64,000 bases of DNA from NCBI GenBank assembly GCA_900618425.1, contig UZAN01039461.1:25187-89186 (forward strand), given 5' to 3'. The stretch is from Echinostoma caproni. Lineage: Eukaryota > Platyhelminthes > Trematoda > Plagiorchiida > Echinostomatidae. Under the pieces are notes generated by a model that did not search any database, was not told the DNA's origin, and saw only the letters and a list, made by a program, of their open reading frames with translations. The stretch's first letter is position 1. Each line of letters opens with the position of its first letter. Shown here piece after piece: positions 1-64,000 of the stretch. The translations under genes were made by a program, and so were the position numbers.

Positions 1-119
1 CACAACATCTAGCGGTTTCTCCAGACGATCTTACTAACCGCAGTGTCGCTGATGGTAATTTTGTCACTGTTCTCTCACGTCCTACCTCGACTACTGTCCA
101 AGTCCCTCCAAATCCTTTA

Positions 120-960
120 TCAGATGAAGCTTTCTTTCGTCCTAGATGCCACAGTTGATGTGCGTAAGCTGATGTGTATAGTAGAACAGGCGTTCGGTTA
201 TACTCTGGAGACCCTAGCCATTCATCTTTATGTGTTGTATCCAAGACACTCGCATTGAAAACTCTAGCTCCATTATCAGATTGACTTCCTCATCAGAAGA
301 ACTTGCAAAGTTTCACCCACGTGACTTTGAGGGCCCCGAGGCTGCGACTTCAGAGTCTTGCTGGTGTTGGTGTGGCTCTCACTGAGAGAGATTAAGCTGC
401 GCTCTAAGAGTGGATCGCAGTTGAAAGCAGATTGCGCGCAGTGAGACTCGGAGGTTCTTGAAAAGTAAACGGCAGTCGCCCCGATAGGCGGTTGTTTGTC
501 GTGTCGGTGTATGCTCCAATGGACTGCAGCCAAGAGACAGTCAAAGACCAATTCGACCAAAAAACTACACGTCCTCTCGCGTAAAGCGAATCGGGCTGAT
601 ATCGTGATTTGAGCAGAATATTTGAATGCTGTAGCAGGCTGTTTGACTTCTAGTGAGGTGCATCTAGGAGATCTTTTCAGACTACATTCCTGTCGCTCGG
701 AAAACATGGAACAGCTGTCGTCTCTATGTTCCGGTCACCGGCTATTTCTCTCCCCTACACACTTCGCATAATCCTACTGCTGATACACCACTTGGCATCT
801 TCCTCCCTCGCGTTAACGAAGAAAACAAATCGATCACATCGCTATGATCCACCAATGGCGGGGCTACATACGAGGGCGCTTATTGTACTGAAGGGCTCCC
901 CTAGAATCCACCCAAGAGTTAGACTGCAGCAAGCCGTACATGTCCTTCGATGGGCGTTCT
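120..960 (+). pseudogene. RTE endonuclease domain, frameshifted
   Basis: The encoded product would nick target DNA to prime reverse transcription. Landmarks in order are a VRKLM...LETLAI stretch near 157-225, CIQDTRIENSSS at about 238-273, VYAPMDCSQETVKDQF from about 505, a degraded AGDFNA-type motif read as AEYLNAVAG at about 610-640, CSGHRLFLSPTHF at about 728-766, and QIDHIAMIHQWRG at about 828-870. The last corresponds to the conserved IDHIAIS...W block of RTE endonucleases. Each block lies in a different frame from at least one neighbour, and several stops intervene. The long minus-strand ORF over 276-707 is a shadow. Similarity is judged by eye and no alignment was run. Confidence 0.8.
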
Positions 961-1269
961 AAACGCGGCGACTGTTAGACTGTCATAAGTTGTCTCTACC
1001 AAGATGCCTAACTGTCCTTTACAATGAGCTAGCTGAAAATCTAGAGCCAACCACTCGATAACATCAACCAACACTAGGCGCTTATTAGGAATGGTCTGCA
1101 TTCTGCTGATTTAGTTAGTCGTGTTCTGACACGACACCCTGGATTTCTGCAGCGAGAATAATAAAGTACTACTCATAACGAAATGTAAACTCAGTGCAAA
1201 TCTATGCAGAGATCGCGGAATCTTTTAGAAGCAAAGCGCATCAGAGAAGGAGCGCTCTGCCGCCGCGGG

Positions 1270-2013
1270 AAATTTTCGTAAGCTGTTTCATTTCATCTGG
1301 GTTATCGGTAGGAAAGCTTTTGGTATGAGAGAAACGATCTGCGAAGAGGACGGCTCACCCTTTCCTAATCAACAGCGACGTCTTGTACTCTGGGCGAAGC
1401 ACTTTGAGGCAGAGTTTAGCTGACCAGCAGCGTCGTTCCTCACACAGCTACTACAGCACACGTCCCATGGTCTCTCTCAACAGATACCCGAGGTGTAAAT
1501 CCGTAAGGAGGTCCAAGACTTGGGAAGTCACAAAGCGCCGGGCTCTGATAGCCCTCCTCCAGGTCCATTCAAAGATGGTGGAGTTAAGCTTGTTAGAGAA
1601 TTTATGGCTCTATTCTCTAAAGTTTGGCACACTGAGGAGTTCTTTTCCCTGTCTTTAAAAAGGACTCACGCAGCGAATGCGTCAAACTTATGAATTTAAG
1701 TCTAATCCCCATAGAATCAGAGCAGTTGGCGTCCGTCATTCTCCGCTTATTGCACATTATGTGCGAAAATTTGGCTGGGTTTCGCGCCGGTAGTGCATAC
1801 ATCGATCGAATTTATAACCTCCGACAGTTTTTAGAGCAGTTTTACGCTTACCACAGACCAACGATGAATGTGTTCTTAGAGATCCATGCATCCCTGGACT
1901 CTGTCGATAGGACCGCAGTGTGGAACTGTTTGTTGAGGAATAGAGTACCTCGGAATTATGTGTTGATCCTCAAATCGGTGTATCCTCATACCTCAGGTTG
2001 GGCTAAGGTGTGA
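1270..2013 (+). pseudogene. RTE linker and N-terminal reverse transcriptase, frameshifted
   Basis: A connector with ETICEEDGSPFPNQQRR and WAKHFEAEF (about 1333-1420) precedes the RT. RT blocks are HKAPGSDSPPPGPFKDGG (about 1529-1582), FPVFKKDSRSEC (about 1643-1680), LSLIPIESEQLASVILR (about 1693-1745), AGFRAGSAYIDRIYNLRQF (about 1774-1835) and FLEIHASLDSVDR (about 1873-1911). The first aspartate expected in motif A (FLD..AAFD) is glutamate here, so the catalytic site is lost in addition to the frameshifts. The reading ends at a stop near 2013 just after a YPHTSG stretch. Confidence 0.85.
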
Positions 2014-5000
2014 GGCCAACATTCACCACACTACGGTTTCTGTTGGAGCTCAAATTTCCCATGGAGGATGTTATATAAAATGACTCACTACTTATCAGCA
2101 ACTCGACAAATGCTAGTAACTGTGTACCAGGTGCTTTCAGGGATATTGATTCGAGACTTTCCCTTAAGCAAAGATGAGTTACGAGCATGAAAGAGTTTGT
2201 GAAAAATTTCTGTCATATGCCAAAAAGAGACATCTGTAGAAACCACAAAACCTTTCCCTGGTCAGGAACTGAGAGCCGCATTCGGCAGCAACCAGTTCCG
2301 CCGGTGATTGACCCTAAGTGGCCCATCACTCCTGTACACGGTGGCCATTTCATCTAGAAGAACACAGTGCGTAAAACCTAGGTGGTCAGTGTGCGTTAGT
2401 CACCTCATTACAGATCGTTGCTCTTAAAAATAAAATAAAGAAGTGAAATTAGATTGCGTCAAGTTACGAGATCCAGTAACTGATCTGACAAAATACTCAG
2501 CATGGAGTCCTTTGGATTTTCATGCAATCTGTACGACAAAATAGATTTTTTTATTTGGGTTTAACCAGAAACTGATCACAATTAATACATTCCGTTAAAT
2601 GCTAAGCTTGACGAGTCTATTAGGAAAAAAGATGGAAATTCAACCGTTAGTCAATTTTTATAGCAATCAAACCAAAAAGGAAGAGAAAAAGAAACATTTA
2701 TTAATGATGATTGAGATGCAACACTCATACTGTCTAAATTAGTTTCGCGTTTCGTGAACCACGAAATGATTTCACTTATGAAAGACTGTCGTCTTTATTT
2801 CTTGGATGGTATTCAATACATTCTTGATCGCACTATATTATCAGTTTATAACCCACTGATGATGCGAGGAAGCGAAACATGGTCCCTATGGAATAAAGTA
2901 GCTTAGAGCTGGCCCATCCCCAGGTAGCGTACAGGGCAGCGACAGCCAGTTTGCAGACAGCCGTGAATATGTTGTGGCTATGCTCATTAAAAAAGCGGTC
3001 CAATGCCCAATTATTGTGTTCGAGGAAGTGGTAAGTTTACTACTGGACAGTGGTTTTCCGCACAAAACTACACAAACATATGTGAACAGGGCCTTGACGT
3101 GGCGAATGTGGCTCGTTACCAAATACAGGCCTTACTATTGGTCGAATTCCATATCCTTGACAAGATTAACCAAATGTAGTCATTGAACTATACAAATGTT
3201 CACCAGTTTAACTCAGTTTTTGCGAAGTAGTATTTTTTTCATCGGTAGTTTTCTTTTAAATAGACAAATGCCATGCTTTTGTGAAAATTCAGGTAATCCC
3301 CCATAGTGTCAAGCAATATTTCAAATGAGGTAGATCACATAAAGAAAATACATTCAACCAACCCAAAAGTTTAAATTCCAATTCAACTGTTGGAACCGGT
3401 GCACCTAACTTGCGCGGAAAGGTTCGACATCTGGACTGAACAAATACCTATGGAGAAGCATGCGCTACGAGTGAAAATGAAATTACACTTACATCGGAGG
3501 AAGCTGGCATTTTTATTTATTTCTTGTGAGTATTATTTGATACTCACTTGCTGAGATCCTCTTCGACAGAAACATGAAAATTTATTGAAGGAGCGCATGA
3601 TTTAAAGAAATGATCATCTCTTATGAGCATAATTGCTCAATGAGGGGAAAGCTTAATTATAGCAACTAATCACATCAATTATTAAACCGGATGTGTGCTT
3701 AACTTATAGTAACCATACGTCTGTCACCAATATGACTTCCAGGTCTTAGTCGTCCTCCGCTTAAAAATAGTCACTCTTCAGACGAAAACGAAGTTTCACC
3801 CGACTCAAAAGACCATAGAATAGCATAATTGTATTTCCCGATTTAATGCCGTACTGGAGTACGAACCGAAATCCTCAGGTCTCTTAATAATGTTTGCTTC
3901 AATGAAAGCGAAATTAATGAGTGCTGCAGGCAGATGAGCATTGCCTCCGTCCAAAAAACCTGTAAATATTAGCTCGAATGGTCGTCCTCAGATTCTTCTT
4001 GAAGAACTATGGAATGTTCATTTCGAATTGCCCTAATTCACAAATCATTTCATTTACAATTATCTGACTTCTTATGGAATGATAAGATGTACATTGTATT
4101 TTTTCTATTTTCACTTCAATTCGGTTGACTTCTCGGAGAGCATAAACCGGCTTCATGCAAAGTTCGATAAAAGTTTCATCCAAGGGACACCATAGGAATC
4201 GTAAGGATTTAGGAGGTTAGCGAACCTCTAACCTTTGCGCAATCAAACGCGAACTGCAAGTCAGTAGCGTTTTAGGGCCCGGTTTCAGTGGCTCCTTAGA
4301 ACTTCATTAGCCGTTCGATAGATGTGGATTCACCGTAGGGCTTCGTGTATCTCTACTGATTGGAGACTAATCCTTTCCTAGCCGTTGGTGTAGAAGATCT
4401 GGCCATCCAACTAGGAATTAAGTGCTATCATAACTGACCCACTTTCAAACTAAGGTATTTAGGTTACAGGTACTCACAAAATGATTCAATCAACCTGGTG
4501 AGTGGTTAGACCTGGGTCTGTCCCCTTATGCATGTTTCCGCATATTGGAACCATATTTGAGATTTGGATAAATGATAGACGCCAAACAAGTCTATATTGT
4601 ACGGGTCACACTAGCCTACCAGCTCAGGTACAACTTACAGCCCATATTTTTCACATTGCTAGGGCTTTTCACGTGTTTCCTCAACCACAGTAAGGTAGAA
4701 CCAACTTTCTTTTCTATTGAAAATTTTTGATCTCATTTACCTCTAACAATTTGCGGTGCAACCTTACACGCTCATCTCCCACAACCTTAAAATGTTAACA
4801 CTGGACGGTAAGATTGTTACCTTGAATTTTCAGATTATACTGGTGAGCCAGATCCAGCGGTGGACGATGCGTCTCAGATTTTTCCACAGTAGACCTGATC
4901 TACCACACTTCCCACGATCCGCTGAATTTAGTATGGTGCCAAATTAACGAGGAACACAAGCATTCCTCCAGAGCTGGAGAACCCTTCAATGCAGCCGACA

Positions 5001-5783
5001 TTTATCCATGTTACAACGAAAACAACAGCAACAAAGGATGCGGCCTCAATTCCAGGCTGTGCGGGCCACTTGAGTCCAAAGTATATACACCACATATATA
5101 TCGACAAAACCAAACGGGACAGTTAATTACACCACTCTGATTGTTATCTGCATTAATGTACCAGAGGTGACAGCAACTTCACTGAAGGAGAGACAAGTGG
5201 AAGAGCTTGGTTACTGGACTGCAATATGCAATAAAATAAACATGGACGTTTACCCAATGAATGTCGTATGCCTCCTACGCTAACCGTCCTCACCTCAGAC
5301 CGGGGAACCCAGACTACTACCCAGACTACTACTGACTTGACTTGACTGCTTCACTCTAATTTGAAGCAAAAAAGTGTGGAGACCTTTCTTCTTTCGGGTT
5401 ACCTTCTTGGAAAAGCTTTGATTCAGAAAAGAATACTTTCTGATCGACCGTGGACCGAACGTATGCTCAATCACACGAAATCATTAGATGCACGTGGGTG
5501 GGGGAATAAGCGAGTTTTATTGATCAACTGACTCCCTAAATTAAGCGAATCTGAATGCCAACAAAATGACTGTGAAAAATGGGGGTTCATTCAACAGCTG
5601 ATTTGACACCGCATTGTTTTCACCACCTCAGTCAGCTGACTTCCGTGTTGCGCAAACTACCGTGGAAACGGTCCGAGGATTACGAAAGTAACCCTCAGTA
5701 CCTCGGAAATGGTCACATCGACCTTGCAGGCATAGTATAAAAACAGAAGAAGAGGACCACCAGGATTACGCCTCAGAACACTG
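2014..5783. other. Unassigned AT-rich DNA
   Basis: No gene or clear element is seen here. A short plus-strand reading at about 2841-2890 (VYN then GSETWSLW) resembles the distal RTE motif around L.YGCETW, and may be a remnant of the element to the left. A direct duplication of a CCCAGACTACTA-like unit lies near 5311-5335. The remaining short ORFs have no recognisable motifs. Confidence 0.4.
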
Positions 5784-6803
5784 TTGAATAGTGAGCTAAA
5801 ACGATGTCCGCAGTTAGAAAACCAAAGTTCCACTTCCCTCTACTTCTTCGGGAGCTCACAGCAGCAGAACCGATTCCCCAAAAAACTACTGCCAGCTGAC
5901 AGTAGAGTGGTCGGCATTATTAACGATTCGAAACCCAGCGGATTCCTAAACAGACGCTCCCTAACTTGTTTTTACACAAATGCACAAGGCTTCCTTAGCA
6001 AACTCCCTGAGGTTCAAATGCGCTTACAAACTGTTCAGTGGGACCTTGCTGCCATTACCGAAACTTGGTTGACTGCCGTTATTCTGGATTCGGAATTGCA
6101 TCTATCCGGAATGTCACTGCTGAGGTATGATCGTTCTGCACGAGGTGGCGGTGTGCTGCTATATTTCCGCAGCAACCTTCAATGTGAACCCCTCGATCTC
6201 TTCAATGCAGCCCCCGACGCAGTTTGGTGCACAAAGAGGCTGTCCAAAAATAGCAGTTGTTTGATCGGTGTAGTCTACCGCCCTCCCGCATCCTCAGACT
6301 TAGCTAAAGAGACTTTCTTGTAGGCTATGAGAAACGCTGTCTCAACAAAGTTTACTCGTGTTCTCATAATGGGGGACTTTAATTGTCCCAATTTTATAAA
6401 AGGCCAGACCTGTCACTACCCTTTCGAGCGAAACTGATCACACTTTGTAGACTCATATCCGATGTATAATCGCTTGAAGAATCCCACCAGATTTGGAACA
6501 GGCCACCAACCATCAACATTGGACCTGGTATTGACAAGCGAGGAGCTTATGGTCAAAATAACGTCTCCATCAGGACGAAGCGACCATGCAATTATGCTTC
6601 TCGATTACATTTACCACGCCTCAATAGAAATATGNGCTACTGTCAAACAATGGACACAACCAGAAGAGCAGCTAGATCCACTGGAGTCCTGGAAAAGATT
6701 CATTGAAATACTAACAGAACTCAAAACGGTCGCCACAAAAACTAAGCCTGTCGGTGCGTTACTTACACGATTATCACCTATTCGTAGTCGAACCAAGAAA
6801 TAG
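5784..6803 (+). pseudogene. Endonuclease domain of the CR1-like element
   Basis: The region encodes the EEP-type nuclease of the element. Motifs read in order are CFYTNAQGFLSKLPE, ITETWL, RYDRSARGGGVLLYF, GVVYRPP (end of the first frame, near 6285), then after a stop GDFNCPNF (about 6370-6395), PSTLDLVLTSEEL (about 6510-6550) and GRSDHAIMLL (about 6575-6605). These correspond to the N, E, RGGGV, YRPP, GDFN, LDLV and SDH signatures of non-LTR endonucleases. Position 6635 is an ambiguous base. At least two frame interruptions make the copy non-functional. Confidence 0.87.
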
Positions 6804-7186
6804 ATGTCACAGAGAAATTTCTCCAGGCTAGAGTTCAGAAGATATCCAATCGCCGACACTTGGGATAACTGTATCTTGTTGAGAAACCTTTGTGTAAAAG
6901 TAGTGCGAGAGGATAAACGAAGATTTCCAGAAACTCTGGCACACTAATGTATTGCCAATCCAAAGCTATTGTTTAATCATGTAAATGCTACCATAAAAGT
7001 GAAATATGGAATACCGGCACTAAGGCATGCAGGACGCGTTTCCCTTACTACTGCTGAAGCAGCCGAATTCCTAAAAGTCCAGTTCTACAAAGTGTTCACT
7101 GCAGATAACAAAGGCTGATTACAGCTTCCACACCGGTGCGTCGGAATTCATCTCCAGGGGAAGACAACATCCGTCCATAGACTCTG

Positions 7187-8577
7187 ATGGCCTTGGAAAA
7201 TTACATATATGAAATAATTGCCCATTTATACCAAAGAATGTTTGACAAGACGAAGATTCCTCACTCCTGGAAACACGGCATCATTTCGCCTGTTTACAAA
7301 GGTGGCTGCAGAAGTGATCATGCGAACTACCGTCCAGTTACACTTCTTGTTCTGTCAAAAGTAATAGAATCGATTGTTGCTGATACTCTGATGGATCATT
7401 TCGAAAAGCATAACATACTTTCGCCCGCCCAACACGGGTTTTGAAGGAAACGCTTGTGCACCACAAACCTGCTACCTGCACGAGATGAATGGAAAAAATC
7501 AGTCGACGCAGCACAGGCAGTAGACGTAGACTGCTAAAACTTCCCCAAAGCTTTTGACAGGGTTAACCACCATATATTGCTGCGCCAGCCCCATAATTAC
7601 GGTGTCCGAGGACTGCTACTCGACTGGATTGAGGAATTTCTTCGACAACGTACCGTATCGGTTCTAGTTATGGTTCTCTGTCGGGAATGATTGCGTCTGT
7701 CCGTGGAGTTCCACAAGGATCCGTACTCGGACCGTACCTTTTCTTAGCATTCATAAACGACCTACCAGATATCTTTGGAGAAAAGGCATTGTTTTTCGCT
7801 GATGACGCCAAAACATTGAGGACGGTAAAATATCCTGAAGATTATGAAACCTTACAGGAAACTCTCGACGCACCTTACCAATGGTCTATCATTAATGACA
7901 TCGAATTGAACGTTGAAAAATGCAAGGTTGTATCGCTGTGCCACCGGGGTAGCTTTCCATACTTACTTGGAACTCAGCCATTGCCGCCACCAAACGAAAA
8001 GGACCTGGGAGTTATCGTTAATGAGGATCTAGGATGTTCCACACATTGCGTTCAAGTGTCATCAAAGGCTATAAAACACGTTGGATTACTAAAACTCGTT
8101 TTTTTGGGTCATTCGAAGCAGACCTATTGCCCAGTTTATTATCAGTATACATTACACCACACACCGAGTATGCTATAAAGGCTTGGAATCCGTGGCTGAT
8201 ACGCGAACAAAAGGCACTTGAACGTCCGCAGACAACAGCAACCAAAATGGTCAAAGGTTTACAATCTAAGACCTGCGATGAAAGACTGCGAATTCTCGAA
8301 CTCTACTCGTCTGAATACCGTCGACATGATCCTCGTTTATCAAATACTAAATCAACCTAACCTCCCGTGTAGTACTCTACTAACACTGTCCAGGAAAGGT
8401 CACCTCGGAGGACGTCCGTTTAAATGTTTTGCTCTAAAAGAGCCGACTCGACTGCAGGCGTCGCTCTTTCAACCTCAGAGTTCATAATACCTTCAAACTG
8501 TTTGTGCTCCAACCATCGATTCATTCAAGTCACGACTGGATAAAGCACTGAAACACCGAATTGTTAAGCGCCCGTGA
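7187..8577 (+). pseudogene. Reverse transcriptase and C-terminal tail of the CR1-like element
   Basis: The first RT block has WKHGIISPVYKGG and NYRPVTLL (about 7269-7355). After a TGA, FPKAFDRVNHH (about 7541-7573) gives motif A in another frame. The longest segment, 7687-8178, carries RGVPQGSVLGPYLF and FFADDAKT, the catalytic motif C. A frameshift near 8060-8100 moves the thumb region to the frame of 8034-8360, and a second shift leads to the FNLRV...SRLDKALKHR tail ending near 8577. The palm motifs are intact individually, but no single frame spans them. Confidence 0.87.
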
Positions 8578-8665
8578 GTGAACGTTATTATTTGCTATTC
8601 ATTTGTACTGCCAACCGAACTGAGTGTTTACAGATCCTATGGGATTCAATAAATATCAGCTTTGT

Positions 8666-10261
8666 AATTTACCCATAATAACAATTTGAATTTGGTCTGC
8701 AGTGCAGTACTGTTTCCAATTCTGTTTACACATGTAAAAGCCCACTGAAATCCGCAATCAAAAAGCACAAATCGTTCCAGCCGGTTCAAATATAGACAGA
8801 TTTTAATTATATACATCGAGGATCCTTTCTATTTATCGTTTTTTCTTGGTTACCTTCGGCGTTATTCGTAACACAGGTATGAAATCGGTAGGGTTTAAGA
8901 TTCTAAAGCATATGGTTATTTGAGCTCACATGGTGCCAGTTGCAGTTCACACTCAATAAAATACGATGCAAGTGAATAAATTCTTGTTTCTTTGCGACGA
9001 CAGGACAGCGGTCAGTTGTACAGATAATGGTGTTGAGTGCGTACAGTAATTAGAATCAATGCGTTGAAACATGTGATGAAATATCACAACACGGTATTAT
9101 TGTGCACAAATTGGCAGTGAGGAGGGGGGGGGCGCGTGTCATACCAATGGAAAACCGAGGCGTATGAAGTGCACGGAGCATGACATTTGGGAGCAGCGCT
9201 AAAAGCTCGATTGTCTGCGTAAAGGGAAACGAGCAGAAGGACGGAGTGAAGTTATTGGTTTAGGGTACGTTCAACCAGTGGAAACCTGAGTACAAGTTAT
9301 CACGAAGATGAACATTGGATAACAAAATGGTGGTCTGGTGTTCAACTCCTAACCCCTCGGGAATCAACGATTCCATGTGGTTTTCATGATGATTTCATGT
9401 GATTAATCCTTGAAACCATGTACCTCACCGGCAATCTTATTTGTTATTCGGTTCATATTTTTACATGCCTCTCGGTCAATTATTGTTATTCTTCTAATAT
9501 GGTAATCTCTTATTAGTTTTGCTTGCCTGCGATAAAAACCCTACGATCTTACGTCAGTGCATTGGGGTTATTTCATGCCTTTGTGGAATTGGGCGTGATA
9601 AAATAATAAAATCGATCTGGAGAAATTTTCCCGATTTGTTCATTCACTGTGGTCATGGAACCCAAAAGCCCGGAATAACCTAATAACCATTGCCTGAGCT
9701 ACATCCGTTATAGAAACTGTGTAACTCACTTCCCAGTGGTCTATTCGGTAGCATACTGAGTTGGCGGACTGCCACTGCTAAAAATACTCAACATTGAAAT
9801 AATTTTGCATGTATGTGTTTATCATTTTTGAATCCAACTTTCCTTACTTCATATTGTTCGTCTACTCGTTCTATTAACTGATTTGAACAACAAAATATGA
9901 TGTCTTTCGAATTGTTTTTTCTGAAATAAATCACATCAAACTTGTAGTATCTTTTGTATGTTCCAAACTACCGCTTGTATTGGCGCCGTCCGAAACGATC
10001 AAACACAGTCAAACGGCTCTCATGTGCATCATTTTATTATAAATGTAAAATCTGTTTCATATTTAGATCGATATGCTCCAAATTAAGTGTGCAGAGTGCC
10101 GCCTAAATACGAGATATATATTATTTTTACTGTCCACCTCGGAAAGATTCCGGGGGTAATGGTTGGTCTGCAAAGGAGCCTCCGATTTCCTAAAATTCTC
10201 ATATTTATGTGTAAACTTTACTTTCTTATTTGTTAGATAGAATGGGCTATACAGAGTCAGT
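8666..10261. other. Unassigned DNA with a G-run
   Basis: No coding signal or recognisable repeat was seen beyond a purine/G tract at about 9119-9134. The sequence is AT-rich with only short random ORFs. Confidence 0.4.
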
Positions 10262-10400
10262 GAGTAGCGCTTAATACTGTACAGCTATTTTATCCACGTT
10301 GGGAGTCATCAACACTACAAACCCTAGGAGTCCATCGGGATTCAAATCAGTGCATGAGCAGTTGTTAACCCAACACCCCAACCACTTGGACTATGGAGGC
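10262..10400 (-). mobile_element. Degenerate tRNA-derived retroposon with hammerhead remnant
   Basis: Read on the minus strand, a box A-like AGTCCAAGTGGTT (plus 10377-10392 complement) is followed by a box B-like GATTTGAATCCCG (about 10337-10350) and then a hammerhead-like core (10287-10312). The core reads TTGATGA, a stem II region, then ATAAAAT in place of CGAAAC, followed by AGCTGTACAGT. The order box A, box B, ribozyme is that of the Sm-alpha-type retroposon of schistosomes (family knowledge). Core positions C3 and G12 are mutated, so it should be inactive. Confidence 0.55.
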
Positions 10401-13248
10401 TGGCGCTTGCCGCAAATCAACGCTAAATATTAAACATTCGTCCATCTCTTCTACTCTGGGACAGGGAAATAAAACTCGCTCGTTGAATTTTATTAATGAT
10501 AAGAATTGCCATGCCACAACATAGCAAAGTGTGGCGGAACCCAAAGTCACTGATTTGTTCGTGAATATAAAAGTCGCTTGCGATTATCGAGTAGTTAAGG
10601 TTACAATCAGGTTACAACTGGGAGGCAGGGCATTCACATTTCGCCCCAGATTTGCATTCCCCTGGACAACCTTTCGATTTACCTTAGCCCACTTCCTGAG
10701 AATTGAATGTACAACTACCTTGTCACGGAAGGGAAGAAGAATGTAAAAAAGAATGTATTGCCGTTGTCATGGGAGAAGATGGGGGTCCAAATCTCCGAGA
10801 TAATTTCGGTCTGGAATATACGCGTTACAGTTACAAGTCAACGAATCATGAGTAAACAATATTGATCAATCAAAAACCATGAGTTTTTACACAGGAGCTC
10901 GGTGATGAGGAGAATACGAACGGCAATTGGTTACTGCTTATTTAGCCAATAATATTTCTTTGTGAATATTATTTAACCCCCTTATTTCTTTCACTAAAGT
11001 AACCCCTACCTCTGTGGCTCTTGTACTGGTTTTGAGAGATTTTGGCAATTGATCAGCATTGTGGCTCCACGATTCGATTACAATTGTGATTTCAATTCTT
11101 GGTTCGCACATATTCTGAATAACAGAAAACTTTTGATGATTCTTTTCAAGGTGATTCGAAACTTTATTGTTCTACTGTCACGTATTGCGTCAAAAGTCCA
11201 TCGACAAGCGTGTAATCGGATGGAAGGGAACAGAGATGAAAGGATAAGAAGCAAATCTCTGTGATCGGGTAGTCACAAAAGATCGCACGTTTCCCCGAAT
11301 CCTACTGAGTTTTTCCTTTGTGTACACGTAGGTTTCAGGATTAATTAGAACGGGGTGGTCGGCTGCACACTAATCGGTTCCTGTATCCGGGAGAAGGATC
11401 AAATTAAAACCCTTTCAGTCAAATATAACTATTCCTTCGACAGTTACATAACGATAACTCTGTGTGTGTGCCTTGGGGGGGGGGAGAAGCTTCAACTTGA
11501 ACAGAGATAATGTCAAACCTTATTGGCATGAAAACTTACAATAGGATGATTAGATTCTGGTTCGATGGTAATGTTAACAAGGCGTGTTTAGCATGTGTGG
11601 GAAACAATTTCGTTTGTTTGATAACCGACTGACTTGATTCTCCCACCCAGGGAGAACAAATGCCTGTCTGTGCATGCCTAGTTTCACTTCCATTGACAGT
11701 TTTCAACGAATTCTTTTTGCACGGTTTGTTTGTCAAGGAATTTTTGTAACTAGATGAAGTCACATGATTGGTTTACAGAGTAAAAATCGTCATTTGATTA
11801 GGAAGAATGTAGAACTATCCGATGCTCCGAGATGCCATCGTGTCTGCGAGTTTTACGCAAGAAAGTCACTGATGTGCAGAGGTAAAAATCTTTGTTATTC
11901 GTTACGAATTGCTTCGCGATACATGGAGACCCAGGCTGAGGGAGGTGTAGAGTGAAAGAAAAAGATAGTTGTCCAGCCCCACGAAATTGAATGCCTTTTT
12001 ACTCAGTTTGAGGTAACCAATAGACAAAGGAAGCTTTTTCAAATGATTAGAAATCACAGAGTGGATATAGAAATCAAATCTGGAGACATGCATGCGATCG
12101 TCTCCAATTCCACTTTGAGTGAATTTAATAGTTCGATTCTTAGACCTACAAGTCCTTCATGAATCCACATGACATTAAATGGAGCGATCGTTCAATAATG
12201 AGTCTAACTGTATCTGCGTTAAAACAACTAAAACAGCATTCTGTTGTGCACCTTCAACAATGTACCTTTGGTAGCCTTATATTCCCTAGGTGAAATTTCG
12301 TTTCTAGCATTCGACTGGTGTAACATGTGCTGGCATCTGGCCAGGGGATAGCCAAGGCTGATGTTTTCCGTGATTAGATTCATCAGTTTAGTTTCAGTTT
12401 GGAGGAGCTATAAAGCTGAAAGCAGTATCTCCCTCTCTCTCCTAAATTTAGTAAGTGCGGAAGCTCATGTCATTAAATCATATTGTTCGTTATAATGTTT
12501 ATGAAAGTATTTTAGATTATTTCATTTTCAAGCTAATCCAATTCCATTTGTTAGTCGAAGCTTCATGGCGGAATGATGAGGATTTATCCGACAGCACCAA
12601 GAAAAACCACAGCATCGGATGAAAGATGGGGCTTGAAGATGGATTAACGCACACGTTCTAGATTTGGGGCACTCAGTGGAAATGAGAACCGCGTTTGGCA
12701 AATCATACAGGGTTCCTTCGAACCGATAAATATAAGTACGCTTCAAACGTCACTGGAGGCCGAATCACTTAACGTATCACTTTGCAATCCTGAGTTCGGT
12801 TCACGACAAAACTTCTCTCAAATCCTTGAGACTCCTATGGTGAACAGTTGATTTACCTCACCTGTGGATTGAATTGCTTGAGAAACAATATACACTTGTT
12901 TCGGACCCTTGGATGATTTTATCTTATCAGGGTAATTATGATGGGACATACTGAACAGACTCATCTGTTTTGACTTACCGTTTATCATCATAGTTTTCGA
13001 TTATACCCTGATCCGAAGTTGAATTAATCATTGTTATTTCCTCTTGTTCTCCGTTCTATTCAGTGACCAGTTTAGGAACCGGTGGCTGTTTACTTTTACC
13101 TGTCCCTCGCTTAATTTCTGGTGTTAAAGTTAATAATATTATCGTCTCGTGCATCATATTGTATTAATGTCTTCGAAAACTCGCTTTCTGTATTTTTCAT
13201 TGATTCCCAGTATGAGAGTAGTGAAGGATGTGACTAAATTATATCAAA
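10401..13248. other. Unassigned DNA
   Basis: No gene was recognised. There is a short G-run near 11476-11484 and scattered short ORFs without motifs. The 12528-12746 minus-strand ORF was inspected and has no recognisable domain. Confidence 0.35.
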
Positions 13249-13607
13249 GATTTTGTCGGGTATAGGAAAAATGAAGCATGGATTGAAAAGCTAGGAAACA
13301 CTGGATAGCTGTTTCGACCTAGTTGGGTCTCATCAACAGTGCGAATCCATCGACCCAAAGGGGGATCGAACTCATAACCTCACAGGTGGAACACAATTAT
13401 AAACGGAGGGTAAATTAAAACCGATTTGGTCCCCTGTCCGGTGTTCGATTGGGTAGTATGCCTGAGTTCTACCCCTGAGGTCCCCGGTTCGATCCCCGGT
13501 TGGGTTGATGGATACGCACTACTGATGATACTCAGTCAGGTAGAGACAGCCGCCTAGTATTTCCTAGAATTTAGTTCACGCTTCATTTGCAGTGTACACG
13601 ACAAAGT
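13249..13607. mobile_element. Inverted-repeat (foldback) hammerhead retroposon, 359 bp
   Basis: The outer sequences are inverted copies of each other. The left end GTCGGGTATAGG...AATGAAGC...CTAGGAAA.ACT matches the complement of the right end (CTAGTATTTCCTAG...GCTTCATTTGCAGTGTACACGAC). Each arm carries a hammerhead: a minus-strand one at 13298-13342, and a weaker plus-strand remnant around 13516-13560 (CTGATGA at 13522-13528). Box B-like sequences occur in both orientations: GGTTCGATCCC at 13486-13496 on plus, and GAGTTCGATCCCCC complementary to about 13363-13376. The outer arm sequence is shared with the element at 43359-43537. Confidence 0.7.
13298..13342 (-). ncRNA. Hammerhead ribozyme, one core substitution
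   Basis: Minus-strand reading: helix I strands GCACTG and CAGTGT pair at all six positions (one G-U). The core is TTGATGA where CTGATGA is needed (C3 changed to U). Helix II is GACC/GGTC closing a CAACTA loop. CGAAAC follows. Helix III is ACAGCTAT, one mismatch from self-complementary, before the cleavage triplet ATC. The C3 change is expected to abolish activity, while the helices are still largely paired. Confidence 0.65.
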
Positions 13608-16600
13608 CCACTGTATAAATTCCTATATGTTGCATTTCAGAAAATTGTTGTACATAGCTGAATGAGAGCTCCTCAAAATTAATAATCAGTATCCAGTTCG
13701 CTTACTATTTATTAGATAAATGGAGCTATAAGGAGAGAAAAATTTCTTGTCCTTCATTTTCTTGGAAAAGCTTTACATTTGAATTAAATTCAACTTTCAT
13801 TTATATAGAACTCGATGCTACTAATGAACAGTGACTTGAGATCAACTATCCTTATTCGGACTGGTAATTCTTTAAAACTGAACTTTCACGTGCTATGCTC
13901 TGTCCATTTAGTTTACCACGCAGTCGTTACACTCTCATTAGCGAAAGTATCAGCAATGCACATACATCGAGTCAATCGGACCACTAACTCCGGACTCTGT
14001 GTGTGACAGCGGAGAGTAGTGCGCAAAGTGGAAGTCTCAATGAACCAATTTTATTTAGAAACAGAACGAACAGGCGCCCATGTCTGTTTGTCGGTCATCA
14101 TCGAGATTTCTGTTGCATACAAAATAAACTTGTTTGATGTCTAATGTAAAAAAGCATACATGCTTGAGCTATTCTCTCAATCTGCCAAATGCTAAGAAAA
14201 CAAACTCCAGTGGAACTGGAACGAATCTGACCTAAGTATCTTTTGTGTAATATTATTACAAGACGCCAATCTCGATAAAATGGTAGCTTTATCCAGGCAA
14301 AAACAAAATCTAGTTGCGTTAACTTATCCACTTGGTTACACCTAATCTATGCAAAGGTTTTCTGAGTGATTAAAAATGCAAGTAAATTATTAGAGAAGGA
14401 AGTCGTTTTTTCAAACGTACAGAAACACGTTGGAAACAACAGAAGAAATCAAACAAACGTGATTTATTTTCGAAGAGACTGTCTGTTCTGTTATTGAGTG
14501 TAAACCCCGGTTATGATGTGATGCAGTGGTTCGAAATAAGAACTGCGAAAAATTGGTTCTTTTGGAGTCCGAATATCCCGCACATATAGGCATTACATAG
14601 ATGCGTTTCCTGCAGCAGAAATGATATTCATGAACGGTTTGTATTTGATGAAGGGCAAAAGGGGCTAAGAAGGTTGTTTTATCGTTGTTGAGATTAGTAT
14701 TTGTTTGTGTTATTTTGTGCCTTTGACGATGACCCAAATGGTCGTCTGTGCAGCCGAAACACAATAGCTTGAGCACACGAATGAAATATGATTGTGACAG
14801 TTTTGTTTTATATGAATATTCAAGCACACAGGTCTGTGTATTTTGTGGTTTGTGTGGATCTCAGTTTATGTAACCTCCACATACACAGAACTGGTTGTTT
14901 GTAATCTCGCACGAAATTTCTAAAGTAATAAATAACTCACAGGTCTTAATATAAATGCTTCTGTTGGTTTTCCGATTAAACTGTCAGGACAAACACTTCT
15001 CCTTAGCAGAACATTCCATCCTGAAGACGGGGGCAAGCATCTAAGCTCACTATATTAACTCCCGGAAGACATGTGTCTGAAACCCCTTACCGTCCCTTAT
15101 ATTTGTGTTCCGATGCGACTCTCTGACTGGTCGGTTCCCCTTTTTGGCTAGTTGCATGTACGATTACAAAAAGAAGTGAAGAAAAGAATGAAGTATTTAA
15201 CGTTGTTCTCGTATTGTCTTTTTTCACGCTGAACTTTTCAAACTTTATCCCGATGCCAGAACCAGAAACTTTTCAAAATTTTCATGGCTCATCCTAAAGA
15301 CAATTATTGCAAAGCTGTTCTGCTCAGAGTCAGGTGAAAATTATTCCAATGAAATTTCCAACTTGATTATCTTCTGAGTACAATTAAACTAAAATAAATT
15401 TTGACAGCAAATCTTCAAAACTGGAGCACAAACCCGTTCAAAGTCCCGTATTATACGGCTAAAACGTTATTTAATCTCATGAAGATCCCATATAGACCAC
15501 TATTTCCTATTGTTTCATTTCTATGAAGTAATCAATGTAAAGACTCATTGAACTTGATGGAGAACACGAGAATGTGTTGATCACCATCATCAGTGACCAC
15601 ATTGTTTTTCTTCTTTGCTGAAATCACTTTAGATCCAATCGACATGGTTTAAATTCATGTTTATATTGGTAAAATCTCATCTCTTGAATCTCTAACAAAT
15701 CTGTAATGATGTAGTTTCATCAATAACGTACTATGTAAATAGTTTCCCCATAAACGTTTTCGAGCAGTCATTTCGCTAAGCTCAATGGGACATTAAGAAG
15801 CGAATACGTAACAGTGATCACAAACGCAGGCGAACGCGCACCAGGGAATCTGCTCAAAAAGAATTAGCTAGCTTCTGAGTCATTTATAGATATTGGTGCA
15901 GGCGCGCGTGTCTGTTGGCTGGGTCAGTCAGTCATCCGATGGTGCGCACATGTGAGCATGTTTGTGTACACTTGACTGGCTGAGATGGTCACGACAAAAG
16001 CGCATCAGCGCCATGAGAAGCCCTATTTACGTCAGCGTTTTGGTAGATGCTGCGGTTTAACCGCGATTCGCGACAAAATCTGATGATTGTTCCTAGACTT
16101 TCTCCAAAAACTTTTATATTTAAATTACTCATTTTCAAACACTACCTACTTTCGTTTTATTACCATTGGTATATGATGACGACGGAAACAAAGCTTCATG
16201 GTGCTTAACTTGCTCAGAGACATTTCCGTTATGTTAAAAAGGTGCTGACAAAAGTATTATCATGAATTCTAGCTAAAATGCTTAATTTAAACTTACCATT
16301 TAACTTTTCATTCATTGTCCTACCAGGCATAGAGCAATTTTGTTCGGCCTAGTTGTAAGCGCATCCAAATAAACAGTGGCAAATGGATTTAATGAGACCA
16401 CTGTCACAATGAGCTTGTAGGTTTTTTACTACTGCTAAAGCGTACGGTCGCTCCTTTTTAACTGTGAACGGATACGCGGTGTTTATGGGACAGTGAAACC
16501 TTATTTTCCACTTTCATTGTTGCACTTCAAAGGTTATATGAGGAGATTTTCGATTGAACTTATCCTAGGTGGCAGGTTGTCCAGCATCGCTATATGTCGC

Positions 16601-18999
16601 ATTATTGTAAACTGAACCGGGGGAGCTGCCTGTACTGGGCACGGACCTCACCGGTCGTCAGCTCATGCACTTCCGCATCCGCCCAAAGTGGCGACGAACC
16701 GTGACACTTGGAACAGATGCGGTTGCACATAAAACAGACACACAAGAAGAGAAAACGGCTGTTCGTTTCACCGTCCGTGCTTTATCGCATCACTTGACTG
16801 TATCTTATTATTGGGCTTCTGTGTAGCGTAACGGTATGTCCGCTCACAGCACCGCAGAGGTGCAACCTAATTTTAACACGCAGAATGAGCTTTCTGGGTC
16901 ACACAAACACAAACGCACAAATTTCTGTCCATTATAGGATATATTTTTCTGCACTAAACTATAGGTTTAGTACTATACACTTGGATTGCAGTTTAGAATA
17001 TTGATGACTCATTTGTCAGAGGGTTTCGCAGTCGCATTTTTTACTATCAAAGTTTGGTTCGACATATCTAATAAAAGTTCTAAGTGGTATTGGAAAGCAC
17101 TGTCCCGTATGATAGATGATATTTGAACATATACAATACTTTATTGAATGAAACATGTTTGCTTTGATTTATAATGTACCACATTTTAATAAATCCGGAA
17201 ATCACAAGTTCCACAGTGAGAATATCTTCCACAGATTATTTGTATAAACTAACAACATTACGGAAAATTTATCATTTTGCAAATGTTTTCGTCTTTATTA
17301 AACTTTGGCTCATATTCCTCGGGTTGAATCAACGTGTTACTCTACTCTGAGAAGCCTTAACGGACCGTGCAGATACTCAGTTGTGCTTGAGAATCATCAG
17401 TCAAATCCATTAAGATTCTCACCGGTATCCTAGGAGCTGATAACCTGAGGCCCTAATCACTTGAATTATTCCGGTTGGCCTTCAGCTGCCTGCAGCACAC
17501 CTTTTTGGGTCTTTCACCACTGCAGCAAGCAACGTTTTGCCTAATCTGTAGTCTTATTGATTTAAAAGCCCTGAAAATATGGCGTCGGATACATCAAGCG
17601 AAGAATGTTCATGGAAAAATTTATCACATTCAGATCACACTGGAACAAATAATAATTGTCTATGATTTCAAATATTTTTTTCTCAAAGTAATAAAACTAT
17701 GGATAAGCCTGTGATTTGTCAGGTTTATTCCCCCAGTAAGTTCGATACTTGTAGACCATTCACAATAACTAACAGTTCTGCAGTGTTTCAAGTCGGTTCG
17801 CCTCTGATTGTTCTGGTTTACAGATGACAACTTAGTTTTACACCTCTGTTCTGATTTGTACAGAATGAGACACATTTCGAATGGACCAAAATTATGCACG
17901 CATAAAAATTATTCTTTTATATCCAGAGACACGCGTTGAGGTGTCGATAGTGCACTTTGTTCGGACTTCAGATCGCTGAATGTTTATGACAGAAAACAGA
18001 AGGGGGAATCATAATGGTTACGATATCTCGCACCACCCCTATCGCTCTGTCTGCCTTGAGGCTTAATGGCCAGTGGTACATGGAAAAGGAGGGAGGGCGT
18101 TGCGGCACATGAATTGCAGGCCTCATTCAGTCTTTCTCCGATCGAATGAGCTCGCAACTTGTGTGTTCGAGTGCAATGAAGGGGGGCATGCGACTGACAG
18201 CATTAGTGCTGGTAAGGGGTTCGGCAAATATGAATGCAGTGTCACCATATTCCCTAGAGGATTCTTTGGATGGTCGGATTTTATGAGCTTGGTCGGACTA
18301 TGTGGGCCAAAGCAGCGGGGAGTGTGGTTGATTATGGAAGGAGAATATTTGACTTGTGGACTGAGTCGGTCCAAAGGGAAGGAGTTTGGTGGTTCCTTAT
18401 GGACCTACATTAAGTAAAGTGTCTTCTTACGTTAATATGTGCATTTGGGTGACAAAGTTGCAGTAGTTTATTCACGCAAAGGGAGTTTAGAGGGGAACAG
18501 AGTAGCGGAACTTTGTTCGTTCATGAGAGTAGAATTTGTTGCTCTATCTGTACGTATGTGCTTGCCTTTGGGAGTGCATTAAAGATGGACTGCATGCAGA
18601 CTTGATAGCCCAAGGCGCCGACAAGACCATCTTATCTGTCGACACTGAAGCGACGCGGTGAATGAAAACTGCAAATGAATGGGGTAATTAATCCCCTAAT
18701 TAATTAATGACTGGTAGCTCCGTTCTACCCTCAGACCAAGATTATTTCTGCGTGGCTGCAAACAGTTGTTCGTTTGTTTTAGACTAGTTAACAATGGCAT
18801 GGAGTGAGTAGAAAACAAAGCAAGAAGGAGAAAAGCTGTTAGTAAAGTAGGTGTGTAGTGGAAGTCCATGAATTGTTGAACATGGAGAGCAGTAAACGTG
18901 AAAAGCCCCCACAGTTAATCAAAAATGCATTGTTTTGAAAAAGATTACATTAATTTGTGGCTTTCAATGGCCTCCAGAAAGGAATGACTTACCGGTCCT
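13608..18999. other. Unassigned DNA with a few low-grade signals
   Basis: No supported gene. A GC-richer CG/CA block lies at about 15820-15970. A tRNA box A-like string (TAGCGTAACGGTAT, about 16828-16841) has no convincing box B. The plus ORF at 18073-18417 (114 codons, glycine-rich, no recognisable domain) is the longest open frame. It shares a short string, AAGGGGGGCATG then GACAG, with 20711-20732, which suggests a dispersed repeat rather than a gene. The minus ORF 14411-14827 has no recognised motif. Confidence 0.35.
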
Positions 19000-19014
19000 C
19001 AGCACTTCTTAAAT

Positions 19015-19212
19015 TTGCATCCTGGTCAAACTATTATCTCGCACGAGGGTATGAAAACCGTGACCAGAAGACTGGACCATAGAAGTCGAGTTAGGCTTTC
19101 TGGATGGGAACCTGAGGATCAACATAATCGATGGTTAGAAACACTGAGTGACATTGTCGGGTGTCGCAAACGATTGCTCTTGTGCACATTCTCAGTTTCC
19201 TTGCAAACGTAG
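19015..19212 (+). pseudogene. RTE ORF2 C-terminal fragment
   Basis: The frame carries GMKTVTRRLDH, VRLSGWEPEDQHNRW and LETLSDIVGCRKR, ending at a TAG. This is the terminal block of trematode RTE ORF2 proteins, where an MK..L..L, R.RLPGWGPRD, WLETL.DMA order is typical (family knowledge). Only the last 60 or so residues survive. No pentamer tail follows the stop. It is a 5-prime-truncated dead copy, plus-oriented. Confidence 0.75.
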
Positions 19213-22200
19213 CCTAGGCAAGTTCTCTATGTTCAATTGAAAACTGTTTTAAGCATTCTAATGTTATCTATCATCTTTCCTCCGCATGAGAAGTCAAAAG
19301 CGGCAGCCACAGCCGGCGCATGAATGTGCATGGTTGGTGTTTGTGAAAAATAAAATTGAAAACTGTTTCAACAACGTTTCTGATCTCCTTAGGTGTGTGG
19401 GAATTATCATATGTTTTTCAGCGGGATCGTGGTTTAGTATTGATATCGAAGCACAACTACTCAATTCTAATTGACTGTAACAATTTAATGACTCTAGATT
19501 CGGCCTTTCACATTCGAAAAAAATCGGAAAGTTCTCTAACCTTCTTGCGGGAACGATTCCTATAGTACGAGAATCATCTAACACCTTACACCAACCTGTG
19601 AATAATTCAGATCATTTTTAAGTAGTCAGTAGCCTAATTCAAATCCCAACTATTTAACCAGTATAAGCGTTAGTAATCATTCGTTCAATTATTTCTCATG
19701 CATTGCAGCTGATTCCTGCTTGAGAATGTGATTACTCGGATAGTTGTGTTTTGAAAGTACTATCTTTTGAACATAACATTTTGGCTAGCGTAATCGTTGT
19801 TTTGTATGATGTCATGGACGCCGTCATGTGCTCAGAACGCATTGATCGCCCATTTTGTTTTGAGCACAAATTGGAGCATACAACTTAAAGGACTCGAGAA
19901 TAAGGCATGCAAAAATGATGCCTGATTGAGAGCAGAGTTATTTTTCCTTGATCAATCAGTGTAACCTCGAGAAAGATGAACGTAGTTTGTCTTCGAAGTC
20001 TTAAGCTTTAATCTAAGAATTTCAAAACTACACTAGTTTTAGACCTTGCCAACGTTGAATTTCCTTGGGAAATTCCTCGCTAATACCTAAACGCAAGGTG
20101 TCTTTATGAGTCAAAATGTGTGGACTATGAGCAGACCAAGTTTCCTTTTGGGGGCATTCGAATAGCATTGTGAAGGGATGGAATTTTGCGTATAAATGGG
20201 CGGAAAAGAGCTGTAAGCATCCGTTTTATCGTTATAAGGACATATCAACAGTGCTTACTATTCCTGCAAACATCCAAAGTGTGAATCTTCCGGTGGTTCT
20301 GGTAGTGAGTAGAATCGCTGCTGTTAAACCAGAGTATTGTGGCAGAACAGTAAATTTCTGTTCGAATGTTCATCCCACAAAAAGTGTCTTGTCAAACTGT
20401 CACATCTCTTCGAGTTCAGTCACTTCCTCGCAAAGTCATAGATGATGCGACTTTCCATACTTCAATTCCTCTGTTGATGAAGGGATATTAGCCAAATAAA
20501 TTGGTCATCATAAGACGATTTCAATGGGGCATGCGTCAATACTTTTAATTAGTAAACCATTTATTTCGTTAGAACTGCAAATAATTGCAGGAAACAGCCA
20601 TTTGAAGTAGGCTATTTTGTATAATGTATCTTTCTCTCGTCCAAACCAACTAAACCTAGATCAGTTAACTCATTGCATGCATTCTACAGAATGAATGCTG
20701 AACCGGATGTAAAGGGGGGCATGAGATTGACAGGCTTCTAGCAGAGTGTTGACTCACGGGAGTTTTCATTCGCTATTCCGGTAACACTGTGAATAGGGTG
20801 TTTTGTAATATACTTTTTGAACGTATTTTGCAGCCTTCCCTTTCACGATCTTTGTACTCAACCATGGATAGTTTTCGTTGAGATTCGGAACACATAAAGA
20901 AGTATGAACAGTAAAGAACTGCACTTAATTATCGACGGTAGCGTGAAAGAATATGCTTAGCAAGAAATGTATCACAGTAACATGCAACTTTTATTTCTAA
21001 ATGGAAAACCGATAGACAGACGGACAGACAGACAGACAGATATACAGAGAGCGGAGCTGAAAGAATGTTGTCCTAATTATATTCCAGCGTGCGCATTCTT
21101 CAAATTGCTAAAACAGTTTTTCTGCATTTTTGTGTTTATTCTGTTCATCAACCTGTGACCAGGCCAGTTCTTTGCGTGCCTCTGTTCTTCTGAACGTGCA
21201 CTCATACTTGCATATACCGCCGATTGTCAGCAGGACTGATGGTATGCATTCATCTAACCTAATGGTACAACTGACATCAATAACTAACTTTTGCTCCTAT
21301 GGCGATCTGTTTTCAATTGGGATTGGCGACAGAATTTTATCTTAATGAACATTTCCTTTGATAGGTTGCTAATGAATTAACAAACTCGTGCACATTCACG
21401 TGCGTGTATGCATGTAAACACCACGAAGGTCTTTTTAGTGTTGGTACGCATATGCAAAAATGCAGACGGTTTAACCAAATGACAAAGGTCATTCTTATCT
21501 TGTGAGCTTCCTGCGCTCATACGACCCATCATCAGTTGTAGATCCTTGACTTACTAGAGCCAAAGTACAGTGACTGGCTCTAAAACAGTAGTGGTCTGTA
21601 CCCTGGATAAGGATGTTTTTAGTACACTTCGTAAATTGTGCATGGGACAATCCTTTTAGAGCAATTATTGCGATTATTTTGGCAACGTACTGGTTAATTT
21701 CATTTGATTCGATACATACATACTCTGCAGTCATTACTGACTCACGACTCTGTAACATAAAACAAGGTTTTTCCAAGATCAAGGGGCAGAGGAAATAATC
21801 CAAGAATCCATTTGACAGTTGGAGGTTCACTAGCTTTTACATTTACGCAAACGCAGTGCAATATGATTTGGTGACTGAAGTGTCTTCTAACATGAGACCA
21901 AATGGTTGATCAGGTGCTTTCAGGTTAAGATCTCACAGAAGACTGCGAAGCTGCTTCTGACAAAGGTAGGAATGAATTTCACAGGTTTTTATCATGTTTT
22001 TCTTTTATCTAAAACATTCCAATCCATGTCATTATAAATCACTGAAACAGTGAAGTTCTCTGCTGATATATTGGGTATTAATTATTCATGTCCTTCCACG
22101 AAGGCTGAAAACCGAACTCAGTATTATTACCCATTTTGGCATGTCTGCAGACAGTCTCACTGGCCATAATTGTCTTGGGTCACAAATCAATTTAGTGCGA

Positions 22201-24682
22201 ATTATTGAATCGTTCTCAGTACCAGTCACCATCATGATCATCATCAGAATTATCAGTATTCACTCCACTGAATATAACTGAGTGACGCCAATATTTACTT
22301 GTCTCATTCGTCAATTCGCTGAATGTATCTGCTGAGGGTGTCAGCATCGTTTTGAGTTGGATATCAGACAAATTTCGAACGAACACATTCGTATGTGACT
22401 ACCGGTTTTGAAGACAACTGTGTCTAACGCATGTGTGGACTGATAGCTTCTCTTCAGCGTTTGATGCGCTTGCGGACAATGTAACTCGAATATGAATATA
22501 AATCAACTCCAAGATTCTGATCTTGTAGCACATCAGTGGGAAAGCGGAGGGGGGGGCAGTGTTACTTTTCTGCCTTTGAAATCGTTTATATTCAAATAAT
22601 CACTGTGATCTTGGTGTTACCAGTAAATCCTCTGATGCGATTTTGGGAAGTCAAAAGCATCAAAGTAAAAAGAAAAAGGGACTGTTCGTTGAACAAACCC
22701 TTTTTCTGGGCTGTATTATGCGCACACCGTCAAAAAGGGCAGTTTACGTTTACTGCAATCGATGCAGCGATCCGGAAGGGTTTTATTCAGTTTGTAATAT
22801 CTAATGCTGTATAATCATCATGAAGAATGAACTAAACATCATCGGTTATTGAGGAAAAGTCGTTTGATATGTTGCTAATGTCCGATGTTCTTAACCTATG
22901 AATGGGCTTTAATCCGGGCCTCGATTTATAGGATAACGTGGACAAACTCTTCTGGCCTGTGCAATGAATTTTCATTGATATTTACGCAAACCACACAGTA
23001 TTGTTTTGTTTGACTGGATACTACATGCACTTCTTGCGTAGTTGGCTACCGAATATCTCGGATACGTGGGGCTGTTAAGGTTGTTTCAATTGCTGCTACT
23101 TACCTGTCTTCGGCCATAGCGTACCAAGTTCAAATCCAACCACTGCAGCCCAATTTTGGAGGAAGGGTACTTAGATGTCATCGGTGGCATTACCACGATT
23201 GTTCCTTAAAATAAGTTGTGGTTCATCTCAAAACTCAGCTTCCTCGCTGACATGATTCAGCAGTAACTCCTCAGAACCTGCTGTTTATCGCACAGAAAAA
23301 TTTTATATAAGGTTGTAGATTACGCCACTATTTTCGTCTTTTCACAGCGATAACATTCCTGAAAATGTAGTCCTCAAAGTCGGGAATTTTTGAGTGTTGC
23401 CTAGTAAAATGCTTTCTGAGACGTACTATCATTCGCTATAGCCTTCTGTAGGGCCCCCAGGGGTTACATTTATTGTTAGAAATATCCTGTCCTACCCGTG
23501 TTTCCCTGTTAGGAGGTCTCAATACCAGTCTATTGTTTTGTTTTCAGTAACCTATCGCCAAACTATTTTATTTTAGCAGTAGGAGAGTGAATGACCAAAT
23601 TAGCTGCATTGTAACAATTCCACCGTGAACTATATTACTTGTTCAAATGTAACTAAAATAACATTTTTCATTCATCAGCACAAACCGTATGACAGGAATC
23701 AATAGAAATCTTTAATCACGTGAAATTCGCGCATCTAAACGGTCAACACATTCGTGGAGTATACAGTGTTACAATCATTCGCGTATGGATTTGCCGCGCA
23801 AAACGATTGAGTCTAGGTGTTGAGAATGGCGCGCTGTGCAATATCAAAATGTGCTGAATGAATAGAACAGCCGAGTTGTTTCGGAATGGGCAGTGTATAA
23901 AACGCGAATTGAAAATACTATGCAATATACAGTTTACAGTAGTTCTTACCGGGACATAATGTTCCAAGGTAAATTTCAGTTGATCAAAGGAAACAATAAT
24001 AATAACTGGAATGAACCGTGGGCAAATAATGTTGATTCTGTAGCATGGAAGTGTCCATAATTCCAGATCGCGGAACAAGTGTGGTCCAGCTTGTCTAAAA
24101 AGTACAATCGTGTACTCTCGATTAGCGCGAATCGCTACAAATACCAGAGTTGGAACGTTTAGATTTTCAAATATTGATTTATGGTTCACTTTTACTTAAC
24201 CATCTTTCACATCGATTTAACGTTTGGCATGAGCGTTGAACGCTGAGAATTCTAGTATAAATCATTTATGTGCACACAATGATCATTGTGAATAAGTCCA
24301 AATGTGTATTCATTCTAGAGTCTACTATTTTTTAGGTAGCACAAAGATTAAGACATTTTCGTAATCTATCAACATTTTGAATTCACATGTTTAATCTTCT
24401 CGTTGATTTTACTTCGGATTATCGATCTTCATTCGGCTTTTTATCTTTGCTTTTCGGTAGAATTCCCCCCTCCTGAATCTATACATAAATGTAGAAATCA
24501 AACCTATAAAGTATTACCAACAGCATCAAAATCCGGTGTGTGGGGGGCGTACTTGTTGGAAATGGAACAGGTACTCATCGGAAAACAATGCACATGTACT
24601 GCATTCTCTAAGGCCAATCTGGGAAGATTCCACAAATTGTTATTACCGAAGCTAAACTGTGTTGACTGTTTGCTATTTACAG
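19213..24682. other. Unassigned AT-rich DNA
   Basis: No supported gene. A short CAGA/CGGA simple repeat lies at about 21014-21042, and G-runs near 22547-22557. The 148-codon minus ORF at 23743-24189 has no motif, signal peptide or splice context that I can defend. A plus frame starting GKRRGGQC near 22536 briefly looks RTE-like, but the match does not continue. Confidence 0.35.
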
Positions 24683-24834
24683 GTATTGATCAAACTCGTG
24701 CAACACCCTGACTTTCCTTCGATTTGTCCCCTCCCCATCCTTCTCCAACGTTTAGTTTTTCGAGCCTCATTTACGGGATTGAATATGCTATTACGGTCCC
24801 ACATCAGACGCAACATATCTGTAATAATTACCAA
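24683..24834 (+). CDS. Candidate internal exon, unknown product
   Basis: A 152-bp open segment lies between a good acceptor (TTTGCTATTTACAG ending at 24682) and a good donor (ACCAA then GTATGT at 24835). It reads VLIKLVQHPDFPSICPLP then LLQRLVFRASFTGLNMLL, a leucine-rich, probably helical stretch. It starts in phase 0 and ends with two bases of a codon. I do not recognise the family. The next candidate exon at 26171 restores the frame if its acceptor is the AG at 26169-26170. This is purely ab initio evidence, and such coincidences occur in 64 kb. Confidence 0.35.
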
Positions 24835-25401
24835 GTATGTTTTTGCTTCTATCAATTGACTACCATAACAATGTACGATTTCTCGATTTTGACGACTGCT
24901 GCTGATGCATCAGTTGTTCAACAACAAAGCCTCATTCAAAATATCATTAGAATTTATTTATGAACCTAACCTATAGGCATGATAAGTGTATTTTATTTTT
25001 ATTTGTCAATTTTCCGTTTGCCCTTCTTTATCTTGGATGTTTTATTCGGTTTGAGCATTGTGACACGGTAAAAGTTTATTCAACCTACCTCAGGGTCGAT
25101 TTCTGTTTCTCAGAATATATTTTCACTTTTTTAAGGGTGAAGAATCTTATATGAGTAATTTGTAGCCCCCTAATCTATTAGTTTGTTTCGGCTAGAAAAT
25201 TTTCATTTGTTCTCAGGAACACAGCAATCATTTATGGGGAAAAGTGGAATTTCCACGCTGCTTTGCATACAGTATTTTTTAATTGTGAACTTGGAACTAC
25301 TGCAAATTTTATCTTCTCGTAAATTCAAACGGTGATGCAAAGGAACTAAGAAAATAGCAGTGGGTGGTAAATTTCGGGTATAAATGCTCTTCAACCATAC
25401 T

Positions 25402-25680
25402 TTACTTACTTTACTTTACGGCGGCTGGCTCCTGGTAGAGGATAAGCCGGCTTCATGGATATCTCGAATTGCCGCTGCCCACGCTCGGCGATCTGCGGTA
25501 AGATCAGCGCATATTGTGATCCAGTTTGACTTCCATTGGCGAACACCGTAGACGGAGCGGAGGCCAAGGTTTTCGGTATCCTTTCGGTATCCTTCAACCA
25601 TAGCTATCGACAGACCAGTATGAGACTGGAAACCAGAACGTATATCTAAAATGAGAGCCCAGACGCATGAGTTCAATCAA
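25402..25680 (-). mobile_element. Non-LTR retrotransposon 3-prime end with pentamer tail
   Basis: On the minus strand an open frame contains SVYGVRQWKSNW, ADLTADRRAWAAAIRDI and SSTRSQPP, then a TAA. The stop is formed by the first unit of a TAAAG/TAAG repeat (plus-strand ACTTTACTTACTTTAC at about 25402-25420). A very short 3-prime UTR made of short tandem repeats is characteristic of RTE-group elements (family knowledge). The reading looks like the C-terminal tail of an ORF2, but it differs from the fragment at 19 kb, so it is likely a different subfamily. A 10-bp tandem duplication (TTTCGGTATCC twice) lies inside, near 25571-25592. Confidence 0.6.
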
Positions 25681-26170
25681 TACCTGTATCGGTGACTTAT
25701 GATGTCGTTCTACTATGAACTAGGGGCGAGGAAGTGAGACGGTTCCGGTGGCATTCTAATAAGATACCGATTGATTCCAGTGGTTACATACACACAAACC
25801 GGTGGTATTCGTATAAGATGAGAACAAACGAACAACACTGTACGCGAATCAACTCATTTTATCTTTTCACTTATCTCACATAAATAAACCATAAACTGAG
25901 ATTTTGATTTGTTTACCATAATGACACGCAGGTAACCTTAATTCCCTTGGCTGAGTAGCTTCTTTCATCAACAGAAAATTTCATAGATAGAATAAGAATA
26001 GAATAAGTCTAACCAACAGTGCATTGTGGTGTGCTGAATCTCAGCTTTGAAATGCGCTCTAAGCGTCCTGTTTATAATCTGTATTTGAATTCGAGCGATG
26101 TATAAGGCGAATCTTCTCAACTCCATTCTGGAAGTTTGGTTTGTTTCCTTTCCTTCGGTCTTAATCAGAG

Positions 26171-26345
26171 CACCTTACGTGAGGATACGCAACCTGATTT
26201 ACTAGATTATGTATGTTATACAGTCATTGAGAATCAAAGACATGGTCAACGATTGGAACATTTATCTTCTTCATTTGGACTACAGTATTTATATGTTGGC
26301 CAAAACTCATTGATGCATTTGAACCGGTATTCTGCCACTGTTTGA
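26171..26345 (+). CDS. Candidate exon, unknown product (possibly terminal)
   Basis: A strong pyrimidine tract (TTTCCTTTCCTTCGGTC) runs into AATCAGAG. The downstream frame reads TLREDTQPDLLDYVCYTV, then HGQRLEHLSSSFGLQYLYVG, and stops at TGA 26343-26345. A weak donor, CCG then GTATTC near 26327, is an alternative end. If spliced to 24834 the junction codon becomes AAC and the frame is kept. No domain was recognised. The intron of about 1.3 kb would contain the RTE tail at 25.4 kb in antisense orientation. Confidence is limited by the lack of homology. Confidence 0.33.
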
Positions 26346-26829
26346 GGTCAGCTATCAGTTGGACATATCAGCAACGTGGCCAAGACAGATGTCACAGAAA
26401 TGACATATGCATTATCCTTCCGGCTGGCCAATCGCGAGTAGCTCACCCGGTTCCTTATAGTCAGTTGAGTGAGATTGTATCGTGAGTTGTGGTGATATTC
26501 ACGAAGAACTGGTATGCTGGGGTACTCGAGACGCTTGCGATAACGGTCTTGTTAAATCAGTGCAACTAATATTCCACAAAGAATGTTGGGTGTGCACCGA
26601 TTATCACGAAAACATATTATTGTAAACACTTGACGGAGTAATGAATGAGAAAAATAATTTAGTTGAGAAATGGAATTTCTCGTGACCTGAACAGAGAATA
26701 TATTAGTGGCAAATCAGAGACAAGACGCAAAAATATTTCATTCCCGTTGGGTTTTTAAAGCATTGCAAACTTGCCACTTCACTGTTGCTCAAAACTGGAT
26801 CATTGCAGAAAGAAAGTATAGGAACATAA

Positions 26830-26896
26830 CAACAATAACAACAACAGCAACTACTACTACTATAATAATAATGATGATGATAATAATAATAATAAA
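26830..26896. repeat. Imperfect trinucleotide array (CAA/ACT/ATA/ATG)
   Basis: About 67 bp of successive triplet blocks: CAA/ACA, then ACT, then ATA, then ATG, then ATA units. The ORFs on both strands here (poly-Y/H/S or poly-T/I) are products of the repeat and not genes. Confidence 0.85.
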
Positions 26897-28440
26897 ACTG
26901 CCGGAATCTAGTTCGATCCACATTTAACTCTCAACTATTCGTGAGTAAAGCTATATTGAGTTACAATGATCCTCCTTCAGACGTTATTTTCATACTGGTA
27001 GGCATTGTGGTAAAACACATCTCTTCTATGAGAGACGGCTTGAAGTATAATGCCCGGATGTGTCGGTATATAAAAACTAAACTAGAGCAAAACTCAAGTC
27101 TGGTGCTTCCCTAATGTCGAAGGGGCTGAAACAGCGAAGAACTGTGTGTGTGTAGGAACAGTCTGAAGTATGATCAATGCGTATAAATATCTATTATTCC
27201 ACACGACTTCTTCTAAGTGGCGGTAAGTGAAAAGTGACCAATATTGACCGCTACAATCCCCCTGTCTACTGGATAAGACGTAACACTAAAAATTTAATGA
27301 TAGGACTGCAACCAAACAAATTTTGTTGGGTGAAACAGAAAAGTGGCGGTCATTCTGAAAACCTTAATCAATTAATGGTGGGGGTATCAAATTGCGTGAA
27401 GTTTAGCGCGAGGGTTAAAGAGTTAGAACTTCTTGAACGGACTGAACTCGGGGTGAATAAAAATGCAGTCTTATGTATATGGTTATACAACTGCTTTCAA
27501 TAAGTGAAAACAACTCGTATTACCGGTTCTGAGTTTTATTCACATGATAATTGGTATGTTTTAATAAAACTATCTAACCCCTTGAGATACCCAATTAGAT
27601 TCCCTCACACTTCAGTAAACGCAAGCCAGTCACCCCAGTACGTTTATCCGGGTTTTAAAGTCCTAATGAGTAGCTGCCAGTGCCTGTTGTGGATTTCAGA
27701 CTGGTCAGTGGTTGACCGTATTTCATGTGAACTTCAGATCCGCTGGTTTGCTGCATACGAACTCCATATCATTGTGTCAGTGGATTTAGCAATCGTATCC
27801 AGAATAACATCGGTTCGGACCCAACGTTCCTGCACATTGTACTTTATTACTTTTATCTAAAACGTCGATGTGCGAAGTCAAGTTGCAATCAACTACTCCC
27901 GTCTCTAATGAAAACTGCATATGTTATTGACCATAAACGGTTAGATCAACAACATTCAGTTAAATGTCAAGTGAGCGATGAAGTTGAATCAAATGAAAGA
28001 TAAGCCACCAATGACATCACCAAAGGTAGATAAGTAAAGTTCCAACCACCTTTTTGATTTCAACAAGTAGGTACTTCTTAACTGTCACTCCCTCACACTT
28101 TAAAAGTGGGAGGCTATGATAAGCCTTATTTATTTGTTCCAAATGGATTCTGTCGGAAATGTAATCTCAGGAGAGAATGAGACACAGTGGTAAAAAGTGG
28201 AATATCTATCAGAATAATCATGACAGACGTTTTAGAAAATGTCGTACATCTTCGAGTATCGAGTAAGCGATAAGTACAAAACTAATGAATTTGTATTGTG
28301 TTGTATTGTACTGTATTGCATTTTATTGTATTGCATATAACATAACATAACACCTAAGACAAAGTTCACTTGTTCCCCTTTATCTGTTGGTGAGTAAATG
28401 TGCAAGGGTGAATTTTGGTAAGCGTTTTTTGAAGATGAAC
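26897..28440. other. Unassigned DNA, pentamer-like repeat at the right end
   Basis: No supported gene. The plus ORF at 27504-27860 (118 codons) has no domain I recognise. A degenerate TTGTA/TTGCA array with CATAA units lies at about 28288-28350. Confidence 0.35.
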
Positions 28441-29438
28441 CTTGGCGGGATTGGGAGTGTGTGGAGGGATGGGAACGACAACGTGTCAGTTCTGCTTGCA
28501 ACGGGTGGACTGGAAACGTAGAATCCTTTCTGCTAATTTCAAACAGGAATTCGTATGGTACTCTGAAAGCTCCACAGCTAAATCATTCCCAGGAATGGAA
28601 GAAACGCGGCTACTAACAGTTAGACCATGGCGTATGACTTTGAAATCCTGTTTGATAAAGCCAGGAAAAGTAACTTGGGAACAACATTGTAAGATAAGGA
28701 AAACACACTGATAAACAAGGGTAGAAATAACTGACTGGGGTGCGCGAAACCGCCTGAGCTTTCCAATTTGAAGTGCTAGGCACTGCAGTTTACCAACGCA
28801 GTTGTGGATTTGATTGACCAATGAAGATTGCTGTCTATAGTTATACCAAGATATTTAACGGAGTTCACCCCTAGATAAAGAATTGTTATCTATTACTCTG
28901 GAGTCTGTCGGATATGGGGAGTGTACAAATCTATATAAACACTCGGTCCATCTACTGGGGTTTAAGTTTAGCTCCAATGAGGAGAAGAATAACTGAATTT
29001 AATCAAGATTGCCGGTGAAGGAGTTTAGATCGGATTAAGAAGAAATGGGTTGGCACAGCACATCGTCTGCATATTTCAAAATATGTACAGACGAAACACA
29101 AGGAATATCACAAATGTACGTAGAAAATAAGTATGGGGATTACACATCTCCTTGAAGAATTCCGGAGTTGTTAAATACGGTTTTAGATGAAGCCTTCCCC
29201 GATATATTTGTTTGTACTCTTTGGGTAAAATAGTTGGATAGCCAAGCTAACAATTACCTAGGGCGTTCAAACGATTCCAGCTTTTGTAAAGAGTTAGATC
29301 GAGGAATGGAATTAAATGCTGAAGAATAGTCAAGAAAAACACACTGAACAGACTCAGTGATAAAATGAATAAGGGTGGAGACTGCGTCTAAGGTGGATAT
29401 ATTAGGCATGTAAGCAAACTGAAATCGATCATTAGGAA

Positions 29439-29863
29439 CTCGATGAAAATGCGATGAAAATGCATTCAAATGCGATGGAAATGTTTGTGATAACCGACAA
29501 AGAGCACTGGACAGCTGTTTCGTCCTGTTTGGGACTCATCAGCAATGCTTACTCTTTGTGTCCTTCTCAGTACTATACCTTTTCAACAGAACAGGAGTAA
29601 GGGTTTGAATTCCCTACCCGAACGTTCGCGGTTCGCGTCCTGGCAGGGACACGAAAAGTACGCACTACTGAGTAGTACCAACCAGGACAAAGCAGCTGTC
29701 CAGTGCCCTTTGTCTGTTATCACAAACATTTCCATCGCATTTGAATGCATTTACCACGTGGGGAATTAATGATCTCCCAATGAGCGAAACCTACACCCAG
29801 TACCACCAAGGGTACCTGGTGTCTCTGAAAAATCGAATGAGCTAATGCAAACTTGATGCTTTA
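29439..29863. mobile_element. Inserted segment containing a foldback hammerhead element, flanked by a direct repeat
   Basis: The segment sits between two copies of GATCATTAGGAA (29427-29438 and 29864-29875), inside a CR1-like RT frame that would otherwise join as a PND...FAYMPN reading. Its core is an inverted repeat with 60-bp arms, 29458-29517 and 29693-29752, differing at two positions. Each arm runs into a hammerhead: a near-intact one on minus at 29504-29548, and a degraded one on plus at about 29667-29711 (CTGAGTAG, then CAAAG instead of CGAAAC). A box B-like CGGTTCGCGTCC lies at 29629-29640. The part from 29753 to 29863 is outside the palindrome and unassigned. Confidence 0.75.
29504..29548 (-). 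ncRNA. Hammerhead ribozyme, all core positions present
   Basis: Minus-strand reading, 5-prime to 3-prime: helix I strand GCATTG; core CTGATGA; helix II GTCC/GGAC around a CAAACA loop; CGAAAC; a self-complementary helix III ACAGCTGT; cleavage triplet GTC; and the second helix I strand CAGTGC, pairing at six of six positions with one G-U. This is a type I layout with minimal helix III, known from schistosome and other animal hammerheads. Such ribozymes often need a dimeric or tandem context to cut well. Activity is inferred from sequence and is untested. Confidence 0.82.
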
Positions 29864-30340
29864 GATCATTAGGAATGCTTAAACACTGCTGAAGGTGCTT
29901 GAGAATAGCTTTTTCAGTAAACTTAAAAGCTGAAGATATAGACGTTATGGGATGAAAAGGTTTGCAGAGGTTAGAAGATTTGGATGCTTTGGAGATTTGT
30001 ATGATTGGAACCGGCCTCCAACAGTCTGGGAGAGTAGAAGTGTAAAGAGATTCATTTAAAATTAAGGTGATTGCCGCAGCTATGAAAGCGGGACCAAATT
30101 TGAAGAGGGCTGGAGGTAAATCATCCGGGTCTGTAGTGGAAGAATTGCAAATATTTAAAAGTTTTAAAACATCACAATATGAAAATTGTTCCACATCACA
30201 AAAAAATGTATGGCGAGTACGTAGGAAGAATGTCCGACTTTTGCAGGAAAGCGGCATTGAGATTGTCAACATAAACATTGAGCTTTGACCGTACTTTCTT
30301 CCTTCCGCGGAGATGTCTGATGTCGGTTTCCTGTCCTCGG

Positions 30341-30520
30341 GCGGTGGTGCCCAAGTGGTTATGTCACCAAATTGTGACCCAGAAGTCCCGGGTTCAAATC
30401 ACTCCACTGCCGCCCGTCTTCCCTATTTCTGTATTTCCCCATTCAGCCTCTGTATGGCCGCAGCTCCCTTCCTGAAAGCTGACTGTACCTCTGCATATTT
30501 AATAAATAAAACGGAAGTAA
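30341..30520 (+). mobile_element. tRNA-derived SINE, family A copy 1
   Basis: A box A-like GCCCAAGTGGTTATGTCACC (about 30349-30368) and a box B-like GGGTTCAAATCAC (about 30390-30402) form a tRNA-related head. The head is followed by a unique body with CTTCCCTATTT, TGTATGGCCGCAGC and CCCTTCCTGAAAGC, and an A-rich end with AATAAATAAAA. A second copy at 48175-48356 matches along the whole length, and a partial third is at about 55764-55864. No hammerhead is present, so this family is distinct from the ribozyme-bearing retroposon. It abuts the truncated end of the CR1-like relic to the left. Confidence 0.78.
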
Positions 30521-30820
30521 AAAGACATTTGTCAACAGGACAGAAGGGCATTTGTTTTTGTTGATCAAAGAATAATGCATTTAATCTATTTATTTCAAAT
30601 ATTGTAAGTCTGGCCAAATAGCTGACAGGTGAAGAATTTACAGAAAGCATGATATAAGCCGTTCGAAACTTTAAACGTTTCCGATTTCAAGGCCGTTCAA
30701 AACATATAGTTCCTAACACTAAAATCTAATAATTAACCCCAAGTAGTGGTTGGCATAATTTTTTTTGAAAAGAACTGTTAAACGTTACCCTATCTACACA
30801 AACTTACTCATTGTAGGTTC

Positions 30821-30896
30821 GTCTCTTAGCTGGCAGAGCGTACGCTGTACAAAAGCGTGGGTGGTGTCCAAGCTTAGATTCGAATCCCAAGGAGAC
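30821..30896 (+). tRNA. tRNA-like sequence, probable pseudogene
   Basis: A 76-base segment folds partly as tRNA. It has a 7-bp acceptor stem (GTCTCTT with AGGAGAC, one G-U) and a D-arm with box A (TTAGCTGGCAGAGCG). A perfect 5-bp anticodon stem (ACGCT/AGCGT) holds a 7-base loop GTACAAA with U33, implying anticodon ACA. The T-arm keeps TTCGAAT, but its stem has two mismatches, and the fit needs a shortened T-stem. ACA is not a normal cysteine anticodon. A decayed tRNA or SINE head is more likely than a functional tRNA. Confidence 0.4.
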
Positions 30897-32399
30897 TGCT
30901 GATTTGTTCATAATGTAAACTTATGCCAGTAATCTTCTCATTATCTATCACATAACCCTATTTAAGCATGCGTCTGAGTTGTAAAAAGATCAACAGACTC
31001 CGTGGGAATCGAATCTACACACGTGCGCTTCTTACTTTTTGTAGAGACCAATGCAGCCATGCAGACAACATTGCCCGTTCCTCATTTTGGTCACCCCCTC
31101 AGGAAGTAGTATGAAGACCACCAATTAGAATTTTAGCCATCTGCCTCGACTGTTTGTTTTTAAAAGCCACCGAAATCCATCGATCCAAATCTTGGTTGGC
31201 ATCTATATCGAAGTTCGTATCTCAACGCGACTAGTGATCTCGTAATCCATTATCTATCGACCGAACTAATTGGATAACCACCTGCCAGTTAGTATGGAGT
31301 GGCATTCTATCAAACCGCACGTGCTTTGTTGGTCAAGTAGCTGACCAACTGCAGTGAGTGATGGAGCGTACATTTTGTAACCCGTGTCTTAATGTCTTTT
31401 TTATCTCCCTTCGCCTCATAAAGCATTTGACCCACGTATTATCTCACTGTTTGATGGGCCTCTGGATTTTTCCTCAGTCTTTTTCATGAAGATATTCAGC
31501 ACTTTCAGATACCAGCAAGGTTCTGTCAATAGATGTAGGTGTACACCGGGAACGCTTGTTCACCGCTGCATTAAAAATATCCAGTCTTGGAAATAAAACT
31601 AAATATGATGGCATGATGATAGTTGATAAGGTCGAAAAAAGAGAACTAACTCAACATAATAACTATTTTGTGCACAAGTATTTTCAAATGATTTTTTGCT
31701 GTTAAGTATTTAGTCACTTTGATTATCAGTTCAGGTATCGTTAGCAGCACATATTTATATCGAGTAAATAAAATATTGAGTACGGGAGGGGATTAGCAGT
31801 GTGTGTTCCTTTGTTCTCGAGTAAAAGTCCGTCATTGTGGTGGTTGTGCTCATTTTGATTTGGACCGACCATCATCCTTCAGGCTTCATCTGCGCACACA
31901 ATCCTCATTTCATTTGCTCAACCATACATTCGGGAAGCACTGGAATCGGGTTTTCCTCTGACTGGAGCTCTTCAGTGGTGCATAACCAGCTTCCTGTTCG
32001 GGCTTGTAAATCTGGACTCGTTGCATGAGAGGGGCGTGTGTTACCATGGTATTGCCCATTTCCAATTGATGATGACCAGAATTACCCATCCAATTTTTTT
32101 TATCTCTCACCTTTGGAGGTATTCGGGATTTCTTTTGACCAAACAGTAGACTATGCATTAACTGCAATTGGATACCTTCCATCAAATCAAGTCTTCGTTT
32201 CGGTCTACTGTCCAAATGAAACATGCTAGGCTCAAATCTAGCCTAATAATAAATAAAAAAAATTAATGCACTTCGTCACTACGTGAGAATATCGATTCAG
32301 AGCCTAACTGTTAAAGTAAACTGTATTACATAATTTCACAATATAGAAATCGCCGTCATTGTCAGTTTGACGAAAGCATCAAGAGGAATTCTCATCACA
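30897..32399. other. Unassigned DNA, includes a possible retroposon ending in an A-rich tail
   Basis: No supported gene. The stretch at about 31830-32265 carries opposing ORFs without motifs and ends in AATAAATAAAAAAAA (about 32249-32264), which could be the tail of an unclassified retroposon or a processed insert. No second copy was seen in the window. Confidence 0.35.
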
Positions 32400-32600
32400 C
32401 GATGAATTTTCGGTGTGTAATTAGCGAAGAAAAAGTAAACTGCAAAGCTAGAAAGCACAGCTGTACAGCCATTTTCACCTGATTGGATCTCAGCAGCAGT
32501 GCGACCCACCTGGATGTCCAACCCGGGACCTCACATATTGAAAACAAGCCCACATAAACCACTTGACTGCCGGGTCGTTGGTCAAGTAGTTTCATCTCAT
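32400..32600 (-). mobile_element. Hammerhead-type tRNA-derived retroposon, single unit
   Basis: Minus-strand order: box A-like GCAGTCAAGTGGTTTA (complement of 32555-32570), box B-like GGGTTGGACATCC (complement of 32512-32524), hammerhead remnant CTGCTGAG...GAAAA (complement of 32472-32496). A 3-prime tail follows, GCTTTCTAGCTTTGCAGTTT then ACACACCGAAAATTC. It matches the outer arm of the foldbacks at 13.2 and 43.4 kb (GCTTTCTAGCTTTTCAGTTC, ACACGACGAATTC). It therefore shows the family in monomer form with promoter boxes upstream of the ribozyme. Core substitutions make the ribozyme inactive. Confidence 0.68.
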
Positions 32601-32943
32601 ATTTGCGGGAATGGTCAATTTAGATTAGTCGCAGTAAATTCTAAAATTTAGTGTGAAATTCATCTGCTCCAATGCCCAATACTCTCATTAGCCTGCTACA
32701 TGTTTTCCCATCAAGATTTGGCCAAAACCTCAATGCTTTAGCCACAACTCATAGTCCTTTAGCCTGGACGCACAACTTGAGCCATACCACTGTAAGTGAG
32801 TCAGATCAAAAGGTATTGGAATATTCTGGGTTCAACAAATAGTTACAAAAATTGTTTTCTACAAATGTTGATGTTGCAACGGTTGGCTAAGAAATGAGGT
32901 GTGTTGGTTGTATGCATGTGGTACACATGTTGACTGGAGAAGA

Positions 32944-33443
32944 TTTAACCTATGTGTTCGTTTCGTCAAACCACTGGACGCATCTCGTGCAGCTTCAGTA
33001 TTTTCGTGTAACATGTGATACCCCTGTGAGTAAAATTCCCACGTGTATCAGAAACGGTATGTTGTTTTGCATTCAAAAGACCTGAAAAGAATCAAAATTA
33101 ATGCCACAAAAAAGTAAATGCTTACCTTTCCTTATCTCCACTCAAAGTGAACTTGATGGCAATGGGAGTACTAAAGGAGTGTTCTTTAGGAACGTTGTTT
33201 ATTATCTTCGAGTTGTTAACATATACATCTCTCATGAACACTCTAAGTGGAGATACGGAACGGTAAGCATTTCCTTTCTCGTGGTATCACTTTTGGATTC
33301 ATTTCAGGGTTTTTGAATGTAAAACAACGTACCGTTTTTGATGCATTTGAGATTTTTACTCACAGTAGTATCACGTATGACATCGAAACACTGAAGCTGT
33401 ACGAGATGTGTCCAGTGGTTTGACGATACGAGCACATCGTTTA
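32944..33443. repeat. Large foldback, arms of about 206 bp
   Basis: Left arm 32944-33149 and right arm 33236-33443 are inverted copies at roughly 80% identity by eye, separated by about 86 bp. Shared landmarks include CGTCAAACCACTGGAC, GCAGCTTCAGT/ACAGCTTCAGT, CTGTGAGTAAAA, AACGGTA.GTTGTTTT and TATCTCCACT. Both arms contain a GGTAAGCATTT string in the complementary orientation. No terminal motif of a known transposon was recognised. It could be a foldback/MITE-type element or a local inverted duplication. Confidence 0.75.
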
Positions 33444-33537
33444 AATCTCTGCGCCGTTTACACTAAACCAAGACGTTACTATTTCCAAGCTTAAACTTTA
33501 TTCTTCACCGTAAACTTAAATCAAAAACTAAATTCAG

Positions 33538-33673
33538 TCAATACTTATCCTGACACTTATTGATTCCAACTGAATTCGAAGGTAGATACCTCGGGTTTTT
33601 TGGGAGCGGTGGGATTGGACAGGCCAAATGTTCTTCTATGCTACTGTGGTAGACTCTGCAATTCGTATGCGAA
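33538..33673 (-). CDS. Candidate terminal exon, unknown product
   Basis: On minus, ATTATTACTTGCTACAG is followed by an open frame reading SHTNCRVYHSSIEEHLACPI, then PPLPKNPRYLPS, then GINKCQDKY and a stop. The composition (Cys, Tyr, Pro mix, no low complexity) is coding-like. Upstream on the same strand a GTAAGT donor lies at 33784-33779, and a long CT-tract acceptor lies at about 33969-33990, so a multi-exon gene on this strand is possible. No homology was recognised. Confidence 0.27.
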
Positions 33674-34706
33674 CTGTAGCAAGTAATAATGTCCCCGAAT
33701 AGTCCTAGGCATCGGTGTTTGGCGCACGGATATCGTAACACCATATCGTTTTTTCCTTCCAACGGAATCACCGTCTATACTTACCGATTTTCCCTGTTCA
33801 CCACTGAATCATGCATGGTCCTTTTTTCTTTCACCAGGCCGTTTCACATGCATGTTGACTGCTGACTAGCACACACGGTTTGTGACAGAGGAGTCGGAGC
33901 AAGGACGACGACGACAACAACAACAACAAAATAGTTGCTCGAATGTGAAGGGAACGAACCCATACTAGAGAGAGAGAGATAGATAGGGAAAAGGATTCAG
34001 CTACCTTCCGCTCCCATGAGCGCGCGCACATAGGAAAGCAAACAACCGGTGAACGGTTCTTGGTCCTTACTGTTGGTTAGTATAGATCAGCACAGGCGTG
34101 TACATACGCATGTGTATATTACGAAACTGCTGGACCATGGTCCACAGGAGAATGTGGTTAACAAAATGGCAGTAGCTTGCGTCTAAAGTGCAACAGATGC
34201 GCACTCACAAGCTGTTTGGAACACACGCACAGACACATGCCAACGCCTGACCTGTCACAAATTTTGACACATGTGGTGAACACAAAACTTCAAAAATGTC
34301 CAAATCGGTAAAGACGCACTGTCTGCCCGTGTGTTATGATGGTGGTGGGGTCGAAGCGGAGGGGTGGGGGGGGGGGGGNGGGAGAGGGAAAATGACTGCA
34401 TATCAGAGGGACGCACAGTCCAACACCGTCCAACACAGCAGGTGGTTTGACTAACGACTGGTCCGAGGACACCGACACGGGGTCACTGGTTTGACGGCTA
34501 ACCGGCGTGACCCATAGAAGATCAACCGATTGCAAAGGTTCGACCGAACCGAGGTGGGGTAGGGATAGAATCGAGACCGATCAAAGAAGACTGTCCGTGT
34601 GTGTGTATGCGCGAATCTGTTTGTGTCAACTTTCCTAACTCCATTTGGTTGGCAGTTTTGACTGGACGAATCACAGTGAAACTGTGCACACCACCTGCAT
34701 GCATAC
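33674..34706. other. Possible intron/exon territory with simple repeats
   Basis: On minus, CTATCTATCTCTCTCTCTCTAG (about 33967-33990) precedes a frame starting MGSFPSHSSNYF followed by a valine run encoded by GTT/GTC triplets (about 33908-33932). A donor, AATCG then GTAAGT, ends at 33785. A poly-G/C tract with an ambiguous base at 34379 spans 34361-34382. The reading frames do not join cleanly, so no exon is called here. Confidence 0.25.
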
Positions 34707-34947
34707 CTTTTCGATGGAGGTGGCAGACTTGGGCGCTTACTGAGATCTGGTCATGAACAATATACTCCTGCCCTCTAATCTTTACATCTCCAATGGCGCT
34801 ACTGTGCGAAGTGGAAGAAACGAAGTATCCTCCGTGCTTCTTGTCGATGGCGGAAATTGTTGAATCCCAGTACTCAAAGGATGTCGAATGTAATTGTAGA
34901 ATTGTCATTTCCCCGCGCCTGATATGGAGGGAGTGCGAGCACCTTAG
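34707..34947 (-). CDS. Candidate internal exon, unknown product
   Basis: On minus, a strong acceptor (TTTTTTTTCTCTCAG) leads into an open 241-bp segment ending at AAAAG then GTATGC, a good donor. An earlier donor, CTCA then GTAAGC near 34742, is possible. The reading contains RRGEMTILQLHSTSFEYWDS, then IDKKHGGYFVSSTSHSSAIG, then DVKIRGQEYIVHDQISVSAQ and VCHLHRK. It has no low-complexity sequence and no stops, and it is the most protein-like stretch in the window outside transposons. I cannot name the family. An in-frame ATG exists, but the upstream acceptor suggests an internal exon. Confidence 0.42.
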
Positions 34948-36474
34948 CTGAGAGAAAAAAATTCCGCACAGGTTATTTGGGCTAATCTCACATTAGGACT
35001 GGATGTAGGATGGGCAATGATGTATGTTTCACCACTGATATATACTGTGCCTTGTTGGAGTGAGTGCATATCACTGAAAACGAGCTTGTCCTTCACTCTG
35101 TGTACTATTTACAGTATGTAGTAGTATGAGACTGTTTAGGCAGAACGATATGTTTTGACTCCATCCAGCACAAAGTCTACTTTAAGGTCCTTAATGTACA
35201 GTATGTATTTGTGCTTTCTATCCTTTTTATGTGTATTGAGTAATCATTATTAGTATCAATCGAACGGAGCTAGTCATTTTCCAATATAGCAATATTTAGT
35301 AACCCTAGTATAAGCGAACCTAGTGAGGTTCTGTTTTGGGCGAATTATATGCCTTTTGGTGTATTTGAAGCAGTCTGTTTTACTGATATTAACCGAGCTG
35401 TATAAAATCGATATTGCTAATAAAAAGGCGGTGAAATAATTTTCCTAAAAACATAACAATTACGTAAACCGACTGGGAGATACGGAAGACCATTTGCTGC
35501 TAATCCAATGTGGTCAGTTACATGAGAGTGTGGTCTATTATCCAAAGGGAAATAAATAATGCTGAAGTGATGCCACTTTTAGTTTGATCCCATGGATTAG
35601 ATAGATTTGATGCATCATATTTCATTCTGCTTTATTAATGAAGCTTTCGAAAGCCTCATTATGATCCGGGGTGGGTGTCCTAGATTGTATCCGATCACCT
35701 TTTACTTGCACCGCGCGAAATGCCCCTATAAGACCAGGTGTCTCAACTAGCCTCTACTGAGGAAGCTCAGCTCACTGCCTTACCGTTGAGAAGATGTTTC
35801 TTTATCAAAGTTAGGGGATAAAAAGTCAATATCCTGAGATTCAGCTGGATAGGTGAATCACTGGCAGTTCATCTGGGGATTAGGCTTAAAGCCCTGATTC
35901 CCAATCAACCAAGAGGATGCATACGAACCACAAACATCCTCGTCGTTGGGCTAGTGGGAACCGGCTCAAGTGGGCATCGAAGTGTACTGGACATCATTGA
36001 CGTTTGACCGTCCAAAGGACAAATGGTTCGACGAGCCGGACACCGACCCTCAATGGATTGCGGTTTTCACACGTCACCCTGCTGTCTTGTGGATCAAGCA
36101 ATTACCAGTCGAAGGCTCCGGTTTCCTGAGCAACCTGGCAGTAGTCCTCCCACAAGGAAATAATGAAACTCTTTTTATAAAGAATATTGCACAGTGATTT
36201 GTTTGGCACTGTCTGAACTCAGACGTGTGTGAATATAAAAACATATATCCGTTTCTTATAGATGATATACGTTATAACACAAATATAAACTGATCAAACA
36301 CCAGGGTTAAAATGAAATGGAAATGGAATAAAAGAAAAAGAAAAAAAGTTGTACAAAAGAGTTTGACATCTACGAATTCGCACACACTTTCGTGATTGTT
36401 TTATTTCTGTTCTGAAGAACAAGGGGTCAGTTAGTCGCTGAAGGGTTTCTATGTAGAGATTTTTTTCGTATAGC
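34948..36474. other. Unassigned DNA with one coding-like plus ORF
   Basis: No supported gene. The plus frame 35970-36197 (VYWTSLTFDRPKDKWFDEPD, then TDPQWIAVFTRHPAVLWIKQ, ending near KNIAQ) looks protein-like but has no clear acceptor or recognised domain. It may belong to a dispersed repeat. Confidence 0.3.
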
Positions 36475-37152
36475 TTACAGAAGAACGGGATCAGGTACCA
36501 GAGTGCAAGCAGCATTCAAATTGTCAATGTGCACAGAAGTTGTGGGGTCTTCGATTGGGAACTTCTCAAGTGAAATAATGGGAAGATTGTACAGTTCATC
36601 AACTGTTACTTCGTAGGAATAGGTGCATACACGACTGATGGTTTCTAAATCACGACAAAGTGCTTGGCAGGTTTTAAGCAAACCAGGAAAACTGACGGAA
36701 GAACTGTACAAAATGACGGGCAAGATGTACTGATAAACAAAAGAGGAAACCGCTGATTGACTAATATGCTATTGAATGGAATGACCGTTCTTAAAATCAC
36801 AATTATTTATTCCACACCACTACTCACTAATGGTCTAAAAACGGATTCTCATGATATTGTCTAAGTGTTCGAATCTAAAAATGGAAGCACCGTTTTTGGC
36901 TAACACAGTACACCAGCGGAAGGAGTACCCTAATGTAACGGTAACAGATTTCATGTAACTCCATTTGGACTGAGGATTACAATTTATTACGATCGGGTCG
37001 CGGGGACAATCAGAGCATGGAAGAGCGAATGAATTTGGAGCGTCTTGAAGGATTGAGCAAGAGATCATGGCCTGGGCACGATTACCAGAGATATAAGGCG
37101 ACAATTTCATCATGCTTGGATAGAGAGGATTAAGTGTTTTGAGGAAGATCAC
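36475..37152 (-). mobile_element. CR1-like RT C-terminal fragment (family B, copy 2)
   Basis: Minus-strand 36475-36723 reads VILYSSSVSFPGLLK, RDLETISRV and VDELYNLPI, then a SLEKF...DPTTSVHID tail. It parallels the VTFPGFIKQDF...SRVSS...VELSEYH...LAERIL region of the copy at 28.5 kb. The frame 36835-37152 upstream includes KSVTVTLG and RFEHLDNIMRIRF, consistent with the post-YADD region (N.KC...LG, YLGI.F). Stops separate the two pieces. Confidence 0.6.
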
Positions 37153-37514
37153 TGATGTACTTTATAGGATTCTTGAATTAGCCACTGAGGTATAAGATGA
37201 AATTTTCGCAACTTCGGTGCTCAATTCTTGAAAAGCCGGTCCTTAATCCTTGTGACTAAAATGGCTCTAGTGACTCGTAGTCTAGTTAGTAGCTCATGTT
37301 CGTCGGATTCCCCGCAATAATGCTCCAGCCCAACACTAGGATTTGGAATTAAATCAAAACACATCACAATGCAACGAAGTTATATGGAAACAATCGGGAA
37401 AGTAATTATACAAGTATATCCTATGCGTATAATAAACGAAATTACATGGTCTACTTACAATCACCACATTGGCCGCACTTTATTTTAGTCACGAATGTCC
37501 TCTTGATGCATAAG

Positions 37515-37892
37515 TTACGATTTTCGTCGTAATTCGGTACTGCTGTCAAGACTGGTACTGGAGTGTAACTCGTCTGGAATAGAATCAGAATCACAATACT
37601 TCAAAGTAGCATCAGTACTGGTTAAATCAAAAAGTATTCGGTCTAAATGTCTACGATGTATGGTACCATCGTCTGAGTCCAAAGTGTGACATATTGTCCG
37701 TCTCATCTGGTCTTGTGCAATGTATCTAGATGATCGTAAACCGTCGCCATGATATTGATAAACAAATTTCGTAGATTCCAAATATGGGATATTAGTGCTC
37801 GACTCTTGAACAGCCCTACTGGACAATGCCCAATCTTTGAATTTGTTGAATTGCATTAGCGACGTCTCTATCCAGATCGTCAAATGGACCAC
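37515..37892 (-). pseudogene. Ty3/gypsy-type integrase C-terminal fragment
   Basis: On minus, the frame contains FVYQYHGDGLRSSRYIAQDQ, MRRTICHTLDSDDGTIHRRH and LDRILFDLTSTDATLK, then a serine/aspartate tail ending ELRRKS. A GD.W.PGTI....G...Y.V...DGT..RRH.DQI pattern is the GPY/F-like module at the integrase C-terminus of gypsy elements (family knowledge). No RT, RNase H, LTR or polypurine tract was seen, so this is an isolated remnant. Assignment is by motif only. Confidence 0.55.
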
Positions 37893-38275
37893 TATTTACA
37901 GAAGTAACAACTCTTCAGCGTACACGCAGTTTTCGGCTGGAATATTGGGCTGCAAGTGTCAGGGCAAAGTTAAAACACGACAGTAACCCACAAAACTCAA
38001 CCAGTCGGTATTTTCCTAATCATTGAAAGGACTCTCATTGTCTGCCTCAATGAAAGCTTACTCTATGCCTTGAATGATAAAGTTTGCACGGGTGATGTGA
38101 TAAACTATGCTTCCGACCAACGTGTCTAAGAAACGATGATCACTACGTTGTAATACGTATTAAAAAGTAGATTTCAGCAAGCTGCATGTATGCTTTGTCA
38201 TTCATCCGAAGATCCCGGCCAAAGAGTTCAATTTTTCATCACACACTATCAGGATGAATAGCAAACGGGTTCAAA
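37893..38275. other. Unassigned spacer
   Basis: No coding or repeat signal was recognised between the gypsy fragment and the foldback. Confidence 0.3.
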
Positions 38276-38615
38276 TGTGATAGAAGGTGGTACAAAGAGA
38301 GTCCTGGCTAGTGAACGAATCAAGAATAGGGCCCATCCAACCAGGTGCGCAAATGTAGCGGCTGGAAGTACTTCGCGAGACAATGTTGACTACCACCCGA
38401 AACGAACGAATCGACAATTACAGCCCAACAGACAATCCGCAGCTAGTCAGAAAGATATTCACCGAATACCACAACATCGGCGAATATTTTTCGGATGGTA
38501 GTTGACATTGTCTCGCGAAGTACTTCCAGCCGCTACATTTGCGCACCTGGTTGGATAGGCCCTATTCTTGATTCCTTCACTAGCCGGGACTCTCTTTGTA
38601 CCACCGTCCATCACA
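38276..38615. repeat. Near-perfect foldback, 127-bp arms, 86-bp loop
   Basis: Left arm 38276-38402 and right arm 38489-38615 are inverted copies with about 8 differences (roughly 94% identity). The shared core runs from GGTGGTACAAAGAGAGTCC, through ATCAAGAATAGGGCC, CCAGGTGCGCAAATGTAGCG and GCTGGAAGTACTTCGCGAGA, to CAATGT. No flanking target duplication or known transposon terminus was found. ORFs on either arm mirror each other and are not taken as genes. It would fold into one long hairpin if transcribed from either strand. Confidence 0.9.
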
Positions 38616-41600
38616 GTATATTCCAGCAGTTTTTCCGTGATCTTTTAGACGATTTAAAATTGATGTGCGTCAGTGCGATGAATTCACCTGTGTCAGGCTA
38701 TCCTTGCTGACGATCTCGTTGAACAGTTGATTCACGGGCTCTGGAAGCCCAAGCGGAATAATGTCACATTTCATAAATATGGGAGAACCAGTTACTTGCT
38801 CCGGTGTCATCTCGACACCACGTTTTGGTCTTCAGTACTGAGGATATTGAGTAACAACAACGCAATCGATGAAAATCAGACATGGATGAAAATGCTAAGT
38901 GTATGTGGTTTATGCAATTTAAACTGAGCATAGAAGTGCAGGAATCTCTAACTCATAACATTGACAGTGAAATATTAGGTATTGATCTTCTTTACACTTT
39001 AAGAATCTAAGTTAGGCAATAAATGGCTAATGATTACTTTAACTGAAGCGTCTGTAGGAGAGGGTTTGTATGCTGAAGGTCTTTCTCAGAAATAAATAAA
39101 TCCGTACTAAAGGTGTCCTGGATAATTTTTTTGTGACTGAAATCGTTGATAATCAAATCAAGAGTAATGTGACGAGAAGGATATGAGTTTGTATAAATTA
39201 AACTTATGGTCGGCGAGTTAGAGGATAAATCTTGAGATGTTTGGATGGGACAGCGTTCTGCCAGGCACTATTTTGTACTTTTACAAACAGACTGAATATG
39301 GCATAGTCTACCGTAATTGTGCCACTTGTTATCCGGAAATCCGTCAGTCAAGTGGGTGTCCTTTGTCAAAAGACTTGCACTCATTTTAATGTGCAATCTG
39401 TTGGTGACCGCGAGTTGGAAAACCATTCTATTTTTCTGATCATTTTTGAAAAATCATTTTCACTGAGATGATGACTGCTTGGAATTACTGGCATTGAACA
39501 GCACATCAAGTTTTTCACAAATTTTGGCGCAAACATCTTGGAACTGTTCACAAGCTATCTTCGACGCCTAAAGTTTGCAGTCAGGTACGATTAAGAGCTT
39601 TCGCTGAAGATGGTAACAATTGACACCAGCAAAAAGTCGATCACAACCAGAATTGCAGTTGGTCACCGAATTTACACCGCGGTGTTTGAGTTTGCGTCTA
39701 TCTTGCCCTGTGTGTGAGTGAATGTATTCGGCTGGTTCGGCTGTCCTGAATTCGGTCGTGAGTAGATGCTTCAGTAATAAACTCTTCATGAATTCGTATA
39801 GCAATGATAAAGGAGTGTCCAGAATAAGTAATCATTCCGATGTTTGTTAGGAAATTAAAAGTTTTGCTATCCCTATCGAGATCTTCCGGCCTAGTACATA
39901 AAATTGCGAAGCAATATAGGTAGTCTTCGACTGCTCTTGGGCTGATCTTTACCTGAAGGTTCTGCAAGTTAAAAGAATACCCCTTTTCCAAAACGACCGT
40001 GACCCCAGCTTATGCTACTCGTATTCGGACTACAGCAACTGGTTCACTTCGGATTCCGCACTGAAATCGTCAGGCTCAAGACCGTGACTCGGAAAAAAAC
40101 AGAACGTACCACCAGGCGACGAAGTAAAGCTGTAATAAGTGGGAAAGGAAGTTTATATGCATATTGTACGCTATAAAATCAACAGAAATTCGTAGTCCAT
40201 CTACAATCTTCACGACGATGCATCGGTATATCGATATTATTTTCGTTTCCAAACTCTGATTTTCCTCTTTTGGTAGTTACTTATGGGAACACACTATGAC
40301 AGAGTGACTTTTTGCCACAGCAGCAACCAGAAAAGGAAGATAACGAAGACATTAAATGAACAAATGATGGATTCCTCTCTCTTTACCTTTGCAAAAGTGC
40401 ATTAAAAAAGACCACAGTAAACATGGAACTTTCGAATGCGTCGCCAAAGTAACCACGTTCTATTATGCCGGCATTCATAACAACTTATTGCTTCCGAAGG
40501 AGACTATCGTTTCCCACAGGTGAGTAATCTTTACTTTGATTCATTTCTAAAGCTTACACTCGGTCGTGAGGAGGCACAAGCACCATTACTATTGGGAAAA
40601 TGTGATTCCGCTCATTTTGAAGAATCCCGAGTCACTAGTGTATTATTCAGATTTTTGATGAAAAGATGTGTGCTGAATAGATTATCAATAGATATAACGT
40701 ATTGAAGATTTTCCCTTGTTGGTTAATTTCAAAATCTCTCAACGCACGTGCAGGGAAACAAAACAGTACATGATAGAGTACCAGATGTTTCAGGGTAAAT
40801 ATATCGAACAAAGCAACCGGTTCTGTTTGTTTGATTTTCTGTGACGCTTCGCTGCAACGGGAATTGTGGGCTGTAATCCCCTACACCGAGACGTAGAAAA
40901 AACCCACAGACGTAACTGGTCGTCCATTGAGGAAAACCATAGGGATTACTATTATGCACAAACAAACCTCAGTGGGTAAACAGGTTATCACCAATAACCC
41001 GTTGGTTTTCTTGAGGTTAAACAGATTCCGTTTGAACAGCAAGGCTTTTGGTTGGTTGGCACTTTTGGCCTGTGGTTCGTTGCCCAGAAACTGTAAGGCG
41101 TCGCAATGTGGTTGGCGTTATCTCGTAGGCTAGGGTCACCGCAAATGCATTTCTTGCACTCTCCTGTCTGTTTAAATATCAGTAAGAAGTTGGTATTCAT
41201 CAGCCCCTCATGTTCTTGTTGCTATTATCTTTTACAGCTCACTGGTCGCCAGAACTGACTGTCAGTGTGCTCCCTTGAGTGATAGAATTGTTGACTAAAT
41301 AGTATGGTGCATGAAATGCTTTAACACAACCCGTTTTTCTGGAAGTTTTGCCTACGTGTGCAAGTGGGATCATGGAATTTGGTGTATTTATTTATTATCA
41401 TATTATATTATCATTAAATTATATTATTATTATCATATTATAATTTTTTAAATATTCAAACTTTCACGAAGCAAAATTGATCTTATCTTGAATAGTACAC
41501 TCGAAATAGGCAAGATGCTTTTGTTGAGCACATCAAGCACTGAGAGTTGTGCATTAGCTGGGCTGGGCGTGTCACACAGATTGCTATGCTTCTTGCAATT

Positions 41601-42780
41601 TATGTTTTCCGAATATTGTTTCAAGGTTTCCGGGTATCGATTCAAGTTGATGCGATAGATAAAGAGGATCCAGTGTTTCAAATTTCAAATTGTCTCAGTA
41701 TCGTTTCAAATTGTCTGTTTGACCTCATCCGAGTAACCTGGCTCTGATGTTGGTGCTTCTGTGGCGAAGAGGTGGAATCGGCGAGAGTCACACAAATGAG
41801 ACGGGAATCGGTAACAACGATTTGTATATCGATGGAGCATGATCAATTGGTGTCTTATTGCGGCGGGTTGAGGAGCAGCTCATGAATTCTATTACAACAT
41901 CATTCGACGGGAGTAAGTGATGACTCAAGCGTTGAAAACGCGCATGATCCATCGGTTTCAGCCGAGCATGGCCCGATATGGATTTTCTGGGGATGGAGGA
42001 TGAATACACACACACACACAGATGCGTGCGCGTACTAACAAGGCAAACAATCAAAATATGTCTTGGGAGTCGGAGCTTATTTGACCGAGGCACGTCTCAC
42101 TCACAGCCGTCCCCCCCCCCACCGCGTCGACGGGAATTTTAACCTGCATAGTGGTCATCGAGACATCGCTGGGAGGCTTGATCAGCACGTGGGCCTGGCA
42201 GCGCTGACGGTGTCAACGGCACAACTTAAAGTGATACTGAGACATCTAGAAATTATATTCGGATAACCAGAATTGCAAAAGGGTATAGTGTTCGAACGTT
42301 TGTTTCTTGGTATTTAAGCGAGTAACTGCAATATCATGAGTGTTTTTGATTTGAACATTTTTCTGACATCGACGAACATCGGAGATTATCCCACCCTGAA
42401 AGGCTGTCTGACCTGAAACACGAAAAACTCTATGCATGCAATATAATTAGATACAAACAAGATTATCTAAAGAAATCACCTATCAAGGACGCTTGCTCAC
42501 AACCTTTTAAGTACTCCGAGATTTTGTACATCTGAGATGGAAATTGGAATACATGATGTACTTTCCTGGAAGATCATAATTAAACATTTTTTGAGCCCAA
42601 CCAACTGAATAATGTTGAACTAAACTGAAAATCCTTCAGAATTATTCTTCAGCACAGAATTTTGAACTCACCTGGTCTAGTAAATGAGAATTAACAAATG
42701 GTTTAGAGTTTTAGCTATCCGCGCAGTCTATCTATCACATAAAATAATAATATGGAATTGTCAATTCAGTTCACCCCTGA
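38616..42780. other. Unassigned DNA
   Basis: No supported gene. Minus ORFs at 39568-39804 and 39698-39991 overlap in different frames and carry no recognised motif. AT-rich ATTAT/ATCAT simple sequence lies at 41383-41450, an (AC)n tract at about 42005-42021, and a C-run at 42110-42120. Nothing else stood out. Confidence 0.35.
42005..42021. repeat. (AC)n microsatellite
   Basis: A short uninterrupted dinucleotide tract. Confidence 0.8.
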
Positions 42781-42945
42781 TATGAGCTGGTTGGCACAGT
42801 GGTAACACACATGCCTTCCATGAAATGAGTCTGGGGTTCAAATCCCGAACGGGACGGTTGATATGCGTTACTAATGAGCTCCGATAAGAGCGAAACTCGA
42901 GTCTTCTGAGTGTATGGTTGACTTGAGGAACGCACGTGAAGGTGA
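42781..42945 (+). mobile_element. Hammerhead-type tRNA-derived retroposon, divergent subfamily
   Basis: A box A TTGGCACAGTGGTAA (42791-42805) and box B GGGTTCAAATCCC (42834-42846) precede a hammerhead at 42862-42912. A tail including GTGAAGGTGAATTCC (about 42936-42950) recalls the family end. The spacing of the two boxes (about 30 bp) fits a tRNA-type internal pol III promoter. The ribozyme helices differ in sequence from the other copies, marking a separate subfamily. Confidence 0.65.
42862..42912 (+). ncRNA. Hammerhead ribozyme with alternative helices II and III
   Basis: Core CTAATGA (G5 changed to A), helix II GCTC/GAGC around a CGATAA loop, CGAAAC, then a fully self-complementary helix III ACTCGAGT followed by the cleavage triplet GTC. 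Helix I pairing (GCGTTA against TTCTGA) is poor. The G5 change should inactivate it. Helices II and III are perfectly paired although their bases differ from those of the copy at 29.5 kb. Confidence 0.65.
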
Positions 42946-43358
42946 ATTCCGAACCATGGTCAATTTTAATCAATCAACATCAATTATCCTACAACATTAC
43001 TCACAAGTATCTATGAGTTAAATTCGCATTGTTTAGAAATTCGAGAGTGATGCTCCGGAATATTTGGTGGTGAAAAAGTTCGACTTTGATGGACTCTGAT
43101 GGAGTAGTGTACTTCTGGGTGGACGTATGGAAGAACAAGCTGACCTCATGTTCCAACCTTCAGTAGTAGCTCCGTGACGGTTTATTGTTCTAATGAAGCA
43201 GACGGCGAATGGTGACCCAAGGTTCTCAAAGCTGTTAGAAAAGATGGCTTATACATCACAACGTGGAACGACTTATTTCTTCGGAAGGTCAACCGGTGTT
43301 CAACCTTTTCTCCAATGACAACAACACCATGCGTACCACTAATTCCAATGAAACCTCA

Positions 43359-43537
43359 GGTTAATTCGTCGTGTATATAGCAAATGAAGCGTGAACTGAA
43401 AATCTAGCAAGCATTGGACAGCTGTTTCGACCTGGTTGGGCCTCGTCAGCAGTACGAATCCATCGTCGGAGCAGCTGTCCAGTGCTTTCTAGCTTTTCAG
43501 TTCACGCTTCAATTGCTATATACACGACGAATTCACC
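43359..43537. mobile_element. Short foldback hammerhead element, 179 bp
   Basis: Arms 43359-43424 and 43471-43537 are inverted copies (AATTCGTCGTGTATATAGCA, GAAGCGTGAACTGAAAA, CTAG.AAGCA.TGGACAGCTG) with a few differences. The 46-bp centre holds most of a minus-strand hammerhead. The outer arm is the same sequence as in the 13.2-kb foldback and in the tail of the 32.4-kb monomer, but promoter boxes are missing. This looks like an internal-deletion derivative of the longer foldback. Confidence 0.8.
43411..43455 (-). ncRNA. Hammerhead ribozyme, all core positions present
   Basis: Minus-strand reading: helix I strand GTACTG, core CTGACGA (position 7 is free), helix II GGCC/GGTC with one G-U around a CAACCA loop, CGAAAC, helix III ACAGCTGT self-complementary, triplet GTC, helix I strand CAATGC. 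Helix I has one C-A mismatch and one G-U. The core is complete, so activity is possible but untested. Confidence 0.75.
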
Positions 43538-44289
43538 TTTGAAAATTAATTAAATCCTCTATTACGCAATTAAAGCCAATGAAATCTGTTTATTGTATCG
43601 AGTCTTAGAGATCATTTACTAGCTCATTCACTGTCCATTTTGGAACCCCTGTGAAACTGTTTGGAGTCTGTCAACCAGGTGAGTTCATACCAGTAGAATA
43701 AATTTCAGTCCCATCTACAAATTGTAATCCAGTGTACTCAGCAAATCAGAGAAATTAAAAAAATAGGATGAAATCTTATTTTAACTTTACTCAAATAGTG
43801 TTTTATTTAAAAGTAATAAACTGGTTGTAGTTGACTAAGAAGTTGTTTTTAATCGATCGACCAGGGTAAGCGGGGGTATAAAAGCATTTTAGGTCCTTCA
43901 GGCACCTTGGTTTTAGATAAGTCCTAATTCACATGTTTATACTATTTCCTTATGGCGAGTAATGAGACAATGCATAGACACAACAAAATTCACAACTCCA
44001 TCTAAATATGTCCACAATAAATTGTAATTTAATCGGGGTGCAGTTTACCGTTTCATTTATACATTGTGCTCCGACGATTTGTCCTCGTCTGTCTTCACGT
44101 ACATCGGGGAGGTCCATCAGATCTTTATAAACTTATAGAGTAATGCAATGAAAACGGAAAACCGAGTAAAGTTTACTTTATAGAAGGTGGTGGTAGGGTA
44201 AGGACGAAAGAACTATAGTGCAAAAGAAGATTGAAAACACTACCAGCGAGCCCACTTAAGGTTTGTGCCTTTCTTGATTTCAAATCGGA
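43538..44289. other. Unassigned spacer
   Basis: No gene or element was recognised. The sequence is AT-rich. Confidence 0.3.
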
Positions 44290-45725
44290 AACATTTAAGA
44301 CTCTTTGTATCCCATCCTGGAGTTCAAGATTATTTTATATGCGATAGAGCATCTTTAAGCTTCTTCATTCAACATCGCTATTTCTTCAACTGACCTCCAC
44401 AAGCTTTGTTCCCATGATGCCCGGCACTCGTAAATAGGGCGTTTAATGGTCACCGCTGTGCATTCATCCGCAACACATCAAATCCTTCGTAAACAGTGGA
44501 GTAAGATGATGGTCATGTGGGAAGAAATTACACTCGTTAGTGCAGTTGGTTATTACTCACTTGCTTGTTCCACCAAATGCGAGCAATTGTGCGACGTCAT
44601 CGGTCATCGGATGCTTTTAAGTAATGGGTATCCTCAGCACGCACTGACCAGAGTTTTGAATCGTAAAGTTATACTGCGTGTACGGTGGTGCTGTGTTCAC
44701 GAGCTGCCAGAATAAAACGGATACCATCTATGCAAAAACGCCTCAGCCTAGAAAAAGCAAAGCGGCTTCTCTCAAGGTCTTCTTGGGATTTCTTCGTCCA
44801 TTGCGAAAGTAGCAAAGTAGCTTAATAGTTCCTGGCGTCCACTAGCTATGGTAATATCATACACAGGTTTCTGTCAGTCACGAGTAAGTACTTAAAATTT
44901 TGAGGAGTCCAGAAAATCCCATGTTGAGCCATCTAAATCGCCAGACGCTCCGCGAATAAGTGTATGGTCTGTTAGTTCTCAGAGATCAGACCAATAGAGT
45001 CAAATAATTCCAGGTAAATGACTCTGTTTCTAGACCTGAGGGTACAGCCACATTTTGAAAATCGGACAAGGCTCATTCAAGGACGTCATCCTTTACAACC
45101 GATTTTGAGAGAAAAGCTGAGTGTTATCAGTGCTCTACTCCAGTTGACAGGAGACGAAAGCTTGCCGTAGACCCTAACTCGTGTTGAGGCCTGTGGATAG
45201 TGTATCATAGAGAGCAACGTTCATGTAAACTGTACCTCAGAAGCCATCACCACAGAATAGTCTTGTTGGGGAGTACGACTGATGATCTTCAGGAGGTGTG
45301 ACGGTGTTGGAGTACCTGAAGATGACTGATGATTTGTATTGCACAACCACGGCATCGACGAAAACCGAATTATTTTCCCTTATACGCTCTCTCGCTTGCG
45401 ACACTAATCTGAGAAGAAAAAACTAAGGCCATAAATTTGATCTCAATTGGAATCAATCTAGTTCTCCAATGGCTACTGCTAGCGGTGCATGGAGCTTTTA
45501 AAAGATGGGGTATTGACAAATTTTCTCGAATAAGAGGGAGCCTCTCCAGTTTCCGGAACCTTCTTAAATAGGGTGAATAGTTCTGTTGCTAATGCACCCC
45601 CCTTCTAGAAAGACTACTGGTGGCACCTTATCCCGACCAGGCGCTTTGCGGTGTTTTATAGACATGAATGCTTTAAGAACTTCATCTTCGTCAGAAGAGT
45701 CAAGTGGCAGTGACCACTAAGGATA
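44290..45725 (-). mobile_element. RTE-type retrotransposon, RT to C-terminus, decayed
   Basis: Minus-strand relic. From high to low coordinates: DEDEVLKAFMSIKHRKAPGR and DKVPPVVF (about 45595-45700), ATELFTLFKKVPETGEAPSY (about 45525-45590), LIPIEIKFMALV (about 45430-45470), FGFRRCRGCAIQIISHLQVL (about 45300-45360), a degraded motif A/B region to about 45125, LWSVRAEDT and RRTIARIWWNKQVSN (about 44545-44650), and a C-terminal LNALFTSAG..., CGGQ, MKKLKDALSHI, TPGWD block (about 44290-44440). The order matches RTE ORF2. Frames change repeatedly. The catalytic YADD could not be read. The copy is distinct from the 0-2 kb one and on the opposite strand. Confidence 0.8.
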
Positions 45726-46324
45726 TTTTATCTTATTTGTCATGGTGAGTGGTGCAACCGATCAGTTGCACTGGAACACAAAGTGCTCAGCTCCGTGTTC
45801 CAGTGAGTATTATAGATCAGGAATCTAGTCAGTATCCGATTAGTGGATTGTTTCACCCACAATAACTTTCTAACGCGGATAACACAAATGAGTTAGAATA
45901 GCTTCAGAAGGTTTTCGGAGGAAGTGGCTGAGATCCCCTCATTTGTACGATCTGACCAACTGGCTTAGTGGTCTGTCCTTCTGCCTGTGATAAGCGTGCG
46001 TCTAAAGACGATGTGTGATTCAATAAACCCACTGTTAGCTGAAATCTCTGGCTCTCTGGTTCATGAGATGTTGAGAATCAACACAAATCCAGTGGTTAAG
46101 CGATCCGCGTCTAAAGCTGTATTAAGATAAGCAGGCAGATTCCAAAATTGAAGTAATGCGTTCCATCGTTGTTCAACAACAGCTGGAATTTATTTAGGCC
46201 GGGCGTTTCATGTAGCCTGCTAATGTAACGACCTTAGCAACTTGCCACTCTGTTTGAGGGTGAATTGTGTTTATGTCTCACTGGACCGTTTGGTTCATGG
46301 CATATGTATTTTCCTGTCTTACAG
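45726..46324. other. Unassigned; possible upstream part of the RTE relic
   Basis: No gene is visible. A box A-like CTGGCTTAGTGGTCTG (about 45959-45974) lacks a convincing box B. The EN domain of the RTE element at 44.3-45.7 kb would be expected here on minus but was not recognised. Confidence 0.3.
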
Positions 46325-46485
46325 TTTGTCAGTCGGCCCTCTGCACGGCGAACCTCCTGTCTGTCGATGACGGTTCCAGCCCACACCGAGACTTGGCTTA
46401 CATTGTGTTATCTGGTGTATTCGTTCATGGGGGACATCCTACTGCACACACGAGCCCAAGCATATCACTAACGTTAAGTTTTTGA
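46325..46485 (+). CDS. Candidate terminal exon, unknown product
   Basis: An acceptor with a good pyrimidine tract (GTATTTTCCTGTCTTACAG) is followed by an open frame, CQSALCTANLLSVDDGSSPH then RDLAYIVLSGVFVHGGHPTA, ending in a TGA. The alternative frame is also open, which lowers confidence. No domain was recognised and no downstream AATAAA was seen nearby. Confidence 0.22.
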
Positions 46486-48174
46486 TCAAGATGAGCCACT
46501 GAAACTTACCGTGATCGTAAGGTATTTATATATGAATTGTCACTAAAGAAAGTCACGAGACCTTAAAATTGAGCCGGAGAAATACATTTTACTCTTTTCA
46601 CTATTATTGGTCGACCCTGTGACATCACTTTATTGATTATCTCAATATTTAATTTATGATATACGTTGTCTAGGCGAGACCTTTCAAACTCGTGCAGATA
46701 GCGCTTCCTCCTTTTTCTCAAACAACTGCGATTCAAGAAAAACTGAGAATGAATGCACGGTACCTTCATAAAATATCTCCCAAAAAGGTCAGATGATTCA
46801 ATATCGTGTCCGCTCAGATCCTACTTGTCACGACAACCTTTTGTGAAACTTTGAATGCAAACGGCAATTTTTTTAGTCTCTCTGTTGAATCTCAGTCTCC
46901 ACTTATTCTAATCGAACCCATCTGAATTGGAACAGCCAGGTGCAACGTAAAACAAGCCTTTACTTTATGAACCAAGTTCATACCAAAACAGGGCCGATCG
47001 ATCACTGATCTTGTTGGACATTAACTATCAATTTGCCGAAATCCCCTTCAATGAAGCTATTGAATATCTGTGCAGTTGTACACACAAAGTAAGAGCACAG
47101 ACTAAAGCCATCCATTGGGTTACTGGGATCAACATAAAGTCCTATCTAAGTTTAACAATACGATAAATCGATTGAAGGATGACATTGACAGGGTTTTGTG
47201 TGATTAACGCAAAGTTGGGCCGAACCAATTGTTGAATGAGTTCAACGTTGCCCAAGAAAACATAAAACAACCCGAAAATTGCAAAATACAGATTATTGAC
47301 GTTCTAAGACGTCTGCCTTGGTCATAAACAAGATTATTCATGAGATGTTCAGTGTGCCGAACGATCGATTCAATTTCAGAAGGCTTGTACCGCTTAAAGT
47401 AAAAGGAATTTGGTTCACTTCCTGCTGTGGCTGTGGGTTCTGTATGTGTCGATCGAGGGAAAACCGCTTAACGTTTCCGTTTCATTCTATGCATACCGAT
47501 TTATAGGCTTCCGTGAAACGACTTACATTTGACGCACGAGCAGTTATTTATCCTAATAAGGTCCTTAACATAGTATGTAATTGAACACCAGAATGATTAC
47601 GTCACTCATCAGTGCAGCATTTGCACACCTAAACGAAACAAATTAAACTGTGAATATGACCGAGGCTTTCCGCACCTTGTATAATGTTCGAGGTCAATTA
47701 TCAAGGCAGGCTGACCGTCGGATACTAGCCACAGAAGAGGCGTTGGGAATTCGCCTTTACAACGCTCTCTGTAAGCTCCAAAACAATCTTGTGTTCAAGG
47801 AACGGTAACTGGATGGTCATAGATACTGATCTAGTAAGCAATTGCTGCATGTGATCTATTTATAGCAGGGATATCTTCGAAAACAAATCGTTCTAATGCG
47901 GAAGACAGTTATGCAAACATGAGTTACTGGACTGATAACTGGATTACCACGCGAAAGTAAATCATCAGGAGAAGATTTGACTCCAAAAATTTACAAAATC
48001 CATTCATCCCAGAAAAGTTAAACGAATGCACATTCGAAGTACAATCAGGTGGATGGCGGGGAAGCACAAATCAGTATAGTTATTCCTGAAACCTGGAGAT
48101 GATAAAATATTTATGAACCTTGATGAACCCATTTGAAGTAAAGTTTCACTTTTTTCTCTCATGGTGCCTATCCA
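46486..48174. other. Unassigned DNA with two short coding-like stretches
   Basis: At 47006-47074 a plus frame reads LILLDINYQFAEIPFNEAIE, resembling the SLDV..LFTN.P..EAI.YL motif of Penelope-like RTs, but flanking motifs were not found. At 47656-47808 a 50-codon ORF reads MTEAFRTLYNVRGQLSRQAD, then RRILATEEALGIRLYNALCK, and ends LVFKER. It looks coding but is unassigned. Confidence 0.25.
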
Positions 48175-48356
48175 GGTGCCTGGCCAAGTGGTTAGGTCAC
48201 CAAATTGGGATCCGGAAGCCCCGGGTTCGAACCGCTCCACCACTGTCCCTCTTCCCTATTTTGTATTTTGCCAGACAGCCTTTGTATGGTAGCAACACCC
48301 TTCCTGAAAGTTAGCTATACATTTGTATATTCAATAAATGAAAAAGGAAATAAAAG
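48175..48356 (+). mobile_element. tRNA-derived SINE, family A copy 2
   Basis: Box A TGGCCAAGTGGTTAGG (48181-48196) and box B GGGTTCGAACCGC (48223-48235) match the tRNA consensus better than in the copy at 30.3 kb. The body (CTTCCCTATTTTGTATTTTG, TTTGTATGGTAGCAAC, CCCTTCCTGAAAG) and the A-rich end with AATAAATG are colinear with copy 1. Identity is roughly 75-80% by eye. The tRNA of origin is not certain; the variable-region length suggests a class II-like or altered head. Confidence 0.8.
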
Positions 48357-50239
48357 AAATGGATTAAAATCATTAATTATATTATCATGTTTATTTGCAG
48401 GCAAGTTGGCTTTTCTGTAACTATGATCATACATCTCAGGGAAACCGTCACAATTCACTTTTAAATGATAGTAGGAAGCGTTTGAATCATGACTACAAAT
48501 ATCTACAAATTTCTATCCATATTTCATCCAGTCGGATTCAAAAATCACTTGGCACTTAGGAACCCTTCACGGTCAAGCTTTTGATTGTATGTATGATTCT
48601 TTGAAATCTCATCGCATATGAAAAGGAGAGAATCCCTCTATGAGTTTCCCAAAAAAAGTATTTTTTAACCCCGAGACGGAAGATATTTAAGTCCATTTTA
48701 TGGCTCTCGGAAACGGTCCCAGTTTTCTTTGCCTACTGAAATGCAATTGGTCACTACAGGGGAAAATAAGATTACTGTTTTTTTTTCTTTGTTATTAATC
48801 AACGACGATGATGCGCCCATGTCTTTGTGAATGTATTGAATGTGGCAAGACTGATACTCCGAAAAAATGTTTTAAATAGCTATGAGTGCTACGGATAGCC
48901 AGAAATCAAATGGTTCTTGTGAGTCCCAAATAGAATCAATTTGAAAATGTACCCGTAACTACAGTATATTGCCTGAGATGTGCTTCTTGTTTTGTTTCTG
49001 TCTCCCGATCGCACCAAAATCCAAATGAAGCACATCGTTCCGACTCACGAGCTTCCGTGTGTGTGGTTCCATTCGTGTTTGGCAATTAATAGACGCGTGG
49101 AAAAGGTGGTACCCAGTAGCTTGGCTTATATTTTATGATGAATCAAAACTAAAAAAGGGCAACATAATAGTTTCTGCTACATAAATAATTTACCGTAATA
49201 ATAGTTCATGATGGAACTGTGTAAGATTAAAATGGTATGATCACGATGATGAAGATTTTAACCTTTGCATATGCACACTTTTCGTCAACTGCACACAACT
49301 CAGTTCGGGATAGATCAAAGCTATTACGAAAACACAATGTGCGTCCACCTTAAACATTATACACCCAACGATGCATAGGACAAGACTTACCAGCAAATCA
49401 GCAGAGCAATGTCTCACAGCTTGTGTAGATGAGGGTAGCTAATCGAACGTATAATCCAGTCAACCGGCAGTCTACTTACTGTTATCCGTATTACGGGCAT
49501 TCAAAATAGATCCCACGTGAGGGATCCTGTCTGGAGCGTGTTTCATTCCGTTCCATGTGGGCGAATAAAATCCACGTTAAATCCAACTTAACGCAACTGA
49601 TTCATCGATCGAATCCTTTCGAACAGCAAGCAGGCTAACGTAAAGTAAAGATACTATGAATTACAAAACAGCAGCTTTTACTGCGTTTTGCACAGTAGAC
49701 ATCATGTGACGTCTTCCTATTTTAAGGAAAGTTTGGGCGAACGGTAGTCATAAATCAAACCCAAATAAAATGGGTAAAATAGTTTGCATATCTCCACACA
49801 TGATCTTGTATCGGCCATACTTTCCAGATGCTCTTTTGTCCATAGACCACAAAACTTTGACCTTCCGTCAGTAGAAATGTGAATTTGTCATGTGAGGTCA
49901 TCTTTTCATTCACTGGTTAAAATTCTGATGGCTTTGTGCAGCTGCTTTGTGTTCATCAAGGATTTTCAAGAGTCCTTAGCCTGAAGAATTTGAATGTTGT
50001 CAACTTCGGTGTGTCATCTTGTTGGGCCATATCATTTCGATGTTAGCAGATCGTCTCACAGGAAAAAATATGATTCAACGGATCTACAGTTGTAAAGTTT
50101 AAAATCATCGTTAGAGTGACCAATCAGTGGTGACAAAATAGATTAACTTCATAGAGACAAACAAGTGTGAGGGTGATCAACCGATTTGTCATGGAACATT
50201 TACCATTTCAATAATTTATAGTCCTAAAATGTAAGACCT
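48357..50239. other. Unassigned DNA
   Basis: No gene or repeat was recognised. Confidence 0.35.
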
Positions 50240-50297
<58 letters not shown>

Positions 50298-50311
50298 GGA
50301 TAGATAGCTAC

Positions 50312-50370
<59 letters not shown>

Positions 50371-50626
50371 TTGGATGGATATATCACTAGAAAGATAGAT
50401 AGACAGATAGATAGATAGATAGATAGATAGACATATAGATAAATAGACAGATAGTTAGATAGATATTCAGATACATAGATAGATAGATAGATTTATAGCA
50501 TAGATAGACAGAAATATGCATAGATATATAGATAGATAAACAATCGATGGACCATAGATAAATAGACAGATAGGTAGATCGACAGATAGATAGGTAGATA
50601 TATAGATAGACACGGATAGATAAATT

Positions 50627-50670
<44 letters not shown>

Positions 50671-50679
50671 TGATTGATT

Positions 50680-50734
<55 letters not shown>
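50240..50734. repeat. GATA/TAGA tetranucleotide array, about 495 bp
   Basis: Long runs of TAGA units are interrupted by CAGA, TGGA, ACAT and short non-repeat blocks (for example near 50371-50386 and 50520-50560). The array ends abruptly against the truncated CR1-like copy to the right. The minus-strand ORF of repeated YLSI over part of it is a by-product of the repeat. Confidence 0.95.
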
Positions 50735-52896
50735 TGGTACAGTGGAATTTTGAAAACATAACGGGGAACAGTAGGTCCAATAACATAAAATACACGAGAA
50801 AATATATCACCGATTGGTGTACAGTGACTCTCCCAGATGTCAAAGGCGTCAACTATCTAACTTTAATAAATGTTTGTTGTATATGGTGGGATTATGTGAG
50901 GTCAGTCGACAAGAAAATTCAAGGTATTTTAAGTATTGTGACCTTTCAACGTTTAAGTCGTTGAGTAAGTTGTTGGTAACGGATGAACTGGAAAGTGTTG
51001 ATGGCCTACGGTTATTGGAAAACAAATCTCCGATGCATTTGTTCCAGTTTAAAGAAAGGTTAACATCATCGGACCATTCAGAAATGGAACTTATGGTTGA
51101 TCGAAGAGTGTTAAGTTGACGGTTGTTGTTGGATGAACCACAAACCACTGTCATCAGCATATTTGAATGTGAAAACAGTTGGAGTGATTTATAAGTTTTG
51201 GAAGTAAAGGGAAGGACAGAAAAGTGGATAAAATTGCTCGCTGTAATACATCTTGGTTCACATTGATAAAGGAAGACCTAATATCATTAAGACAAGTGAA
51301 TTTGCGTCGGTCAACAAAATGCTTATGTATCCATTTCAAAAGATGTGGTGGGAGATTATGTTGCTGTAACCATGTCAATGGGATGTTTCTGTCAAAAGAG
51401 TTAAACAAGTTTGTGCAGTTCAAACTGCAACTATGAACAATTTTGTGTTTTTGGTGCATGGAACAAAATGACCAAGACAAGCAACTGCATCTAAAATAGA
51501 GCGACACTTACAATATATTAAAAAATGAATGACAAATTTATGAAAGGTCGTTCACAGGTGTTCTAGGACCCCTAGGGACAAGCCGTCCGGACCGGAGAAT
51601 TTATTACTGTTGGTATCATTGAACTGATTTAAAATTTACTCTGTTGTAACAGTCGCAGGAGAATGCAGATCAAGTTACGTCGCACTTGGTCTCGGTAATG
51701 TTTGCGCAATACTGTACACTGTAGAGAAAGATCTTTTGAGCTCATTGATGTCACATGAGACTGCTGTAGGTAAGGGTGAACGACTGCAGAGCAACTTCAG
51801 TCCGTTCCATAGTTGACGTCAGGTTTTGTCCCCTAGCACGGTATCAACATAAAATTGATTGAGATGGGCTAACTCGCTTCTGATATAAAATTTGACATAT
51901 TCGATAGTCAGTTTATCTCTTGAGCGATAGGTCCACACTTTCAGCTTACGTGACCATTTCAGTCTGTCGGAGATGAAATGATTGGACTGTAGGTGAGTCT
52001 TAACTTGAGGACAGCGCACATCATAACAAAGTTGATATAATAGGTAAGGTTGTCACAGAAGACTGAACCATCGAAATCGGAGAGTAGTTGTAATTCCATA
52101 TAGGCATCCATGGATTCCAATTCCATTACATTTGGCTGGTAGGGTTGTCGTATACGTATCCTACGTGCAATGTTCTTCATGAGGGTTTATCGATTGCATT
52201 TACCATGTACCATAGGGAAAACTTCAAACAGACAGCGATGAGAATTATCTGCTAGTGCACGTTTGAAGGTACGACAAAAATGTTCCATTTACGAAAACGT
52301 GGTTCAAGGAGGCGTTATTGGAGCGGAAAAACGAACAACTTTTTGAACTGACAAGCATGTTAAAACTCACATCCGATCTGTTGAAATCACCAGCAACGAT
52401 GAAAGCAGATGTTACAAACTTCTCTAACGCAATTGAATAAAATGTATTCATGAAGGTGAATAACTCACCAGAATTACAGTCAGGAGTGATGCAGTGGTTT
52501 GAAATAATGATCAAAGAAGGGCACAGGAAAAAAAGCGATTTCCATTCCACAGTAGTACAAGAAATGTTTTGTGCACAGTGATTATATATGTATTTGGTAT
52601 GGCTACACCAGGACTGGACCACATTCTTTGTTTTTCTTCCTGGTGGTCTATCTGAATGAAATAACTGAAAGCCTTCAATCTCAACCAATTCATTCTCGAC
52701 CGATTCTTGTAGCCAAGATTACCGAACAGTAACTTTTGGAGTGTTCCCCGCTGTCTGATAACTGTGAGAGAATTGAGCATAAATTTGACGACAAAATGAT
52801 AGCAACACCAATAAGTTTCGTATTTTTGTGCTCTGGTACAACTTTCCGAACTGCGTCATGTTTTCTCCGTTTGCCAGTTGTAGTTCTGGTGATCAT
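50735..52896 (-). mobile_element. CR1-like retrotransposon, EN plus RT (family B, copy 3), decayed
   Basis: Minus-strand relic. EN part (52245-52780): FQLFHSDRPPGRK, SNHCITPDCNSGEL and VAGDFNRSDVSF. RT part (50849-51507): CTNLFNSFDRNIPLTWLQQH (motif A region), FVDRRKFTCLNDI, QDVLQRAILSTFLSF (motif B, QGAVLSPFLF type) and LSLNWNKCIGDLF with SQYLKYLEF (post-motif C). The reading is cut near 50750 around [11 protein letters not shown], equivalent to the CSPVIFPG region of the family, where the GATA array begins. Stops and frameshifts occur throughout. The YADD box itself is degraded. Confidence 0.78.
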
Positions 52897-55763
52897 TTAA
52901 ACTTTATTTCCAACAAAACTAGAGAAATCACATAAAGACGATATCTTCCGCGGATACTTGTGTGGAAATTAAACTCAGCTCGTTGTAGGTAATCATTATG
53001 GTCAAAATAATTAATACGAACTTCAATCCAAAGTAACCATGTGGTGGAAAAGCTGAAGCTCCAGTCATAACAAAAAACAGCGCTGCCAAATTCAAAGCCC
53101 CCGCCTCATCAAAGTATTATATAGACTACAAAATATATTAAAAAATGCGTAGGAAAACCAGTGAGACTGTGCACATTAGTGTCTTGCTAATTATCTGTAA
53201 GAACAAGTTTTGAATAGTGGAATCAAACTGATGAGGAACCAGCTGAAGCCATGTGCTATTTAACGATTAGCCATGCAATAAGTTCTGGTCAAATTCTAAG
53301 TTGATGCGGACCAAGCGAGCGGGTGCGATACGAGCTAAATTGGTGAGAAAATGATCGAAATACGACCAAGATTGAGTTCACGATTAAACTCAAAATATTT
53401 TAGAAACCCTCCAGATTTCGACATTGCATTACATGGGACATATTAACAGTAAGTTATTAGTTTGTACATTTTGTATGTTTGTATTTTTCACACACGCCTG
53501 AGATCAGACTGTGTGCGAAAGAACTCACAGTACAATAATCATTATGAGAAGAAGAAAGACCCATAATATGCCCTAGGGAGGATACTGCTAGGCAGGCCAG
53601 GCCAACGAAGGTGAATTTTCTTGGGGAATTCAAAAAGCTTGACCCGCAAGGCAGCGAGGCGATGTGGAAAAAACCGCAATCCATTGGGGGTCGGTGTCCA
53701 GGTCATACGCCCTTTGGACTGGTCAGATGTTCAAGTTGCTCAATATACCTCGATGCCCATTCGAGCCGGTGATCACTACCACAACCATGAAGGTGTGTGC
53801 GTGTTTCGTACTCCTCCTCTGGTTTGGTGTGGAATTACGGCTTTTAGCCAACTCCCCTAGGTGAACTGGTGGTGATTCACCTACCCGGTTATAGTCCCGG
53901 TTGTTGGCTTTTCGTCCTCTCACTTTGGTGGAAAAACATCCGCCACGTTAAGGCAGTGAGTAGGGCTACCTCAGCAGAAGCCGTTTTAGACGCTTGGTTT
54001 TATGGGAGCATTTCTTGAGGTGCAAAGGAGTGGTGACCAACCGCAACAGGAGACATTCACCCCCAATTATACCAAGGTTTTCAGAGGCATTTTGAATAAA
54101 TCATGAACAATAAGTTGATTAGTTCTTCAAAGCTTTGATTCACAAATCGATTCCCGAGACAGTAATCGCCGGGTTTATCCTCATCGCCTTTGTGCAAGCA
54201 GTAAGTGTGGGATTGACCACACATCAATGGAATTGTGGAGCGATCGACCACTGAAGAAAACCGTCATGGAGATAGCCGAAACTTTCACTCTCTAAAAATG
54301 GTATTACTGTGATCGGTTGGCAAGATAAGCAAAACAATATCTGCAGTATTATTTCAGATGATGTGATCTGATACGTGGATAAGAGGACCCCAACATTAAT
54401 AAGAACTCACCAGATTGTTCGCTCTCTTATTCCACATTGAACCAGCGGACAATAAAAATGCCTAACCCACCGTGATGAGATCGATCCCGTCTCAAAGTAC
54501 ATGAACAGATATATCAGATTACCTATGGCATTCCTTCAAAACGTTGCAAATTGATTTATTTATCTCTGTTCGCTGCTCTAAAGGCAAAGAAAATATAATC
54601 ATTGAATTGAGTAATTTGGTCATAAAAGCAAAACGTATAGCTTCTTCATTCATTACGATAAATTTTTGTGCAAGTTAATAGATCTAGCTAAACCCTTTTA
54701 ACTCAAATCGGATANTGACTATGTTCATCCGGCACTCCTCTTCTCACTTCATTTGCTGTTCCCTTGCTCTCAACGGACCGATTACGTTGACACATTTTCA
54801 ACTACTGTTTAATACATCATAGTTAGTCAGTCAACACGCATTTTTCGTCATGAAAATAATTTGCCGTGTGATATGTGATTCATCTAGAGTCCACCTGATG
54901 TACTTTATTCTCGGGGAACAGGTTAACTGATAGAAACCATCACTTTTGAATAAGATACCATTGTGATAACAACTGGACTGGACTGGGAAAATTGCAGACT
55001 TTTTGGTTCGCTCTGTGCAATCAATACCACTCGCTCCAAAACATCTTCGTTGTTGAATNTTGTTGAATAATGGACGAAACAATGATACCTTTGATTTGTA
55101 CACTCTTCTTACTTATTATACACCTACCTTGCTTTATTACACTACCGGTTGTACAAACTGTTAAACTTATCTGAATTTTTTTCTTACTTCGACAACCCGA
55201 TTGATTCAGATGTTTCAGTTCAAGTGTAGTTTCAGTGACTCGTACGAGAGTAGAGTGAAATGAAGCTTGACGAAGACAGTCAACGAACATCAGCCAAAGA
55301 GGCTTTTATACTGGTTGACTCAACCAAACGGTGCAAGAAAAAGAAACGGATGAAAAATTTGACATAAGCTATAGCGAAGTGCCTCTCTTGTAACATGTTC
55401 GCGATTTGACCTGATCCGGCCATTCAAAATGCAATTCAACGACCGAAAGTCCGACCGCCTCCCATGCTCTTCGTAAACAAGAGTTATTATTGAAACCTAT
55501 CTGTACTGGTCAGAAAGAAACTATTTTTCTAATGCGCCCCATATATTGCACTATAAATAAACCTATTTCTGACCAATGGCATTAAACGAAATTAAAGCTT
55601 CCCTCAATGGTTGTCTTTTTCTCCTGGTATTAAATAAATAACGGGTAATGAACGTTTCACGTATTCCAAGAATGGTAGGCCTTCGATTGACCACTTCTTT
55701 TGTATTGGATTAATTACTTTAAATTAGTTTTGTGCTGTTGAAACAGTACAGTACAGTAATTGA
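52897..55763. other. Unassigned DNA, possibly with an unclassified repeat at 53.58-54.11 kb
   Basis: No supported gene. The 53580-54110 block is more GC-rich than its surroundings and has overlapping open frames. I suspect a dispersed repeat but cannot name one. Ambiguous bases occur at 54715 and 55059. Confidence 0.3.
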
Positions 55764-55864
55764 GTTCCACCTACTGTCGGCTGCGAAATTCTGTGCTTCT
55801 AATAGTTATTGCTACAGTTACTCGGCCCTTCCTGAAAATTTACTGTACAAATGCTCATGCAATG
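55764..55864 (+). mobile_element. SINE family A, partial 3-prime copy
   Basis: TTCCACCTACTG and then GCCCTTCCTGAAAATTTACT, GTACAAATGCTCATGCAAT parallel the 3-prime half of the copies at 30.4 and 48.2 kb (CTCCACTGCCG..., CCCTTCCTGAAAGCTGACTG, TACCTCTGCATATTTAATAA). The head with box A is missing or unrecognisable. Confidence 0.45.
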
Positions 55865-57124
55865 GAAAGATGTCAAGTGCTCCTGACAGTTATTTACACT
55901 CAAGTTCACCATACGTCGCACCTTCCAAAATCCAAACAACTTAAATGTATTTTACCCACGGAACGGAGTCATCTCTAAAATGTTTCCACCTTTTAGTTAG
56001 ACAACCCTAATGTTTGCCATTACCTTGGTTTTCTTAAAAAGTCGATCCTATTTGGCAGCCGGTAAATCCCTTAGATTGGATGATCTGACCGACTCGTTGG
56101 TTGATAACGAATTGCTACACTGAATAAGTATGAATTCGGTTTATTTCTGTTGTTTCTGTTCTATGGTTTGCATCTATTAGAAAGAAACACAAGATTTTGG
56201 AAAATTCCATAGAACCTAAATCCACAAAGTGCTCTTTGGCTGAATTTATTTTCTTTCGAAAAGAGAGTACAAAGTGTATATTAGAAGGTGGAGTTAATAA
56301 AATTAATATTATTATTAAATTAATTAGTAAAATTTTGGTTTTGAGTTCAACAGGAAAAGATGCTATCCGACCGTGAGACAAAAACTTGATGATGTCAATG
56401 ATACTGTTTACTTATGGTACATGCAAATCCGTGATTAATCTGAGTAAGTAACGAAATAGAAATTGTGACCTCCAGATAAGTAATGAACTTTCGTGCTACT
56501 GTCGATCAGATCCAATTCGAAGTAGCTCAAAGGTGGTTGAAATACTGGTGTAAGAGTGTGTGTGTGTGTGTGAGGTAAGTAGTGACCACCAATTGAACAA
56601 AGGTGTATAGTGAACGTCGAAGCGTACCCGTCAGGTACGTAGATGATTTTGTGGGTAGACTAGCTGACTCGAGGCACAAATAAGGCGACAAAGATGTAAT
56701 AAACACTGATGGTGCAAGGGGCGATTCAACTTGTTAGTACTCATATATCTTTCGATTGGTTCCTTTGCAGGCATTGGTTCACATCGCGGTTGAAATAAGG
56801 CAAAACACACTTCCAACAAATATTTATCTTATTAAATTAAATTTATCATCAATTATTTCTCGCACTGATATCTCTATATTTTCTATGTAAAGCATACAGT
56901 TTAAGCATGATTTCAGTGTAGATATTTGCTCTAAGCTTGCAGCCTGAAGTTGGAACCTTGTCTCACTAAGCCATCTATTTGTTTTTATTACATGGGAAAA
57001 CTGATATCTCGCTGTTTGTTCAATGCTTCCAGCCCTTTTACATGCTGGTCTCTGTGGTCGTACTTTCTGGGAGGGGCATGGGGTTGAGGGATGGAGTGTA
57101 CAGTGGTTATATTATTCCCCTCAG
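55865..57124. other. Unassigned AT-rich DNA
   Basis: A (TG)n tract lies at about 56557-56571. No gene was recognised. Confidence 0.3.
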
Positions 57125-57179
57125 TTTTGATCCAGCTGATATGGTGCGAACTTGGTTTAAAAAGTCACAAAAGAAGTAA
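57125..57179 (+). CDS. Candidate short terminal exon
   Basis: The acceptor ATATTATTCCCCTCAG leads into a short frame, FDPADMVRTWFKKSQKK, and a TAA, with AATAAA at 57193-57198. Acceptor, stop and polyadenylation signal in the right order make it notable. The short length makes chance likely. The frame is also open upstream to 56979. Confidence 0.22.
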
Positions 57180-57199
57180 TGAAAATTGATGGAATAAAT

Positions 57200-58474
57200 T
57201 AATGGAGATTTTAAATTTATCCTGAATCGATGTGGCGTTTGAAGACCTTCGTAATTTGTCTACGTTTCAGCTTCCAAATATACACTCGTCGAATAACGTA
57301 CTGCATCGTCTAAGTCTTTGCTTGACCTGCTTTTTTATTCAGTTGTAGATTTTTCGTAGTTCAGGGAATTATAGTGACAGCATAATACAAAATGGACTCA
57401 TCAGGAATTAAAAAATAGTAACCATGGTTTGTTTAGATTCAGTCACAAATTACGATTAGCTCTATGTGAGAAATTCTCTATCTCGTCTTGGTTCGCTGGA
57501 AGATAACTTCCATCTAGGTGTGATGTGTCTCTTATTCTGTGTTCTACTGTTTGAGTTATATAAGTCATTTGAGAAATTTTGTAAGTCTATCTAGTCATTT
57601 CCCACCGACTACCTTCGGTTTTTAGCAAGTGACGTCTTTAAAATGTCGCACGATTTCGGTACCTTGGGGACTGTAATACATTTTTTCTGACTCAGGTGTG
57701 ATTCCTACTGGAGTAGATATGAGTTCATCAGGGTGCAGATTGAATACGGGTTATATAAAAGATTTACTGCATTGATTACTATGTTTAAATGCTGCAATTA
57801 TCACGAAAGGGTTGGGCAACATGTGCTTCTCATGGGACAGTCTGAAACTGTTTTATCAAAATAGCTGCGTTACCATGGGATTGTCGGTTAAGATGCTGGA
57901 AAAATTCGGACGCGAATGGTTTCATGGCGCCATTATTAGTTGGAGAACCATGCTTATATGTATATGATTAAAATATTGTTAAATATTTCCGGATAAAGAT
58001 TACTACAAAGTGAGACATATTTAGTGATGCTAATCGACCACCGATAATGATTACGGATGCTTACCAGCATAAAAAGCTCAGGGATGTGTAAGAGTCGACT
58101 GAAAGACTGCATGCGCACAGAATGTATTAGACATACATATGATTAAAACAGATGATACTCTTTCGGAACATAATTTGGCCATTTCTTCTTTCTATTCCTA
58201 GATTTCGTCGAAGAAGTGACTTGCAGTAACATCCGATAACGCACCAAACTCGACCATATTCCAACAGTCCTTATATCGGGCTTTATATAGACATTCGAAT
58301 ATTTTGAGAAAGTTACCGTTATTTCTTTTTGTTTTTTGTGGGAGACCAAGAAACCAGAAAAGCGTTTCACAAACTGTGTGAAATACTACAGGTAAGTGCA
58401 AAACGTTTACTGGATCACTGTGTCGCCGAAAGCAGTGGTAACTGATGTTTACGAATTATGGGCTTATCAATAAA
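57200..58474. other. Mostly unassigned; minus ORFs at 58.14-58.40 kb
   Basis: Two overlapping minus frames at 58143-58401 follow an acceptor-like CACTTACCTGTAG. One (TVCETLFWFLGLPQKTKR, then ECLYKARYKDCWNMVEFGAL) looks protein-like. It might follow the candidate at 58475-58705, but the splice phases favour the other frame, so no exon is called. Confidence 0.22.
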
Positions 58475-58720
58475 TTAGCTACCAGAATTCACCGAGACCA
58501 CGGTCACCGTATTTGTCCTCTGATGAGGGTGTCCCAGAGCTTGCGCGCATTCTGCGTACTGCATACATGTTGCAAGCACTAAATCGAGGATATCTGGTGA
58601 TGGGCTGAAATCTTTATAGACAAGCATTCTCTGTCTATCTTCACTGGCTTCCTCAACGCAGGATTCTATACCGATTCTTGTAGCCGTTGTTGCATGCTCG
58701 ATCATTTCCGATAGACTTTC
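58475..58720 (-). CDS. Candidate coding segment, unknown product
   Basis: On minus an open frame reads SKFESLSEMIEHATTATRIG, then IESCVEEASEDRQRMLVYKD, then FSPSPDILDLVLATCMQYAE and a tail ending in a TAG. The composition is coding-like (acidic helical, no low complexity). Several weak GT donors lie near the end and the upstream acceptor is ambiguous. No family was recognised. Confidence 0.28.
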   Translation of the reverse strand, partial: ESLSEMIEHATTATRIGIESCVEEASEDRQRMLVYKDFSPSPDILDLVLATCMQYAECAQALGHPHQRTNTVTVVSVNSGS

Positions 58721-58929
58721 AAACTTACTGCTGTTGCTACTTGAGTGATCAAAAATCCTTTAATATAATTACCCTCGTGCTAACAGTTGTTGTTTTTGTC
58801 GCAGAACAACTTTGTTGTTTTTGTTATGACGTACTGCTATAGTCTTTAGTCAAAGACGAAAAATAACGGTCTCATCGTTAGCAAGTGTGTCAATTCAAAA
58901 CCGGAGGATGTGGTTGATATGGGAGTCCC

Positions 58930-58995
58930 TACAGGGACACCATCAGTATAGCACGCACTGCTGATGGATTCCAAAATGGACGAAATAGCTGACAA
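58930..58995 (+). mobile_element. Hammerhead retroposon remnant
   Basis: GCACTGCTGATGG, then ATTCCAAAATGGAC and GAAATAGCTGAC, align with the family pattern (helix I, CTGATGA, helix II, CGAAAC, helix III). A9 is changed to G, and helices II and III are damaged. The preceding GGGAGTCCCTACAGGGAC may be a relic of the box B region. Inactive. Confidence 0.5.
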
Positions 58996-58999
58996 GTTT

Positions 59000-61439
59000 T
59001 GTTGGTCAATCCTCGTACCGTTCCATCGTCCGTATATTTATAACCTTACAGAAAGCTCAAGGACACCAGGATTACCATACATAGGCCTAGTTGAACATTC
59101 CCATCAGCTGCTTTGTTCTGACATAAATGTTTAAGTTTTTGTCATCCTTACCCAGAATGGTACCCAGCCTGTTTAGCATTCAGCAGCTATATTACCACCA
59201 GCTTTTATTCAAGTGCCAAAAGCGCTATTAATTTAAGTCATCGTTGACCAATGGGAATACACCTTTGCACTGTGAGCTTTCACGAAGAAAGAGAACAATG
59301 AGAAACATGAAAAGTGAACAATTTTGTCGGTTGGGTTATGTGAGATGTAATCAACTGAAAGTACAACAACTTTAGTTAACCACCAGGATGGATGAACGCA
59401 ATATAAATGAATAAAGATAGAAATTCATTCCATGATATGCAATGGAAAATTTAAAGGTCGGCTTCAGTTAGGTGACGGATTGTTGCTGCTGACTAGTCAA
59501 ACTTGTTCGTGATCTGATTTATTGGGGTTGGAATCTCAAGTGTTCGATCGAAAATGTACAGGGCGAGTAAGTATGTACCTAATGATGTTCCACTGAGTCC
59601 CGGTAGCAAGAGGCAGGCCTAAGTTAACACTGGAGTGACTGAGTAAGTCTATTTATCCGGACAAGCAAGTAGGCGTACTAGGTCACTTCAGTGTGATCCT
59701 GTATTTGGCAAGATATTTTGCAGTTGTAGGGACCTCAATGTTTATCAGTTCTTCTTCACCCACCCGATTCTCCCCCAATGTTACCAAAATGCAGATGGAT
59801 GTCACTCCATTATTAAAACGCAAAAGTGATCTCTGTTGTTTTTTTCAGTGCAAATATTCGACAGATAACCAATACGACATTGTGAAAACTATTAGTGCTG
59901 GATATGAATGATCTGGTCATCATCGTCCTCATCATCAACTTCATCGTCTTCCTTCTTGTTATCATTATTTACTGTTCTCCTCAACAAACGTGATAAGATA
60001 CATTGAGGAGTGCTCTTCCCCAGTTAACATCGCTCGTCGTAAGGACCTCCCAAATCTGTTCCGTCTGCGGGAATGTTCGGTCATGAAGGAGATGTTTCGA
60101 AAGTCTATTGTTAAAACATGGGAAGCAGAAGAATAAGACAAGGTATCAGCATTCAACTACGATCCACTTGCTTCGTTGGAACTAATTAGTGTTTTAAATA
60201 ACAAATTAACAGGATGTGAGTGACTATTTCCTTTGTCAGAAAGTAATCCATAGCAACCTTTCTATGCTTTCCCTTTCACGCAAAAGTTCAACTATCTGGC
60301 AGCTTTTGGCCTGAATCACACTCCTCACCAAATCTTCACATACAAGCATCACGTCTTCCACATTGTCGTTTTCGTTTGCAAGTCTTGTGTTGAACACTCG
60401 CACAGTCTCTTGGCTGGCTGGCTGGATCTCATTTTAATTTATTGAAATCCACCGTTCAATTCACCATGCAGCGGTCCAAGTGGCCATGCCATGAATGCAC
60501 CCTCCACTGCTATATCTAATCTCTGTATTGCAGAGAACGTTGTGCTTCGCAAAATAACTCCACTGATAGAGAACTTAGCAAACAGCGGATTGAAATCCAT
60601 CAACAGCTCTGTAAAACCAAGGAAGGTTTCAACAAGCGGGGAACATGCAATGGAACTTCATTTGATCCGTGGAGGAAGAGGAAATATAATTGCATTTATT
60701 CGTATCTCCCCCTTTCGTTTAACCATGATTGATTCCAAATGGTTCATCACACAGTGCTAGTGCGGATCTTTTCACACGTGGCAATTCATTGTGATCACCA
60801 ATCGAGTTTCTGATCCCAGTAACTGAGGTCACCAAGGTTGTGCGTGAAACGATGCATGGATGAACGTCTAGCAAGTTTCGGCAAGTGTTCCAAACGAATT
60901 GGAAAACGACAGACATATGTGAACCGCCGAGATAGCAGGTTCTAAACTGTAATGGCAACCATCAGTGAGTGTTCTAAACTGAGGCGCATTTCGGATGGTC
61001 AAATTGGATGATATTAGTCAGATGATATTTGCACAAAGTTTGAGCTTTATGGATAGTGGACACATGCGTTGTGAACTGACGCGATTTGCTCCGAATGCCA
61101 GATTTATTATGTGAACTACTTCAAAGACGATTTTCCTTAATCTAAACAACCCTTGGGCCAGGTGTAATTAATCGGCTCTCTGCGACACAATGGGGCAGTT
61201 ATCACAGTAAAATGAGGAATGAAAGCTAGACAGACAAGGAAAATGTGAGACAGATCCATCGTCGAGGCAATACCATGCGGCCCAGTCCTGACAGTTCATT
61301 CCAGTGAGTTCTGTTTTCTCGCTGACCTCGTGCTACCGAGACATACTCCTCTGATTGGTTCAAGCGTTTGCGCGGTCGTCCGCTTTGCACACGCGTAAGC
61401 TGCACGTGACAGTTACATTGGGATATGTGCATCGGTTCA
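59000..61439. other. Unassigned DNA with weak exon-like signals
   Basis: An acceptor, CTCTGTTGTTTTTTTCAG (about 59832-59849), precedes a short frame, CKYSTDNQYDIVKTISAGYE, with a stop. An acceptor, CTCTGTATTGCAG, near 60519-60531 precedes two alternative open frames. Neither is strong enough to call. A CAT/CTT-rich simple stretch lies at about 59918-59965. Confidence 0.25.
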
Positions 61440-62110
61440 TGCCCCCTACCCGTTCACACACGCACATGCACACGCATAGATCAGCGTTGCGTACGCAAGT
61501 GCGGCAGAACGCACTTACCCGTCCACCCGCCCGTGCGAATGCGAACAAACAAACAAGCAAGCAAATACAAATAAACCTTCGAGGATTCCGATCCCGCGGA
61601 CAGATGTAATGAGTGATCCGGTCCGACTCACTCATTGACATGCACACATATTCATGATCTACCACTATACTTCTCACCTCAGTGCTTTTCGGCTCAATCC
61701 TTTCAAGCATATCTATTAGTTAAGCACAGCTGCCCCACCCTAACTGCCATTTGATACCGCTCAACAAGAACATTATCCACAACGGTGAAGGTTATCGGCG
61801 TTCACGCGCACCAGTGTAACCGCATGCTTGGAATCATTCATCCGGGGCGATCCTCAGTACATATGTGTGTCCGTGTATGTATGCACGGACAAGCACAGAA
61901 TCAGTCCATTTCGGCCTGATCTAGTCAGGTGTGCATGACAGGCGCCTGAATTTAACCGAGTTCAGTCCACCTCGGTGTACTCCTCCAACTACTCCGGTGC
62001 TGAATTGCACTCACCCACCACGGTTCTTTTGAATCGGGAGTACTCACGCGAGCACGCCAGCGGGTGTGCGCGCACCCGCTCACACGCGCATCCACACAAA
62101 CACACAAAAG
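61440..62110. promoter_or_regulatory. CpG- and CACACG-rich block, possible promoter/5-prime region
   Basis: Two sub-blocks, about 61440-61530 and 62040-62110, are much richer in CG and CACACG than the surroundings. One includes a hairpin-capable AGCGGGTG...CACCCGCT at about 62058-62079. Candidate exons lie downstream on plus. No TATA box or spliced-leader acceptor could be fixed, so a promoter role is inference only. Low-complexity expansion is the simpler explanation. Confidence 0.25.
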
Positions 62111-62354
62111 TGTTAGTAACGACAGGGCCAACAAGAGAGGAGCGCGGAAGCGCAGCCGAAATCGTGGCTCATTTTACTGTCGTGCAGTGGTAAACATCGT
62201 TGCTGCCACGAAGTGAATCATAGTAGCATCTGGAGTTGGTTCCAGTTACCATTGCTGGTGAGTCCCCCACATTCTGTGCTTTTTTTATCTCACCACAATT
62301 CCGTTTTTGTTCATGCTCATTGAATCATCTTCTTCCTCGGTCATTTTTTCCCAG

Positions 62355-62550
62355 CTATGACCAGTACACATTGTTTGTTCAAATTGTTCAGATAGGACAT
62401 AATGTCCATTCAAACCCATTGTATCTTCGTCGGGTGTTGCAAGCTAGCTGGCTGTGGGTTACCAATAGACATCTCCAGATTGGTGACTGTAATGATGGTG
62501 GTAGATGCGATGACTACAGTGGTATTATCGAAGTATTGACGAGAGGATAA
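62355..62550 (+). CDS. Candidate exon, unknown product
   Basis: CATTTTTTCCCAG precedes an open frame, YDQYTLFVQIVQIGHNVHSN, then PLYLRRVLQASWLWV, then GDCNDGGRCDDYSGI, to a TAA. A donor, ATTGCTG then GTGAGT, lies 97 bp upstream at 62258, so a short intron is possible. No family was recognised. Confidence 0.27.
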
Positions 62551-62850
62551 AATTTGCCGATTTGTCGATCATCTTCAACCCTCAATTTTATTACTGCTTT
62601 CTTAAAGTAATATATTTATTAACAAAGTTGAACTAAACTCAAGTAACATTTTTAGACTATCTTCTTGGAAACTTGTTTTTTCACTGTAAAATAGATTACT
62701 AACCACGCATGTTGTCTAATTGGATAAGATGCGTCGTATGAACTGTGGATTAAATGTCATCAGAAATATAAATCTATGAATTCGATTAATTTAACTGTTC
62801 ATGTATGTCCGAATGCTTCCCCGTCGCGTTTCCGTTTGCCTTAACCGCAG

Positions 62851-63069
62851 AGGATCTGTTACATGGTATTGCTCCAACTCGGTTCTCCGAACACTGTCTG
62901 GTGATGGGCAGCTTTGCTGTCCGCCAGTTGAATACCATATCGGATCTAGCGGGACCTTATATCGTTCGCCAGTCCAAGTCACCGGGATTAGGTTACCGGC
63001 TTTCCATAACTGAACAGCAGGTTCTTTTGACTATGGGGCTTCCTCCGTCTGCTATTAATCACACTGCAG
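62851..63069 (+). CDS. Candidate symmetric internal exon, unknown product
   Basis: The 219-bp segment (a multiple of three) lies between a good acceptor (TTTCCGTTTGCCTTAACCGCAG) and a GTATGT donor at 63070. It is entered and left one base into a codon. It reads DLLHGIAPTRFSEHCLVMGS, then FAVRQLNTISDLAGPYIV, then SPGLGYRLSITEQQVLLTMG and LPPSAIN. It has no low complexity, and the frame is open for about 103 codons. It is among the better exon candidates, but I cannot assign a family. Confidence 0.38.
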
Positions 63070-64000
63070 TATGTGATAAAAGAAATACTGCATATATAAC
63101 CGCATTCCTCTAGGGCATTTTGTGGATGTTCCGCGACATAAAAAAAAATCTCCGGAAATGGTAATCAGTACAACCGATCGCTTGTGGAGCCTCCATTTAG
63201 TAAGAACAACTCTGTGAGATATGGATCCAAACTTGTGTTATTAATGAAAATGAATCGGTAAGAATTATACCAAGTTAACGGTGAGAGCAAAATTGAAAAT
63301 TCCGATAGATTTGTTTTATTTGAACCGCTGTCATCCTGTCGAAATAGATCTCCTTTTATCAAAAACCATTTGGAAAAAATATGTTGGCAGGTTCTAAGTT
63401 CAGGCTGATTTTAACTGGTACAACATTTGTCGCGTTTAAGTATGCATTTTCATGAGATACCATCGAGTATAAACTTCTGTCATTCCCTTATTCACCCTTC
63501 AAAATATTCTAAATGATTCAATACAAAATTGTTATTTGAAACACTGGGTCCCTCTATGACTCGCATCGAGACCGAGCACTAGGGTTTACAAACCCAATGT
63601 GCCATAAATGTGCTTGTTCGTCTTATGTAAGCGACTGAGAAGATTAAACAAAATTGTTATTGATTGTTATCGGATACAGATACCATCCCTTCTATGAGCT
63701 GTTATTTAAATAACGATCCTTTCAGCGGAAAAATAATCATCGACCTTCCGTGTCAACCACAGGATTCAATCAAGCTTCTGTCATCGCAATCATTCTACAA
63801 CAGGTTCTGTGCAATTAGCAATTTAGTCCATCTAATAACAAAGAAGTAACTCACAATAACTACCGTCGAAACACCAGAAACACCACCGTCGAACAGCAGA
63901 TTGTGAGTCCAGAAACGCAGTCTCCTCCCCATCAGAAGCAGTTGCTTCACATCCGGTAAAAACAACGTGTCTTGATAGACGGAGAGAGGGGAGAGAGATA
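63070..64000. other. Unassigned, with a possible exon at 63679-63849
   Basis: GTTATCGGATACAG at about 63665-63678 is followed by a frame reading IPSMSCYLNNDPFSGKIIID, then LPCQPQDSIKLLSSQSFYNR, and a stop near 63849. A weak donor, CAACAG then GTTCTG, is at about 63803. No other gene was recognised to the window end. Confidence 0.22.

Follow-up and report, generated by a model that had tools for sequence, protein, structure and literature searches.

The 64-kb window of Echinostoma caproni DNA analysed here, the whole stretch of 64,000 nucleotides, contains hammerhead ribozyme cores or remnants at all eight places named in a first-pass annotation, and all of them are of type I. Three copies, at 29548-29504(-) (54.3 bits), 43455-43411(-) (38.4 bits) and 13342-13298(-) (36.6 bits), score above the Rfam Hammerhead_1 gathering score and show the features of RF00163, namely the three-stem fold, the CUGANGA and GAAA cores and the opening at stem I; the other window copies lie below that score, and the 42.9-kb copy reaches 23.8 bits to HH9, under the 52 of that Rfam family. 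The helix II sequences had been read correctly as GTCC/GGAC at 29.5 kb, GGCC/GGTC with one G-U pair at 43.4 kb, GACC/GGTC at 13.3 kb and GCTC/GAGC at 42.9 kb, and helix III is exactly ACAGCTGT at 29.5 and 43.4 kb, ACAGCTAT at 13.3 kb and ACTCGAGT at 42.9 kb.

The hammerhead at 29504..29548(-), with all 14 of its 14 pairs and its core intact, belongs to lineage B (GTCC/GGAC, ACAGCTGT) and lies within a SINE copy delimited with nhmmer at 29441..29589(-). This copy is the left arm of an inverted pair whose right arm, a lineage B copy at 29596..29759(+), carries a degraded hammerhead (29662-29706), so that the 29.5- and 29.7-kb places form one inverted repeat (arms 29458-29573 and 29637-29752, 116 nt, 85%). 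Lineage A (GACC/GGTC) is represented at 13250..13396(-), where the hammerhead (13298-13342) has C3 changed to U and one helix III mismatch, by a head-to-head partner at 13434..13613(+) with a degraded hammerhead (13516-13560), and at 43358..43467(-), where pair 2 of helix II in the hammerhead (43411-43455) is G-U and one pair of stem I is mismatched; this last copy stands head-to-head with a 3' half copy at 43459..43539(+) (inverted arms 43358-43431 and 43465-43538, 91%). The lineage C copy at 42770..42941(+) carries a hammerhead at 42865-42909 (GCTC/GAGC, ACTCGAGT) with core G5 changed to A and, by our reading, without the 3' strand of stem I. A second lineage C copy at 31918..32100(-) retains a hammerhead remnant (31937-31981, GCTC/GAGG), and a third remnant at 26995..27112(+) consists of a head piece and the 3' half of the hammerhead (ACTCAAGT). 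Three further degraded SINE copies lie at 32401..32579(-), akin to lineage A (remnant 32458-32502), at 58872..59033(+) (remnant 58955-58999) and at 10239..10399(-) (remnant 10274-10318), the last two with U-A at helix II pair 2. The full-length copies at 13516-13560(+) and 31937-31981(-) and the 3' halves at 43459-43539(+) and 26995-27112(+) had been overlooked, and nine of the ten full-length window copies show an altered core or have one or more helix cells unpaired.

When profiles were built without each copy or sister pair and searched over the 64 kb, every omitted copy or pair was recovered at E 9.4e-6 or better, the best E on the reversed window being 0.34, except when the 42.9- and 31.9-kb copies were omitted jointly; the first then gave no match and the second E 0.073, which marks them as a distant lineage. 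Also telling against the profiles, an uncounted place at 13949-14011(-), which resembles what is left of a 5' half, gave E 2.4e-6 in the run in which the E of the 58.9-kb copy was 5.7e-6.

These hammerheads are carried by SINEs with a tRNA head, of the Sm-alpha/Sj-alpha kind, and the carriers fall into at least three lineages (A, B, and C). As in Sm-alpha-type SINEs, boxes A and B lie in a tRNA-like head upstream of the ribozyme, which starts 30-32 nt past the box B start (30, 32, and 30 nt over the three lineages). Exact boxes A and B occur at 42792-42802 and 42835-42845, and an exact box B at 13486-13496; tRNA-like heads are also present in genome copies. ARAGORN found no tRNA in the 64-kb window and Rfam none at 42740-42880, and box A matches in the window are not above chance (16 vs 14.9). 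The lineage B loci further form a short dispersed unit with a fixed 3' end and variable 5' truncation, again as in Sm-alpha-type SINEs. Counting loci whose stretch is common to at least three others, 29 of 30 are still alike at +60, 24 at +80 and 9 at +100, with 6 to 8 remaining alike to about +200; upstream, the counts are 28 at -20, 21 at -140, 16 at -160 and 8 of 29 at -260.

The genome to which the window belongs (426 Mb) holds thousands of these short mobile elements with a putatively self-cutting RNA motif: three core patterns gave 1,769, 1,268, and 249 matches, and their control patterns 0, 1, and 0. All 74 scored genome hits exceed the Rfam Hammerhead_1 gathering score. Four lineages head the matches listed, with helix II complementary in each (GACC/GGTC, GTCC/GGAC, GCTC/GAGC, and GCGG/CCGC); the fourth, GCGG/CCGC, is absent from the 64-kb window and has helix III ACCGGT and no recognised tRNA head. 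The 249 matches, with a control of 0, are to the joint helix II and III signature of lineage C, confirming the proposal that the 42.9-kb copy represents a separate subfamily; that copy is a damaged member of a lineage that has altered helix III (ACTCGAGT) and stem I as well. The related suggestion of joint change in helices II and III is borne out solely in this lineage and the fourth, as helix III is identical in the two commonest lineages.

Close pairs of copies are mostly inverted, many of them head-to-head, and few are tandem, so that the tandem ribozyme copies that delimit a retrozyme unit are not what is found here. The inverted pairs were also considered as a palindromic family with a shared centre, and this was rejected: the centre that loci L225 and L228 have in common can be read, in lineage A, as the 5' leader of the SINE itself. 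A search baited with this centre fetched 20 loci, all with an adjoining hammerhead hit, and 14 of 17 separate loci had no head-to-head pair within 600 bases. Near-identical arms were likewise set aside as proof of birth as a pair, because lineage A copies are often identical anyway; in a four-point comparison by hand at 13 and 43 kb, the arms group by place, weakly.

The covariation check proposed in the first-pass annotation was carried out with our own tree-based nulls standing in for R-scape, and in the window pairing exceeds both nulls: 115 of 140 cells are paired, whereas the two nulls, which both preserve the tree, give 77.5 and 91.1 (p 0.0005 each), and pairs with a two-sided Watson-Crick change are likewise in excess (p 0.0090 and 0.0105). 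Pairing is 82.1% vs 73.1% after shuffling (0/500) and 19-42% with slid partners. Helix II pair 2 (15:26) is paired in all ten window copies with four pair types and ranks first among 861 column pairs; stem I by itself falls short of significance in the window copies (p 0.053 and 0.116), and pairing in an extended outer stem I was discarded as no better than chance (p 0.11). Among the genome matches listed, helix II pair 2 is predominantly A-U, U-A, or C-G, the two sides matching in each case. With this pair left open, the first 100 matches listed comprise 51 GACC/GGTC and 43 GTCC/GGAC, and 95 of the 100 are paired vs 48.2 expected with independent ends. When the 5' base was restricted to C or G and any 3' base was allowed, GCTC/GAGC (25) and GCGG/CCGC (20) lead among 100 matches listed, and 80 pair vs 73.2 expected, a small excess because one base dominates each side. 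In 36 copies of A, B, and C, whose choice drew on helix II but, for A and C, on neither helix I nor helix III, 52 cells carry a two-sided change vs 18.1 after shuffling (0/500); lineage C has such changes in stem I, at pair 6 (A-U for G-C), and in helix III, at pairs 3 and 4. Two of the five measures do not clearly exceed the shuffles, namely pairs changed on both sides (41/500 in the window, 182/500 in the 36 copies) and further pair types (80/500 and 314/500). Although many copies bear them, the independent two-sided changes are few, at about five pairs across the splits between A, B, and C.

Inside lineage B, no covariation was detected: 71 copies, three of the 74 hits (L182, L188, and L190) being left out for insertions or deletions, are 88.5% paired vs 88.3% shuffled (177/500), in a set whose helix II columns were fixed by the way the hits were found. 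Selection, if any, would thus have acted on source elements and not on inserted copies, and with this restriction the earlier claim that the fold was selected during family history, and not merely inherited, is supported. That pairing persists although the stems differ between lineages suggests that the fold was of importance during the spread of the elements.

The paired differences could also be read as separate captures, in which A, B, and C would be distinct SINEs, each having acquired its hammerhead from a different source, so that these are not changes within one family. The heads and tails do differ strongly among the lineages, the fourth lineage has no recognised tRNA head, and the two window C copies escape a profile built from the others; but the order of parts, the distance from box B to the ribozyme and stem I (GCACTG or GCACTA with its partner) are alike across A, B, and C, and each C copy is linked to the rest once the other is in the profile (E 1.5e-8 and 9.4e-6), which leaves this reading unlikely. 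Far less probable is an origin by mutation, in which template switching in small hairpins, a principle described in PMC8794818, rewrites one arm from the other and yields compensated changes without function. In its favour, long inverted copies are abundant in the genome, with five long self-inverted stretches in the window, of which two have no hammerhead; helix II, however, has only four pairs, a single pair and not the replacement of a whole arm separates A from B, G-U stages are seen (at 43.4 kb, with one U-G among the genome matches listed), and in lineage B pairs are broken by mutation at the rate expected from shuffling. Common descent from a single ribozyme, without pairing being selected, would suit the lack of covariation in the 71 lineage B copies and the damage in most full-length window copies, but it is contradicted at the lineage level, where two-sided changes beat tree-keeping nulls and recur in many genome matches, and is scarcely tenable.

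The elements resemble the Sm-alpha/Sj-alpha SINE-like elements of Schistosoma (Ferbeyre 1998; Laha 2000, as cited in PMC2770079 and PMC8490949), which are described there as tRNA-related SINEs of very high copy number with a type I hammerhead and a short helix III; the ribozyme alone was compared, through Rfam, and Hammerhead_1 was matched above its cut-off. They differ from these descriptions in having at least three lineages with different paired helices II in one genome, and helix III is AGCT or TCGA here and GCGC in the Rfam consensus. The W-element hammerheads of S. mansoni, according to PMC8490949, comprise several weakly similar families of minimal type I hammerheads with a very short stem III, of which three of five tested candidates cut; those are satellite-like with copies on autosomes, whereas the present ones are dispersed SINEs, often in head-to-head pairs. 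Animal retrozymes, as portrayed in PMC7229834 and PMC7761336, are also non-autonomous, with a type I hammerhead whose weak helix III favours dimers, but are repeats that give circular RNA and are seemingly promoterless; the elements here have a tRNA-like promoter head and stand mostly as single or inverted copies, with few tandem pairs. The hammerheads of Penelope-like elements (PMC7761336) likewise have a minimal helix III, as short as the ACCGGT of the fourth lineage. A loose core pattern matched at least 120 stretches of IMG/VR holding 124 core matches, and 70 of the 124 core matches listed pass the helix test; these were rejected as relatives, their helix III including the loop having at least 12 bases vs 8 here. 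The specific pattern had no matches in IMG/VR or in GTDB contigs. For two LINE fragments, the named protein hits are all from Echinostoma caproni, and most hits are nameless.

Taken as a whole, the observations are probably best explained by tRNA-headed hammerhead SINEs with selection on source elements, cutting as dimers and LINE-driven copying. RNA polymerase III would transcribe a source copy from the tRNA-like head, and the RNA would fold into a hammerhead with a short palindromic helix III. We propose that, because helix III is such a palindrome, cutting would be best when two copies pair through it, either as two molecules or as two units of a tandem transcript. The self-complementarity of helix III (ACAGCTGT, ACTCGAGT, and Rfam's ACGCGCGT) points to a dimer, because the inner pairs would hardly form intramolecularly, where no loop is left. 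The cut RNA, or unit-length or circular RNA derived from it, may then be copied into DNA by a LINE enzyme. Each lineage would have its own paired helices II and III because lineages would have been founded only by source elements whose hammerhead could still fold, and inserted copies would decay free of constraint. Against this explanation, a cut in a single transcript would part head from tail and should hinder copying. We hold more tentatively, and somewhat on the doubtful side, that the hammerhead was needed for SINE spread and that selection kept a dimer ribozyme, of two transcripts or tandem units; the foldable hammerhead of every founding lineage and the self-complementarity of helix III between ribozymes would fit such a role.

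Schistosomes have been known to carry hammerhead SINEs since 1998, and we know of no settled answer on whether the ribozyme helps them to spread. Several lineages that remain paired despite stem differences, together with free drift inside one of them, provide evidence at the level of the source element, and the set of lineages names the RNAs with which the part of the ribozyme in SINE spread may be tested.

Three type I hammerheads in the window lie above the Rfam cut-off, all on the minus strand (29548-29504, 43455-43411, and 13342-13298). The first-pass annotation had named eight places, and a core or remnant is indeed present at each, the remaining ones being degraded; its list was incomplete: two full-length copies, at 13.5 kb (+) and 31.9 kb (-), and two half copies, at 43.5 kb (+) and 27.0 kb (+), were not on it. 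A whole-unit profile returns ten copies and some weaker places. When copies were removed singly or as sister pairs and searched for with the rest, they were recovered at E 9.4e-6 or better, except for the 42.9- and 31.9-kb pair, of which, left out together, one gave no hit and the other E 0.073. The uncounted place 13949-14011 (-) reached E 2.4e-6 against 5.7e-6 for the 58.9-kb copy in the same leave-out run and was weaker in other leave-out profiles; it is a probable further SINE remnant that reads like the 5' half of a hammerhead, and was kept out of the copy counts. A covariance model was built from the ten full-length copies; as they are its training set, it necessarily recovers them (E 1.4e-11 or better), and the best place after them in the window scores E 0.15. 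The 42.9-kb copy looks broken from its sequence: core G5 is replaced by A, and comparison with the 31.9-kb copy indicates that the 3' strand of stem I is missing.

The ten copies were aligned without gaps over 45 columns, and 82.1% of 140 cells are paired, compared with 73.1% after shuffling (0 of 500 shuffles as high) and 19-42% when partners were slid. Two-sided change affects 15 cells versus 6.3 shuffled (0/500), while pairs with two-sided change (7 versus 4.6, 41/500) and further pair types (18 versus 15.8, 80/500) are not extreme among these copies. Because the window copies are related to each other, simulation along a neighbour-joining tree was added, with positions redrawn in one null and site rates kept in the other. 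Under these two nulls, respectively, the copies exceed expectation for paired cells (p 0.0005 each), further pair types (p 0.0010 and 0.0020), pairs with two-sided change (p 0.0090 and 0.0105), helix II (p 0.0050 and 0.0085), and helix III (p 0.0055 and 0.0110); helix I is not significant in the window (p 0.053 and 0.116). Among all 861 column pairs, the top-ranked one is helix II pair 2, which occurs as U-A in four copies, A-U in three, C-G in two, and G-U in one, and unpaired in none.

In the genome (426,516,399 bases, 12,689 contigs), the first look of the Rfam search gave 66,429 candidates, of which 74 were scored; all 74 are above the cut-off and belong to lineage B (helix II GTCC/GGAC), most likely a result of basing the first look on Rfam's consensus. 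Within this lineage, pairing in 71 hits (53 distinct; three with indels left out) is at shuffle level (88.5% versus 88.3%, 177/500), which indicates that inserted copies drift. A pattern leaving helix II pair 2 open matches 1,769 times (control 0); among the first 100 matches listed, GACC/GGTC (lineage A) accounts for 51 and GTCC/GGAC for 43, and 95 are paired versus 48.2 expected if the ends were independent, the five mismatches being A-C (2), C-A (2), and A-A (1). When C or G is required at this pair on the 5' strand, with the 3' strand left free, there are 1,268 matches (control 1); in the first 100 listed, G stands opposite C in 77, 80 pair there versus 73.2 expected under independence, a small excess, and all three inner pairs are formed in 59, the commonest full helices being GCTC/GAGC (lineage C, 25) and GCGG/CCGC (lineage D, 20). 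The 42.9-kb copy combines helix II GCTC/GAGC and helix III ACTCGAGT, and this joint signature has 249 matches (control 0). In 36 copies chosen from lineages A, B, and C (selected partly on helix II, but not on the stem I or helix III of A and C), 91.3% of cells are paired versus 80.4% shuffled and 52 are two-sided versus 18.1 (both 0/500), with no excess of pairs with two-sided change (7 versus 6.2, 182/500) or of further pair types (16 versus 16.0, 314/500). Differences between lineages explain two-sided changes at pair 6 of stem I, pairs 2 and 3 of helix II, and pairs 3 and 4 of helix III.

Box A (42792-42802) and box B (42835-42845) both match exactly in the 42.9-kb copy, as does box B in the 13.5-kb copy. 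In the window, box A matches alone are at chance level (16 versus 14.9), and box B matches number 20 versus 10.5. In genome copies, the ribozyme follows the start of box B by 30 to 32 nt in lineages A, B, and C. Thirty lineage B loci were scored, by position relative to the ribozyme start, for a stretch in common with at least three others. On the 3' side 29 loci share at +60 and 9 at +100, with 6 to 8 continuing to about +200; on the 5' side the number is 28 at -20, 16 at -160, and 8/29 at -260. The unit is thus short, its 3' boundary fairly sharp and its 5' boundary ragged. The same build is found in the Sm-alpha and Sj-alpha SINEs, with more than 38,000 hammerheads in S. mansoni and 5,000 in S. 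japonicum (PMC2770079), and minimal hammerheads of related elements are active (PMC8490949). A second tRNA-headed SINE (30348-30522 and 48181-48355; about 175 bases, 80% alike) has motifs resembling box A and box B and finishes in an A/T-rich stretch; no hammerhead was seen in it, which makes it a natural control family.

Three window pairs are arranged head-to-head, tails outward (13.3/13.5, 29.5/29.7, and 43.41/43.47 kb). Genome neighbours within 600 bases in the same listing of up to 100 places, counted by eye, comprise ten head-to-head, two tandem, and no tail-to-tail pairs among the matches listed: head-to-head at C451, C472, C492, and C508 (pair-2-open pattern), C453, C462, and C485 (helix-III-open), C552 (C/G-forced), and C737 and C1075 (joint signature), and tandem at C445 (helix-III-open) and C1230 (joint signature). 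Across the pair-2-open and helix-III-open matches listed, C88 and C466 are further head-to-head pairs and C138 a tandem. Counted by eye in the 30 lineage B loci, head-to-head pairs number nine (spread over seven loci), tandem pairs one, and tail-to-tail pairs two, both at L148; the 17 separate loci retrieved with the lineage A leader as bait hold three, two, and none, respectively, and one of five lineage C loci (L231) has a head-to-head partner. This orientation could arise if the first cDNA strand folds back and self-primes. Long inverted repeats without a hammerhead are also present in the window (32941-33448 and 38276-38615), so the pair-forming process is not special to the hammerhead SINE; the arms of the latter are 94% complementary over 127 nt, and it is therefore probably young. 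A LINE fragment, 29766-30278 (-), 64% identical to an Echinostoma caproni protein, adjoins the 29.5-kb pair, and the start of this flank (GTGGGGAATTAAC) is common to several lineage B loci (L135, L138, L139). Two window LINE fragments match named E. caproni proteins at 55-66%, most hits being unnamed, and the named hits of a third are turtle only; the matches point to a digenean fluke as the probable host. An ATAG microsatellite spans 50240-50734 (495 bases, about 123 units). In the passages available from the best-ranked open-licence literature, no report was found of head-to-head pairs or of lineage-level covariation of hammerhead SINEs. Tandem pairs lie about 246-363 bases apart (L247, L249, G000:C1230:16369-16758, and G000:C445:132583-132867), and the hammerhead could cut them into unit-length RNA.

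The earlier proposal that helices II and III change together holds for lineages C and D; it fails between A and B, as both have helix III ACAGCTGT. With the inner six helix III bases left open, the pattern matches 2,072 times (control 0), CAGCTG being the commonest form in both A and B among the 100 matches listed. Lineage D has helix III ACCGGT and, in our own reading of genome copies, stem I GCATGC/GTGTGC. This lineage (L195-L204) was not seen in the window; its flanks have no clear tRNA head, and the sequence before the ribozyme seems complementary to that after it, which would fit a much longer stem I. The inner part of helix III is self-complementary, AGCU in A and B, UCGA in C, and GCGC in the Rfam consensus. 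Since the ACAGCUGU hairpin leaves no loop, only the two outer pairs are possible in one molecule, and the inner two would be able to form only between two ribozymes. Palindromic stem III and dimer cutting were previously known (PMC3088659, PMC6155905, PMC7229834), and the sequences suggest that the dimer form may have been kept by selection.
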